Shown here in pieces: positions 1 to 64,000 of a DNA stretch of 64,000 nt. A program made the position numbers and the translations under genes. How positions within the stretch are numbered: the stretch's first letter is position 1; each line of letters starts with the position of its first letter. Source of the stretch: Artemia franciscana (lineage: Eukaryota; Arthropoda; Branchiopoda; Anostraca; Artemiidae); the NCBI RefSeq assembly GCF_032884065.1, contig NW_027063596.1, forward strand, positions 1,116,001-1,180,000, written 5' to 3'. A model generated the notes under the pieces. That model did no database searches, was not told the DNA's origin, and saw only the letters and a list, made by a program, of their open reading frames with translations.

Positions 1-409
1 ATAAAACTTGTATGTTCATAAAAGATATATTAAACATTAATTACTAGTTCTTTTAGGAATATAACAAGAAAAACGGAACGAAGAGACAGAAATACATAGA
101 AGACATTTAAAACGAGGGTTTTAATTATAGGCAATAATGCATTAGCAAATCACTGTTTCTTTTTAAAAATTGTGTTATAATAAACAAACAATTTACTAAT
201 CAAAATTTTACTTTTTATACCAACGTAGCGTATCTTTTTAAGTTTGGAAGTTCGATATATTTCACTTAAATAACAGAATTCACACTTTCATTGGAAAAAG
301 TTTATTCATCTATTTCCACTCCCGCCATATCTATTTATTACACGATCGAAGTCTACCTCAATATTTAGGTGAATATTGGTTCTGTCAGTTTAGAGCCCTT
401 TTGTTAGCA
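1..409. other. AT-rich sequence, no feature seen
   Basis: I see no open frame of note, no repeat shared with the rest of the window and no splice-flanked exon here. Confidence 0.5.
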
Positions 410-1260
410 TTTCCTCTTCTATTCATCCTAAAATACTCGAATAAAGGCCAAAATCGTCAGAAAATTATGAACTCTAATAAAGATGCATGTAGGTATTAGC
501 TTCAAACTAAGCATATGAGTCGAAATACTCCTTAAAGAATAAATAATTATGTGTTTGTTATTCTTGTCTTTGCTAAGTAGATTGGTGATTTAAATTCCCA
601 GGGTTCCAAGTTGAGGTAGATTCTAATTTATTTTTTTTTAATCTGAGGTTTTCAGATATTCAATTCAAACGTTTAAATCGGTTAAGTCTGTTGAGCACAA
701 AATTAAAATATGAAATTTGTCTCAGATTTAGCCTTAAGTTAGAGAATTGTCCTGTAAAAATTTTGATTTATAAACAACCAATCATGGAAATATGATTGGA
801 TGGCATGTATGAAAATAAGTATAAAATCCTCAGCAGACAAATATATGCAACCCCTATACAAAAACATATCTCTTTGTTGTAACTGGTTGGTATTGAGGAA
901 GGTGAGCAATTCAGAGGTAATATTTAGTTGCACTCCGTTTCTTCGATTAACTCAAGCTGTGTGAGTTTTCACTTTTATTTTATTATTAAATCTTTGAAAA
1001 AAAAATCGATGCCTTTCAACTGATTCAAACTGAGAATTCAGACCCATCTATACCAGCAGGAAAAAAAATACGTAATTATTTGCCTTCTTTTATAAACAAT
1101 TTTTCAAAAATTTATTTTTCTTAAATGATTGCTCCGACCTTGCAAGGAGTATTTCGAATCATAAACTTTGTTTTAAGTATATACTCATACGAACTTTTGT
1201 TAAAGTTCTAAAGAGTTTGGCCTTTATTTTATTGTCTTAGGATGAACAGAGGAGGTGATA
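410..1260. repeat. Inverted-repeat (foldback-like) element, about 850 bases
   Basis: The reverse complement of about 1130-1258 matches about 410-535 by eye. Shared stretches in the same order are TTCATCCTAA, AATAAAGGCCAAA and CGAAATACTCCTT. The match seems to run further inward in weaker form (ATAATTATGT against ATAATTACGT). The centre is AT-rich and codes for nothing I recognise. This is the structure of a non-autonomous foldback or MITE-type DNA element with long, decayed arms. No target-site duplication could be fixed. Confidence 0.55.
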
Positions 1261-1959
1261 TGTCATATAATGCAGAGCTGTAATTACATGTAAATAGGCC
1301 ATAAACTGGCCTCCATTTCTTCAACCAAATCCAAAACTTAAGTTAATAATTTTTGCACTTCTCATACATTTACATTCTGTTAAACAAATATCCTAAAAAC
1401 AACAATGTTGTAAAACCCACCCCGCTTCGCAAAAAAAGCAAACCCGAAAAACCAAAACAGACAGCCAAAAAAGTAATGATATCAATTTCTTCGCTTCAGT
1501 GCCATCGCGAATGTTTAACAGTAAAAAGAAGTAAATATTTTGCTTTTCAGTCCCGTTGGAAGAGCTCAATCTCGAAATATCATTTTGACAGCCTAAAGAA
1601 GGTAGGATTTTAGATTTTCCCTCCTTTTTATTAGAAAATAAAGATTCTCGCCTCTCGGTTGGCTTTTGTAGTAATGCGGACAGATTCCCTTGATAAGCCT
1701 GAATTTAATTAAATACTTTTTGGCGGTATGCAATATTATTAAAAACTAACAGAGACCAAACAAAGTGACAAAAACCTTGTTTCAAAATTGTCTGCAAAAA
1801 AAACAGTCTTAATAATTAAAAACTTATTACAAACTCAACTACTAAAAACCAAATACAAAAAAAAATAACTTTCGTTCCAACTCAAACAAGAGCAAGCGGT
1901 CCCAACCAGAAATCAACCACTAGACCCGACGGGCGCCCCCCCCCCTCTTAATATGCCAC
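1261..1959. other. Unannotated AT-rich sequence
   Basis: It contains a C-run near 1937-1946 and A-rich stretches. No coding or repeat assignment is supported. Confidence 0.4.
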
Positions 1960-2830
1960 TGGTACAATATAGAAATTACAGCCTCTTCCGCTGCTTTAAA
2001 TTCTTCTTTCGAGGCTTCAGTTTTAGGAATGGTTTAAGTATTTTTCCTAAGCTCTTTGTAGTCTCTCAGCCGTTTAAGCACAATCCCTTTGCCAAGTCCA
2101 TGTAGACGAGAAGTTGTGTCGCAGCCTAGAATTGCGTGAGCAAAAGGAAGTTTCAGTCCCACTCTTCTTAACAATGGCTTCGATATCCCAAGTTACACCT
2201 AAAGTGGTTGGCTTAGGCCCACTCTACAATTACACCTTGTGGTGCTCGGGAATACAACGATAAAGTAACAAGACCAATAAGCGGCGATGTAGCCATCAAA
2301 GACAATAATGGCGTCTGGTCTGCCATCAAAGTAAATAATGGCGTCTGGTTTAAGATCTCCGAATATGTTTCTTTCTTCGCCCAGGGAATCCTGTGAAGCA
2401 ATGCGCCTGCATCTAAGACACAGGTGCGATTCATAGTATGTTTTCCTCAATTGCATCAATTTTTGAAGTAGCTTGATAGTTTTCGCTAGTTCTGGTTTAT
2501 TTGGCGTTCTAAAATCATAAAAAAGCGACGCAGAATAGGAACAAAGTTCATGTTCAAATGAAGATTCTTCACCCATATTCAATCTTTTGCGTATAGTTCA
2601 AAGACCCTGAAACAGCAATGAATGGTTTATGCGGTAGATATCTCCCCAATTTTTCTGCTTCACCTTAGTAAGGACTGTCGGATCTTTTGGTCTGAAAGAT
2701 TGCTACCTCTGAGATTTCCCTACCATTCCGTAGAGACTATTCTTTCCGACTTCCACTGCTGTTTCAGCATTAAAGACTGCAGCAGTCTTGCCAGTAGCAA
2801 GTCTTCAAAGTGATAGCGGATAACCTTCGA
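1960..2830 (-). pseudogene. Decayed copy of a multicopy invertebrate gene (GALLHR / GCDTTSRLHGLGKG family)
   Basis: On the minus strand several separate stretches resemble one large uncharacterised protein family that I remember as multicopy in marine invertebrates. In order they are an N-terminal block containing FEHELCSYSASLF (about 2500-2575), a block CVLDAGALLHRIPWAKKETY (about 2370-2430), a VFDGY block (about 2300) and a C-terminal block HAILGCDTTSRLHGLGKG (about 2085-2140) followed by a KASKEEFKAAEEAV-like stretch. In the intact family a nuclease-like DDTDLL segment lies between the last two blocks. It is missing here, so the copy is internally deleted as well as broken. Family membership rests on remembered motifs; the function of the family is unknown to me. 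Confidence 0.5.
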
Positions 2831-4384
2831 AAGAAGATGACTGCTCAACAAAATCAATAATTATTTGTGTTTATTTGCAGTCCCTTTGCTGCCTTGAAAT
2901 ACCAAACTCTATGTGTTAGTCGCTTGTGTGATACAAAACAACCGTCAGTTCTTGCATCACAAGATTAACATAAGCACAGTCTGGAGATCCCATTACCCAC
3001 TGAAGTCCTTGTACTTGCTTTACTCTTTACCTCTAGTCAATCCGGTTTCTGTTTTCAGACTTCTCATCAGTTCCTGTTCTATGACTAAATATATTTATAA
3101 ACCGGCCCAAAATCTCTCCTTTCTTCCCACAACATGTAAGCCTTTTTCGAAAGACTGGATAAAGGTTGGGTTTGTATGTTCAGGTCAGATCATCCTTGTA
3201 GGTACAGCGCTGCCGACTTCAAGTAGTTGTTGTGATCAGTTTTCCCAGGGTAAGGAAGAATATTGGATATTGTTTGCAAATGAAGTTCCCAAACACCAAT
3301 GTTCAAGGTGCCAGAAACAAATTAACCTACCTAAAACACTTATTGCAGTTAAACTTTTGATAGTATCAATCAATCAAACTAGGGTTTCTTCCTTCAGACA
3401 GGAAAGCTATATGGTATTCTTAATAATTTTTTTTGAATTGTTCACTAAATGAGGACTGAGCAATTGAGAGTGTCAGGCTAAACCCATGTGCGGTTCAACC
3501 CCAACCTCCACAATGTAAAACCGGGTTTCATGTGCATTATCAATGCACCATTCTCTTACTATGCTTTTAACAGCTTCACCAAACATTCTGGTCATACCGC
3601 ACGTATAATTATAAAATTGTGGTTTTCGCCGTACATTTCAATCAATCTAGTAGAGAAGTAATATTTATTGACAATTAAATGCATCCTTACTTATGATGGC
3701 TCATATTAAAACATACCCATCACGACCTTTCACCATTTAGCTAGATTTGGATTTTAGTTTGGCAAAACCTACCTTGATCTTGAATGTAACTAAAAAGTTG
3801 ACTAGAAGCCCAACTTGATGAGTAAGCATACTGCTTGTACGTTTTTTCAAACTCGAATGTCAGCAAAATCGGTCAGCTTGTTAATGTACATCACCGCATC
3901 TATTGAATAATTTACCCCCAAGAACGTTGAAGACCATTGCAGATGCGTTTCAATTTTGAGATGTGTGCAAATCACTTATTTGATTTGGTGTACGTGGGGG
4001 GGGGGGATATCCACGATACTAGGGCGAGAGTTTTTCCTAGCATTTTCGCATAGGAAGTGTAAATTTTCTCTGCCTGGATCCAACTCTGTGTAATATGCGA
4101 CGTGCGTTAATGCATATTTTATCCCGAGTGTTTTTGTTTATGGGGGAGGGGGGGCAAAAAAACTCAGGGACGGTCAAAGCACAGAACTGAGTCCATATCC
4201 GTGATCTATAAACCATATTTTCTTATCACCGACTTTTTAGAAGTGCAAATAATTTTTAAGTTTTTATTATAGAAGAAGAGACGAAAAACGTCCATTTCGC
4301 CTCGACTAATTTTGGCCGATTCTTTATATGTTGTAAAAAACTTTTCCTGGCTTGAAAGATATCAAAATCAAAACTATTGCAATT
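2831..4384. other. Mostly unassigned; G-runs at 3996-4006 and 4142-4154
   Basis: The plus-strand open frame of 179 codons at 2913-3452 shows no motif and lies beside the decayed gene above, probably antisense to its lost N-terminal part. The remainder has short G-runs of the kind seen in the satellite families elsewhere in the window. Confidence 0.35.
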
Positions 4385-4770
4385 GGCTTGAGGTACCCCT
4401 TATGGCAGTAACAGTAACAGCAACCATAGATAGTAATATAGTATATATAGTAAACTACATTCAGCACTAAACTAGTAGTACAGCGGTACTACTAGTACTA
4501 GTAGCACAGAAGTATTACTAGTACTGCTATTACTACAAAAGCTGAGGGTATTAAGTAGAAAATTTTTGGGAATGTTAAGGGGATTTGAACTAAATGAAAA
4601 CATACTATATGCTTGCATGTTGTCCAAAGGAAGCATTAGCAACATCCCAGGGGCTGTTTAGGCTGAAACTTATAGCGTGTGTTGAGGGGAATGTTGGGAA
4701 ATTACAAAAGGTTATGTGGGCACAGAAATGATACAACAACTTTTGTCATTACTGAAGCTAAAGGTATTAA
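4385..4770 (+). repeat. Family D repeat, ACT/TAC-rich unit (partial)
   Basis: A run of ACTAGTAGTAC-like triplets is followed by a GAGGGTATTAAG stretch and a TGTTAAGGGG stretch, then by GTTGTCCAAAGG. The same order recurs at 18.3-19.6 kb and 62.2-63.6 kb. One to two diverged units are present. Confidence 0.6.
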
Positions 4771-4984
4771 GAAGTTAATCAAAATAAGAAATTAGAACAG
4801 TTAAAAAACCTAATTGAAAAAAAATACTAAATTCAGCATAATACAAATTTACGAAATTCAAAGGAAAAAATCCCAGTTTATTATTTTCATAGTTTAAAGA
4901 ATAAGTGAAGGGATGCACTGATAAAAATGCAATACACTTAGATTCAGTTTTCTATGCTGTAATGAAAGGTATATTAAAGAAATC

Positions 4985-6160
4985 ATACGGGTTTCTGTTT
5001 ATCTAAACATCAGAGAACGCATAGTGTGTTTTTACCATTCGAGTGTCTAGTTTTTACTACCAGTTATTATTTATATAAACACCGACTAACTCCTACTTTG
5101 GAAAAATACTCACAATGGATATGACAAATAGTTTTTTTTTATTTCTAAGCTGTATAAATAAAAATATGTATAATGTATATGTACAAACCTCGTCCGTTTA
5201 CATTTAATTAACCTTACTGTTTCAATCTGAGATTTGAGTTACACCTTCTGTGAATTCGTTTGATTCACTTTTATTTATAGAGCTTACTTTGGCGTTGTTT
5301 CCTCAAGATTTTCGATGTATGCAAGACTATAAGAAACCTTTTATAAGCTGTCATACCAGTGTATATTTTGAACCATAAGTGGCTATTGATTGTAATTATG
5401 AACTGACGACCGATTTCTACGAATTTTCCGTAGAAGGTGTCACAGAAAACGAGAAGCTTGAACAAAAGCCAAGTTTTTTGGTACAAATGTTGCTACGAAA
5501 AGATCTAATGGGGACAGCGCATATGCTAAATGTTTTCAAATTACAGAAAATTTTAAAGAACGTTTTCTAAGAACTGACACATGGGAAAAGCTTTATAAGT
5601 GCGACATGTATAAGAGAAAATTCAAGTTAAGCTCTGATTTACCTAACTACAGAAAAATTCATACGAGAGAGAAACTTTTTGTATGTGACAAAAGTTTTGT
5701 TTCCGCGTTTGTTTTATTCACACACCAAAGAACTCCGTACGGAGAGAGACAGTACGAGTGTCACATATATGACAGAAGTTTTTATATTAGCTCTGATTCG
5801 TACAGACACCAAAGAACTCACACTAAGCAAAAACCGTTTGAATACGATATATCCAAGAGAAGTTTTGCTTACAAATATTGTTTATATAAACACAGGACGG
5901 AGGATGGAGTATGCTCTAGAAGTTTATGAAAAAAGGAAATTATAAAGAATTTTCTGAAAGTACTTATGGGCGGGTAAAGTCATTTGAGTTTAAAATATAC
6001 AGAAGAAAATTAAGGTTGTGCTTCTATTTATCTAACCATCAAAATTTCATACTGGGAGGAAATTTTTTAAGTGTCAAGTATGTAAAAAAAATTTCTATCT
6101 GGAAAATATTTATCTAGACAGCAAAGAAGTCATACTGGGGAGAGACCGTACGAATGTATA
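4985..6160 (+). pseudogene. Degenerate C2H2 zinc-finger array, 5' part
   Basis: Repeated Kruppel-type finger signatures lie on the plus strand in shifting frames: LSKHQRTHS near 5010, then between 5570 and 5929 KLYKCDMYKRKFKLSSDL, ERQYECHIYDRSFYISSD and SYRHQRTHTKQKPFEYD, and HTGERPYEC near 6130-6155. Zinc ligands are lost in many fingers: the second Cys of CxxC is Tyr in CDMY and CHIY, and both Cys are gone in YDIS. Intact family members bind DNA as transcription factors; this copy cannot fold most fingers. The array stops abruptly at the (TA)n tract, where a LINE has inserted, and fingers resume beyond it near 10.56 kb. A host pseudogene is the best reading. Confidence 0.75.
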
Positions 6161-6163
<3 letters not shown>

Positions 6164-6248
<85 letters not shown>

Positions 6249-6252
6249 ATAT
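6164..6252. repeat. (TA)n microsatellite forming the 3' tail of the LINE
   Basis: Nearly pure TA dinucleotides run for about 89 bases. The tract directly abuts the minus-strand AATAAA at 6252-6257 that ends the LINE, and on its other side the zinc-finger sequence. It may be a preexisting TA target, a tail made during reverse transcription, or both. Confidence 0.9.
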
Positions 6253-6492
6253 TTATTTGTAACCCACATACATCAAAAAGACAAATAGTGGAGTAAAGAC
6301 TTGAAGAAAAACGGAAAAAAAAAATGTGATACAAAAAAAACGAGAGTCAACAATAGACATTAATCAAACAAACGGATCAGATCGTGGTGAGGCGACAAAC
6401 GCCGATACGCCGTTTCTGAGAGCTTTTTGTGTAGATCAGTCAGCTTCTCAATAATATTCGGAAGATGGAACTTTTTGATTATCTTTCGATTC

Positions 6493-9012
6493 CTATAACC
6501 ACAGTGGAAGATAGAGAAGATATTTACAGAAACGGAAATAAGAGGATCGAATATCGCTAATATCCTTTTTCTTAAATATAGGGTAAAGCCCAGAAAGGTA
6601 AAGAACAGAATGATCGGAAAAAGTAGAATAAAGCTTACCAAGGGCAATACGATTGTATTTCCCTCGATTGGCAACAATTTTAGAGTAACCAATCTGGATT
6701 TTCACTCTAGCATCCCAGACATCACGCTCCCGAAGAGTTTTAAGATTTTTTGTAAGTGTAATACCCAACCACCGGATCGAATCTACATGAGGGATAGAAA
6801 AATTTTGAAAAATTAGAGGCCTAGGAGAAGAGGGAACATTGAAAGAAAGATACTCACATTTATCAACATTAAGCGAAAGACCGATTTTAGTAAAAGAAGA
6901 AAAAACTTTAAGAAACATCTGCGATAGACTGAGTTTAGACCGGCTAATTAGAAGAATGTCATCAGCATAAGCAAGGTAAGAAATATCACTCAAACCAACA
7001 AAACACATAGAAGAAATATTCTCAAGAATTCCAGAGATACAAAATTTGAAAATACTAGGAGATAACACTCCACCCTGCCGTACGCCCCGACGAACAAGAA
7101 CATTAGAAAATGAAAGGGCACCATTAGTTTTAATTCGAAGATAAGAATTACTATACCAAAACTCTAGAAGAAAAATAACTGAAAGGTTAATACCGTGACT
7201 ATAAAGAGAGTAAAGAGCCTGACAATGTACAACACTATCGAAAGCCTTAGAAAGATCAAGAGCACAAATATGAAGACCATACCCTTTAGCCGAAGTATCT
7301 TTAAGAAGGAAAGCAAGAGCACGGTGAGCGTGCTGGCACCCAATGCCAGACCGAAAACCAAGCTGATTCTCCCCGAAATTAGCATTCATACTTATGAAAG
7401 GAAGTAGGATGTATTCAAGGATTTTACTAAAATTACAAGCAACAGTGATAGGCCTGTAAGAAGAACAATCCAAAGGAGTCTTACCTCGTTTAAGTACAGA
7501 AGTGACAGTTCCACACAAAAAGCTGTCAGGAACGAGGGAACAAAAAAGGCACATTTGGAAAAACAACTGTAAATGGAAAAACAAAGACGGGCAATTTATT
7601 TTTAGATGACGAGCACTGATACCGTCAATATCAAGAGAATTTGATTTCAATTTCTTAACAGATGCAATTACAGCGTCAACTGAAACGGGAATAACTTGTG
7701 CCTGAGTCAGGGAAGGCGAGAGAACCGAATCAAGCAGTTTCGAATAAAGCGCGTGCACTGCATAATTCACTTTGGAAAATATAACTGAATAGTGGTCTGA
7801 CCATGCGGAAGGCGTAATGGGGCAATTAGGATTTGCTGAGTTATTTAATTTAGCTGAATTAATCACTTTGTCCCATTCTTTCTTATTGGTAGGACAGTCT
7901 AACCCTTTGTAACGGCTCGATCGCAGACATTTCTTAAACTCACGCTTAGTTTTTTGTTTTATTTCAAACACATTCCCAGCTAATGGTCGACCGTTAGCAA
8001 CCCAAATACGCAGCCACAATTTGGCTTTATTTTTCACACTTTTCAACTCAGGGTCACACGACCAGATTGGTTTCCTTGTACTTTTCCTCACTCGCTCCTG
8101 AGGGACAGCAACCTCCTCAGCGCGTTTTAAACACCACACGATTTGGTTATAATAATGATTCAGATCGTAATTACTTTTAGTAGGACTAACACTCAGCTGG
8201 AGTAGATGAAAAGGTACACGTAAAGAACCAAGGAGAATGGCCAGGGTTGAAATATATAATGGCATATTAACATTTTTCCAATTACTCCGCACAAACCATT
8301 TAGAGGCAGGAGCACAAGCCTGGTCAGCACTATCTTTTCTAATCGAAAAGCATAGCGATAAAGGAAGGTGATCAATATCTTGCTCATCTTCGTGGACATG
8401 CACTGTTGAAGATGTAATGAACGGGGAACAAATAACATGATCAATATCCGATAAGCTGCCGGAATTATGCACATACGAGAAAGGTAGATCCTTCGCAATT
8501 ATTCTGTAATCAGGGAGACAATCAAGTAGGTTCACAGTACGAGCAGAATCACGTTTTACATCAGTGTTCATATCTCCAATAATAATAAGTTCGTACCCAT
8601 TTTTGCTTATACTTTGAAGGAGAGTTTTCAAACTAGAGCATGCTTTGGAGAATTTATTAAGCGATGTCATGTTCTTCCCATCGTGAGGCAGGTAAGTGTT
8701 TATCAATACGGTTTTACCAAGTCTTATAGCCAATAAATGTTCATCAGAGAAATAGCATGACGGAGACAGAAAGCTGAGCTTTTGTTTTATAATACATGCT
8801 AAACCCCCTGAATGCCTTCCAAAAGTAGATTTAGAATTTTTTGTGAAAACAAAGTGGGCGGAACTGCGGCGCAGGAAATTAACACTCGTTGCGGTCAAAA
8901 GATGTTCCTGAAAGCATACAATGTCAAACTTACTGTACAGTTCATCAATGGTCAGGTCCTTGTTTTTCGTCCCATTAATATTGAAGGACACGAGTGATAC
9001 TGATTCCGACAT
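6493..9012 (-). CDS. LINE ORF2: endonuclease / reverse transcriptase, 839 aa
   Basis: The N-terminal endonuclease of the EEP (APE-like) fold shows LVSFNING (res 7-14), FQEHLL (34-39), GDMN (146-149), a DIDH motif (about 189-192) and IDHLPLSL (213-220). The reverse transcriptase follows with YRPITVACNFSKILE (from about 519), motif A DLSKAFDSV (586-594), RQGGVLSP (645-652) and the catalytic YADD (682-685). The protein nicks target DNA and copies the element RNA there. The start ATG overlaps the ORF1 stop (TAATG). The frame ends early at LPLWL; one base away, an overlapping frame continues with YRNRKIIKKFHLP and ends near 6360 with RRLSPHHDLIRLFD, which looks like the true C-terminus. A single-base change near 6495-6500 therefore seems to have removed about 45 residues, although all catalytic residues are present. 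Confidence 0.88.
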   Translation of the reverse strand: MSESVSLVSFNINGTKNKDLTIDELYSKFDIVCFQEHLLTATSVNFLRRSSAHFVFTKNSKSTFGRHSGGLACIIKQKLSFLSPSCYFSDEHLLAIRLGKTVLINTYLPHDGKNMTSLNKFSKACSSLKTLLQSISKNGYELIIIGDMNTDVKRDSARTVNLLDCLPDYRIIAKDLPFSYVHNSGSLSDIDHVICSPFITSSTVHVHEDEQDIDHLPLSLCFSIRKDSADQACAPASKWFVRSNWKNVNMPLYISTLAILLGSLRVPFHLLQLSVSPTKSNYDLNHYYNQIVWCLKRAEEVAVPQERVRKSTRKPIWSCDPELKSVKNKAKLWLRIWVANGRPLAGNVFEIKQKTKREFKKCLRSSRYKGLDCPTNKKEWDKVINSAKLNNSANPNCPITPSAWSDHYSVIFSKVNYAVHALYSKLLDSVLSPSLTQAQVIPVSVDAVIASVKKLKSNSLDIDGISARHLKINCPSLFFHLQLFFQMCLFCSLVPDSFLCGTVTSVLKRGKTPLDCSSYRPITVACNFSKILEYILLPFISMNANFGENQLGFRSGIGCQHAHRALAFLLKDTSAKGYGLHICALDLSKAFDSVVHCQALYSLYSHGINLSVIFLLEFWYSNSYLRIKTNGALSFSNVLVRRGVRQGGVLSPSIFKFCISGILENISSMCFVGLSDISYLAYADDILLISRSKLSLSQMFLKVFSSFTKIGLSLNVDKCEYLSFNVPSSPRPLIFQNFSIPHVDSIRWLGITLTKNLKTLRERDVWDARVKIQIGYSKIVANRGKYNRIALGKLYSTFSDHSVLYLSGLYPIFKKKDISDIRSSYFRFCKYLLYLPLWL

Positions 9013-10097
9013 TAGTTTGTTTTCGGTAACTTGCGACTGACAATTGCTTTCAATTTAGGGCAAGTGAGGCTAAACGAAACATGATCACCTCCACAGTTTG
9101 CGCACTTAGGTGACAAATTGCAAGGCGAGTCTCTATCTGAAACATGAGGACCGGCACATGGCGCACATTTTGGTGTAACACTGGGACAAGACGACTGGAG
9201 ATGGTCAGGGGATTGGCAATTGTTACAGCACCGTGGAATCGCTTTGAACTCATAAACACTTAGGATTTCGTATCCTACTTTGAGACCATATCTAAATGCT
9301 TCGACTCTTGATGTTGCATCGGAGAATTCAAGTTTTACTGCAAGCGATTTCCCTAGCCTAGAGGCACCAGAAACACCAGGGCATGATATCAGGTGGGACA
9401 GTTCAAAATCAGGCGGGATTCCCTTCAGGAGTCTGTAAAACTTCCTGGTTAGAACTTTCGCAGAAGAGCCAGTAAACGCACCAGTCACCGATAAGCGGAA
9501 ATCTTCAGCAACTGACTTATCTATATTGATAAACAGCTTGTCACGAACGGGACGAATGCTAGTGATTGATTCGTGTCCATCAATCTGATCTATCAGATCT
9601 TTTCGTTTTATTGGGTCCGAAAGGGTAGATGGAAGGTTCGACACAACAATAGTAGCATGCGAGTCGGGAATTGCAGGTTTCGGCAGTTGCGGGTAATTCA
9701 GTTCATAAGCATCCAGCTTGGTGGCAACAACCTTGAGTAGTTGTTCCACACGATTCACCTTTGTTGACAGCCTAGAATACGCGACTGCGGGCAAAACCGG
9801 GACCTCAGTTGGAGACTTGATCACATAAATCGGAGTTGATATCTCCTCAGAGTCCAGTTTCTTAATAAAATCAAGAATATCTTTCACATTGTTCGCAGAA
9901 GCTTTCGCACCGATGCGCCGGGGGCAATTATCATTAGGCGCAACCTTCGCCCAAAATTCGCTTTTCGCATCAGTAATAACACCGCATTCAAAAAAGTCTA
10001 TTGCGTGCTGAATAATAGTAGCGTCTTCAATACCTTCTTCCCAGTTATTTTGCAAAAAGTTCATTACCGGGCAATGCACATACTCGCTGTTATCCAT
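9012..10097 (-). CDS. LINE ORF1: gag-like RNA-binding protein with three zinc knuckles, 361 aa
   Basis: The C-terminal region carries three Cys/His knuckles: CX2CX4HX4C at residues 291-304, CX2CX3HX7C at about 311-326 and CX2CX3HX6C at about 332-346. The middle (about 150-280) has an RRM-like pattern with ATIVVSNLPSTL and LFINIDKSVAEDF. In I, Jockey and R1 type LINEs such a protein coats the element RNA and takes it to the nucleus. The ATG at 10095-10097 is the first in frame. Its stop (TAA, 9014-9012) shares its last base with the ATG of ORF2, so ORF2 is probably made by termination and reinitiation. The frame is uninterrupted, which points to a fairly recent insertion. Confidence 0.85.
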   Translation of the reverse strand: MDNSEYVHCPVMNFLQNNWEEGIEDATIIQHAIDFFECGVITDAKSEFWAKVAPNDNCPRRIGAKASANNVKDILDFIKKLDSEEISTPIYVIKSPTEVPVLPAVAYSRLSTKVNRVEQLLKVVATKLDAYELNYPQLPKPAIPDSHATIVVSNLPSTLSDPIKRKDLIDQIDGHESITSIRPVRDKLFINIDKSVAEDFRLSVTGAFTGSSAKVLTRKFYRLLKGIPPDFELSHLISCPGVSGASRLGKSLAVKLEFSDATSRVEAFRYGLKVGYEILSVYEFKAIPRCCNNCQSPDHLQSSCPSVTPKCAPCAGPHVSDRDSPCNLSPKCANCGGDHVSFSLTCPKLKAIVSRKLPKTN

Positions 10098-10113
10098 TAT
10101 GTTATATATATGG

Positions 10114-10559
10114 CTATCCCCTGAATTCTGGCATTATGTAAACATTCCTTGGAATGAACTGAACAAATTCAAAGCTATACTTTTCACAGGTCTTGCCAAT
10201 ATAGATACAATTTTGTGCCACTATAATCCGTATTATTGCCAAACTGGCATACAGCTCTTTGATTTTATATGAAAATATCTTAATTTAATAATGCCGAAAG
10301 TTCAATTTATGCAGCGGACAAAAACTTCAGTTAATCCAAGTTATTCAGTGACGTCAGATATTCCACTTGGTTATAGACACTGAATGGATATTTTTAATAG
10401 TTTATAAGACGTAAAAATGTTCTTACTATTTCGTAACTACTGAAACAATTCAGTGTCTAATTAAATCAGAATAAAAGTCCTTTACCAATAACTGGTTTGA
10501 AACTGAGATAAATCCTTTTTAAAAGAATAGATAGATCTTCACTGTTCAACGACTGAATC
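10114..10559. other. Junction region between LINE 5' end and resumed zinc fingers
   Basis: Neither finger motifs nor LINE coding is visible. It is either the LINE 5' UTR or decayed host sequence. Comparison with another copy of the LINE would decide. Confidence 0.4.
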
Positions 10560-10995
10560 AAAAGCACTATGCTAGCGCTGATTTATCTAGACCCCAGGAA
10601 CTCATACAGGGTAGAAACCTTTCAAATGTGATAAATGCAAGAAAAGTTTTGCTCGTAAGTTTTCTTTATCTATACATTGCAGAACTCATTCTGATGGGAG
10701 AAACGCTATTCAAGTGTTAAGTGAGTGAGAAATCCTTCAATTCTAGTTCATACTAATCTGACTGCTTATGGACAGACAATGACGGGAAACATCGAGTATT
10801 TGAAAAATACTTTTCTACGCCTCTTATCACCGAATAGCTCTCACTAGGGAGAAACTATTTGAATGTAATTAATGTAGGAAAGTTTTATTTCTATAGTTAC
10901 AAATAATTGGAACACAAAGGAACTCTTATTGGAGGAACCCGTATAAGTGTGATGTGTAATAATCGTTGTTTTCATATAAAATCTTTGATGAAATT
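10560..10995 (+). pseudogene. Degenerate C2H2 zinc-finger array, 3' part
   Basis: Finger signatures resume: SADLSRPQ near 10575, then at about 10598-10690 a finger that still has all four ligands (CDKCKKSF followed by IHCRTH), preceded by a linker with a stop codon where Glu is usual (HTG*KPF). Weaker traces (TLIGGTRISVMC) continue to about 10990. Frame changes and stops make this a pseudogene. Together with 4985-6160 it was one array before the LINE inserted. Confidence 0.65.
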
Positions 10996-11639
10996 GGAAC
11001 AGGAAAATATAATCGAATTCTGTTTAATGGAATATAAATTAAGATTGGCTTAAGACCAATGTAGCTCATTGAAAAAACTTGCACTGAGCGTTATTTGTAT
11101 TGTCAATAAAATTTTATTGAAAATTGAATACTTTTGAATAATTTCTTAGACAACAGTGGATTTTTATTTATAATTGAAGCAAAAATTTGTTGATAGCAGG
11201 TAAATTTTAGATAAAGACAAATTTAAAATAAAATTTTAAAACAAAAAGATAAATTTTAATTAGATAATTAATTTTAATTAGATAAAGACAAATTTAAAAT
11301 AAATAATTTAACACAAAAAGAATTACAGAAGTCAAAATATTTACAAAAAAAACTTACTACAAAAATCAACCATAAAACTGTATACACACACAAAAAAAAA
11401 ACAAGAAATCGTTTTTCTATTATTTAAGGTATCTTTTTTGGAAAAGCCATTACAAATCAAAATACCTATAGTGAAAATGAATTCTGTGTCTACATATATT
11501 GGTCAAGGTGATTCGAATATCTTTTGAACTAAAGAAATAATTAGTCCCCTTCCAATTTGAGCATAATTATTTAACTTAAAAGACAAATAGCGGTTATCAT
11601 TAGTTGATTTATGAATGATTAAATAAAAAAAACAAGTTT
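10996..11639. other. AT-rich spacer with a short duplicated motif
   Basis: The motif TTAGATAAAGACAAATTTAA occurs at about 11208 and again at about 11277. No gene is visible. Confidence 0.4.
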
Positions 11640-11900
11640 TTTTAACAGAAAGTAAGGAGCGACATTGAAACTTAAAACAAACAGAAATTACTAAGTATAT
11701 TAAAGGGGCTGCTTGCTCATCTGCGCCCCGCTCTTTACGCTAAAGTTTGACTCTTTCTCTTAACTCCACTTTTTAAAACAGTAATAAACTTTAGCGTAAT
11801 GACTGGGCGTTGATGAGGAAGTAGCCCCTTTCATATACAAAGCAATTTCTGTTCGTTTTAAATTTTGATGCTGCTCCTTACTTTCCGTTAAAAAAAACTT
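11640..11900. repeat. Hairpin (MITE-like) element bounded by AAGTAAGGAGC inverted repeats
   Basis: The left arm (11645-11755) and right arm (11785-11897) are near-perfect reverse complements. Both contain AAGTAAGGAGC, an ACAGAAATT block, AGGGGCTGCTT and TTTACGCTAAAGTTT. The loop is about 30 bases. The ends match those of the longer elements at 32.3-33.7 kb and 40.28-40.56 kb. As DNA or RNA it would fold into a long hairpin. No protein is encoded, so any movement would be non-autonomous. Confidence 0.8.
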
Positions 11901-11929
11901 GTTTTTTATTTAATTTCTAAACGTTTTTG

Positions 11930-13560
11930 AATCAATGCATGTTTTGATTTTGGCTCTCCGCAGATGAATAATTAAAACGAAATTTGCATATTTTTTTTTT
12001 TTTTGGCTAAATGGCTTTCTTATAGTTTTGATCGAATGATTTATAGAAAAAAGGAGCGGAGGAGGAGGCATAGTTGCCCTCCGATTTTTCGTTACTTAAA
12101 AACGCAACTAGAACTTTTAATTTTTTACGAATGTTTTTATTAGTCAAAGATATACGTAACTTACAAATTAGCTTAGAAATGAACTTCTGAATTCTCATGT
12201 TTTTATTACGTATATGAAGGGGTTCACCGTCTCGTCAGTACCTCGCTCTTTATATTAAATCTTGAATTTTGTCCCAATTTCTTATGAATGACCCCTGCAT
12301 GACCTTTTTAAGGTTACTGAAAAAGGCTACTAGAGCTTTTAATTTTTAACGAATGTTTTTATTAGCAAAAGATATACGTAACTTGCAAATTAGCTTACAT
12401 AACGAACTTCTGTATTCTCATTTTTTATTACGTAAATGAAGGGGTTCATCCTCTCGTCAGTACCTCGCTCTTTACACTAAAGCTTAAATATTGTCCCAAT
12501 CTCTTAAGAATGACCCCCTGAATCGCAAAAACCGTAGAATAAATAGATGAAATTACTAAAAATATTTTAGCGTAAAGAACGAGGTACTAGGAGGAGGTGA
12601 GCCCATCATATGCGTAATAATTTCTGTTCGTTTTAAGTTTTAATGCTTCTCTTCACTTTCAGTTGAAAAAACTTTTCAAATTTATTTTTTCATTGTTTCT
12701 TTTTAAATAATGCTAGAAAATTCTGCCCTCCCTTCATGAAAATTTTCTTTCCCCATGAAAAATTCCTCCAAGGAAAATATTCCCCTCTTCTCAACCCTCC
12801 TCCCAACCTAAAGATCCCCCTGAAAACGTCTATACACTTCCAAATAAACATTACTTATATGTAAGCACTGGTCAAAGTTTTTAACTTGCGGCCCCTCCCA
12901 CGGGGAAGTAAGTCGTCCCCAAAGACATAGTTATAAGGTTTTTGACTACGCTGAATAAAATGGCTATCTCAGAATTTTGATCTGGTGACTATGGGAAAAT
13001 AATTAGCGTGGGAGGGGGCCAAGGTGTCCAACAATTTTTTTGGTCACTTAAAAAGGGCACTAGAACTTTTCATTTCCGTTAGAATGAGCCATCTAGCAAG
13101 AATCTAGGACCACTGGGTTAATACGATCACCCCTGAAAAAAAAAGAAATAAACACGCATCCGTGATCTGCCTCCTGGCAAAAAATACACAATTCCACATT
13201 TTTGTGGATAGGAGCATGAAACTTCAACAATAGGGTTCTCTGATACGCCGAATCTGATGGTGTGATTTTGTTAAGATTCTATGACTTTTAGGGAGTGTTT
13301 CCCCCTATTTTCTAAAATAAGGCAAATTTTTTCAGGCTTGTAACTTTTGATGGGTAAGACTAAACTTGATGGAACTTATATATTTAAAATCAGCATTAAA
13401 ATGCGATTCTTTTGATGTAGCTATTGATACCAAAATTCGGTTTTTTAGAGTTTTGGTTACTATTGAGCCAGGTCACTACACAGTACGTTACCACGAACTG
13501 TTTGATATATCGGAAAAGCCAATTTATCATTGTTTCTGCGAATACATCTAATTATTGTAA
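11930..13560 (-). repeat. Family A interspersed repeat, copy 1 (minus)
   Basis: Its reverse complement matches 31.3-32.9 kb in order: a block with GCATTAAAATGCGATTC and GGTTACTATTGAGCC, a block around GATCGTATTAACCCAGTGG, the segment CACTTAAAAAGGGCACTAGAAC, and the GGCTAAATGGCTTTCTTATAG segment. Inside it, about 12123-12305 is repeated at about 12347-12530 (shift about 224 bases). The class is unknown: no protein, no clear termini. Confidence 0.7.
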
Positions 13561-13959
13561 CTTTTGTCTCTATTTATCTTTCAAATTTAAAGACTAAATA
13601 CACACTCTCCCTCTTTCCAGATTATACTGAAGTTCGAAAAACCCTTTTATCCCAATTCATAATTCCATCTGAACAAAAACATCATTAAACGGTCCAACCC
13701 CGACTTTTGGCTTAAGGAAGCATTGTTTCTAAAGATATAGTTTCCGCATAACTTACAAAAATAAGAGGCCACGAAATAGAGATTAGCACCGCTATTTTGG
13801 ACCTTAGGGGTCTAGTGCCGTCATATATACGTTGCCTTTCCTGTGCTCCATAAGGCAAAGTCTATTACAAATCATCCTTGTTTCTTATCTTATTGCCTTT
13901 CCTGTGCTCCTAAAGACTAAGTCCATCTAAATGATCCACATTAATGATGATGAAACTAA
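13561..13959. other. Spacer with a 64-base-period duplication
   Basis: TTGCCTTTCCTGTGCTCC occurs at about 13829 and about 13893. Nothing else can be assigned. Confidence 0.4.
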
Positions 13960-14600
13960 ACCCTCCCTAACTTCAAATCTGATTTAATAGAAAACCATCT
14001 ATTAACCTCATTTTCTATCTTAATCATGGCTTTATTAATCTCGTACATCGTACTAATCATTTTAATATATTTGTTTGGCATACCATAAAAGGATAAGACC
14101 TTCGCTAAAGCTGTTCTATCAGCTGAATCGAACACTTGATCATAATCTATAAGACTAGGGGCTAGAGGTGTTTGATGACTCAGGCACTTTTCAATTATTA
14201 ATATAATGGGAACTTTAGTCTATACATCCTTTACCCGTCCAAAACCACACTATTCCTCTCTATTAAAACCCCTAACCCTCTCTATTAAACATAAAGCATT
14301 TTCACCAATATTTCTTGCTGCCTTCCTAACTTTCTTCACTAAGACATCGACAGCAACTTCACAAACTATTTACCTCAAATTATTCCATTCATATTTTACA
14401 TTCTCAACTCTGCAGTTTTTGCCAGTATTCGGTTGACAATAACATAAAAATAAGGTTAACTTACTTATCATCCTGTGAATACCAAACACTGTATTGTTTA
14501 TAACTAGATTGGTAAGCCTATAAACTTATAGCAGTCTGCCGCCATTGCTGCTTCCTTTTCCTAAACCAAATTTACCTAGGCGAGGATACCTTCTATTTCT
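13960..14600 (-). mobile_element. RTE/BovB-like LINE fossil (endonuclease end, linker, part of RT)
   Basis: On the minus strand, endonuclease-end traces (LGKFGLGKGSSNGGRLL and TNLVINNTVF, about 14600-14480) are followed by a linker (VENVKYEWNNL, KKVRKAARNIGENALCLIE, about 14430-14270) and then RT motif-A sequence (IDYDQVFDSADRTALAKVL, YGMPNKYIKMISTMYEINKA, about 14150-14000). The same linker in sense orientation lies at about 53290-53460, where NVEYGWHNF, KKAKTASRNISEKGLCLIE are read. The finger part of the RT is missing between linker and motif A, so this is an internally deleted, dead copy. RTE elements are single-ORF LINEs. Confidence 0.75.
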
Positions 14601-15184
14601 GTTTCTACTGACAAGGGCATTGAAAAAATATCAAACATTGATCCAAAACCAAAAATTATCTGATTACGCAGAGAAATGTATTTAATGAGCTTAGCACTGC
14701 CATAGAACAAATACATATGGCAGAAATCAGGACTTTTTACTCTATTAATTTCCTTTGCAAATTGGGTTTCGAACAATGTTGATCAACAATGTTAGTGCAA
14801 TGTTTAGACAGAGATTTGGCATAATAACGTTTAGCATGCGAACGAAATTAATTCACAAGACCAATAAAAGACTTTTAACACTTTCCACAAAGAAAACGAG
14901 AACTCGGAGATACGCCGATAAGCTACTAACCCAGTGTTTATGGACATAGCAGGGACTTCAGATCTAACGCAGAACTATTTGATCGGGAAAGCCTTTTCTT
15001 CTGCCCAAGGTATTGTGAAAATCAAATTACTTGTATAGGATTTGACAGAAGCTGCTTCTGTTATAGGTAATGACAAGGCATTTTCCAGTAACTAAAATAT
15101 CATTTTAGTCTTGTCAAGTGTATCACCACAGCCTGACTGAAACAAATCAAAATCTTTTTTTATCACACTCAGACTTATTAACAA
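14601..15184. other. Unassigned AT-rich sequence
   Basis: The short open frames on both strands carry no motif. It may include more of the RTE fossil upstream of its endonuclease end, but I cannot show it. Confidence 0.3.
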
Positions 15185-15397
15185 TTGGAAAATGTTCAGA
15201 TTTGTTGCTATCAGATGCAAGGAAATATTGAGGTTCCTAGACTTGCTTCTTGTAGGTCTTCTTTTTCTCTTGTTTATAGAGCGTCTAAGCTTCGGAACAT
15301 ACTTAGTAAAGATATTAAGGATAATGGTAATTTTAACCAGTTTAAATCTGATTTATGTTTGGAGTTGATCGGTAGGTATGCTTTCAAAACAGATTAA
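15185..15397 (+). mobile_element. LINE ORF2 C-terminal fragment
   Basis: A 70-codon frame reads VPRLASCRSSFSLVYRASKL, then LRNILSKDIK, then FNQFKSDLCLEL. This follows the usual end of Jockey/CR1-type ORF2 proteins (P..R....FS...A..WN.LP..IK....F..FK..L), as in the end of the second LINE here (AWNCLPTTLRNLDSFLEF). It is a 5'-truncated remnant; the upstream RT is not visible. Confidence 0.5.
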
Positions 15398-17026
15398 TAT
15401 ATTTTCACTGGGTTATTTTTCTGTATTTTCATTGTGCTGTTTTGGGGTTTTATATTGTAGTGGTTTGTTGTTTATATATATTTTGGCTTCGGTAAATGGT
15501 CTCATGCTCCATATTCTTTTTCAATTTTTTTTATTTTAGGACATCCTCGCAAGCTCCACTTTTGTTGTACCATTATATTAAAAATGTTTATTTTCAATAA
15601 AATTGTTCTACTACAACTACTACTTCTACTATCATTCGCCACTTTAGTGATTTCTTTAGCGTCGAAATCAGCAAAAAGTTCTGACAATATTTTGGCTTTC
15701 GATTCTGGGAGGAGGTTAATTCTATGGAGTAAATTTAAGTTAAGCCAGTACCATTTTTCACATATTTCACATCCTTGCGGACCCAGAGAAAGGAATGCCT
15801 CAGCCTGACGGCTAGACTCATTTTTGAGATAACAGTTTAAATCCCTACCCAGAATTATGCTGTTAGAACCACCATTTTACTAGTAACTTTCTCGGATAAT
15901 CGTATTACCAATATGATGTTGCACGTGAATATCCGTACGTCTGCAATACTTATTGTTAAATATCTAAAAGCAATATTGAAGAAGCTCTGACAGCGTCCGG
16001 AATTCATATTCATGAATTAGCAGCGAAAAGATTTATCTATTAGATGGCCGTAGTTAAAGTTTACGGGAGTAGATTTGTCTACATACTCCATAGCCAATCA
16101 GCAATGGTATTTTATCACTATATTTAATTTTATTCTGGAATGTTTGCAATGCCTTGGATTAAACCATTCTTTCATTCGTCTTCTTTTGTTGTATAATTAG
16201 TTTTAATTATCATTAGAGACTAGCGATCATTATTTTAGGTTCTGGGTATTTTGCTTGATGAGAATCTCTCGCTCAGACTTCATATCAATCAAATTATAAT
16301 CAAGATTATCTTTGAATTCTTGTAGACTTGAACTTATTTTCTCTGGGGGGATTCTAAAAAATTAGCTCCACAGTTTAATTCAATCTTACGTCACTTATTG
16401 CCCCACTTTATGAATGTAAACATTTTCCCCTATCTGACACAATCTCTTTTGGTGGTTCATTGATTGTTTTCCTTTTAACGTGAGTGTTTTTTTCGTCTTT
16501 TTCTCTTTGTCTTTAGTAGCAGGGGAGGGTACCTGATGGATCATTTTGTTCTGATGACTATCAATATCACAATAATACCTGTAGCATACTCTAGCAACGC
16601 CCAATAAGTATATCCCGTGCTTAAGAAAAAGATGTGTTTTTTTAGCTTCTCTTTGTTTGGTTATTACAGTACAGAGAAAAGCAGTGACTGTAGTTTACCA
16701 GGAGGTAGTCAAAATCTAGAATTTTTAATGATTCAGTCTTGCAACATAAATGAACAGTTCGGGAAAATGTTCAACAAAACCTCCCAAAGGAGGAGTAAAA
16801 AAAAAACAATTAGCAGAGATTCATTTCTGATTTTGAATTCAATGTGCCAATCTTTACCAACATGAATGTCAAGAATTTCTAGCCTGTCTTAATTGGACTA
16901 GGAATTTCTAGCCTGTCTTAATTAGTTGTAAATTAGTAGCTTCAAATAATAAATTTATTTGTATCAAATTATCAAAGAGAAAACACGTTTGTAAAAATCA
17001 AATTATGGTTAAAGCAGCACGTTCTT
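15398..17026. other. Intergenic; possible weak minus-strand remnant 15490-15880
   Basis: Most is AT-rich and unassigned. On the minus strand about 15880-15490 reads as fairly coding-like sequence (for example NSIILGRDLNCYLKNE and ILSELFADFDAKEITKV), which might come from a mobile element, but no family motif is complete. A direct repeat GGAATTTCTAGCCTGTCTTA lies near 16874-16923. Confidence 0.35.
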
Positions 17027-17427
17027 TTATATTTCGTCAACCTCCAATATCCAAAATGCTAGTCCGTTTGGCAACCTGGGCCCTGGTTGATACCTGGGCC
17101 CAGAATTGGGAGACTCGTAACTATACATATTGTCGTAGCTGATAATTTTGGCACTATATTCTTTCTTTAAAAACGACATAAAATCTAAAGCCCGAATACC
17201 ATAAATCTCATCAGCACATACAAATTGTGGTGCATAGTTCATACCCAGGCCTGCGAAGGCCTGGGTAGAAGAGTGAAGGTTGGAGTTACGGTTGGATATA
17301 TTCAAATTGTGGCCAAACTTGAGCTGCAAAATATTGGATAGACGGACTCTCTGATCCTCCCTTAATCCATCTACGTAACATCTATAATCGAAAAGTGGAA
17401 TACTCTCAGCAACACGGATAAACATGC
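17027..17427 (-). CDS. Terminal exon of an unrecognised gene family, copy 1
   Basis: The exon begins after a 3' splice site (TTTTGTTATAG, AG at 17429-17428) and stays open to a stop at 17027, coding about 133 residues. It contains GMFIRVAES at the start, YVDGLREDQRVRL, FVCADEIYGI, the conserved block FMSFLKKEYSAKI and the end WILEVDEI. Copies at 40758-41089 and 59345-59649 share the splice position, the reading phase (phase 1) and these blocks. The first 25 bases match copy 2 at 18 positions by eye. Read from an upstream ATG at 17476 the frame would begin with a hydrophobic, signal-like stretch (TVYFLWCFVIGMFIRVA), but the match to the other copies starts exactly at the splice site, so I favour an internal start. 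Upstream exons were not found. Function unknown. Confidence 0.6.
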
Positions 17428-17479
17428 CTATAACAAAACACCATAAGAAATATACAGTTAGTTTTGACCGAAACATTGT

Positions 17480-17944
17480 CTAGTCAATAAAAAAAAGAGT
17501 TATAGTGCTTAAAATTTGAATATTTAGTAAGATTACTAAGTAACCATTGAACTGAACCGGGTCTAACTCGACTTACATTAACTATTTAGATGATTTAAAT
17601 TTTTAACATTCCTTGGAAATATGTACTATTTCATGCAACGTCTATGTTTAATTTATTAATACAGATACAGTTTGTTTGTTTATTTACTTTTTAAACTACG
17701 TGTTTATTTTTATTCTTAATTTTCCGATCTCTTTTCCCAAGCATAAGCATGTTATATTGTATAAAAAAAAAGCCTCTGAAGGTTTTGTCTTTGGAAAAAG
17801 AAAAGAAAAAATAACAAATGCTCAGTTGCTGAATTAAACTTAAATCCAAGAAACACACTAACAAAACCCTACAGTCTGAAGACAATGACATAAAACCAAA
17901 CTGAAAAAACGAAGTTATCTTAAAAATCAACATCTGTCTTCATA
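17480..17944. other. AT-rich intergenic or intronic sequence
   Basis: If 17027-17427 is a terminal exon, this lies in its upstream intron. No exon is recognisable here. Confidence 0.35.
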
Positions 17945-18310
17945 AAATAGCTATAGATAGCGCAACAGCGCTGGCTATGTAAAGTGATGGGAGCACAATG
18001 TATTTTTTTTTCATAAAGACACCTCGTATTGAAGGAATTGTCGCAGAAACTTGAGAAGGAGCTTGAAAATTACCAAATGAAGGTTGGAAGAGCCTTTTTT
18101 AGAGTCAAAAGTGATTAGAGGGCCACCAGACCCGAGCCATCCCATGCATTCCCCAAACATATTCAATCAAATTTTTAAAATAGCAATTTTGTTAACATAG
18201 TCCAGTAATTAAGTTTCTGAGGACACCAGCCCCCCACAATCCTCAGGGCAAGGGCTGTAAGTTATGTAATTCGCCCATTATATACATATAGTATTCCTCA
18301 ACCGGAGAGA
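17945..18310 (+). repeat. Family B repeat, one unit
   Basis: Diagnostic order: AGCGCAACAGCGCTGGCTA, TATTGAAGGAATTGTCG, GAGTCAAAAGTGATTAGAGG, CATCCCATGCATTCCCCAAA, CAATTTTGTTAACATAGTCC, then CCTCAGGGCAAGGGCTGTAA. The same order recurs at 43.8-45.8, 47.5-49.7, 60.5-62.2 and 63.6 kb. A family D array follows directly. Confidence 0.7.
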
Positions 18311-19640
18311 AAACATGTTTGACAGTGAACGTTCGATAAGACTTCTAGAAAATTCCGAAGTATGTAACTGAATCAATACTGAATCAAAAGAATTCAGTGT
18401 TGAACTGAAAAAATTCAGTGTTGAACTAAATCAAAAGACGTTAGGTGCATAAAGGTTGTCAAAAAGGCATAACTCAGAAATGACTCAAGATATTAAGTTG
18501 GAACTTTCAAGGAGCGATAAAGAGGATGATCAACTGACCAAAAGGGCAATATTGCACGCTACCAATACTACTACTGTTGTTACTACAACTACTGCTTCTG
18601 CTGTGGCTACTACTAAAGATGAGGATAATAACACGAAAATTAGAGGAAATTTTGAGGAGAAAGTTGAATAAAAATAAAATCATCCTATATACTTTCAGTT
18701 TGTCAAAAGGGCGTATCAGCAATATCATAGGAACAGCTTACCGTATCAAAATGAAACCTCTACAGTATCATGAGTCGGATGTTAAACTGACCAAACATGA
18801 ATACGCGCATACTGCTATTGCTATTAACACTACTGCTACTACTCCAATAGTGGTACCTATAGTCCAACTACTTCTACTGCTACAACTACAACTAATACTT
18901 TTACCACTCAGACATTACGACTACTACTGCTATTACTGTTAAAGCAAAATCTTTAGGAAATGTTAAGGGGGAGCTGTTAAAGCAAAATCTTTAGGATATA
19001 TTCAAGGGGGAGTCAAACTAACCTGAAATCAAAACAGATATTACAGGTATTAGAAAGGCATATTGGCAACTTTTTAGTAACATCTTCTTGCATTAGGCTG
19101 AAACTTCCAGTCCTTGATGAAGAGGGAAGTTCAAGTGATCAAAAAGCAAATATGCACAGCCTACTTCTGCAACTACCACCAGTGCTACTGATGTTAGTAC
19201 AACTACTAATCCGAAGGTAAATTATGAAATTCACCGGTTGTTTTACCTATAATATTTGTTATTACGAAAGAGGATATGTTTGAACTTTGGAGTTCAGGAA
19301 GGCCAGGGGCATTGAGGTGATTCTTCCAAAGAATGTTGCGGGGAGCGTTGAATTAAATTAAAACACTTGATGTACATACAGGATGTAAAAGGGCGTATCT
19401 CAGGGACCCAGGGTATGAAGTTGGAACTTCCAGGAAATGATAAGGGGGATGATCAATTTACCAAAAGACGATATTCACACGCTATTTCTGTTCCTACTAC
19501 TACTGCTACTACTTTCGTGATTATTATAGTTATGGCTGTTGCTACTATAACTACTGAAACCAAAATCAACTGTCAAAAATACTTAACTGAAAACAAAATA
19601 TATTTGAGGTGTTTTCTCTTTTGTTCACTTTAACACATCA
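18311..19640 (+). repeat. Family D array, ACT/TAC-rich units of about 350-450 bases
   Basis: Each unit has GTTGTCAAAAAGGCATAAC or a close variant, AAGTTGGAACTTTCAAGGA, GATGATCAACTGACCAAAAG, then a run of TACTACTACTG-type triplets. Units begin near 18456, 18700, 19060 and 19370. Triplet runs create long open frames of Thr/Leu-rich peptide, which I take as artefact. Confidence 0.7.
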
Positions 19641-21406
19641 TTAAGATTCACGATTACAATCATTAAGACTCTCAGGAATGAATACCACTCTTTATTTGAA
19701 TTGAATTACTCCTTATTTTAGTTGCTGCTCAATTATAAAGCCATTAAAGATTCTTCAAGTTATGGAAGTAAGAATACTTGGAGATTTTGTACATCGACTT
19801 TAAAAACTTGAAAATGTATTAGAAACAAAAGCGATATACATTTTCCCTAAATTTATTAGATTTAAACATATGTAAATAATTAGTATTTCCAAATGGCATT
19901 TTCAAATATAAAACCATAATAATTATTTCTACAAGAAACCTCTGCTGATTCTGCCCCCCTCGTTCAGGTCGTCAGCAGTTTATAACATAGTATAACAATT
20001 CCTTTTGTAAGTTCTGAAAGGTCCAATACCAACACCTTTAATTTTCGACAAATTGAAGTTGATTTCAAAAAATTTTTTTAATTATCCATAATATATAAAG
20101 AAGGACATAGTAAAGATTGTCAATTGATGACGGAATCTTTTAAATTTTAAAATATATTATATTTTTCCGAAGGTATCTATTAAATTTTGTGTCCCGGTTT
20201 TGAGATTCCCTCCCACGCCCATCCTGCCCAAAATTTCCTTGCTTCTTACGATTTATTTTAGTATCATTTTTACTATTATTATGACGAGATACATTTTTTT
20301 TATATTTCGCACTATGTGTCAACCCCAATGTTACAAGCTTTGCTCTCCGTTGAGAACTAATGTTTTTTTTGTATCTTTGAATTATTAATAAAACAGTTAA
20401 ACAGTTACAGTTAAAATATTTCTTGTTGGGAAGAGACATTAGTGACTGTCAAATTTCTTTTCATCACTATTTGAAAGACAAAATTTTAGTCAATATCTGT
20501 GTTTTGATTGCATTTGACTTCATTATTACTATTTGCATTTATCCTATTACAATTTGCATTTAACTTAACTATTAACTATTACATTTAACTTTAACTATAA
20601 GGCATTGGGTCATAAAAAAATTTCTAGTTATAATTTACAACCAACGAATCAATCTATATATTTTGATGAGACCATAATTTGAATTGACGGAGCCGTAAAT
20701 GACTCACCAACTGCTATCATTTGCATTTGAAACAAATGGATTTAAAAGAAGAAAAATTTGATGAATGTTTACGACACAGTAGGCTAATGAAGCTAAAATA
20801 AACTACAGCGGTGTTTAATTTGAAAAACAAAACAGAATTATATTTCAAATAACTTTTTTTTGTGATTAAATTATTTCTAATTATCTAAATTTAGAAGTTC
20901 TTTCCCAAAGCAACGTGAAAACCCATGCCTTTGTGTGCCTTTTTTAAATTTTAGCATGCTATTAGTTTTTTTATCCTGATTTTAAACCAGTAAAAACAAC
21001 AAAACAAGTTTCTGAATTTTTCATTTCATTTTGTCTATTTACTCGAAATCAGCTTTAATTTCATACTTTTTTTATAATTATATTTTCTTATTTGGGTCAA
21101 AATCTGATATTTCAAAGTTTTAGCTTCTTAATTTATGTTTTCAATTTACACATAAATAAAGCTTAACCACTGTGAATGAATGAATAAATAAATAAACTGA
21201 ATCTAAAGATTATAATAGTTTAAAATGAATTATAAACGCTATAAACTTCCAAAATAAGAATAAGTAATTTAATCTAGTGCTTTTAGATCGTAACTTTTAC
21301 TTTAATTTTATGATAAAAGACGATACTCCAGAATTGTGAAACAGAAAAAATAAAACGATTCAAATTAAGGTTTAAACACCAAATAATATTTATATAGGCT
21401 GTATAC
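19641..21406. other. AT-rich sequence, likely intron of the minus-strand gene at 21.4 kb
   Basis: No motif-bearing open frame is visible. It follows the donor site of the minus-strand exon at 21407-21554, so at least its right part is probably intron. Confidence 0.4.
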
Positions 21407-21554
21407 CTGAATCCTTCTTGTCTTTCGTTTGCACCTCAATCTGAGATTGTAGCTTTACAAGTTCCTGTTGTTGCCTTTCTGCAAATGAGCACATTAGGCC
21501 TAAATGATGACTCGTCGATTCTTTTTGATGTTTCTCAACTATATGTTGCGTCCC
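21407..21554 (-). CDS. Internal host exon, about 49 codons, coiled-coil-like
   Basis: On the minus strand an acceptor (CTTGCTTTTAG) precedes a 148-base open segment that ends at a donor (TTCAG then GTATAC). Read in the one fully open frame it gives GTQHIVEKHQKESTSHHLGL, then MCSFAERQQQELVKLQSQIE, then VQTKDKKDS. The second half is Gln/Glu/Lys-rich with heptad-like spacing (LVKLQSQI), suggesting a short helix. Codon use is more balanced and GC-richer than the surrounding DNA, and it lies outside all repeats. The parent gene was not identified; neighbouring exons are probably far away because introns here are long. Confidence 0.6.
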
Positions 21555-22722
<1,168 letters not shown>

Positions 22723-23859
22723 AACACACATATTCAGATAAATAAACACAGAAAGTCAGAGAAGGAGACAAGTGAATATTAAATCAAGCACATAGGCACA
22801 GAGAAAGAGACGCGATAGCGACCCTCAGAGAGGGGAGGTGAATTGTACGAAAAATAACCATGGTAATAGCAAGCTGATAAAAAAAATCATCCAGTGATTC
22901 TACTTTGATATTTTATTAGCATCTTCAATTTAGATGAAGTCAGTCACTTCAAGTTTACCTGAAAGTTTTGATTTTCCAAATTTCGTCATTGAGAATCAAA
23001 AAGGAATTTTCATTTGAAATCTAAAAAAAATGAATTTTTTGAAGTGGGTGCACCTCCTCCCCCTGGCCCTTGTCTGTGCTACCAATCATGAGTTCAAACC
23101 AGAACCTACGGGCTTAGGTAAATTTAAAGTTCTTATACATTGCCCTGCTGAGCCTATTTTGGGCATCCATTTTCTATAAGCAATTGGTGTAATAAGGAGG
23201 GTTGTTACTTTAAGGGCTCTTGAAGGATATTGAAGAAAATTTACAAATTAAGCGACTATATGCAGGCTACATTATGGATTTTGGTCGGGGATTGCCCGTA
23301 GACTCTTTTAGAAGTAAAGGGGCATAATTCAGAAAATTGTACGGGAAGCAATACTAAGATAATAAAATGTCATCAATGGGTATTACCTTTTTGAGGAATA
23401 CGGAATTCAAGTAGGCTCTTCAAAATACCTTCCCAAGAGACCAATAAGGTATCAATATACCTTCAGCCCTACCAAAAAGAAGATACTATAATGTTCTAAA
23501 AAAATTTGAAAAAATTCTAAAACGCTTACTTATATGATTCTTTAAAGCTCTTTCAATGTTCTTTTGATTAAATGGATTTAATAGCAAAGGGTGTCGGCCA
23601 AGAATTGGCGCCGTTGAGAAGGAAACATGTTAAGAACACAATTTTGTGTGTTTCCCATGCTTATTTTTGGTTTCTTGATTTTGTTAGTAGGGTATTTATT
23701 CAATTTGAGAGTACATGGGCTGGAAGAAGAGTGAGACATGACTAAATAAACTGGAAATATATAAATTGGTCTATATACTTGCAAACTAGTGGGAGGAGAT
23801 GGTGGAAATATAGTGGTTATGCATTTTAAATGTGGTAGCTTACTGTTTTCTGCATCATG
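22723..23859. other. Unassigned sequence between (GA)n and a duplicated block
   Basis: A family A/B-like scrap (GGTGCACCTCCTCCCCCTGG) occurs near 23046. No coding evidence. Confidence 0.35.
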
Positions 23860-25200
23860 ATTGCAGCAGTAACTGCAATAGCGAGTCCATATTAACCAAA
23901 ACTTGATAAATGTGTTTTGTGAAAAAAACTTCTTAGGGAGAAAAAATTGCCATTTGACACTGTATCAGGAATGGTAACTATCGTTTTGTTTACTCTTAAA
24001 GTAAAAATTCATTGCAAAACAGATTTATGGGGATTTTGAAAATTGTTTCGAATAAAAATAATAAGTGCACCATTAGCATTAACATAGTCAATAACCTAAT
24101 ATAGGATACTTATAGTCCTCCAACTTGAACACTTTTTGCATAAGTATCCCTGATGTCTGCTTTTTTCTACAACGGGAGGAGGGGCCACAACATCAAAGAC
24201 ATGTTTAATTGCCCATTCAAACAAAAATTAAGTTTTCTAGTGCCCTTATTAAGTAACCGAAAAGGTCGGACGGCAGCTTGTCCCCTTTCCCTCAAAGTCA
24301 TCTGATCAAAATTGTGAGATATCAATTGTGTTCAACATAATTCAAAAGTCAAGTAGCTATGATTTTGGTGACTATATGACCCTCCAAAGTCCCTGAGGAA
24401 AGGGTTGTAACATCGAATCAGAGGTATCGATAACGCGTGTTGGTATCGGGGATATCTGTCTTAGGCGTTTTATTTTTCAGTCATGATTTTGTACTCCTCT
24501 ATCGTGATTGCAGCAGTAGCGGCAATCATGGTTGCAGAAATAGAGTCAAACTAGTAGAGAGCAAACCAAAGATCATAGTAACTGAAAGTGGAAAAGTTTG
24601 TTTTAAGAAAAAGTGCATAATGAGAAAAAATTACCGTCTGACATTAATTCAGGAATTGTAACTATAGCTTCGGCTAATCTTAAAAGTAGAAGCGTATTGC
24701 AAAAAAATTATTATGATTTTGCAAAACAGCCTTAACCCCTCAGAAATGGCATCGGATCAAAATGGAAATAGCACAATTCCAATCAGTATGGTCAAAAACC
24801 TTTTACAGGGTAACTAGAGTCCCCGACCATGAACAACAAAGAAAATCACTTCTTGCATGGGAATACTAATTTGTTCTTTTTTTTTGTTTTTTAACTGGTG
24901 TAGCGGGTTACCAGACACCTGAAAGAGATATTTAATGGCTCTTGCAAAAAGAAAATTAAAATTGATTATTCCTTTTTTCAAGTGACAAAATATTGGAGGG
25001 TAGCTAGCCAACCTCAATCTCCTGTAAAAAGCCCTTTTCACCTCATCATGTCCAATCAATAACCCTTTTTTCGTCAGCTGAAACGTCCAATAAATTCTGT
25101 TGGTGATGATTCGACCGTCCGTTGCCCTTGGGAAATAGGCAGTAAGTTTTGCGATTAAGGTCCTAAAAATGTCACTCAATTACTAGAGCTTGTTCCCCCT
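23860..25200 (+). repeat. Direct repeat of about 640-base period with family A/B module
   Basis: A block at about 23861-24060 (ATGATTGCAGCAGTAACTGC, then GAGAAAAAATTGCC, then TCAGGAATGGTAACTAT) recurs at about 24503-24730 with the same order. Between them is a module shared by families A and B (TTTCTAGTGCCCTTATTAAG, TCATCTGATCAAAATTGTG, CCTGAGGAAAGGGTTGTAAC). A second module trace lies near 24980-25010. Confidence 0.55.
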
Positions 25201-25213
25201 TACCCCAAAGTCG

Positions 25214-25300
25214 ATTATTAGGTTACTCAGATTGCTAGAGCTCGTAGTTTGGTCGGTAGAGCGGTGGAGTTGGAATCAGAACGGTAAGTCACTTGAGTAC
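25214..25300 (+). other. tRNA-like sequence, possible SINE head or tRNA pseudogene
   Basis: GTTTGGTCGGTAGAGCGG resembles a tRNA D-arm / box A, and it is followed at tRNA-like spacing by GTTGGAATCAGAACGG and a weak box-B-like stretch (TTGAGTACAATC). The box B is degenerate and I cannot close a full cloverleaf, so a working tRNA is unlikely. Confidence 0.3.
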
Positions 25301-26030
25301 AATCAGTACTGAAATAGCATTCATTCCGTGAACACCTATCTGTATGCTCAAAGTTACCAGTGAGAAAAACCGGTTTCTTGATATAGTCTAACTTGCATAA
25401 TTGGATTAGTATATCTGGATTGGACATAGTTCATTATAAATTTGGTCGTCAATACGGAGCATTTACAATCCATTCTTTGTAAGAAAGGGTTTAAATAGCC
25501 CCCCTATAAACATCATTTAGTGTCAGAGGATAATAACTTATTGGATATTTTGCATTGAATTGAAATAGCTTGACTGGTAATACTACATGAATTTGACTTT
25601 GAACGAGTAACAGCAGAATCCGGGTACCTACATAAAATGTGTGATGAAATGAATTATAGTGTTCAAGATTAATAATTTCCTTATGTCTCGTCATTTGCAT
25701 GGCAAAGTGAGGTAGGGAAAGAGAACTGAATGAAGAGGGGAAAATACAAAAGGAGCAATAGCTTGTATAAGCCCCTGAATTAAGAAGTTGTGACTAAGGA
25801 TGTGTTTTTTGATGTGACCAAACTTGGTTGTTTTGGCCTATAGTTTCGGATGCGATTATATTTGGTTTTCTCGGCTTATAGTTTCTGAGTTCCTGGATTA
25901 GTCTTTGTGCTATATAGTGGTGTTAGCCGTGCCCTTGATTGGGGACTAATGCATTGAATGTAGGCAATGGCATGGATAATAATCTGACACTTTTTTCCGG
26001 TAAGATTGTTTCGTATATTTCTACATAAAT
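25301..26030. other. Sequence upstream of LINE-2, probably including its 5' UTR
   Basis: No ORF with a motif. The part from about 25750 could be the 5' UTR of the LINE. The boundary cannot be placed without another copy. Confidence 0.35.
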
Positions 26031-26900
26031 ATGGGGAAAAGAAAGAAGCAGAAAAGAACTGAAAATGCATCAAGTGGTCTAAATTCAGTGTTTTCGAAAG
26101 CTAATGATGAGTTATCTTTAAAATCTTTGGCTGATAATTTCACTCAGATGTTAGAAATTGTAAAAGATAATAAGAAGGTTTTGGAAGATAATAAGAAGGT
26201 TTTGGAGTCAATTGATGGTAGATTAAAAACTTTGGAATGCCGTATTTCAACAGTGGAATCTGGACATACAAATTTAAAAACAGAAGTTAATCGTGTTGAA
26301 GCTGAAGTTACTGGTGTGAAAAGCGAAATTGATGAACTCAAGAAACATCTCTGTGTTGTCTCGGAAGAGGCTCGTTTCTTCAGAGATTCTACATCTAGTT
26401 TAACAAACCGCCTAATGTCCCTTGAATATAGATCTAATGACAGCAACCTAATTGTGTGGAATGTTCCGTGTGAAAGCCAAAATGAAGCTAAAGTTATTTT
26501 TGAAAAAATTTGTGAGGACGGTCTGCAGATGTCTGAAGTACCGAAGTTCTCTATTGTGATGGTAAAGAAGGAGAAAAAATTTTTTAAAGTGAATGTTCGG
26601 TCATCTGATGTTAAGGTAGATATATTAAAAAGAGGTAAACGGCTGAAAGGCAAGTCAGTAGATAATCACATTAACATTCATTTGAGTGATGATGCACCTA
26701 TTTCTATTCGTGTTGCTAGGAAAAAGTTATTTGCAATGAAGGATAAATTGACTGCACTGGGTATATCGTCTTGGGTTTCAAATTCCGTTCCGCCAGTTAT
26801 TCGTGTCGAAAGAGCAAATGGAGTGAAAGCTGTTTATCAATGTGACCAATTAATTCCCGAAATAAGCCAACCAATGTGTTTAGGAGGTGTTCCACAGTGA
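26031..26900 (+). CDS. LINE ORF1: coiled-coil nucleic-acid-binding protein, 289 aa
   Basis: A basic N-terminus (MGKRKKQKRTENASS) is followed by a long predicted coiled coil at about residues 25-130 (repeats such as DNKKVLEDNKKVLESIDGRL and VNRVEAEVTGVKSEIDELK), then a folded C-terminal half with SNLIVWNVPCE, a KVNVRSSDVKVDILK block and RVARKKLFAMKDKLTALG. That layout is common to ORF1 proteins of L1-like and CR1-like elements, which form trimers or multimers on element RNA and act as chaperones. The ATG (context AAATATGG) is the first in frame. No zinc knuckles, unlike the ORF1 of the other LINE. Confidence 0.8.
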   Translation: MGKRKKQKRTENASSGLNSVFSKANDELSLKSLADNFTQMLEIVKDNKKVLEDNKKVLESIDGRLKTLECRISTVESGHTNLKTEVNRVEAEVTGVKSEIDELKKHLCVVSEEARFFRDSTSSLTNRLMSLEYRSNDSNLIVWNVPCESQNEAKVIFEKICEDGLQMSEVPKFSIVMVKKEKKFFKVNVRSSDVKVDILKRGKRLKGKSVDNHINIHLSDDAPISIRVARKKLFAMKDKLTALGISSWVSNSVPPVIRVERANGVKAVYQCDQLIPEISQPMCLGGVPQ

Positions 26901-27445
26901 AATTATAATTATGTTGTATGTCCATGTAAATGTTTTTTTTTTGTTTTTGTTTTGTGTTTTTTTTCTTTTTTCTTTTTCCCTTTGCTTATATTTTTTTCTT
27001 TTAAATGTATGTTTGTAGATGTTGTTTTTGTTGTCAAGATTAATTTATGTCAAAGAGAAAAGTAAATAATTTCCCTTTTTTCCCCCCTTTTAGTGTGAGT
27101 GTGTGGTGCATTTGTGTGTGTATATTGTGTAGGTATCCGGTAAATAAATATTGAGAATTATGTTAGTTTGCAACTCATTCCTTCCTTGGCCGATATTGGA
27201 AAGGAAAAGTATTGCTTGTATCTTTTTTCTGTTTGTATATTTTCTTAATCTATTTTCTTTTAATTCACTTATTGCTTGTGTTAAGGATAGTTATTTCAGT
27301 CATATTATTGTTGGTTATATTTATTTCCGTTTTTTAAAGGAAGTTATTAAGGGCTCTTTTAACTTTCATTCGTCCCGGGATTTACTGAGAAGAATAATAT
27401 TGGATAGTTATGATGATTTTTTCTCACTTGACCAGTACCGTTTAA

Positions 27446-30400
27446 ATGATTTTGAAAATGGTTGTAGATTCTGATAGATTGCGTCCACTTGAGAATAGTC
27501 CACTTAATTTGGCCCATTTGGAGATAATAGATGAAAGTAGAGGGATTGATGATTTTGTTGTAGAGGAAAGTAAAATAGCAGTACGCTATATTAGCCCGGT
27601 TGATATTTCTGAATCGATGCCTAATGATTCTCTTACGGTTTTCCACTTGAATTGTCGGGGACTGCAAAGCAGTGTAACATATTTAAATGAACTATGTATG
27701 TTTTCTGGAATTCAAATATTAGCTCTAACTGAAACTTGGTTACAGAATCATAATTCTAGTTTATTAGAAATAGGTAATTATCGATTGTGTCTTAAGAATA
27801 GGGAGACTCGTCAGCATGGTGGACTGGGTGCTTACATTAGAAAAGACTTGCTAGCTATAGAAAGAGATGATTTAAGGGTTAATAGAGAAATGGTATTTGA
27901 GAGTTTGGTATTAGAGGTTAGCAAGAAATCCAAGGTGTTTTATTTGGTTGTTGTTTATAGACCTCCGTCGAGCAATATTAATGAATTTTTTATGTTACTA
28001 GAAGAACAGTTGGACATGATTAGGAGTAGAAACTTACCTATATTTGTGTGTGGTGATTTCAATATTGACCTAATGAATCTGTTTATTAATACAGAAGTTA
28101 GCCAGTTTTTAAATATTATGCTGAGTTATGGGTTGAAGCCTACGATTACAGTCCCAACTAGGGTTACTATGAATTCAGCATCGTTGATTGATAATATTTT
28201 TGCTAATGTCAGTTACTATAATGCAAGTGTGATAATAAATGAAGTATCTGACCATTTTGGGATATTTTTGAGTGTTCAAAATTTTTTTAGTAAAGGTACT
28301 AGGCTTAACTCAAATTCACAAAATAGATATAAAAAAGTGATCATTGATAATAATGTGCTCATTCTTTATAAAGTAAAGTTAGAGAAATGTAATTTTGAAT
28401 TTTTAAATAGTAATGAACTAGATATTAATGCTAAGTTTCAAAACTGGTATTCACTTATAAATAGTTTATTGATTGATTGTAGTATTTGTAAAAATGCAAC
28501 TCGTCGTAGAGAAACTCCAAAGAAACCCTGGATCACCCAAGCTCTTTTAAAGGCTATTATTAGAAGAAGATATTTGTTCAAAATGTGTGCGGCTAGTAAT
28601 AGTGTAAGTGATAAAACAGAATACAAGATTTATAGTAACCAGCTAAATGCACTACTTCGTAAAGCCAAAGCTGATTACTATCGTAATAAATTTAAATCTT
28701 GTGAAGGTAACCCTAGAAAAACATGGCAAATTATAAAATCCGTCGTAAGTCCTAATAATGATGGTATATTTCCTGACGGTATACATAATGATAGTACAAC
28801 TGCTGATAGAATGTGCCGTCATTTTGCTAATGTGGGAAAGGATTTGGTCCAAAGTATAGTTATTTCTGAGCATGAAGGTAGTTTTAAGAAATATTTATCG
28901 AATGCAAGTGATGTTTCGGCGTATTTGAAGCCAATCAACGCTTCTGAGCTTTCTGAAACATTGAAAAATTTAAAAATTGGAGCTTCAGGCTCTGATTTTG
29001 TAACAGTTAAAACTTTAAAGTATATTTACCCTGTTATTTCCGGTCATTTAGTGTATTTATTTAATGAATGTTTAAGGACTGGGGTGTTTCCAAGTTGTTT
29101 TAAAATTGCAAAAGTTATTCCTGTCTATAAAGGTGGAGATAAAAATGTACTAGGAAATTATAGGCCCATTTCTTTATTACCAGTAGTATCTAGATTGTTT
29201 GAGAAATTGATAGTTAAAAGAATGGTTGAATTTTTGGAGAGTAAATCATTTTTTAATCCAAATCAATTTGGTTTTCGGAAGGGTTTATCTACTGAGCATG
29301 CTGTTTTATTTTTGACAACTTTTGTGAATGATGCGTTGGATAATGGTATGAAAGTCGCTTCTGTTTTTCTTGATATTGTAAAAGCTTTTGACTGCGTTGA
29401 CCATTTTATACTCATTGCCAAATTAGAAAATTACGGTTTTAGAGGACCATTTCTTGAATTACTGTCCTCGTTTTTAAAAGAAAGAACTCAATATGTACAA
29501 CTAGGGGATAATGTTTCTTCAGTCAGTAGTGTTAAATTTGGAGTACCTCAAGGATCTGTTCTTGGTCCCCTGTTATTTTTAATTTTTATAAATGATTTAT
29601 GTAGAGCTTTTAATATGATTTCGTATGATCTTGACATTGGATGTGACGGGGAAAAAGTAATTGTCCCCAGCTTTGCGGATGACACTCATATAACTGTGGC
29701 TGCACGAACAGGAATTCAGCTGTTGAGTCGTATTAGTTCTTGTCTGGAGTTTGTACACAATTGGATGAAGCTTAATAAGCTAAATTTGAATTATAGTAAA
29801 TCTTGCTTTTTATTGTATGGTAGGAGCTCAAATTATTACCCTTGGATAGACAGACTTAATATTGCTGATATGGGTATTCTAAGAATGAATTGTACAAAAT
29901 ATCTAGGAGTTTTAATTGATGAATGTCTCAGCTTTAGAGAACATATAGATTATATTAGTCTTAAACTCGCTAGGAATGTTGGCATTTTAAGAAAGTTGCA
30001 GTATATTTTCCCAAGAGATATTTTAAGAACAATGTATTATTCCTTAATTCATCCTTATCTGCTATATTGTTGCAATGTTTGGGGTAGTATATTTCCTTCT
30101 CATCTCGATCGTGTTCGAGTTTTGCAGAATAAAGCGCTTCGAGTGATATGTGGTGTAGGTTTTAAAGACTCGGTACAAAAGAGGTATATAGATTGCAAAA
30201 TCTTGCCTTTAGCAGGACTTATTATTTTTTATCGAAGCCTGTTTATATATAAATATTTTCAAAATTGTTTACCAATATGTTTTAAAAGTATGTTTGAATT
30301 AGGAAGTGATATTCATACACATTCTACGAGACAGTCCGATATAATTCGTCGTCCGCTTACTATTACTCGTAGATCTCAATTCTCTATTCGGCATCTAGGA

Positions 30401-30511
30401 CCCCATGCATGGAATTGTTTACCTACGACTTTGAGAAACTTGGATAGCTTTCTTGAATTTCGGCGGGAATTAAAGCTATTTTGCCTTAATATTTATGGTT
30501 TTGATAGTTGA
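27446..30511 (+). CDS. LINE ORF2: endonuclease / reverse transcriptase, 1021 aa
   Basis: Endonuclease motifs of the EEP fold: FHLNCRGL (res 66-73), LTETWL (94-99), YRPPSSNI (171-178), GDFNID (203-208), SLIDNIF (246-252) and SDHFGIF (268-274). The linker includes KKPWITQALLKAIIRRR. The reverse transcriptase has KVIPVYKGGDK, NYRPISLLPVVSRLFEKLI, NQFGFRKGLSTEHAV, motif A FLDIVKAFDCVDH (about 640), FGVPQGSVLGPLLFLIFIND (about 697-716) and catalytic FADD (about 743; Phe in place of the commoner Tyr). A thumb-like end (RRPLTITRRSQFSIRHLGP, AWNCLPTTLRNLDSF) closes the protein. The true start could be a later ATG (Met5 or Met58), since conservation begins near residue 60. Confidence 0.9.
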   Translation: MILKMVVDSDRLRPLENSPLNLAHLEIIDESRGIDDFVVEESKIAVRYISPVDISESMPNDSLTVFHLNCRGLQSSVTYLNELCMFSGIQILALTETWLQNHNSSLLEIGNYRLCLKNRETRQHGGLGAYIRKDLLAIERDDLRVNREMVFESLVLEVSKKSKVFYLVVVYRPPSSNINEFFMLLEEQLDMIRSRNLPIFVCGDFNIDLMNLFINTEVSQFLNIMLSYGLKPTITVPTRVTMNSASLIDNIFANVSYYNASVIINEVSDHFGIFLSVQNFFSKGTRLNSNSQNRYKKVIIDNNVLILYKVKLEKCNFEFLNSNELDINAKFQNWYSLINSLLIDCSICKNATRRRETPKKPWITQALLKAIIRRRYLFKMCAASNSVSDKTEYKIYSNQLNALLRKAKADYYRNKFKSCEGNPRKTWQIIKSVVSPNNDGIFPDGIHNDSTTADRMCRHFANVGKDLVQSIVISEHEGSFKKYLSNASDVSAYLKPINASELSETLKNLKIGASGSDFVTVKTLKYIYPVISGHLVYLFNECLRTGVFPSCFKIAKVIPVYKGGDKNVLGNYRPISLLPVVSRLFEKLIVKRMVEFLESKSFFNPNQFGFRKGLSTEHAVLFLTTFVNDALDNGMKVASVFLDIVKAFDCVDHFILIAKLENYGFRGPFLELLSSFLKERTQYVQLGDNVSSVSSVKFGVPQGSVLGPLLFLIFINDLCRAFNMISYDLDIGCDGEKVIVPSFADDTHITVAARTGIQLLSRISSCLEFVHNWMKLNKLNLNYSKSCFLLYGRSSNYYPWIDRLNIADMGILRMNCTKYLGVLIDECLSFREHIDYISLKLARNVGILRKLQYIFPRDILRTMYYSLIHPYLLYCCNVWGSIFPSHLDRVRVLQNKALRVICGVGFKDSVQKRYIDCKILPLAGLIIFYRSLFIYKYFQNCLPICFKSMFELGSDIHTHSTRQSDIIRRPLTITRRSQFSIRHLGPHAWNCLPTTLRNLDSFLEFRRELKLFCLNIYGFDS

Positions 30512-30807
30512 GTGGACCTCAAGTGGAGCTAAGATGTTGGTTTTGATTTTGGCGATACTGGTTAAGTGGTTTTAGTTTCTTTTTGTTTTGTCTCTTTTGA
30601 AGTGTAAATCCGTTTCGATTGAAATGCAGGGTAATTGATTTTTTCTTCTTCTTCTTTCTTTCTTTTTTCTTTTCCTTTTCTTTTCTTTTTATTTTTTCTT
30701 CTTTTTCGTATTGTTTTATATGTATGTGTATTGGGGTTGTAAGCCCAAACAAGCTTTGCTTCGGGCCATTTGCTTGTTTTGTTGTGTTATTTATATTAAT
30801 AAACCCA

Positions 30808-30829
30808 TCTCTCTCTCTCTCTCTCTCTC
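30808..30829 (+). repeat. (CT)n 3' tail of LINE-2
   Basis: Eleven CT/TC dinucleotides directly follow AATAAACCCA. The sequence changes abruptly after AAGTGTCC, taken as flanking DNA. Confidence 0.8.
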
Positions 30830-31319
30830 AAGTGTCCAATTCCTTATCGGGTATTTTTTTTTCAATCATGGGTTTGCACGTTCTATATGATTATGAGGAT
30901 AATTTGAATTTGCTGACTATTGTGCCAAAAAATCTTGACTAACGCCAAAATTCGAGTCGTTTTGAGCTTGATTTTTTTCTGATAATTTCTGGAGGTAGAA
31001 AATGGCTTCATATTTGTTTTACATTTTTTTAATTATTTCAGAAAAGAACAATTCAAGTTACTTGAATTCGTCAATTCATTATTTCTTTCTGTTCTCATAA
31101 TTTTCAAAGATAGGGTTTGACATATGGCCTTGCATTCGTTATTGAGAAATATTCGGAGATATTTTACTGTTGGATATTTGTATGGAGAGGGGGATTTTCA
31201 CCGAGAAGAGTTTTTCATTGGAAGGAAAGTTTTTGGGGGAAATTTTAGGCCAAATTTGACAAGAGAGAGAAAAAAGTATCCTAGCATTATTTGAATACAG
31301 TCACAAATAAAAGATATCA
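30830..31319. other. Flank of LINE-2, unassigned
   Basis: Contains one GAAGAGTTTTTCATTGGAAG stretch resembling the GGAATTTTTC-rich segment in the family A copy at 39.8-40.2 kb. It may be the start of the next family A copy. Confidence 0.35.
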
Positions 31320-32880
31320 AACAGAAGTAATCAACAAAATTAAAACTTAAAACGAACAGGAATTATTATGTGTATAAGGCAACCCTCCCAGAAAAATTAA
31401 AAATGTCACGGCAGTGTTTGTTCTAAATTAAATTAAAATTAAAAACTGGATTAGTATGACACTAAGAAGAACCAGGAATACACAATTTGCGGAACCGGTT
31501 TCCTTAGACACCAGATCCGGCAGTGAGCTTCCCTAGAAATGAGATTGCCTATAATTACAGGCGGTAAATCTCATTTTCGTATTCCCATGAGAATCCCATT
31601 TATATATACCAGCCGTGTTAACATTTTGTAAGCCCGAAACATTACTCTGAATCAATAATCATCCGGGTTGAACGAAAGAGGTTACAAGATCATACGTTTC
31701 CTTGTTGAGTAAATATAAAGCGGGATTTGAAATGTATCAAACAGTTCGTGGTAACGACCTGTAGTAAGGAGCGACCCGGCTCAATAGCAACCAAAACTCT
31801 AATAACGGAATTTTGATACCAATAGTTCAATCAAAAGAATTGCATTTTAATGCTGATTATAGTGTCAACACATCTTGCCTTACCTATCAAAAGTTACGAG
31901 GCTGAGAAAATTTGCCTCATTTTTGAAAAGAGGGAGAAACGCCCCCTAAAGGCCATATAATATTTAAAAAAAATCATACCATCAGATTCAGCATATAAGA
32001 AATCCCCACTGTAGAAGTTTCAAGCTCCTATCAACAAAAGTGTGGACAAACCACGGATGCGTAATGATTTGTTTGTTTATTTTTTTTCCGGGGGTGATCG
32101 TATCAACCCAGTGGTACTACAATGTTGCGAGAAGGCTCATTCTAACGGAAATGAAAAGTTCTAGTGCCCTTTTTAGGTGACCCAAAAAATTGGAGGGTAC
32201 CTAGGCCCCCTCCCACGCTATATTGTTTCCCAAAGTCACTGGATCAGGGGGAGGGAAATAAAATTTCCGTAAGGGGGGCGCAGGATTTTCTAGCATTATT
32301 AAAAAACAATGAAAAAACTAAAATAAAAAAGTTTTTTCAACTGAAAGTAAGGAGCAGTATTAAAACCTAAAACGAGGAGTAATTGTTATGCGTATGAAGG
32401 GTTCACATCGTCCTAATACCTCGCTCTTTATGCTAAAGTATTTTTAGTAATTTCAACTATTTATTCTACGGTCTTTGTGATTCAAGGGTCATTCTTAAGG
32501 AGTTGGGACAAAATTTAAGCTGTATTGTAAAGAGCAAGGTACAGAGGAGGGGGTGAACTTCCTCATATACGCAATAAAAACATACGAATATAGAATATCG
32601 TTACGTAAGCCAATTCGTAAGATGCGTATATCCTCTACTAATAAAAACGTTCATAAGAAATTAAAAGTTCAAGTTGCCTTTTTAAGTAACCAAAAATTGG
32701 AGGGAATCCATGCCTCCTCCTCCACTCCTTTTTTTCAACATTATTCGATCAAAACTATGAGAAAGCCATTTAGCCAAAAAGGTAAAAATACAAATTTTGT
32801 TTTAATTATTCCTCTACGGAGAGCCAAAATCATTACATATATTAATTCAAAAACGTTCAGAAATTAAATAAAACAAGAGC
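31320..32880 (+). repeat. Family A interspersed repeat, copy 2 (plus)
   Basis: It matches the reverse complement of 11.9-13.56 kb along more than 1 kb, for example CAGTTCGTGGTAACGACCTG, AATAGCAACCAAAACTCTAA, GGGGGTGATCGTATCAACCC, ATGAAAAGTTCTAGTGCCCT, and AAACTATGAGAAAGCCATTT. Open frames inside follow no protein family. Confidence 0.75.
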
Positions 32881-33725
32881 TAAGAGCTCATATGGAACTT
32901 GTGACGAGGCAAGAAGAGCTAAGAGCTAAGAGCTCATAAGGTATGAGCTCTAACAAAATTCTAAGAACCAATAGATGCTTAAATTCTAAGATGCCAATAG
33001 ATGCAATAGAGGCTTAATGCCTGTCAGGATTTAAAATAGGAGCTCTGAGTCATAATGTTCCTCTAACTATCAAAATTCCTTAGGATCTGATCACCCACTC
33101 GTAAGTTATAAATACCAAATTTTTCATCCTAGCACGTCCAGAAGCACCAAACTCACCAAATCATTGAACCCCTCCCCCAACTCCCCCAAAGAGAGCAAAT
33201 TCAGTACGGTTACGTCAATCGCGTATCAAGAACATTTGCTTATTCTATTCATTCGCTCATTATTCTATTCTATTCATTATTCTATTCACCAAACTTCATC
33301 CTGATTCCTCCACTCCAAGTGTTTTCCAAGATCCCCCCCCCCAAACTCCCACCAATGTCAAAAGATTTAGTCTGAATTTTAAATAAGAACTCTGAGACAC
33401 GCATTCCTTCTAAATATCAAATTTCATTAAGATCCGATTACCTATTCGTAAGTTAAAAATACCCCAATTTTCACATTTTCCAAGAATTCCGGTTTTCCCC
33501 TCAAACTCCCCCCAATGTCACATGATCTGGTCGGAATTTAAAATTAAAGCTTCAAAGCACAAGATCTTTCTAAATATCAAATTTCATTAAGATCTGGTCA
33601 CCCTTTCGTAAGTTACAAATACCTCAATTTTAAAAATTAACCCCCCCCCCCACCCAACTCAACCAAAGTTAATATTAACTTTATTAACTTTTAGTTCATA
33701 TGTCACTCCTTACTTTCAGTTAATA
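32335..33725. repeat. Element bounded by inverted AACTGAAAGTAAGGAG termini, about 1.4 kb
   Basis: CAACTGAAAGTAAGGAGC at about 32338-32355 is answered in inverse by CACTCCTTACTTTCAGTTAA at about 33704-33723. The same termini, closer together, bound 11640-11900 and 40280-40560. A GAGCTAAGAGCTCATA repeat (32877-32955) and the left family C arm lie inside. Confidence 0.55.
33060..33660 (-). repeat. Family C satellite, left arm of a giant inverted repeat
   Basis: Reverse complement of units in 37000-38400. Shared landmarks are CATCCTAGCACGTCCAGAAG, GTACGGTTACGTCAATC, TTTCATTAAGATC, TTCGTAAGTTA and C-runs. About two units of roughly 160-base half-repeats are present. Confidence 0.8.
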
Positions 33726-34029
33726 AAATATGTTTTTTATTTAATTATACTAAAAATCGCCGACTATTAACGTATGTATGGTGATGATGAACAAAAACGA
33801 CGAAGAAAAAATAAAATTAAAAAAAAATGAAGAAAAAGAAAAATATTTAAAAACAAAGGAAATATAAAAAGCAATGAAAATATAACCACAAAAAATTCAA
33901 ATTTAAGAAGTAAAAATAAACAAAAATAAAAATATATCTAAGAATAAAAAAAAGAAAAAAAAAACTAAATGAAAATGAAAAAAAAAACTAAAAATATAAA
34001 AATAAACAAGGAAATGTATAATACTTAAT
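33726..34029. other. A-rich low-complexity spacer
   Basis: Runs of GAAAAAGAAAAATA type; no coding or structured repeat. Confidence 0.6.
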
Positions 34030-34420
34030 TTTGCTATTGACTTTGAAACATGAAGAAATTGGCTGCATTTTGGTATTGGGTCAAGCATAAAGTCGAAATG
34101 TAGTGATGAGAGTGAAGAATGATGTGTTCTCTAACTTGAAAAACGGGGTTTACTGGAATATTAAGGAAAAAACTTGTCCTGGAGTGATACAATAAAGCCT
34201 TTTTAAAAGCACTGCTTTGTATTTGGTTATGCATAAAGTTGAAAAGTAAGACTTGGAGCGAATAAAAACATATGCTCTAATTTGAAAAATTGTTTTTGGA
34301 GGAACATTAAAAAAAGATCCTGCTCTACAATGATATAATAATACCCTTTGATAGGTATTGCTTTGTGTTTGGGTCTGCATAAAGTCAAAAGGTAATTTAA
34401 GAAGAGAAAATAGATATCCA
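34030..34420. repeat. Tandem repeat of about 146-base period, 2.5 units
   Basis: GGGTCAAGCATAAAGTCGAA (about 34077), GGTTATGCATAAAGTTGAAA (about 34224) and GGGTCTGCATAAAGTCAAAA (about 34370) are spaced about 146 bases apart. Each is followed by a TCTAA.TTGAAAAA stretch and a TATTAAGGAAAA-like stretch. Similar minus-strand frames in successive units are copies of the same repeat, not separate genes. Confidence 0.7.
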
Positions 34421-34499
34421 CCTCAGTAATATTGCCATAATGCTTTTAAGCGGCCAGTAAGCCCTTCAAATCCCAGTCTCGGCACTTTTTAAACTAGTT

Positions 34500-34810
34500 T
34501 GAGATGCAGGTGTTATTCATTCTCTTCAAAACACAAGTACTTGTCACGGAATTGAGCGTGTATTTTTCAAGATGCAGTTGTTTGTTACGTAATAGGAGTT
34601 GCTTGTTTACTCATGACAATGTTTTCGTCAAGATGCAGGCGTTTGTTTTCCTCAAGATGCAGGTTTTTTGTTGCGCAATAAGGAATATTTTTTTAGTTAT
34701 TCAGATTCTCCCTCTGAATACAGATGTGTGTTACGTAATTGGGAAATGTTTTCTACTTAAGCAAACGTTTTTCTCTAGATGGAGGTGTTTATTACGTAAT
34801 CTCACGTTAC
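34500..34810. repeat. Imperfect minisatellite, GATGCAGGTGTTTGTTACGTAAT-type unit
   Basis: Variants of GATGCAGGTGTT and of TGTTACGTAAT recur at about 34504, 34570, 34633, 34660, 34722 and 34780, spaced about 27-65 bases. The 153-codon frame across it is a by-product. Confidence 0.6.
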
Positions 34811-35234
34811 TTGTCAGAGTTCAGGGTCCGCCAGTCAAGCAGGAGAGCCTCGTTTGTAACAAAAAACAGATCTTACTCCAATATTTACCTATAAAGATGA
34901 CGTTACCTTTTGTGAGTTGTTTTGGTTCCGGGGGCCGTTTACAATCCAGTGAAAACAGGATTTGAATGTCAGCGACAAGTGAATCGTTAGTTCTTACGAT
35001 TGACTTGCCATACCTACCAGTTATTCTTAAACTTTTGAATTCAGTCCATGGATAATTTTTTAACCTGAGCCTTAACATGATTATTGGTAGAATACGCATA
35101 ACGAGTACGAAAGGGTCTAGTTCCCCTCAAAATATTTTTTCTGGTTTTGAGCAAGAAATAGAGACACTCTACCGTAATAAATATGACTGAGTCCTATAAC
35201 CTCCTAATATTAAAAAAAAACATCACAATAATAA

Positions 35235-35640
35235 TATCTCGAATACAGAACGTCACGAAGAAAATACAACATCTCGAAGTTAAAAAGGCGTCATTAAAAA
35301 ACGTCACGAAGAAAAACTGTCTCGAAGAAAAAACCACAAACAAAAAAAAGTTATGAAGAAAAAAAAACATCTTGAAGTTAAAAGAAAAAGTGAAAACGTC
35401 ACAAAGAATAAACAGCGTCTCGAAGTTAACGTCACGAAGAACAAAAACGTCATAAAGACAAAAATGTCTCGAAGAAAAATGTCCAAGTTAAAAATAATTT
35501 CAGAGAAAAAACCTCAAAATGAAAAATGTCTAAGAAAAAACGTCATAAATGAAGAAAAAACCATCTCGAAGTTAAAAAACACCTTTCGAAGTTTAAAAAT
35601 CTCGAAGATACATCCAGAAAATTCAAATTGTTCTCACAAG
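35235..35640. repeat. Minisatellite of CGTCACGAAGAAAAA / CTCGAAGTTAAAAA units
   Basis: More than ten imperfect units alternate (AACGTCACGAAGAAAA, GTCTCGAAGTTAAA, CGTCATAAAGACAAAAA). The Lys-rich 99-codon frame at 35353-35652 is read from the repeat. Confidence 0.8.
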
Positions 35641-35679
35641 AAAAACATTTAATACAAAACAAAAAACTATTGTTTTAAA

Positions 35680-36900
35680 ACAAAATATATCCTTAAATAT
35701 AACAAATTTATCTTACAAAAAAACAAAACACTTCATACAAGACTAAAAAAATTCTTAACTAATAAAATACAGGCTAAGAAATCGCAAATTCTTCATAAGA
35801 AATACAAAATAATTTTACAAAACAAAAATTAATTCTTATATAATTTTTACCAGAGCCAAACAATCCCAAAATTTTCTTAAAAATAAAAATATTGCTTACA
35901 GAACAAAAATAAATCCTTAAAAATCACAAATTGTTCTTATAAATTACTTGTCACAAAACGAAATAGTTCTTACAAAATAAAAATACATCCTAAAACTTCA
36001 CATATACTTATTATAATTAAAAAATACTTCGTACAAACAAAAAATGATTCTTACAAAACAGAAATAAGTCCTAAAAATCGTAAATTGTTCTTACAAAGTT
36101 CAACATATTTCTTACAAAACAATAAATTATTCTTTAAAGCAAAAATATATCCTATGAAGTCTAAGATTGTTCTAAAAAAAAATGCAAAGTACTTTTTACA
36201 AAACAATAAATACTTCTTACAAAAAATCCTACTAAACAAAAATGCATCCAAAAAATCACCTTCTCATTACAAAATACACATACAAAACAAAAAATAATTC
36301 TTGCAAGAACAAAATCTATCCTAAAAAATCACTAATTCTTATTACAAATTATAAAATACTTCTTACAAATCAAAAAGTATTTCTTACAAATAAAAATAAA
36401 TCATAAGAAATCAGTGTTCTTTCAACATTCCATTTTTCCTACAGAAAAAAACTTAAATAAATAACTAAATAAAATACTTAAATATTAAATACTTAAGTCC
36501 TAAAATAAACCTCCTATTTTTATTACAAAACACAAAATACTTCTTACAAAACAAAAAATAGTTCTTACAGAACAAATAATTCTTAAAAAACATGACACAT
36601 TAAAAAATCACTAATTGTTCTTACAAAACAGAAACTAATTCTTACAAAAACAAAAATACATCCTAAGAAATCGCAAAATATTCTTAAGAAATGCAAAATA
36701 CTTCGTACGAACCAAAAAAAATAATTCTTTTAAAATAAAAAAGTCTTACAAAACAAAACATAATATTTACAAACAGAAATATATCCTAAGAAATCAAAGA
36801 TTGTTCTTACAAAATAAAAATCACTTCTTACAAAACAATAGATACTTCTTACAAAACAAAATAATTCTTACAAAACCAAATATTAAAAGAAAAATATACT
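35680..36900. repeat. Long minisatellite, TTCTTACAAAACAAAAAT-type unit
   Basis: Around fifty imperfect copies of TTCTTACAAAACAAAAA with variants (CTTACAAAATACAAAATACT, ATCCTAAGAAATC) fill 1.2 kb. Every C and G is placed by the repeat. Short Lys/Asn frames arise from it. Confidence 0.85.
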
Positions 36901-36999
36901 AAAAAAAATATTAAATACAAAAAAAATGAATAAATAAAAAAACTAAAACAAATAAAAATAATACAAAAACTAAAATTACAAGTTAAATTAGAAATTTTT

Positions 37000-38400
37000 T
37001 CCCCGATTCGATCATTTGGGGGGGAGGGGGCAAGGTTAAATAAAAAAGATTAGAAAAAATGAGGTATTTTTAACTTAAAAACGGGTGATCAGATCTTAAT
37101 GAAATTTGATGTTTGGAAGGATATTGTGTCTCAGAGCCCTTATTTTAAAATCAACTAGATTTAGTGACATTGGGGTGAGTTTGGGGGGAGGGAACCTAAA
37201 ATCTTCAAAAACGCTTGGATTGGAGGGATCGGGATGAAATTTAGTGGGAAAAATAAACAGAAGTCCTAGATAAGTGATTGACATAATCGGACTAGATCCA
37301 CTGTATTTGGGGGAATTGGGGGGGGGGGGGGGTTGATTCTGAAAAATTAGAAAAAATAACGTATTTTTAACTTACGAAAAAGTGATTGTATTTTCATGAA
37401 ACTTCATATTTAGAAGGACCTCGTTACTCAGATCTCTTATTTTAAGTCTCAACTGTATCTAGCATCATTGGGAGGGGGGGGGGGTAATTGACTGGGGGAC
37501 AGGAAATCTTAGAAAATACTTAAAGCGGAGAGATCAGGATGAAACTGGGTGGGAAGAATAAAAACATGTCCAAGATACGTGACTCACATAACCGGACCGG
37601 ATCCGCAATCTTTGGTAGAGTTGGAGGGGGGGGGGGGAGTTTGGAAAAATTAGAAAAAATGAGGTGTTTGTAACTTACGAACGAATTATCAGATTTTAAT
37701 GAAATTTGATATTTAGAAGAATCTTGTGCTTCAGAGCTTTTATTTTAAATTCCGACCAGATTCTTTGACATTGCAGGGGGAGTTGGAGGGGGAAACTTGA
37801 ATTCTTAGAATATGTGAAAATTTTGGAGTATCTTTTTCTTACGAGCAGGTGATCGGATCTTAATGAAGCTTATAGAAGGATCTTATGTCTCAGATGCTCC
37901 ATTTTGGACTCGAATTTGGAGGGGGGAAACAGAAATCTTGGAAAACGCTTAAATTGGAGAGATTGGGATGAAACTTGATGGGAAGAATAAGCACAAGTTT
38001 TAGAAACGTGATTGACATAATTGGAACGGATCCGTTCTCTTTGGAGGAGGTGGTGAGTTTTATTTTGGAAAAATTAGAAAAATTGAGGTATTTTTAACTT
38101 AAGAACAGGTGACCAGATTTTAGTGATATTTTATATTTAGAAGGAGCTTATGTCTTAGAACTTTTAAGTCAAATACCGACCAGATCTGTTTATATTGGGG
38201 GGAGTTGGAGGGGAAATTAGAAATCTTGGAAAACGCTTAGAGTTGAGGAATCGGGATGAAGCATGGTGGGTAGAATAAGCAAATGTCGTAGATACGTGAT
38301 TGACGTAACCGTACCGGATTCACTCTCTTTCGGGAAGTTAGGGGGTGGGGTTCAGTGCTTTGGGAAGTTTGGTGCTTCTGGACGTGCTAGGATATGAAAA
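37000..38400 (+). repeat. Family C satellite, right arm, about nine half-units
   Basis: Units of about 150-165 bases, alternating in type to give a period near 310. Landmarks are ATGAGGTATTTTTAACTTA, GGTGATCAGATCTTAATGAA, TTTGGGGGGAGGG, GGATCGGGATGAAA and GTGATTGACATAATCGGAC. Strong G-runs occur at about 37018-37030, 37318-37333, 37471-37482 and 37627-37640. It ends in CTTCTGGACGTGCTAGGATA, the inverse of the start of the left arm. Confidence 0.85.
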
Positions 38401-39169
38401 CTGATAGGTTTGTCAAATTAAGGTTTGTCCTTGACCAGAACTTAAAAAACTAGGTTTCAGCAGGTGCGGGGGGGGGGGGGGTTATACCCAGGTTTGGGAG
38501 GGGCTGTTGCTCACCTACCCCATTTGGGCAAATGTTGCCTACCAGCAAATTTTGCCCCTGGTTGTATACCTACTAAAGTCTAATAAATACTTACAAAATC
38601 TTGATAGCCTTGTAATTTGGATGTTTGACCATTAGTCTTCAAAAATTTATTCTTTAAAACAATTTATTCTTACAAAGGCTTATATGCGTGAGTACTACAA
38701 TTGGGTAAGCATCCACTCTACCCTGAATCCACGCTCAGTTTTTTCAAAGCTACAGTTCACAGTCAAAGCTTGACAAGACTGTTTAATATGAGATTCTATA
38801 CCTTTTTTCAGTGAGGTCAGCAGTTTTACAGTCGTGGGGACATGCAATGGAAGTACGAGAGTGTTCTCCATTATCAAATATAAAGCTGGACACCACTCTG
38901 TCATATATGTTTCTATGAATTTCAATGTCTTTCTATATCTTGTTCAAATAGGTTAGTAGTTTCGCAGCCGTAATGATAGGCAATGGAAGCACCAGAGTGT
39001 TCTCCATAATCCTAAAAATGGAAGAGTCTTACAAAGGTATGTTTGGATTTACAAAAAAAAGTGTCTTATAAAAAACCTTTTAAAATGGATGAAAAAGTTG
39101 CAAGTAAAATATCTTGGATTTTTGCTGATCATTGATTGTCTCGTATTTTCTAGAGGTCAAATATTGAAT
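38401..39169. other. Unassigned; G-run at 38469-38481 and a short direct repeat
   Basis: CAATGGAAGTACGAGAGTGTTCTCCAT-like text near 38846 recurs near 38983 (GGAAGCACCAGAGTGTTCTC), a duplication of about 137 bases. No gene. Confidence 0.45.
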
Positions 39170-40570
39170 TGTTTTGAAAATTCACCTGCCTGATTTTTAA
39201 AAAGGGGGGGACGCCCCTTGAAAGTCAAGTAATTTTAATGAAAATCATACCACCCAATTGATTATATCAGAGAATCCTGATGTACTTCTAACTTTACATT
39301 AAAAAATATGGAAATTTGTATCTTTTAATATAGAGAGAGGAGCTGGATTTGTGTTTTCGTTTTTTTTCAGAGGTGATTGTGCAGAACAAATAGTTTTAGA
39401 AAAATTCTGTTGCCCTTTTTAGGTAACAAAAAAGATTGAAGGGTGACTAGTCCCCTTCCCATGCCCCATTATTCCAAAAAAGACATCCGCTCCAAATTTT
39501 TAAGAAAACCCTTCGTTTAAGCATAGTTGAAATGTTCTATTATTTTGGGGATTACCTTCCCCCGTAACCTCTGGGGAAAGGGTCAGAAGATACGCAATTT
39601 ACTCGTTGTTCACATATAGTGCTTACAACTGGAAAAACCACAGATTTTAGGGGGAGTATTTCAAGGGAAGAATTACCCATGGTGAAAAATTTCCAGGGCT
39701 GAGATATCCAGGTCAAATGTTAACACTAGGGGTATTTGCCACAATTTATAAATGAAATTCAACTTATCTAGACTTTCTTTCTCTTCGCCTTATCCTGTGT
39801 ACAAGTGAAGATGTTGCAGGATACATATCCAGTTCCGTTAGAATTTTTGGGAAGATTTTGTAGTGGGTTGAGTTTTTTTTCTGGGAGGGGTTCTTTGTTA
39901 GAAAAACTTTTCTTCAGGAGTTTTTCATGAGAGAAATTCTACATAAGGAAATTCTGTTTGGAAGCAACTTTCCATTAGAAGGGTTAGAATTTCCAAGGAA
40001 AAATTCAAAGGAAGGAGAGATTTCCAGCTTGATTTGAAAAACCAATTGGAATTTTTTTTTCAAATGAAAGTATGCTAAGGAGAATTTTTCAGGTAGAATT
40101 GTCCCCAAGAAATTTTCTAGGGGTTTTCAGTGATGATGGCATTTTCCAAGGAGAATTTTATGGCGTGGGATATTTTAAGTGAGATGAACTTTCCATGGAG
40201 GGATTTCCGGTAGGGGAAGGAGCTGGATCCCATAATTGCTTGAGAACTGATCAGTAATATAAAATGAAGAAGATTTTTTTCAACTAAAAGTAAGGATCAG
40301 TACTATAACTGAAAAAAACAGAAATTATTTCGAGCATAAGGGTGTTGCCCCTTCCTTTTGAATTTTTGTTCCAATTCCTTAAGAACAACCCCTTAAGCGC
40401 AAGAGCTGCTTTTTCAGAATATTTTTTTTAGAAGTATTAGCAAATTTTAGTGTGAAGAATGAGGTATTGTGGAGTGGGCACCCCGCCCCCCTAATCTATG
40501 GAACAATTTGTGGTTCTTTTTTAATTTTCATGGTGATCTTTACTTTCAGTTGAAAGAACCTGTTTGTCAT
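39170..40570 (+). repeat. Family A interspersed repeat, copy 3 (plus), with hairpin-type end
   Basis: Same order as copy 2: GGGACGCCCCTTGAAAG, AAAATCATACCACC, a TTTCAGAGGTGATTGTG stretch, TGTTGCCCTTTTTAGGTAAC, then a GGAATTTTTC-rich segment (39.84-40.21 kb). It ends with a short element flanked by inverted AACTAAAAGTAAGGATC (about 40284) and CTTTACTTTCAGTTGAAA (about 40540). Confidence 0.65.
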
Positions 40571-40757
40571 GTTTTATAATAAGAAGAGGTGAAACTAATT
40601 TTTAAGATCAACAAAATTCTTTGAAAAAATCTAGACAATGAGAAACTGTACTTAGAATTGATTACGGTAACTGGTATAGCACATGAAAAAAAGCAAAATA
40701 AAATAAAATAAGTAAACTCTACTCCCAGTTGTTATTTATTCTTTTTTTTTATTACAG

Positions 40758-41089
40758 GTATGCTTTTCCGTGTTAAGGAGTGTCCCTGTGGTCCATCTTA
40801 CGCGAGGTGTAACTTAGAAGGATTAGATCAATACTGTGTAGAAAAAGTGTACCACTGTTTGCAAGAAAAAGTTTTTTTGCAAATTCCAGTCTCAAATCCA
40901 GTCGGTACCTTCATAATTTGTCAACTCCATTGACAACCATTGAAGTTTATGAGATTTATGGAATTGGAGTCTATAGCTTGGGAATTTATGTCTTTTTTAA
41001 GAAAAGAGTACGGAGCCAAAATTCTTGCTCACAGTTTTGATTCTGAAAAAGATATGGAAATTTGAACCTTGGAGGTTGACGAACTATAA
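40758..41089 (+). pseudogene. Terminal exon of the unrecognised gene family, copy 2 (broken)
   Basis: A strong acceptor (CTTTTTTTTTATTACAG, AG at 40756-40757) precedes the segment. In phase 1 it starts GMLFRVKECPCGPSYARCNL, then EGLDQYCVEKVYHCLQEKV. A VYEIYGI block, the FMSFLRKEYGAKILAHSF block and the end TLEVDEL with TAA at 41087-41089 match copy 1 (DEIYGI, FMSFLKKEYSAKI, ILEVDEI). Two defects are visible: the frame shifts between VYEIYGI and FMSFLRKEY (about 40915-40985), and a TGA stands where copy 1 has Trp before LEVDE (about 41062). The splice site and phase are retained, so decay is recent or the sequence carries an assembly error. Cys content is higher than in copy 1. Confidence 0.6.
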
Positions 41090-42364
41090 AGCAATGTCTT
41101 GATGGAATCATGGGCGATATCAATCGACAGAGTAGTATCTTTATATGTTATTTTATTGCCAATTATATTAAAAAATTAATTGCAAAACTAACTAAACCAG
41201 TGGGAAATGCTCGAAACTTTAACTAGTAATTGATATCGTTGTTAGCAGTCGTAAGACAGTTTTTTATGTTTTGACCAACAAAACTGACAAAAAGAGGTAA
41301 GAGTCGAAAACGAATTACAATGGTCAAACTGACCATTTTTATAGAAGAGAAAACCACAAAGAGTTAAAAAACTGCCTTATTTGATTGTCGGACACAATTA
41401 TCCCAATTTATCGATAACAATAAATATATACTTGAAGTGTTTTGCAGCATTGCTTGGCACAATGAAGGAAAAAGTGAAAACCAATACATTATAAACAAAA
41501 CAAGAAATATTTTTTTTTAAACACGTTTCCTGCTTCTCACTTCGTAAATTTATATATATACGTGTAAGATAGTATTTATTTGCTCTTTAAATTATCTCAA
41601 AGAGGGTAGCCTACTTTCAATTTCACTTTATATGTATTAAATTTTCAAGATTAAATATACTGGCTTGGTTTTAATATTTTTTTTTTAGATTGCTTTGTAT
41701 GTAGAAGCTTCAGCATCTCTTGTTTTTTTTCTGCTTGTTCTCAACAAGAACCGCCAAAGCGTTCGTGCGTTTAAAAACTGTCATGCTTATAAAACATACA
41801 TAAAACTGATCAGTATCATAGGGAAACTGTAAAAAATCTTGATCTTGAAACTGATGGGTACTATGAAATAAACTGACCGGTTCTCCCATGCTACAGGTCG
41901 ATTTTGAACGTTTCCCCGTGCTTTTGAAAGGATTCTTAGTCTAAATAACATGAGTTCTTTCAAGTAATTAGATAGTGTGTCTCAGACTTCAGTAAAGTTC
42001 ATATGAGTTTGAGCTGGATTGGATACGTTGGTCAATAGAAGTCAGTCATATTTTCCACGCTTGCTGCTGATTAGTTCATTTCTCATGAGAGTTTAGCTTA
42101 ATCATCTTAAAATTTATATTCGAGTCTCGTCCCCCTCCAAAGATTTGTGTATAACACTGGTACCATAGGTCTTTGAAACTGTGGGCCAATTTCTGTGGCA
42201 GTTACTCTCCACAGATAGTAGCTATAGTAGCTATAATTGTCTTAGCTGTAGTCCCCGACAAATACTGGCAGGGGTAGTATTCATACAATCTATTGCACAT
42301 CAATGAGAAACCACAAGTGACCACAATTGCTTAATATTCACATTAGTGAATATGGGTCCTGAAA
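41090..42364. other. Unassigned AT-rich sequence
   Basis: Follows the terminal exon above, so its first part may be 3' UTR (AATAAA-like AATAAATA at about 41420). No repeat or exon identified. Confidence 0.35.
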
Positions 42365-42915
42365 GTTTCTCCCTACACCCTTATTCACTCTAAGAAACTC
42401 TGACGCAACAATCAAGGAGGACAGGATTTCGTTGGGGTCCTGAGGGCTTTCTTAAAGAATCAAAGAAAACCTATTAAGGTTTTCTAAGGTTAAATATTAT
42501 AATTAACACATGCATCGTTTAGAAAGCCCTTTCAATTACGTAGTTAATACGTACATCTTCTAGAAAATTAATAACGTGTGTGTCTCGAAAAAGCTTCAAA
42601 AAAAGTGTTAGGACAGTGGACCTTAAAAGCCTACACTACTTACATATAAAGTTTCTCCCTACACCCTTATTCACTCTAAGAAACTGTGACGTAACAATCA
42701 AGGAGGACAGATTTTGTTGGGGTCCTGAAGGCCTTTTTAAAGAATCAAAGAAAACCTATTAATTATTTAACAAATGCATCGTTTAGAAAGCCCTTTCAAT
42801 TACTTAGCTAATACGTGCATCTTTTAGAAAATTAATAACGTGTACGTCTCGAAAAAGTTTAAAAAATAAGTGTTGGGACAGTGGACCTTAAAAGCCTACA
42901 CTACTTACATATAAA
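42365..42915. repeat. Tandem duplication, two units, period 286 bases
   Basis: GTTTCTCCCTACACCCTTAT begins at 42365 and again at 42651. The units also share AATCAAGGAGGACAG, GGGGTCCTGA, GCATCGTTTAGAAAGCCC and GACAGTGGACCTTAAAAGCC, and both end in TACTTACATATAAA. The second unit is about 20 bases shorter owing to a loss after AAACCTATTAA. Confidence 0.9.
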
Positions 42916-43276
42916 GAGTTTTTTTAATAATTACATATAAGACGTTCACTATGTTCTTATATTCAAAAAAAATCTACAAGTCCTAAAATTTATTAAATTT
43001 AAGGCTTTAGCCATCTGAAAAATATGCGACAGTCGTCTTTAAGTTTGTTTAAATCTTGTATATTTCAGGTCTTATCTTATCACTGTCTTTTTTTATTATC
43101 TTTATTGAATTCCAGATTGCTCGAAAAATTTCGAAGATAACACAGCAAGCAAAGCTCATCTGATATTTTTTCTTGCACTTTTGCATAGTTTCGTTGCTCT
43201 TTAGTTAATAAAATTTAGTCTTCTTTTGTCAGGTAAGTTTTATAGCCTAATCCATCTAATTCACTTATACCCTCAA

Positions 43277-43395
43277 TATACCCTGAAATTTTCGGTTTAG
43301 TAGGTTAAGTCAAATTTTAATTGTCAAAAGAGCGCACCAGCGCTCTTTTGACAATTTAACTTGAGCGGTATCAAGTTGAAACTTTCAGGGTATAT
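43277..43395. repeat. Palindrome with a perfect 16-base-pair core stem
   Basis: Left core 43320-43335 (ATTGTCAAAAGAGCGC) and right core 43340-43355 are exact reverse complements around the loop ACCA. The pairing resumes outward, with TATACCCTGAAA at 43277 against TTTCAGGGTATA at 43384. The arm sequence resembles the start of family D units (GTTGTCAAAAGGGC...GAAACTTTCAGGG), so this looks like two D ends joined head to head. Confidence 0.85.
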
Positions 43396-43839
43396 TTGTA
43401 AGGGTCAAAATGTTATATAACAGTAATATGTCATACACTTGATTAATAAAAGAATGTGTGCATCCCTCTTTTCTAAAGAGCGAATCTGAAATACCTCAGG
43501 AACAACAAATGGTATTTTTTTTGAAAGGATCGTTGACAAAAGTTCCGATAAATCAAAACATATTAATTAGAATTAATAAACTAGAACCATATGTTTTGAT
43601 TCCCAAGGTAAATACAGGAAAACTGGAGAAATATTCACTATAAAAATATGACAATCTTTTGCACTAACAAATGAACAAAATTAATTCTAAAAACTATTTG
43701 GGAAAGATATTTTTCAAAGAAAAGCAAAGAGCCATATTAATTTTAAAACCAGCAGAACTAGAAACGTATTATGATTAAAATTCAAACTGAACAAAAATTA
43801 CAATTCGAGAATAATTGATGCCTCAAACGAACATATATC

Positions 43840-45842
43840 ATAGGCAGTTCAATAGCGCAGCCTAAGTAAAGAGCGATGTTGGTGCGATATTTTTTTGGAC
43901 TAAAGCAATTCATTAAGATAATTTTCATAGAATTTCTAAGGGAACATTTCCATTGAATACTGAAGGTTCTAGTATCATCTCTGAGACTAAAAGGCCACTA
44001 GAGGACAACCAATCCCTTCTCTACCCCCAACAGTTTCCCGAACATATCAAATAAAAACTCTGAGATTGCTATTTTCATCAATTTAATTGAAAGGTCCGTT
44101 AATTATGTCTTTGGGATGAAAACTCTTCAAAGGCTGCAGGACAAGATCTTCAAGTCAAACGAACTGCCCATTATTAACATGTAAGGCTTTTATGGAAATG
44201 ATCGTCTTATATACTTCGAAGGGAACATTTAGTTAAAAATCCAAAGTTCTAGTTTCCTTTTGAAGAGCGGAAGGCAACAAGCCACCCTCCCCCGAGCTTT
44301 TCTCTATATTGCATACAACATAAATTTTGACATTACCACTTAGTTAAAAATTAAAGTTCTAAAATTACATAACAAAGCTTTCATAGTTGACACAACCCCC
44401 AGAGCTTGGAAACAAGGGTTAAGGGTCATGAGCTGATGACTTACAATCTTCTTATTGAATGAGTGGGTGTATAAACTTGAGCAGTGGCTCATTTAATTGT
44501 AAATTTTAAGTTTTAGCCTGTTCTATGAGTAAAAACTAATAAGTCAGTCTTATTGTCTTCTTAAGAGTCAAAAGTGAAAGGTAGGCCACCAGCCCCCACC
44601 CCCTTGTTCATCATTAGCTCTCTTAAGATTTTTATTGGATCTATATCCCATCAAAATTTTAAGAGGGTTATTGTGTTCAGCACTATAACCCCCTATCACC
44701 CTTTGGACAATTTCTGTAAGTCAGGTAGTTCGTCCATTTTCTACATATGGTATATTCAAATTAAGCACAATAGCGCTGCTGACGTGAAGATTGATGAAGG
44801 CACAATTTATTATTTGTTTATTAATACATTTTCTTTTCCCAAGGTATTTTGTAAAGACAAAGTTGTCACAAAATATTCAAAAGAAGCATGTTCGATTAGA
44901 AACCTAAGGTTCTACTGCAGTTTTGAGAGTCAAAATTCATTGAAGGACAGCCTCCCAAGCCCATTCTTTCCTAGGACATGCCCAGTCAAAATATTGAGAT
45001 AACTGTTTTGTTCAATATAAAGGTCGTAAAAGGTCTAAAGAGTCCTAAAGCTAAAAGGTCCAGTAATCATATCTTTTGGGATGACATGTCCCCCACTGTC
45101 CTCGGGGAAAGGGCTGTTGGTCATTCTAGTTGCCATTATTAGCTTGTAAAGCTCTTATAGAAGGGGTGGTCGTATAAACTCCGAAGGGGGATTGTTCTAT
45201 TGTTAATCTTAAGTCCTAGTGTGTTTTATTTAGCACTCTTGACAGATTTAGTAATTATATCTTTGAGGATATTTAGCCCTCCCTCTCCCACCCTCAGGGC
45301 AAAGGCTGTAAGTCAGGTAGTTGGCCTGTTTTCTAAATATGGTATATTCAGATGCAGCACAGTAACATTGCCTAAGTAAAAATTGATGTGGGCACAGCGC
45401 ATTATTTATGTACTAATTTAATACTACTGCAGTTTTTGCGAGTCAAAAGTTAGTTTTACTGCAGTTTTTGGGAGTCAAAAGTCGTTGGAGGGCAGGCAGT
45501 CACCTCCCCACGCCCATTATTTCTTCAGACACATCCAGTCAAAATTTAGGATAACTATTTTGTTCAACATTGCAAAGACTTCCAATAATCACGTCTTTTG
45601 GGATGGTAAGTCCCCCACTGTCCTCAGGAAAAGAGCTGTGGGTTATTCTAGTTGCCCATTATTAACATATAACTTTCTTATAGAAGGAGTGGTTGTATAA
45701 ACTTCGAAAGGGGATTGTTTGATTTTTAATCGCAAATCCTAGTGCCTCTCTTAAGAGCAAAGAAATATTGAAGAGCACCTAGCTCCCGTCATGTACTTTT
45801 TTTCCTAAGTGCATCCGATCGAAATTTGGAGACAGCCACTCA
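43840..45842 (+). repeat. Family B array, about six degenerate units
   Basis: Units of about 300-400 bases recur with GTATAAACTTCGAAGGGG, TAGT(G/T)CC..TTAAGAGTCAAA, CATCC..TCAAAATTTTGAGA, CCAGTAATCATATCTTTTGG, CTGTCCTCAGGAAAAGAGCT and GCCCATTATTAACATATAA. Open frames in it (such as 44574-45002) have no protein signature. Confidence 0.7.
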
Positions 45843-47464
45843 TTGTGTTGCAAGAGCAACTCTTTGGTTTTGTCCCGTTTTTCTTTTCTTATGACGCCGA
45901 TGTCGGCTTATTCCTGGAAACTGGTTAGGGTCTAACCTGTGCGAGTTTTACGGAAAGTGTGGACCTCAGGCTGGATTGATGAATATGGGATTAGATTTTG
46001 GAAACCTCCACAGAACTTTTGCCTAGGGCCAAAAAGGATGGTTTTTGCTTTTCCACGAGCCAGAGCCTATGGTGTGCGAAGTGAAGTGGAGTTATGTAGC
46101 CTATGTCAGAGAGGAGTATCTGAAGTTGTGCAGCCAAGCTTTCGTTTCATCAAACCATTTTTCTACTTTCGAGGGGAAAGCTCCGTTCTAGCAGGCAGGC
46201 ACTACTTTCAAATTGAAGATGGACTAAAACTTATAAGTGTTAAATATATGCGGCAGTTACCCGGCCCCACAGTCAATATATCTTCTTTGAGTGATAAATA
46301 GAAAAATTTACAGAAGCAAAAAAGTGGCATTTTCCCACGGGTCCGAAAGTGCTGCTGTGATTTTGGCTGGGTTTATCATTTGTTTTTTTTTTGACTTGGA
46401 ATTGAGGTAGAGAAATGTTGTCAGATATACCTCTTAAACCTTAAAAGTTCTGTCATTGCTAAAGAAATTGGAGCTTATCCTTTGCTCCTTTCTAAGTGGT
46501 GACGTTAGAAAGTTGGCCTATGGCAAAAACAATCAACTTTTGAACTAAGACAGATAGATTTTTTATTTCTTCGACGGCAATCGATAGCTCTTGATGAGCT
46601 GATCAAAGTATATGTCATCCATTTTTTGATACAAAAATTTCTTCATGAGATATACTAGTTTGAAAGTTTCGAGGGGTTGAAAACTTCAGTAGTCGGGTAC
46701 ACACTGAAACCAAAAATAAGCCGATACCAATTATGAGACATGTAGAGGACTTGTAAGGAAAGGTCAGATGTTAGCTCATATTAATTTTTGGCAGTGAGGG
46801 GTTTGTAAATTTGGCTGTTTGGTGTACTTATTATTTGTTTCAAGTGTATTTGATGATAAGACCCAGTTGGTTCAGTGCTAAGACATGTAGGGGACTTGTA
46901 AGTAATAATCGTCTGTTAGGCTACAATCATCTTTAGTGAAGAGGGGTTTGTAACTTTTGCTAGTTGGTTTAGCCTACCCATACTCACTGTAACCTAGAAT
47001 TAAGTGTTTACGCGACGGATACAATTGATAACGTAAAACAACGAGGCAGTTTTGTAATAATTAATAGAGTGTCATATATGGTATTTTGATCCTGAAAAGT
47101 TACGAATAGCCTTATAATACCAACTAGATTATATAAGATATTGTTCCAAGTCTTGATCCGTCACGATGTCTATGATTGAAAAGGATAACGTTCAACTGGC
47201 TGCAAAGTCAATTTAGTCCCTTCTTTCGATATTCTTTTGTTATTGTTATTTTTTCAACGCTGAGGAATAGCCTTTGATCATATGATTACTGATCGCGTTC
47301 TTTTTTGAACATAACGTTTTAAAAGCTTCGATAGGCTGACAACTTCAGCGCTTAAGCGATAGCAAAGAAACAAAACCAAAGTGTTGCTCTCGCAACACTT
47401 TATTTGGCGAAGCCGGACAAAGGTTGCCACAACACTTCACGTTGCATAGGCAACGTAGGTCTAG
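45843..47464 (+). mobile_element. Helitron/Helentron-like non-autonomous element, about 1.6 kb
   Basis: The right end has the 3' signature of a Helitron: a hairpin ACGTTGC-ATAG-GCAACGT followed after AGGT by CTAG (47461-47464) and then T. Upstream, a second hairpin with a perfect 10-base stem (47378-47401, loop TCTC) is the inverse of GTGTTGCAAGAGCAACTCTT at about 45845-45864, followed on both sides by TGGTTTTG. Asymmetric inverted repeats plus a subterminal 3' hairpin are typical of Helentron-type elements. No Rep/helicase is encoded. The 121-codon frame at 45939-46301 uses a GTG start and is unrecognised. An internal duplication (GACATGTAG(A/G)GGACTTGTAAG at 46738 and 46884) is present. Confidence 0.6.
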
Positions 47465-47489
47465 TTATTGTTCAACTAGTCCAAAAATC

Positions 47490-47929
47490 AAACTACAATA
47501 CTTTGGCATTGACACAGCCCTCCAGATGCTAGGGGAAAAGATTGAAAATTGTGTCCCAGGGCTCTATGCGGTTTTAACAGAAAAAATGGCCATATAAGTA
47601 TTAGAGGTGGCTTAATTGATTAGAAATTGAAACTTCTAGTTCCTTTCTAAGAGTCAAAAACGATGGGATTGAAACTTGTACCCCCTTTCAATGCCATTTT
47701 AACTCCGATCATACCCCATAATCTGACGGCAATGGTCGTAATTTATGCCCTGGGTTGATATAACATTCCTACGGAAGCTCTAGTCTCCTTTTTAAGAGTC
47801 AATTGTGACGATTGGGTAGCTTACCATTAATCTGGTCCTAATATGTCCACCTAAGAGTGCTCTCTTTTACCAAAATCTGTCCCATCAAATTTTCGAGGCA
47901 GCTAGTTTGTTCAGATTAGACCAACGATC
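47490..47929 (+). repeat. Family B units
   Basis: CAGCCCTCCAGATGCTAGGG, TTAATTGATTAGAAATTGAA and CTAAGAGTCAAAAACGATGG mark one unit. A second begins with GAGTCAATTGTGACGATTGG. Confidence 0.55.
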
Positions 47930-48870
47930 ATATAGAACTCTAAGGTTGACCCCACCTCACTCAAAAATAGACAACAACAACTTGCTATTGACATTTTATT
48001 CCAAATGTCCTACGAGTCAAGCCCTGGCTCTCCTCCATACCCTCACAAAAAAACTCACTAATGATATATTCCATCAGAAATCATGGGAGCTGACCCCTCA
48101 CCCTCCCTCTACGGCCTAAGGCCCCTACACTAACACAAAAAAACTCATTACCTATATACTATTTTAAAATAATAGAAGCAGACCTCTGGCCTTCCCTGAA
48201 TAAACAAACATCATTCCCCTCAAAAAACTTAACAACGATATTTTATTCCGAAAAGTATTGGAGCTGACAGCCGGTCCTTCCTCCACAAGCCAACCCCTGC
48301 TCCCCCCCAAATTAAAATTTTTAACGAAGTTTTTTTATTCATACAATTATTAATTTTTAGTTTGATTTTAATTGAAAATGTTTTTGAATTAAAGTCAAGT
48401 TGGTGGGCTGTGATCAAAAAGTTAAGAACCATGGCTAATTGGAGAAAAAGGCTAAGACGGATTTATTACCGATATTTATTCAAAACAACCCAGGGATTTG
48501 ACCCTTGGCCCTTGCTAAACCGCCTGATCTTCCTTCCACGCAAAAAACTATTAAAAGATATTTAATTCGTGTTTTGAAATTAAAAGTAAATGGAATTAAA
48601 ATCAACTGAAATTAAAATCAAATTGGTAGACTTTGATGAAAAAAATAAGACCCATGGCTAATTAAAGGAATTGCCGATACAGATTTATTAACGATGTTTT
48701 ATTCCAAAAGTCAATAGAGCAAATCGCTGGCTTACCCATAATATTCTTCTCTCCAAAAATATAAACAAACAAACAAGTGATTAACGATGTTTTATTGCAA
48801 AATAATTGGAACTAACCCCAGACCCCCCCATCGAGGCCCAACCCCACACTCTTCCATAAAAAAAGTATTA
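47930..48870 (+). repeat. Family E tandem repeat (ACGATATTTTATTCC units)
   Basis: ATTAACGATATTTTATTCCA and variants followed by GGAGCTGACCCCTGGCCCTC-like text recur at about 47985, 48057, 48150, 48234, 48465, 48690 and 48785, spaced 70-230 bases. C-rich halves create Pro/Leu frames without meaning. Confidence 0.65.
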
Positions 48871-49720
48871 ACATAAATTTGTTCAAAAATCACGAGTGCC
48901 AAGAAGAAACTCTCGCCCCCGGACATTTTCATTTGATATTTCCACATGTAAAATTGAGTTGGCAAAAAAAGTAAAGCTAATACAAAGAAATTTCCACAGA
49001 AATTCTGGCAACTTCACTCAGTGTAAAATTTATCTTTGAACGTTCACCACCCACAAACTTCCCTCTTCATGAAAAATTCTCCCCTTCAAAAATTTTCGGC
49101 AAAAAATTACTCCCTCCTTCTAAAAAATGTATCCATACTTTCCAACAGGGGTGAACCCAGGAGGATTAAGTAGATACATCCTTTCCACTGAAATTTGAGG
49201 AATTTTTCCTGTAGGAACGACATTCTTATGGATTTTGACTAATACGAAACGATAATGTATGCCATATATCATATTGTTAAAAGGATACAAAAATTAATGA
49301 TTAACTTATTTTATAAAACAAAATTTAAGACGAAACTTTCTTAAAAACTAACGAAATTCAAAATGGGTTTGAACCCAATTAATCTAGAGCAAAGTATGAA
49401 CAAAAACTAGGTATTAAGTGGCGATCCCCATACGAAAATTTTATTCCCCGGGAGAATATAAGGTTTTCATGGAAGGAGACTAATTTAATTAGAAATTTCA
49501 AGTTCCAGTTCCCTTTTTGAGAGTCAAATGTCATCAGAGGACAACTAGACCCTCCAACGCCCTCGTTTCCCCGAATCCATCCATCTGATCAAAATTTTGA
49601 AATACCCATTCAGTTTAGAATGGTCCTAATGTTATGTGACAATGACTCTGGGTTTGAGACAACCCTCTAGAATGCCAGCACAAGGTAAGCTATGCCCTGG
49701 GAGCACTTTTTTTCTTTTTT
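48871..49720. repeat. Mixed family A/B remnants
   Basis: ATGAAAAATTCTCCCCTTC recalls the family A segment at 12.75 kb. CGTTTCCCCGAATCCATCCA and GAGAGTCAAATGTCATCAGA near 49520-49570 are family B. Confidence 0.45.
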
Positions 49721-51217
49721 TATGTGTTCTATTTATATAGATTACCCAACTTTAGAAGCTCTGCTCTCTGTTGGGGGTTAATATATTTTACACTTTTAAC
49801 TGAATTGAATAAAGCAGTGAATAATAACGACCCATTAAGGTATGGAAAAGGGTTGATACAAAATAGTCGGAGAGAGGTCGTTGAAAAATTTGTCTGCCCC
49901 ATCGGTATTTTTTCCTGCCACTCTTTAAATTAGTACAACTTTCAACATTCTGGGAGGGGGTCCTTTTCCTTAAGACCACCCCCTTGATCTACCAAGGGTT
50001 GTGAACATATGTAGTTTAAGGCAAAAACACTTTTGTATTTAGTAGCCTATGTTGGCTTGCTAAAAGTAATTCATCAAGAGCCAGATGAAATTGATTGCAA
50101 TTAGATTTGTTTTTAAATGAGACTTATTATAAGATAATTTAAGGTGATGCCAATAAAATCAAATTTCTATTTCACAGAGAAGGCTACAGCTTGAAATTTA
50201 AGTCAGCACCTTTTTTTAAAAGAATGGGAAATATATTCACCACAATACAGGAAGATACGAATAAAAATTGTAAGTAATTTGTATTTTTTTTTCTGGTCCT
50301 TCTACCATAGCAAGAACATTTAAAATACCGTGCTAGAAAGAACATTTTTATTTTCAACTGATTTATGAGCTAATTAGTTTGGATTTTCTGAATATTTTAG
50401 TTTTATGATAATCTAAGCTTGCAGTGAAAACTGTCATGAGAGTTAAATATTATTCATGTTAAAAAAAATAACTACTTATTACATTTCAACGCCTTTGTTG
50501 GCTTGGTCTACTTCAAAATATGATGGTTCTTAGGATTATGAATCATCATTAGCATATAACTGAGTCACTGTTTTGAAAGTATATGCTTTACGCTGCCTCG
50601 TAGAAATATTTCATCATATCAAGGGATCTATGAGCCATATCATTGCTAATTTTGATGTGGAGAATAAAAGGGAGTAATCTTCATTGGGTACATTTCTGAA
50701 ATTTTTGATTGATTCACTTACTAAAAGATATATATAACACAATCTGAAGAAGATTATTTTTGAGAAAGGACTAGGACTTATTTGGAGACAGGACTTACTT
50801 GTAAATAGGACTTGCTTGGAGATAGAACTTGTTTGGTGATATTACTTCGTCTTAAATTTTTTAATACTGAGACTTCAGATACTGAGACTTTTTTTTCTGT
50901 CACTATCGAATTACCATTTAACCTTGAATATAATTCTTGGAATTAATGACGTTAGGACACTTTTTTCCATGAGGTACTCATTGCTGGAATAACTTGCTTG
51001 TAAAAAAGGCATAAATTACAGTATATCCACCCCTTACACTGGTTACATTGCTCTTAGGAATTAATTCAATAAAAATAATATTTTATAAAAAAAAAATTAT
51101 TTTAAATAAAATAATATTTTATATTTTCTATGCAGCAAGTTTTATCCAGTGCGTTTTATCTGATATATTTTCTCTTATCTAGTGTGTCTTATCTAAGTTT
51201 TATCTAAGTGTCTAAAC
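49721..51217. other. Unassigned AT-rich sequence
   Basis: No exon, repeat or mobile-element signature seen. A short local repeat GGACTTACTTG / GGACTTGCTTGG lies near 50790. Confidence 0.4.
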
Positions 51218-51620
51218 TAAAAGGAAATTTTCAATTTACTATAACTATTCAAGAGTTGAATTAGTTATTTCATTACTAGTTAACGTGCTAGGTTTCGGCA
51301 GAGGGCAACAGAGCTTTTTAGTGTTCTCTATTTTCTTTATTTTAGGGTCTCCATTAAAAGGAAAGTTGTAATTTATTACACCTATTAATTAGTTGCATTA
51401 GTTATTCAATGATTAGTTTACATGCTAGGTTAGTTATTTAATGATTAGTTTACATGCTAGGTTTTGGCAGAGGACAACTGAGCTTGCATGTGTTAACTTT
51501 TCCCTTAACTTTACAGTCTAAATTAAAATTAAAGTTGCAATTTACTGCATCTATTTATTAGTTGCATTAATTAATTATTAGATAATCATGTTAGGTTTTG
51601 ATAGAGAACAACAGATAGGA
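51218..51620 (+). repeat. Triplicated sequence, units of about 140-170 bases
   Basis: Each unit has AAGTTG(C/T)AATTTA, TTAGTTGCATTAGTTATT and GTGCTAGGTTTCGGCAGAGG or a close variant; starts near 51220, 51358 and 51527. The middle unit contains an extra internal copy of GATTAGTTTACATGCTAGGT (51410 and 51447). Confidence 0.8.
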
Positions 51621-52495
51621 GAACGCCCTACAAAAATGTAGAGTACCACCATATGAAGCACGGACCAAGGGAGACCTTGTCCCTGGGGGTCTGATAATAG
51701 AAACTTGGGCACCCTCACCCTGGGCTATAAATACAGATGGAGGAGGAAAAAGGCCCCTCAAATATACACTCAACAGGGCCAATTGGCGTGTCCAAACGTC
51801 CAATGAGTTACAAACTTTCTCCCAGCAATACTTTAAATTGTAAGGTGATGCAGAACACCATCATGGAAGGATCCTCTATGGGACGACAACTGCAGCAGGG
51901 CATAATATCCAGATCTGTGTACAAAGGCATCTGCAAAGGGCTTCCTCGACCTTTTTGCGATGCCTCCACGACTGGGGATTTCGGGGTCAACTTCTCCCAC
52001 TGGTGGAGTGGTGTCCTTCGAGAAAATTAAAACCTAGTAAACAACACAGCATTCGCACGGGATTTTGTTTGGATTGGATATATCTTAATTGATATTTCTT
52101 CTGACCTTGGTCTGTTGCGATCGGTGTTTTCTGCCTCACAAACATCTTCCTAATGAATTTATCTACTATGAGTTGCATCCACGTAGTAGCATAATATTTG
52201 TAGGCATGAATATATAATGGGTCCGAGGTAATAGGCTTGGGATCGTTAGTGTAGGATTTCAACTCTTGTTGATGGAAGAGCATCGCCGTGGTGAAAACCA
52301 TGTTGTGGGCAATATGGGCCCAGGATTGCACAAAACCTCAAACCAAACTGGAGGTTCCAGTAACTTCTTGCTATCTGGTTCTAAGCCAGCTTGGGCGCTT
52401 TAATGTAGACTTGAGAAAAAAGGTTGATCCTCTTCCTGCACTGGTGTCGGGGATAAATGCTTTTCCTGAGGTCAAAATAATTTTAATGATTTAAA
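51621..52495. other. Unclassified coding-like region, possibly a LINE linker fossil
   Basis: GC content and codon texture are higher than in the flanks. On the plus strand about 51710-51830 reads WAPSPWAINTDGGGKRPL and KYTLNRANWRVQTSNELQTF, like the region after a LINE endonuclease. On the minus strand 51987-52331 is open for 114 codons with no motif I know. Two overlapping readings mean neither is secure. Confidence 0.3.
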
Positions 52496-54040
52496 GATCA
52501 TGGAAATTGCAACTTGGAATGTTACGACGGTTTGAACTGGACTTAATAGGAGTTTCAGAAATTCATATCCCAGTGGTAGGAAGCATAAAATTAGGTAATA
52601 TAGAATTTGTTTACTCAGACATTGGGTGAACTGGCAGGGAGAAGGGCTAATAATGAATAAGGAAGCTTCTAAGTCTTGTTTGGGCTGGGAAGGGAAAAAT
52701 AACAGAATACTAATTGCTCATTTTATTACTAAAAGGTTAAAGGTATCAGTTATAGTAGTTATGCCACTGTTGAACCAACTGACGGAGAAACTAGGGACTC
52801 AAATAACTTTTACTTGCACTTACAGGAGCAAAGAGACAGGGCACTAGGTGAAAATATGGTGTTTTACTAGGAATTTTAACGCCCAGGCTGGTAGAAACAG
52901 GCATAGATAATATCCTAGCCAAGGTAAATTTGGTGTAGGAAAATAAAACAGGAATGACAACAAACTTTTACAGTTTTGTAGGTCTAACGACCTTGTTATA
53001 ACCAATACGTTGTTTTGTCATAAAACGGCCCATACGTTGACATGGTATTTCCGTGATCGTAAGACAAAAAACCTTATTGATTATATTATTGCAAACCGAA
53101 GACTAGCAGGATCAATACAAGACACTAGGGTATATAGAAGTGCTATTCTTGATGTTAAAAGTAAAGATCACAATCTAGTAGCGTCTAAACTTAATTTAAA
53201 GCTGAAATTTTGGAAAGGTATCTACCTCCCAGGAAGTTATAATGTTAGTAGACACCATGATGAAAATTTGAGAGAAACTTTCGAGGAACAGTTGTATTTT
53301 AAACTTAAGAGCTTAAAGTTTGATAATGTGGAATATGGCTGGCATAATTTTAGAAAAACAATTTGTGCAGTTGCTAATGGTGTTGTAGGGAAGAAAGCTA
53401 AGACTGCATCTAGGAATATTAGTGAAAAAGGTTTATGTTTAATTGAGAATAAAAGGAGTTTGCACAATATTTAGCTGAGTGATAGATCATATGAAAACAA
53501 AAGGAATGTAAATAAATTGGAGAAAGCATTAAAATATGAACTAAGGAGGTATGAGGCCATGGATAAAATGGCAGAGGGTCTAGAAGATGCAGCCAGATGG
53601 CCTAATAGTAAAATATTATACTGGCATGTTAATCAATTGAAAAGGAGTTGTCATTCTGGACTAGTCCCAGCTAAAGATAGGAATGGGGTATCAGTTAGTG
53701 ATAAGGAAAGAGTTAAAGAAATATAGGTGGAACATTTTGAGAATGTGCTAAGCCGAGGTACAGCGGCAGAAAAATAATAAGGCTCTAGGTGCTGGTAGTG
53801 TGATAAATGAGTTTCTTAAATATGGAGGATCTGAGGCTAGAAATGAGCTACTTAAGATTATGAATATGATTCTTGATAAGGGGGAAGCACCCATGGATTT
53901 TAGAAAAACCTTAAAAAAACAATGTATAAGAAAGGTGGCAAAACCTGATTACTTACGAATATTAGATGAAAGTGTGAGAAAATAAATGAATTTTTAGAGA
54001 TTTTGCGATTGAAAAAGGCGTAGGGAATAAGTTATCAGCA
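52496..54040 (+). mobile_element. RTE/BovB-like LINE fossil, endonuclease plus linker, RT core deleted
   Basis: The start MEIATWNVTTV (ATG at 52500) is the usual opening of RTE endonucleases. Later stretches are ELDLIGVSEIHIPV-like text, ITNTLFCHKTAHTLTW and KNLIDYIIANRRLAGSIQD (about 52995-53115), DVKSKDHNLVASKLNLKL (about 53150-53205), the linker KAKTASRNISEKGLCLIE, and VKEI plus HFENVLSR. RT begins with KGEAPMDFRKTL (about 53877) but then jumps to YLRILDESV and EFLEILRL-like text that lies just after the catalytic YADD in RTE. The palm is therefore deleted. Several frame changes and stops occur. The family matches the fragment at 13960-14600. Confidence 0.8.
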
Positions 54041-55419
54041 AGAAAACTTTAGAGCAAAGGTAAATTATGATTCAAAAGTTTAGAGTAAACTTCGTTGCTC
54101 ATTGTTTTTATTCTAATAAATGAGGAATTAAAGCCAAATACTACTCTATGTCTAGATCAAAAGGAGCTCTTACCTGAAACCAAAAAGCCGACTTCAGTAA
54201 AAATCAAATTTCTGCCCCATTATGGTGGAACGCTTCAGACCTAATCTTTTCGTTTTGTAGTGTCAATAGCAAAGCATTACATTTTAATAGTGAGTTGAGA
54301 TAATAAGAAACAATAACAAAGGAAATATATAAGAATCCCGTAGTAGTTGCTTATTATGCGTAACTTGAAAAAAAAAGATCAATAAACAAAATGATAGAAT
54401 GTATTTACCTTTTTAATTCAAATTTACAGGCAAGCCGAACTACAAAATATTAGTTTTTGTAAATAAATTTTAGGAAAACGTTTTATAACCCGGTCATTCA
54501 GCCAATAATCTTGCTAAGCCTTACCGCTAAAGATCTAGAAGCTCGAACTCAGTTCAATACATTTTTGTACTGAGCATCCTGTTGAAAACAACGGATTTTG
54601 GGAATTACCACTGAAGTATAAAAAAATATATGTATATAAAATACAATATTTAGTTGTAACAGCAATAGTTTTTAGTGATCTTCAGTAAAATAGTATATAC
54701 CGAAATATTTGCCCATGTTGTATATGTGACATGGGCCATAAAGTGGATTAGGCAGTGTTTCTCAGGGAAACTATGATCAAAATCAATTGGCTTATACAAG
54801 CTATACGATAGTATATCCTGGCTTAGAATAAGGTACATAAGGGCTTGGGATTGAATTCTAATTTTCAAAAAAAGTTGTTTAACAATTAATTGTTTTTTCG
54901 TTGTTTTTATACCGTATTGGCAAGCTATGTTGTGCAGATTGTATTTTATAATTATCTTTAAGTTATTTGTTTCCAAACTTTAGTTTTTAAGTTGTGCGTT
55001 TGGATTAAGGAACGTTTCAAGTTTTTCTTTTCTCAGATATTTAAGGAGACTGGGAAAAGGGCAAGCAGAAAGCATTGCACCAATATGTTGGACGAGTACA
55101 AATCTATTATCATTCTTTTGTGTTTGTATCAACTTTTTTGCGTTTTTACTATTTTGTGTTAGTTGTGCGTAAGAAATTCATTTTATTTAAAGTTAGAAAA
55201 ATAATCTTTAATTTTTCTTCTTTATTATTTGACAGTAGAACTTTCCTTATGAACTATTATATTTTTTTTTTATGTTTTTGGAAGTTGATTATGGAATGTT
55301 CATTGTTTTAGTTTAGATAGCGAATTGGAATATCATTAAAATATTCTAATAATAGAATTTCTCTTTAACTTAAAAGTTTTAAATCTAGTTTTGATTATTT
55401 CTTTGGACACAACCTTTCG
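54041..55419. other. Unassigned AT-rich sequence
   Basis: Open frames are short and lack motifs; no repeat shared with other parts of the window seen. Confidence 0.4.
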
Positions 55420-56232
55420 AAGTACCCCTTTGTGGGCGGCTAAGTAAAAAAAAGATTAGACCTAATTTTTTGTACCACTTTTTGCGTACACGGTGGTCTT
55501 ACTAGACAAAAAAGGTCTGATTCAACTGAAAATTGAAAGTTCCAGTTCATTTTTAAGAATCCAACAAATAGTATCCACAAAATAAACATTTCCCACAAAT
55601 AGTATTTTTATTCTAAATCACTTTAAAAAAGTGGTCAATTCCCGGAAAAATTTAAATTCTGTCAAATACAATCGATTTTATTTGATATAAGATCTTAACC
55701 AGTAGGCTCAGATCCCCTTCTCCATCTTAAATTTATTAGAAGTGCCTTCAGAAATTTCAAATAATTGTTATTTTTTTCTATCATATTATTAGTAACGAGA
55801 ACCTGACAACTTTACTACTCAGCCCCAGCAGAGCTGTGTGGCAGAAGCTGTTTATATTGATTTTAATTGCCACTTATTCTCTAACCCCAGACAATGTGAC
55901 ACTCTTCTCAATGTCCTGACGTCATCATGGGTTTGATGCAACTACAAAAGGCATAAACCAAAAAAATTGCATAACTTCATGTTCAAGGTCAATAGCTAGG
56001 AGTTGCTATGTATGTCTTATTGAAAAACTAATGGGAAGACAAAGGAAAGTAGTGTGTCTAGTTGGTTCGATCTAGCTGTTCCCAAGGCAAAATTCCTATG
56101 GTGGCAATCGCTTAGGATTGAAAATAATACTTGAAGAATTCAGCATTGAATTTTTACATAACCGCGTAGTAGTGATGTGAAAACGTCACCTTTGAGTTGA
56201 ATATTATGGCTGAAATTCAAAATATCATCTGC
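55420..56232. other. Family B scrap (about 55490-55570) and unassigned sequence
   Basis: ACGGTGGTCTTACTAGACAA and AATTGAAAGTTCCAGTTCAT with TTTTTAAGAATCCAA follow the family B order. The rest is unassigned. Confidence 0.4.
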
Positions 56233-56440
56233 CTAGCTGACAAGAGAAAAATTTATACTGGTGAGTATTCCATTAGACTGCGCATCAAGAATTCTGTTGT
56301 TGAAGAGTGAAGAGTAGAAAACGGCACCATAATTGGCGCTGTTTTCGTCGTCAACGGGAATATCCATAATAACGGAAGTGGGTGTATGGATAGAAGAGTA
56401 TTTCACTGGTGGACCTTCAGCTATAGATGACAAATGATGT
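56233..56440 (-). CDS. Possible host exon, about 66 codons, unrecognised
   Basis: An open minus-strand segment ending at a stop (56233-56235) reads EGPPVKYSSIHTPTSVIMDI, then PVDDENSANYGAVFYSSLF, then NNRILDAQSNGILTSINF. Amino-acid composition is balanced and the region is non-repetitive. No ATG begins the frame, so an upstream splice is needed; TTGTTTTAAG near 56456 is a weak acceptor. I do not recognise the protein. Confidence 0.35.
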
Positions 56441-57008
56441 ATTACGTGTTCTTAAAACAAGGATACATGTCACGGAGGCTTCTGATGTGTGATGGTTATA
56501 CCCAAAAATTTTCTACACGGAAAAAAAATATCAGCATGAAATAGAGAGTCAAACAATTATCATGTATGATGTATATCATATTCAGCTCGCATAAGACTCT
56601 CCTAATGCATCATCATTAATAAGACGTTTTATGACAAGGGAAAGAGCATGGGCACTGCCGAGACATAAGAGAAAGACAAATTCATATGGCGGAACATAAC
56701 ACTTGGTGTTCATATATTCAATAAAAACCCAGAATGTAACATTTGGTATTCCGATATTGAATAAAAAAATTTGAGCAGGCAGGTGGAACGACGATTATAG
56801 CGTTTAGACCGTACATTTTTCGGTTATAGAAACAAGAAAGTAAAGCTCCTTGGACTGCAATCATTTGCATAAAAAGAAAGATATGGTTTACCATCAGATC
56901 ACTGTCATGTAGAGAATTTTGTTTATCAGGGACAGGGTTTCTCATACTAGAAAATCTACAAAAAAAAACAAAACTGTGGAGAAGGCAACTAAAGAGAAAT
57001 GTGTTTAC

Positions 57009-57077
57009 CTTGACTTCATATTCAGGCTCAAGTGCAGCAGCTCGTACAGAAAATTCTACAAATTTCATGGATTTCAT
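57009..57077 (-). CDS. Possible short first coding exon
   Basis: On the minus strand, MKSMKFVEFSVRAAALEPEY and then EVK run from an ATG (57077) to a good donor (AAG then GTAAAC at 57008-57003). In-frame stops directly precede the ATG. About 570 bases further along the strand is the open segment at 56233-56440, so both could belong to one gene, but the phases of the best visible sites do not match. Confidence 0.25.
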
Positions 57078-57109
57078 TCGGAATCACTAATATTTTTAGT
57101 AGGCAGGTG

Positions 57110-58449
57110 AGTACTTGGAAGATCCTTTGAGAAATTTCTGTATATAAGTAATTTTGGGACTGAGAAGCTTGCTGAAGCATATATTCAACTATCAAGATAA
57201 TTTGAATCGATAGTTCTTTTGCAAAATCTCTTTAGGAAATAGCAAAATATAAAAAACTTAACCAGAACAATTTTGCTTAAAATGAAGCCATAGATGTTAC
57301 GAGCATTCAATTTTTTCAAGTTTCTACAAGGCTCGGAATACTTGACCTATGCCTAGTCATACCCCAGTGGAAAAGTTTGGAAGGTGCCGGTGCTTCTTTT
57401 GTACGTCGGACAATATAGTAATCCTTCGGAGTGCTTGAGAAATATCAAACAGCACATGTGTCTATTGGTTATTGTTTTAAGGGGTTCTCATTTGTAGCTG
57501 GAAAAGAAGAAAAACCTTTTGTAGGATAGAATTTGAAACAACTGGGAGTAAATCACATTTGATATTATTAAAGTCCCTGAAGGATTAGGTCCGGTGCTGT
57601 TTAAAGCTATAATGAGTGAGGTGATTGAAAAGAAGGATGAGGAAATTATAAAGATATTATGTGGTGGTCTCACAGTCGGAGATCAGAAACGTCGTAGACC
57701 ACTGAAACTTGAATATTCATAGAGAAGACTGCATGATTGAGGTTTGTAATAAGATTGGTTGGACGAATGTAAGTGTAACAGATATCCTTAGGCAGGATCT
57801 CTAAGAAGCCATGAAAATACAAGGGTAATTAGAAGCAGGTAATGACCATTCGTCAAATAAGTTACAGTTGGAATCTCCAATAATAATTCAACACTTATCT
57901 AGTTGATCAATCTAACAGAGGCAATACTTTAGCTGCTTAAACGCAGAAATAAACGAAAATTCTGATGAATCAATGTGGTAATTTTTCAGAAGATAAATAT
58001 TTACAGTAAAACACACTTCAACATCAAGAAAAGACAACAAAAAGCAAAATACTAGAACGAAACAAACCCATAACACAGCTGGCGATATCCACTCTTGAGC
58101 GATCTTTGGAAGCGGATCATTTTGCAAACATCAATTAAACCTCAAACTTAATATCAACTTTTAAAATGCATATGCTGTACATTGTCAGAAAATGTTCTTT
58201 CAAGCAAAGAATATCATTGTTCGATAACAAGTCTTTTATGGCAAGAAGTGTAACCAAAATTGAAATATCAATAGAATATTTTGTTCTATAAAATTTGATT
58301 GGATTTTGTTAGTTGACCCTTGTTTTTGGGCATTTTATGCTGTAATATATACGGCAGACAGCATGAAATTCAATGCAGAATATGACTTCAGAATTCAAAG
58401 ACACACTATTCGAGACACAATGTCCGTTTAATTTTGACCATAAAAACAT
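57110..58449. other. Unassigned sequence
   Basis: Coding-like text near 57560-57700 (KVPEGLGPVLFKAIMSEVIE) might be a decayed mobile-element linker, but no diagnostic motif is present. Confidence 0.3.
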
Positions 58450-58810
58450 CTTTTTTTAAGCACTAAAAAACTTTGGCGTGAAGAGTGAGCAGCAACACCC
58501 TTAATAAACATAGTATTTTTTTTACATTCGTTTTGTATCAAGTGATGTAAATTTTATTAACATTCTATGACATTTAGGGGATGTTTCCCCTTTTATCCTT
58601 TAATATGCTAATCTAAACTTAATAAAGCTTATATTTATAATAAGTTTTATGTTTTATATTAATAAAACTTAAATTTATATATTTTTAATTAACATAATAA
58701 GCCGATTCTTTTGATATATCTATTGGCATAAAAGTTACTTTTTTGGAGTTTTGGTTACTATTAAGGCTTGTTGCTTCTTATTTACAGTTCACTACTACGC
58801 ATTCTTTGAT
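58450..58810 (-). repeat. Family A interspersed repeat, copy 4 (minus, partial)
   Basis: TTTTATTAACATTCTATGAC, TTTAGGGGATGTTTCCCC, CGATTCTTTTGATATATCTA and TTTTTTGGAGTTTTGGTTAC match 13.27-13.47 kb in the same order and orientation. An AATAAAACTT-type expansion separates two parts. Confidence 0.7.
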
Positions 58811-59344
58811 GATGGCATGATGATGGGATTGCTGCTTTGATTACCTCTACCATTCGAAATACTACTAAAGTTTTTAACGCAAACAATATGTTATGAAACT
58901 GTGGCAAGCAATAGTAAGGATAATTGAAAAGTTGGAAAATGAAGTGGTCTAAAAGAAATAATTGAGGAATGAAATAAATCAATAGGGAAACAATTAATCA
59001 AAGAAGGAAAGCTATTTAAAAAGTAATAACTTAAAGTAAATGTTAAGTGAATATTGGTGGAAAATGTATTCATAAACGATATTATTTTACCTAAGGTAAA
59101 AGGTAAATCTTTCTTCCAGTTTATTATTCCCTCATGGATTTAGCGTTATTTCCGAGTTGCTGGGAACACAATAGATATTTCACGGTAATAGTGTTGAAAA
59201 ATTAGCAAAGTATCCTTAATAAAAGTGATTCAAGGTAAAAAATAGTTCCAAATCAAACTTGGAAAGATCCAAAGGACCCCACCCTCTATTTATCTTTGAA
59301 CCTCGTATGTTATTTCCTTTCATTCAAATTCATGTATTTTCTAG
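58811..59344. other. Upstream flank / putative intron of copy 3 exon
   Basis: AT-rich, ends in the acceptor TGTATTTTCTAG. No preceding exon recognised. Confidence 0.4.
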
Positions 59345-59649
59345 ATATCTACTTTGGTGTCTCCGGAACGTTTGATTCATGGAAGACTTATATTTATGGT
59401 CTAGACGTTATGTACCTTGATTCTGTCTTATATAGACTGGAAAGACTGGGGTTCACCAAATTATTGACGGTGATTGATGATAACACTTTCACGGTTATGA
59501 AGGGACCTTTTAAAATGATGTCATTCTTTAGTATTGAATTTGGAGCTGAAATTGTGACTCATGTCGTTGGAGAACAAACATTCAGGGGAACTAACATGAA
59601 TAACCATTCATATTGGACCTTAAAGGCTGATATTAAAAGGATGATATGA
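59345..59649 (+). CDS. Terminal exon of the unrecognised gene family, copy 3
   Basis: After an acceptor (AG at 59343-59344) a phase-1 frame runs about 101 codons to TGA at 59647-59649. It starts DIYFGVSGTFDSWKTYIYGL, then VMYLDSVLYRLERLGFTKLL, then TVIDDNTFTVMKGPF, and carries the block MMSFFSIEFGAEIVTH, followed by FRGTNMNNHSYWTLKADI near the end. The block aligns with FMSFLRKEYGAKILAH in copy 2 and the end (YWTLKADI) with FWILEVDE in copy 1. It is intact but more diverged than copies 1 and 2 are from each other, and lacks the Cys residues of copy 2. No ATG precedes in a plausible position, so upstream exons are required. Function unknown. Confidence 0.6.
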
Positions 59650-60559
59650 AAGGATGATGATGAAACGCTTAAAGGCTGATAAATGATCAACTAAGTAGAC
59701 CTATAATCAACTAAGATATAATCAACTTGGTAGTGAAAAACCTTTTTTGACAATGAAATAAACAGTTTAAACTAGCTGGTTGTGGGGTAAACATTTTAGT
59801 TTCCTTAATAAATTGTTAAGGACCTCCTTCATTTCTGTATTTGTTTTATTTTCTTTTATAGAAAAAATACTAATGGCTTCACGATATACATTGTATTTTG
59901 TAGAAGGTAAAGAGAAATTTATGTATTTCTATGTGTTTTAAATTTAGTTAAGTATTTCATGGCCTAAGATTGAAACAGTTTTAATGCTTGGAAAGTCCTT
60001 CCAAAAACAAAATTGATTTTTCTACGGAATTTGTCCTAAGGAATATGCCAACTGCAAGAGTGGCAAGGAGAAAAAAGGGAGGAAAAAAACAGATCCTATA
60101 CTACGCCTATGTAGATGATTTCAGTGACCTAGATAAAAAAAAATTGAAACCTTCAAAACATAATACAACATAAATCAGTTAAAGCCAAGTACAAATGCAA
60201 TCAAAAATATATTAATCTATCAGGGATGTAAGTTCATACAGTATCATCATTACTTCAAACACTCTTTCCATACCCTTTGCCTTAGCTTCTTTTAAAGTCA
60301 AATGAAACAAAGAAAAGAATCTGAAAAAGACAGACTACGGCTAGTAACGGAAAACCAGGAGAACAAAAATCAAACGTATATTCCGCTTGTATAAAACAAG
60401 GCGTTTTCTGCATAGAATAAGACAAAAGTAAAAAATGACGAATCTAAAACTAAACTAATATAGATAAAAAAAAGTGCATAAACTAAACAAAAAAACTAAA
60501 ATATATATGCATCAATATAAAATATATATTGTTTGTGAACATAGTTTCATTTTTCAAAA
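59650..60559. other. 3' flank of copy 3 and unassigned sequence
   Basis: A possible polyadenylation context (AATGAAATAAACAG near 59754; TTAATAAATTG near 59805) lies 100-160 bases after the stop. A Lys-rich 61-codon frame at 59988-60173 begins with TTG just after a stop and is not convincing. Confidence 0.35.
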
Positions 60560-62235
60560 TTTATTCATAGGCAGCATAATAGTGTTGCCTAAGTAAAGAA
60601 CGATATGGGATCAATGTAATATCTTCTTTGTAATATCTTGGTCTTAGACCAGGGCACTTCGTATCGAACGAGTTGTTGTAGAAACTTTGAAAAGGGCTCG
60701 TTCGATTGAAAATTTAATGGGCTAGGACCCTTTTTAATAATCAAAAGTTATTAAAGGGCAACTAACCCTCCTGCCACGCACACTATTTTCCCAAACATTT
60801 CTAATCAAAATGTTGGGATAGCAATTTTTTGACGTAAATGCAAAGTCTGTAAATTATATTCTCGAAAATGGCAACCCCCCAGAACCTCGTGGCAAGGGTT
60901 GTAAATTATGCCTTGGGGACATTTAAGGTTTATATACAAAGGATGATCGTATAAACTTTGGAGGGTGATCATTGGATTAGTAATAACAAGTTTTACTGTG
61001 CTTTTTGTAATTCAGAGTGATCTCTTTCCCTACATCTTGAATTTTCCCAAAATGCATCTGACAGAAAATTTGAGAGGGCCGTTTGTTTTCGTAAAAACTT
61101 CGAAAAAAGCTCATAAGATTGAAAATTGAAAGGGCTGGTGCCCTTTTTATTAGACAAAAGTGAATTAAGGGCAACAAGCCCCACCCCCTCCTCCCTGAAA
61201 TGCCTATCAATTCCCAAGACATCTAATCCAAATTTTGGGATATTCATTTCTTTCAGCGTAGTTAAAAGGTCTGGAAATTCTCTTTGAGGATGACACCCTC
61301 TTCCCAGCCCTCAGTGTGAACGTTGTCAGATATGCCTCAAGGGTATATAAGGTTTATATGCAAAGCTTTGTCATAAGAAGTCCAGATAGGGCTTATTTGA
61401 TTAGAAATCAAATGTTCTAGTGCCCTTTTTATGATTCAAAGTGATCCCTCCCACGTCGTATTTACACAATTACGTCCAATAGAAATTATGATATAGCCAT
61501 TTGTTCAATCATAGTCCGAGGATCATATAATAAGGCCTATGGGGTTAACAGAATCCTCCAGAGTCTGGGGGTAAGGGTTGTAAGATATGTCCCAGGGGCA
61601 AATCAGGTCTTTATGTAAAGGGTGGTCTGGTGAACTTTAGAAGGGGCTCTTTTAATTGAAAATGTATAGTTTTAGTTCTCTTTTAAGATTCAAACATAAT
61701 GGAGAGCAATTACTCCCCCTCCTGACTTCCTCTTTTCCCGAAATGCAATCAATTAAAATTCTGAGATAGTCATTTTATTACAAATAGTCCAAAATCATAA
61801 AGCATTGTTCTTAGGATGAACACAATCCCCCAGAGCGCATGCGCAAAAATTGCAAGCTATGACCGGGGCATTAAAAGTTCTTATGGAACGGGTAGTTGTA
61901 TAAACTAGAAACTGGATGGACATAATTTGATTGCAAGTCGGAAGTTTAGGCACCCATTCTAAGAGTCAAAGGTAAACGGAGGGCAATCAGCCCCCAATCC
62001 AAGCCCATCATTCTCAAATATATATTCGATCGGAATTTTAAAAGATCTATTTTCTTCAACCTTGTTGAAAAGTCCAGTAATAATGTCTTTCAGGATGTCA
62101 GCTTCCCTACAGTCCTCAGGACAGGAGCTGTAAGTTAGGCAATGCTTTTGTTGTTTACACATAGAATGCGTTATTGAGAAAGGTATGCATATTTGAACTT
62201 TACTTTCCAAGAAGACGAAGGACATTCAGGTGAGT
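60560..62235 (+). repeat. Family B array, about five units
   Basis: GGCAGCATAATAGTGTTGCC, GTATCGAACGAGTTGTTGTA, GAAAATTTAATGGGCTAGGA, AAAGGGCAACTAACCCTCC and GAACCTCGTGGCAAGGGTTG begin the first unit. Similar orders start near 60950, 61140, 61420, 61660 and 61940. The last unit passes directly into family D. Confidence 0.7.
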
Positions 62236-63640
62236 TTTTTTTAGAAAATATTGAGTTGAGTTTTAGACTAAATCAAAACATGTTATGTGTGTACGGATTG
62301 TCAAAAGGGTGTAACACAGAAATAACTGAGTATATTAATTTGGAAAATCCAGGAAATGGTTAGAAAGATGATCAAAAAGGCAATATTTGCTTGCTACTAA
62401 TACTGCTACAACTACCACCACTTCTACTACCACAATACTCCAATCACATTATATAGGGGAAATTTGAACTAAAGTAAAGGCACAATGTATGTGCACATTG
62501 TCAAAACACCTTATCTTATGAGCTGATTTGGGTATTGAGTAGGAACTTGCAGATAATGACTACAGAAGAAGATCGTCTCAACAAAAGACAATATGTCCAC
62601 ACTAATGCTATTTCTGCTGTTACTACCACACTTACTACCACTACTATTATTGCTTCTTCTATTTCAACTACTCGGAAGGTTAAAAGCATTGGTATAAAAT
62701 TATTAAGAGGTATATGAAGATACCGGCTATCAAAAGGATATATATGTAGCGTCATGACAATGACTGATTGAATTAAGTGGAAATTTCCAGGACTTTATTA
62801 GAGGGATATTCTACTAACCAAAAGGCAATAGGTTAATACTGCTAATGCCAGCAGTACTACTGCTATTCAATATTATTACTAGTAATATCATAACTACTAC
62901 TATGACTGCTATTTTAAGTATGCCTAGGGTATGAAGGTGAAATTTTCAAGGAATTTTGAGGGTGGAAGGTGAAAAAAAAACACATCACGCAGTCGGTATG
63001 TAGGATGTCAAAACAGCAATATCTTTGGAATAGTTTGGCGTGTGAAGTTGAAAATAACAGTGCTTGTTGCGAGGGATGTTGAACTACCCAAAAGAAAATA
63101 TTTGCATCTTAATACTACTACTTCCACTCATACTACTACCACTGTTACTATTATTACCACCGTACTTCTATTACTGAAGTATAACAAGCGATTAGGCCAC
63201 TAAAATTACTTTTACTGCTACTGCTACTACTACTGCTTTTAAAGCTAAGGATATTAGGGCGAAAAGTTTGGGATATATAGAAATCTCATGGAAATAATGG
63301 AACTAATTTAAAACACACTATGGCCACATGGAGTATCAAGCAGAAGCATTTGAAATGTTTTAGGAATGGTTGACGGTAGTAAGCTGAAACTTTCAGTGTG
63401 TTTTGAAGGAAATTTTATTAAGTTAGACCTTTAAAGTTAATCTGCTTATGATTTTGAACTAGTCAGAAGCCACCACATGTATACTTTTATTACTACCACT
63501 ACAATTGCTGTAACTATTGACGCTAAGAGTATTGAGGTGAAACTCTTAGTAAACGTTTAGGAGAAGTTTTGCTTGCTTGCATGTTTTCAAAAGAATATAT
63601 AAACATTATCATAGTAGAACCACTCTATGAATACTAGAAA
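62236..63640 (+). repeat. Family D array, about five units
   Basis: Units marked by GATTGTCAAAAGGGTGTAAC (62308), GCACATTGTCAAAACACC (62492), CCGGCTATCAAAAGGATA (62723), AGGATGTCAAAACAGCAATA (63003) and the ACT/TAC triplet runs at about 62400, 62620, 62840, 63115 and 63210. Confidence 0.7.
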
Positions 63641-63870
63641 TATAATTGAACCTCATAAAGGAGATTATTCGGTCAAAACAAAATATTCTAGTGCCCTTTT
63701 TAAGGGTAAGAACAGATTGGACGGCATGAAGCATTTCTCTCAAGCCCATATATTTTCAAAACGCACCCAGTCACAATTTTGAGACAATCGTTTTGTTCAA
63801 CATTGTAGAACGGTCCAGCAGCTCCGTTGTAAGGGATAAGTACCCCCACAATTTTAATTATGGGGGGATA
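63641..63870 (+). repeat. Family B unit, partial
   Basis: TTCTAGTGCCCTTTTTAAGG, CGCACCCAGTCACAATTTTG and GTTTTGTTCAACATTGTAGA are family B. After it, CCCCCACAATTTTAATTATGGGGG at 63844-63867 is a near-palindrome. Confidence 0.65.
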
Positions 63871-64000
63871 ATAACCCCCCACAATTGTGCAATTGGTACA
63901 TTATGCTTTAAAACTAAATGTTGCTTTAAACAAAATAAAAGGCATTGTATTTTTGGTTACCAATAAGACACTAAAATTATGTGTCGAGAGCTTCTGGGGG

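Follow-up and report, generated by a model that had tools for sequence, protein, structure and literature searches.

We show here that three segments of a 64,000-nucleotide stretch of Artemia franciscana DNA (the window, C1010:1116001-1180000) belong to a family of coding exons with at least 36 places in the 1.27 Gb genome, of which 25 are open across nearly the whole exon. We consider it fairly probable that this is a lineage-expanded family, shaped by birth-and-death duplication and by selection, which diversifies in two loops of a predicted GFRP- or KCTD-like domain. The three segments are related coding exons, with copies 1 and 3 open and copy 2 broken:

17027..17427, minus strand: copy 1, subfamily A, open exon with phase-1 acceptor TTATAG/GC, frame open from ATG 17425 to the TAA stop at 17029-17027 (132 aa, P0001).
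40758..41089, plus strand: copy 2, decayed relative with phase-1 acceptor TTACAG/GT, frame changes and internal stops.
59345..59649, plus strand: copy 3, subfamily B, open exon with phase-1 acceptor TTCTAG/AT, frame open from 59347 to the TGA stop (100 aa, P0002).

All three segments lie where a sequence-only reading of the window had placed them, each after an AG and each in phase 1, with copy 1 on the strand opposite to copies 2 and 3; the spacing, described there as about 20 kb, is about 23 kb and about 18 kb. The suggestion that the copy at 40.8 kb is decaying was borne out by the frame changes and stops of copy 2, in which the YGI and MSFL blocks lie in different frames and a stop codon occupies the site of the WxLE tryptophan of other copies. 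Poly(A)-like signals, A(A/T)TAAA, follow the copy 1 stop at 68 nt and the copy 3 stop at 108 and 158 nt. Such a signal lies within 300 nt in 9 of 13 copies checked, a number that chance in this AT-rich DNA may have raised. Acceptor, stop, and poly(A)-like signals together suggest that these segments are terminal exons.

The proposed paralogy of the three segments was upheld, with similarity above chance. A profile of seven copy-1-like exons, copy 1 included, retrieved copy 2 from the window (E 5.4e-6), and copy 3 was absent from its matches there at E up to 10. The kinship of copies 1 and 3, missed by a single subfamily profile, is clear because of the intermediates C988 and L034: hhalign, comparing subfamily A plus C988 with subfamily B plus L034, gave a probability of 94%, E 1.2e-7, and a score of 44.5, exceeding all 100 column-shuffled decoys, the best of which scored 21.3. 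Without C988 and L034, the match was weaker (probability 63%, 17 columns). Copy 2 was matched by both subfamily profiles (3.9e-5 and 1.4e-4), and subfamily C carries a linking block, TALQLMSFFKEQYEAKIVA...WTLE. Ten residues are invariant among ten aligned members. A tree split A plus C988 from B plus L034 with a long-branch warning, and because of these long branches it was not relied upon.

The search for more copies covered the whole genome (1,270,528,402 bases in 6,468 contigs). The 36 places, like all family counts here a lower bound, comprise 7 found with copy 1 as the query, 7 with copy 3 (including the weak L034), 20 with C988, copy 2, and the C10 relative of copy 2; the C988 query returned 23 rows with the E limit set at 10, and the 21 that reached E <= 0.001 correspond to 20 distinct places. 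Open copies make up 7 of 7 in subfamily A, 6 of 7 in B, and 12 of 20 in C, with L032 scored as open although its acceptor is TG. The remaining 11 places show stops, splits, or partial exons, among them L050, put there for an internal deletion despite its open frame, and the copy 2 relative at about C10:1,975.4k, which is also broken. Since several of the 36 places are near-identical pairs, there may be about 27 distinct copies after hand merging. All three subfamilies sit in clusters of mixed strand, and more than one subfamily, with both strands in use, is present in clusters such as C10:1.94-2.07 Mb and C1010:0.68-1.18 Mb. At C10:30.6 Mb, an open A-type exon is followed after 1.4 kb by a decayed C-type one, and partial tandem copies of the exon 3' half follow downstream in L003-L005. 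The family is expanded as had been proposed, but the expansion is not solely local, since several clusters are spread across the genome.

Some of these copies lie in long collinear stretches, including one in the window:

1963..22563, no strand assigned: block holding copy 1, collinear with C10:1,930,001-1,945,319 in five aligned pieces of 94.8-98.1% identity, with insertions between them.

This block is either an allelic haplotype or a recent duplication. Likewise, C10:2,032,631-2,046,251 and C15:32,412,002-32,425,593, on different chromosomes, are collinear and 98.8% identical over 13.6 kb, and a copy at C3:45.43 Mb is 98.4-99.1% identical to these stretches over 3.2 kb; they represent either haplotigs that reference-guided scaffolding put in the wrong place or segmental duplications of recent date. 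According to the assembly report (PMC11492255), haplotigs were purged from this female A. franciscana assembly, with some duplication left (5.9% duplicated BUSCOs), and scaffolding was guided by A. sinica. For these reasons, near-identical pairs on different chromosomes may be alleles or misplaced haplotigs. The window also contains two LINE-type elements with long open endonuclease and reverse transcriptase ORFs (6493-10133, minus strand, and 26004-30511, plus strand); the former looks like a recent insertion because the C10 copy lacks the stretch 6157-10776. A degenerate C2H2 zinc-finger-like open frame at 5462-5929 (plus strand) gave a weak Pfam match below the cut-off.

The nearly identical copies on C10, C15, and C3 could also have been spread by a mobile unit bearing a transposable-element or viral gene, and among viral folds the best match is to a baculovirus p38.7 protein (E 0.14). 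We regard this origin as very improbable, considering that the Pfam matches of 10 members include no transposon or viral family, that one-pattern peptide scans of viral and prokaryotic contigs confirmed no relative, and that the copies found are few, though their number, 36 places or more, is a lower bound. Moreover, the C10/C15 identity is collinear over 13.6 kb, as from haplotigs or segmental duplications. Similarity to a transposon ORF, which would have spoken against the sequence-only reading, was thus not found at the level of Pfam domains in these 10 members.

The whole predicted domain, from its first strand to the stop, is contained in this one exon. With a phase-1 acceptor at its start and a stop at its end, the exon requires another one upstream, and because no ATG stands at the exon start in L004, L005, and subfamily B, this upstream exon must provide the start codon. 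A conserved upstream exon, proposed earlier as a check, was not found: there was no conserved local first exon within 1.5 kb upstream, and a filtered ORF comparison of upstream stretches of 1.8 to 25 kb gave no 5' exon candidate common to more than two sources, with a filter that drops ORFs with antisense or many matches, so that real upstream exons may fall out or lie farther away. Two candidates were rejected. A signal-peptide-like read-through upstream of copy 1 (MFRSKLTVYFLWCFV...) was ruled out by stops that cut the frame in L003-L007, and a block conserved 530-690 nt upstream of subfamily B was judged by eye to be an interspersed repeat, its translation recurring in L039.

In one rival reading, a single gene or a few genes would splice a common 5' part, in cis or trans, to many alternative terminal exons spread over a cluster, so that each transcript carries one variable domain. 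The absence of a common 5' exon from the upstream stretches compared and the extent of the duplicated units would fit such an arrangement: on the upstream side, the main unit-to-unit alignments break off at about 0.8-0.9 kb for copy 1 against c4 and c127 and for copy 3 against c29, and at 70 bases for copy 2 against its C10 relative; on the downstream side, they extend up to about 3 kb. The scattered upstream pieces look like repeats. The copies also agree in phase and, in 24 of 25 inspected, in the acceptor. Yet clusters hold copies on both strands, so cis splicing alone cannot serve all of them; upstream exons may lie beyond the stretches examined or be lost to the ORF filters, and BTB_2 exons of the KCTD type were not found near the family. 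Overall, we rate shared 5' exons as rather unlikely. More doubtful still is a bolder version, in which terminal exons by the dozen, lying on either strand and free to replace one another, would each encode a GFRP-like scaffold with two variable loops. A common 5' part would be joined to them, perhaps in trans, and balancing selection would keep them polymorphic, as a hypervariable recognition system serving as an immune or mate-recognition repertoire.

It is unusual for coding exons to outpace the introns beside them in divergence, and where they do, conflict or recognition is the usual explanation. Between the window and C10, compared in 200-base bins over 14.7-22.5 kb, mismatch reached its maximum mid-exon, at 15.5% with 39 gap bases in addition; elsewhere it stayed within 0-6.2%, except for a short bin at 19,200 (9.5% plus 126 gap bases), and two bins near 19.2-19.6 kb exceeded the exon in gap bases. 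An exon excess was found in two of five near-identical pairs, L001/L002 and L006/L007, whose exon divergence is several times that of their introns and 3' flanks, and was absent in L004/L005, L029/L030, and L030/L031. Nonsynonymous changes outnumber synonymous ones by 36.3 to 4.7 in L001/L002 and by 29.8 to 4.2 in L006/L007, exon gap totals in both pairs amount to whole codons, and the changes concentrate in two loops. In copy 1, these correspond to the following regions:

17198..17326, minus strand: first hypervariable loop, predicted beta3-beta4 hairpin, approximately residues 34-76, limits drawn by eye, low pLDDT at 44-74, many changes and 13 gap codons relative to the C10 copy.
17060..17125, minus strand: second variable loop, predicted beta5-beta6, approximately residues 101-122, limits drawn by eye, low pLDDT at 98-113, DNA identity to the C10 copy 86%.

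Short GC-rich inverted repeats occur in both variable loops of copy 1 (window 17060-17260, minus strand) and are a possible source of indels. A pooled N-to-S test of the two diverged pairs, picked after inspection, gave a modest p of 0.033. Nine copies of subfamily C, examined afterwards, followed the same trend (0.67 in the core, 1.58 in the first loop, and 1.02 in the second). Throughout, loop limits were set after inspection and loop alignments are uncertain. Loop pN did not exceed pS in L003/L004, where pN was below pS, or in L028/L029, which showed no loop excess over the core. L004/L005 had a dN/dS of 0.12, and deeper comparisons within A and B ranged from 0.37 to 1.09, indicating mostly net constraint. 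The earlier claim of fast evolution therefore holds for part of the family, namely the two diverged pairs and the trend in subfamily C, but not for the three pairs lacking an exon excess.

These mixed signals might also come from an ordinary multigene family under relaxed constraint and without positive selection, in which gene conversion or indel-prone hairpins produced the exon excess. Some loop differences could stem from gene conversion, and no donor was found among the sequences compared, which covered part of the copies. The 11 broken or partial places, the deeper dN/dS values mostly below 1, the three pairs without exon excess, and the inverted repeats in the copy 1 loops would all be compatible with this explanation. 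On the other hand, 25 copies are still open, the ten aligned members retain their invariant residues, gap totals keep to whole codons in the two diverged pairs, and neutral drift alone is not enough for exons evolving several-fold faster than introns and 3' flanks. We therefore see relaxed constraint as possible, if on the unlikely side.

According to the diversifying-family reading, duplication in clusters with birth and death of copies would enlarge the family, and each exon would be joined via a phase-1 intron to a 5' exon and end the protein. The core would be kept while the beta3-beta4 and beta5-beta6 hairpin loops vary strongly, with diversifying (positive or balancing) selection acting on both. 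The diversification of the loops probably serves recognition, and it is tempting to speculate that they bind a changing partner, for instance a parasite or a rival, or else a gamete or mating factor. Should expression and allele data bear this out, arthropod research would gain a model that can readily be crossed and hatched, together with a polymorphic family so far unexplored, which perhaps uses a regulatory protein's fold, and a route to the partner driving its change.

The predicted fold, beta-beta-alpha-beta-beta-alpha-beta-beta, resembles that of GFRP or of the KCTD C-terminal domain in models built on two-sequence alignments, with pLDDT under 38 in four of the five models of one run. 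No Foldseek match reached E <= 0.001, and a trypanosome mitoribosome chain, rather than GFRP, headed the list; a kinetoplastid protein tied with KCTD rows, and eIF1 chains tied with GFRP and KCTD rows. Baculovirus 38.7 kDa proteins recurred among the weak BFVD fold matches to model m0d07f224282c (best E 0.14, probability 0.89). Other weak matches were taken as chance, namely TPR_TAF2_C (0.048), DUF6870 (0.17), and HTH_28 (0.26) in Pfam, and 4us5 (E 1.5), 7t2r (E 1.3), and the AI-designed TIM barrel 7mcd (E 0.0027 over 27 positions) in the PDB. The family could not be matched to any described family: as the sequence-only reading had stated, no named family emerged, with no convincing Pfam or PDB match, and no publication on it was found by title in the Artemia literature, mostly in freely accessible papers.

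Differences from both proteins with which the predicted fold is compared are apparent. GFRP (PF06399), which forms a pentamer and binds GTP cyclohydrolase I and phenylalanine, gave no match in hmmscan of 10 members, and the family profile ranked it 1251st of 1857 listed among shuffled decoys. Sequence homology to GFRP was rejected, as the best of seven shuffle tests reached z 2.26, a value attained by 29 of 1000 shuffles, and the other six were unremarkable. Searched against the whole genome, PF06399 listed only C16:31804317-31804445 (22.1 bits, cut-off 25), which is not a family locus and is perhaps an exon of the true GFRP gene. Compared to GFRP, the family thus lacks supported sequence similarity, has longer loops in subfamily A, and comprises many diverging copies. 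The KCTD proteins considered (KCTD1, 8, 12, and 16, with the C-terminal H1 domain), in which a BTB_2 (T1) domain precedes the C-terminal one, appear to differ in that no BTB_2 exon was found near family loci: a genome search for BTB_2 (PF02214) gave 16 places with E <= 0.01, all of them away from family loci, from exon-by-exon best candidates that a split or distant BTB could escape. A PDB search with family profile A2 listed no KCTD chain within E 10. In its mode of evolution, the family may be compared by analogy with fast-evolving recognition families such as abalone sperm lysin and the rodent ESP pheromones, for which duplication and rapid diversification are described (PMC9022041, PMC3477143). 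In some copies, the exon diverges beyond the surrounding DNA, as in proteins contesting a changing partner.
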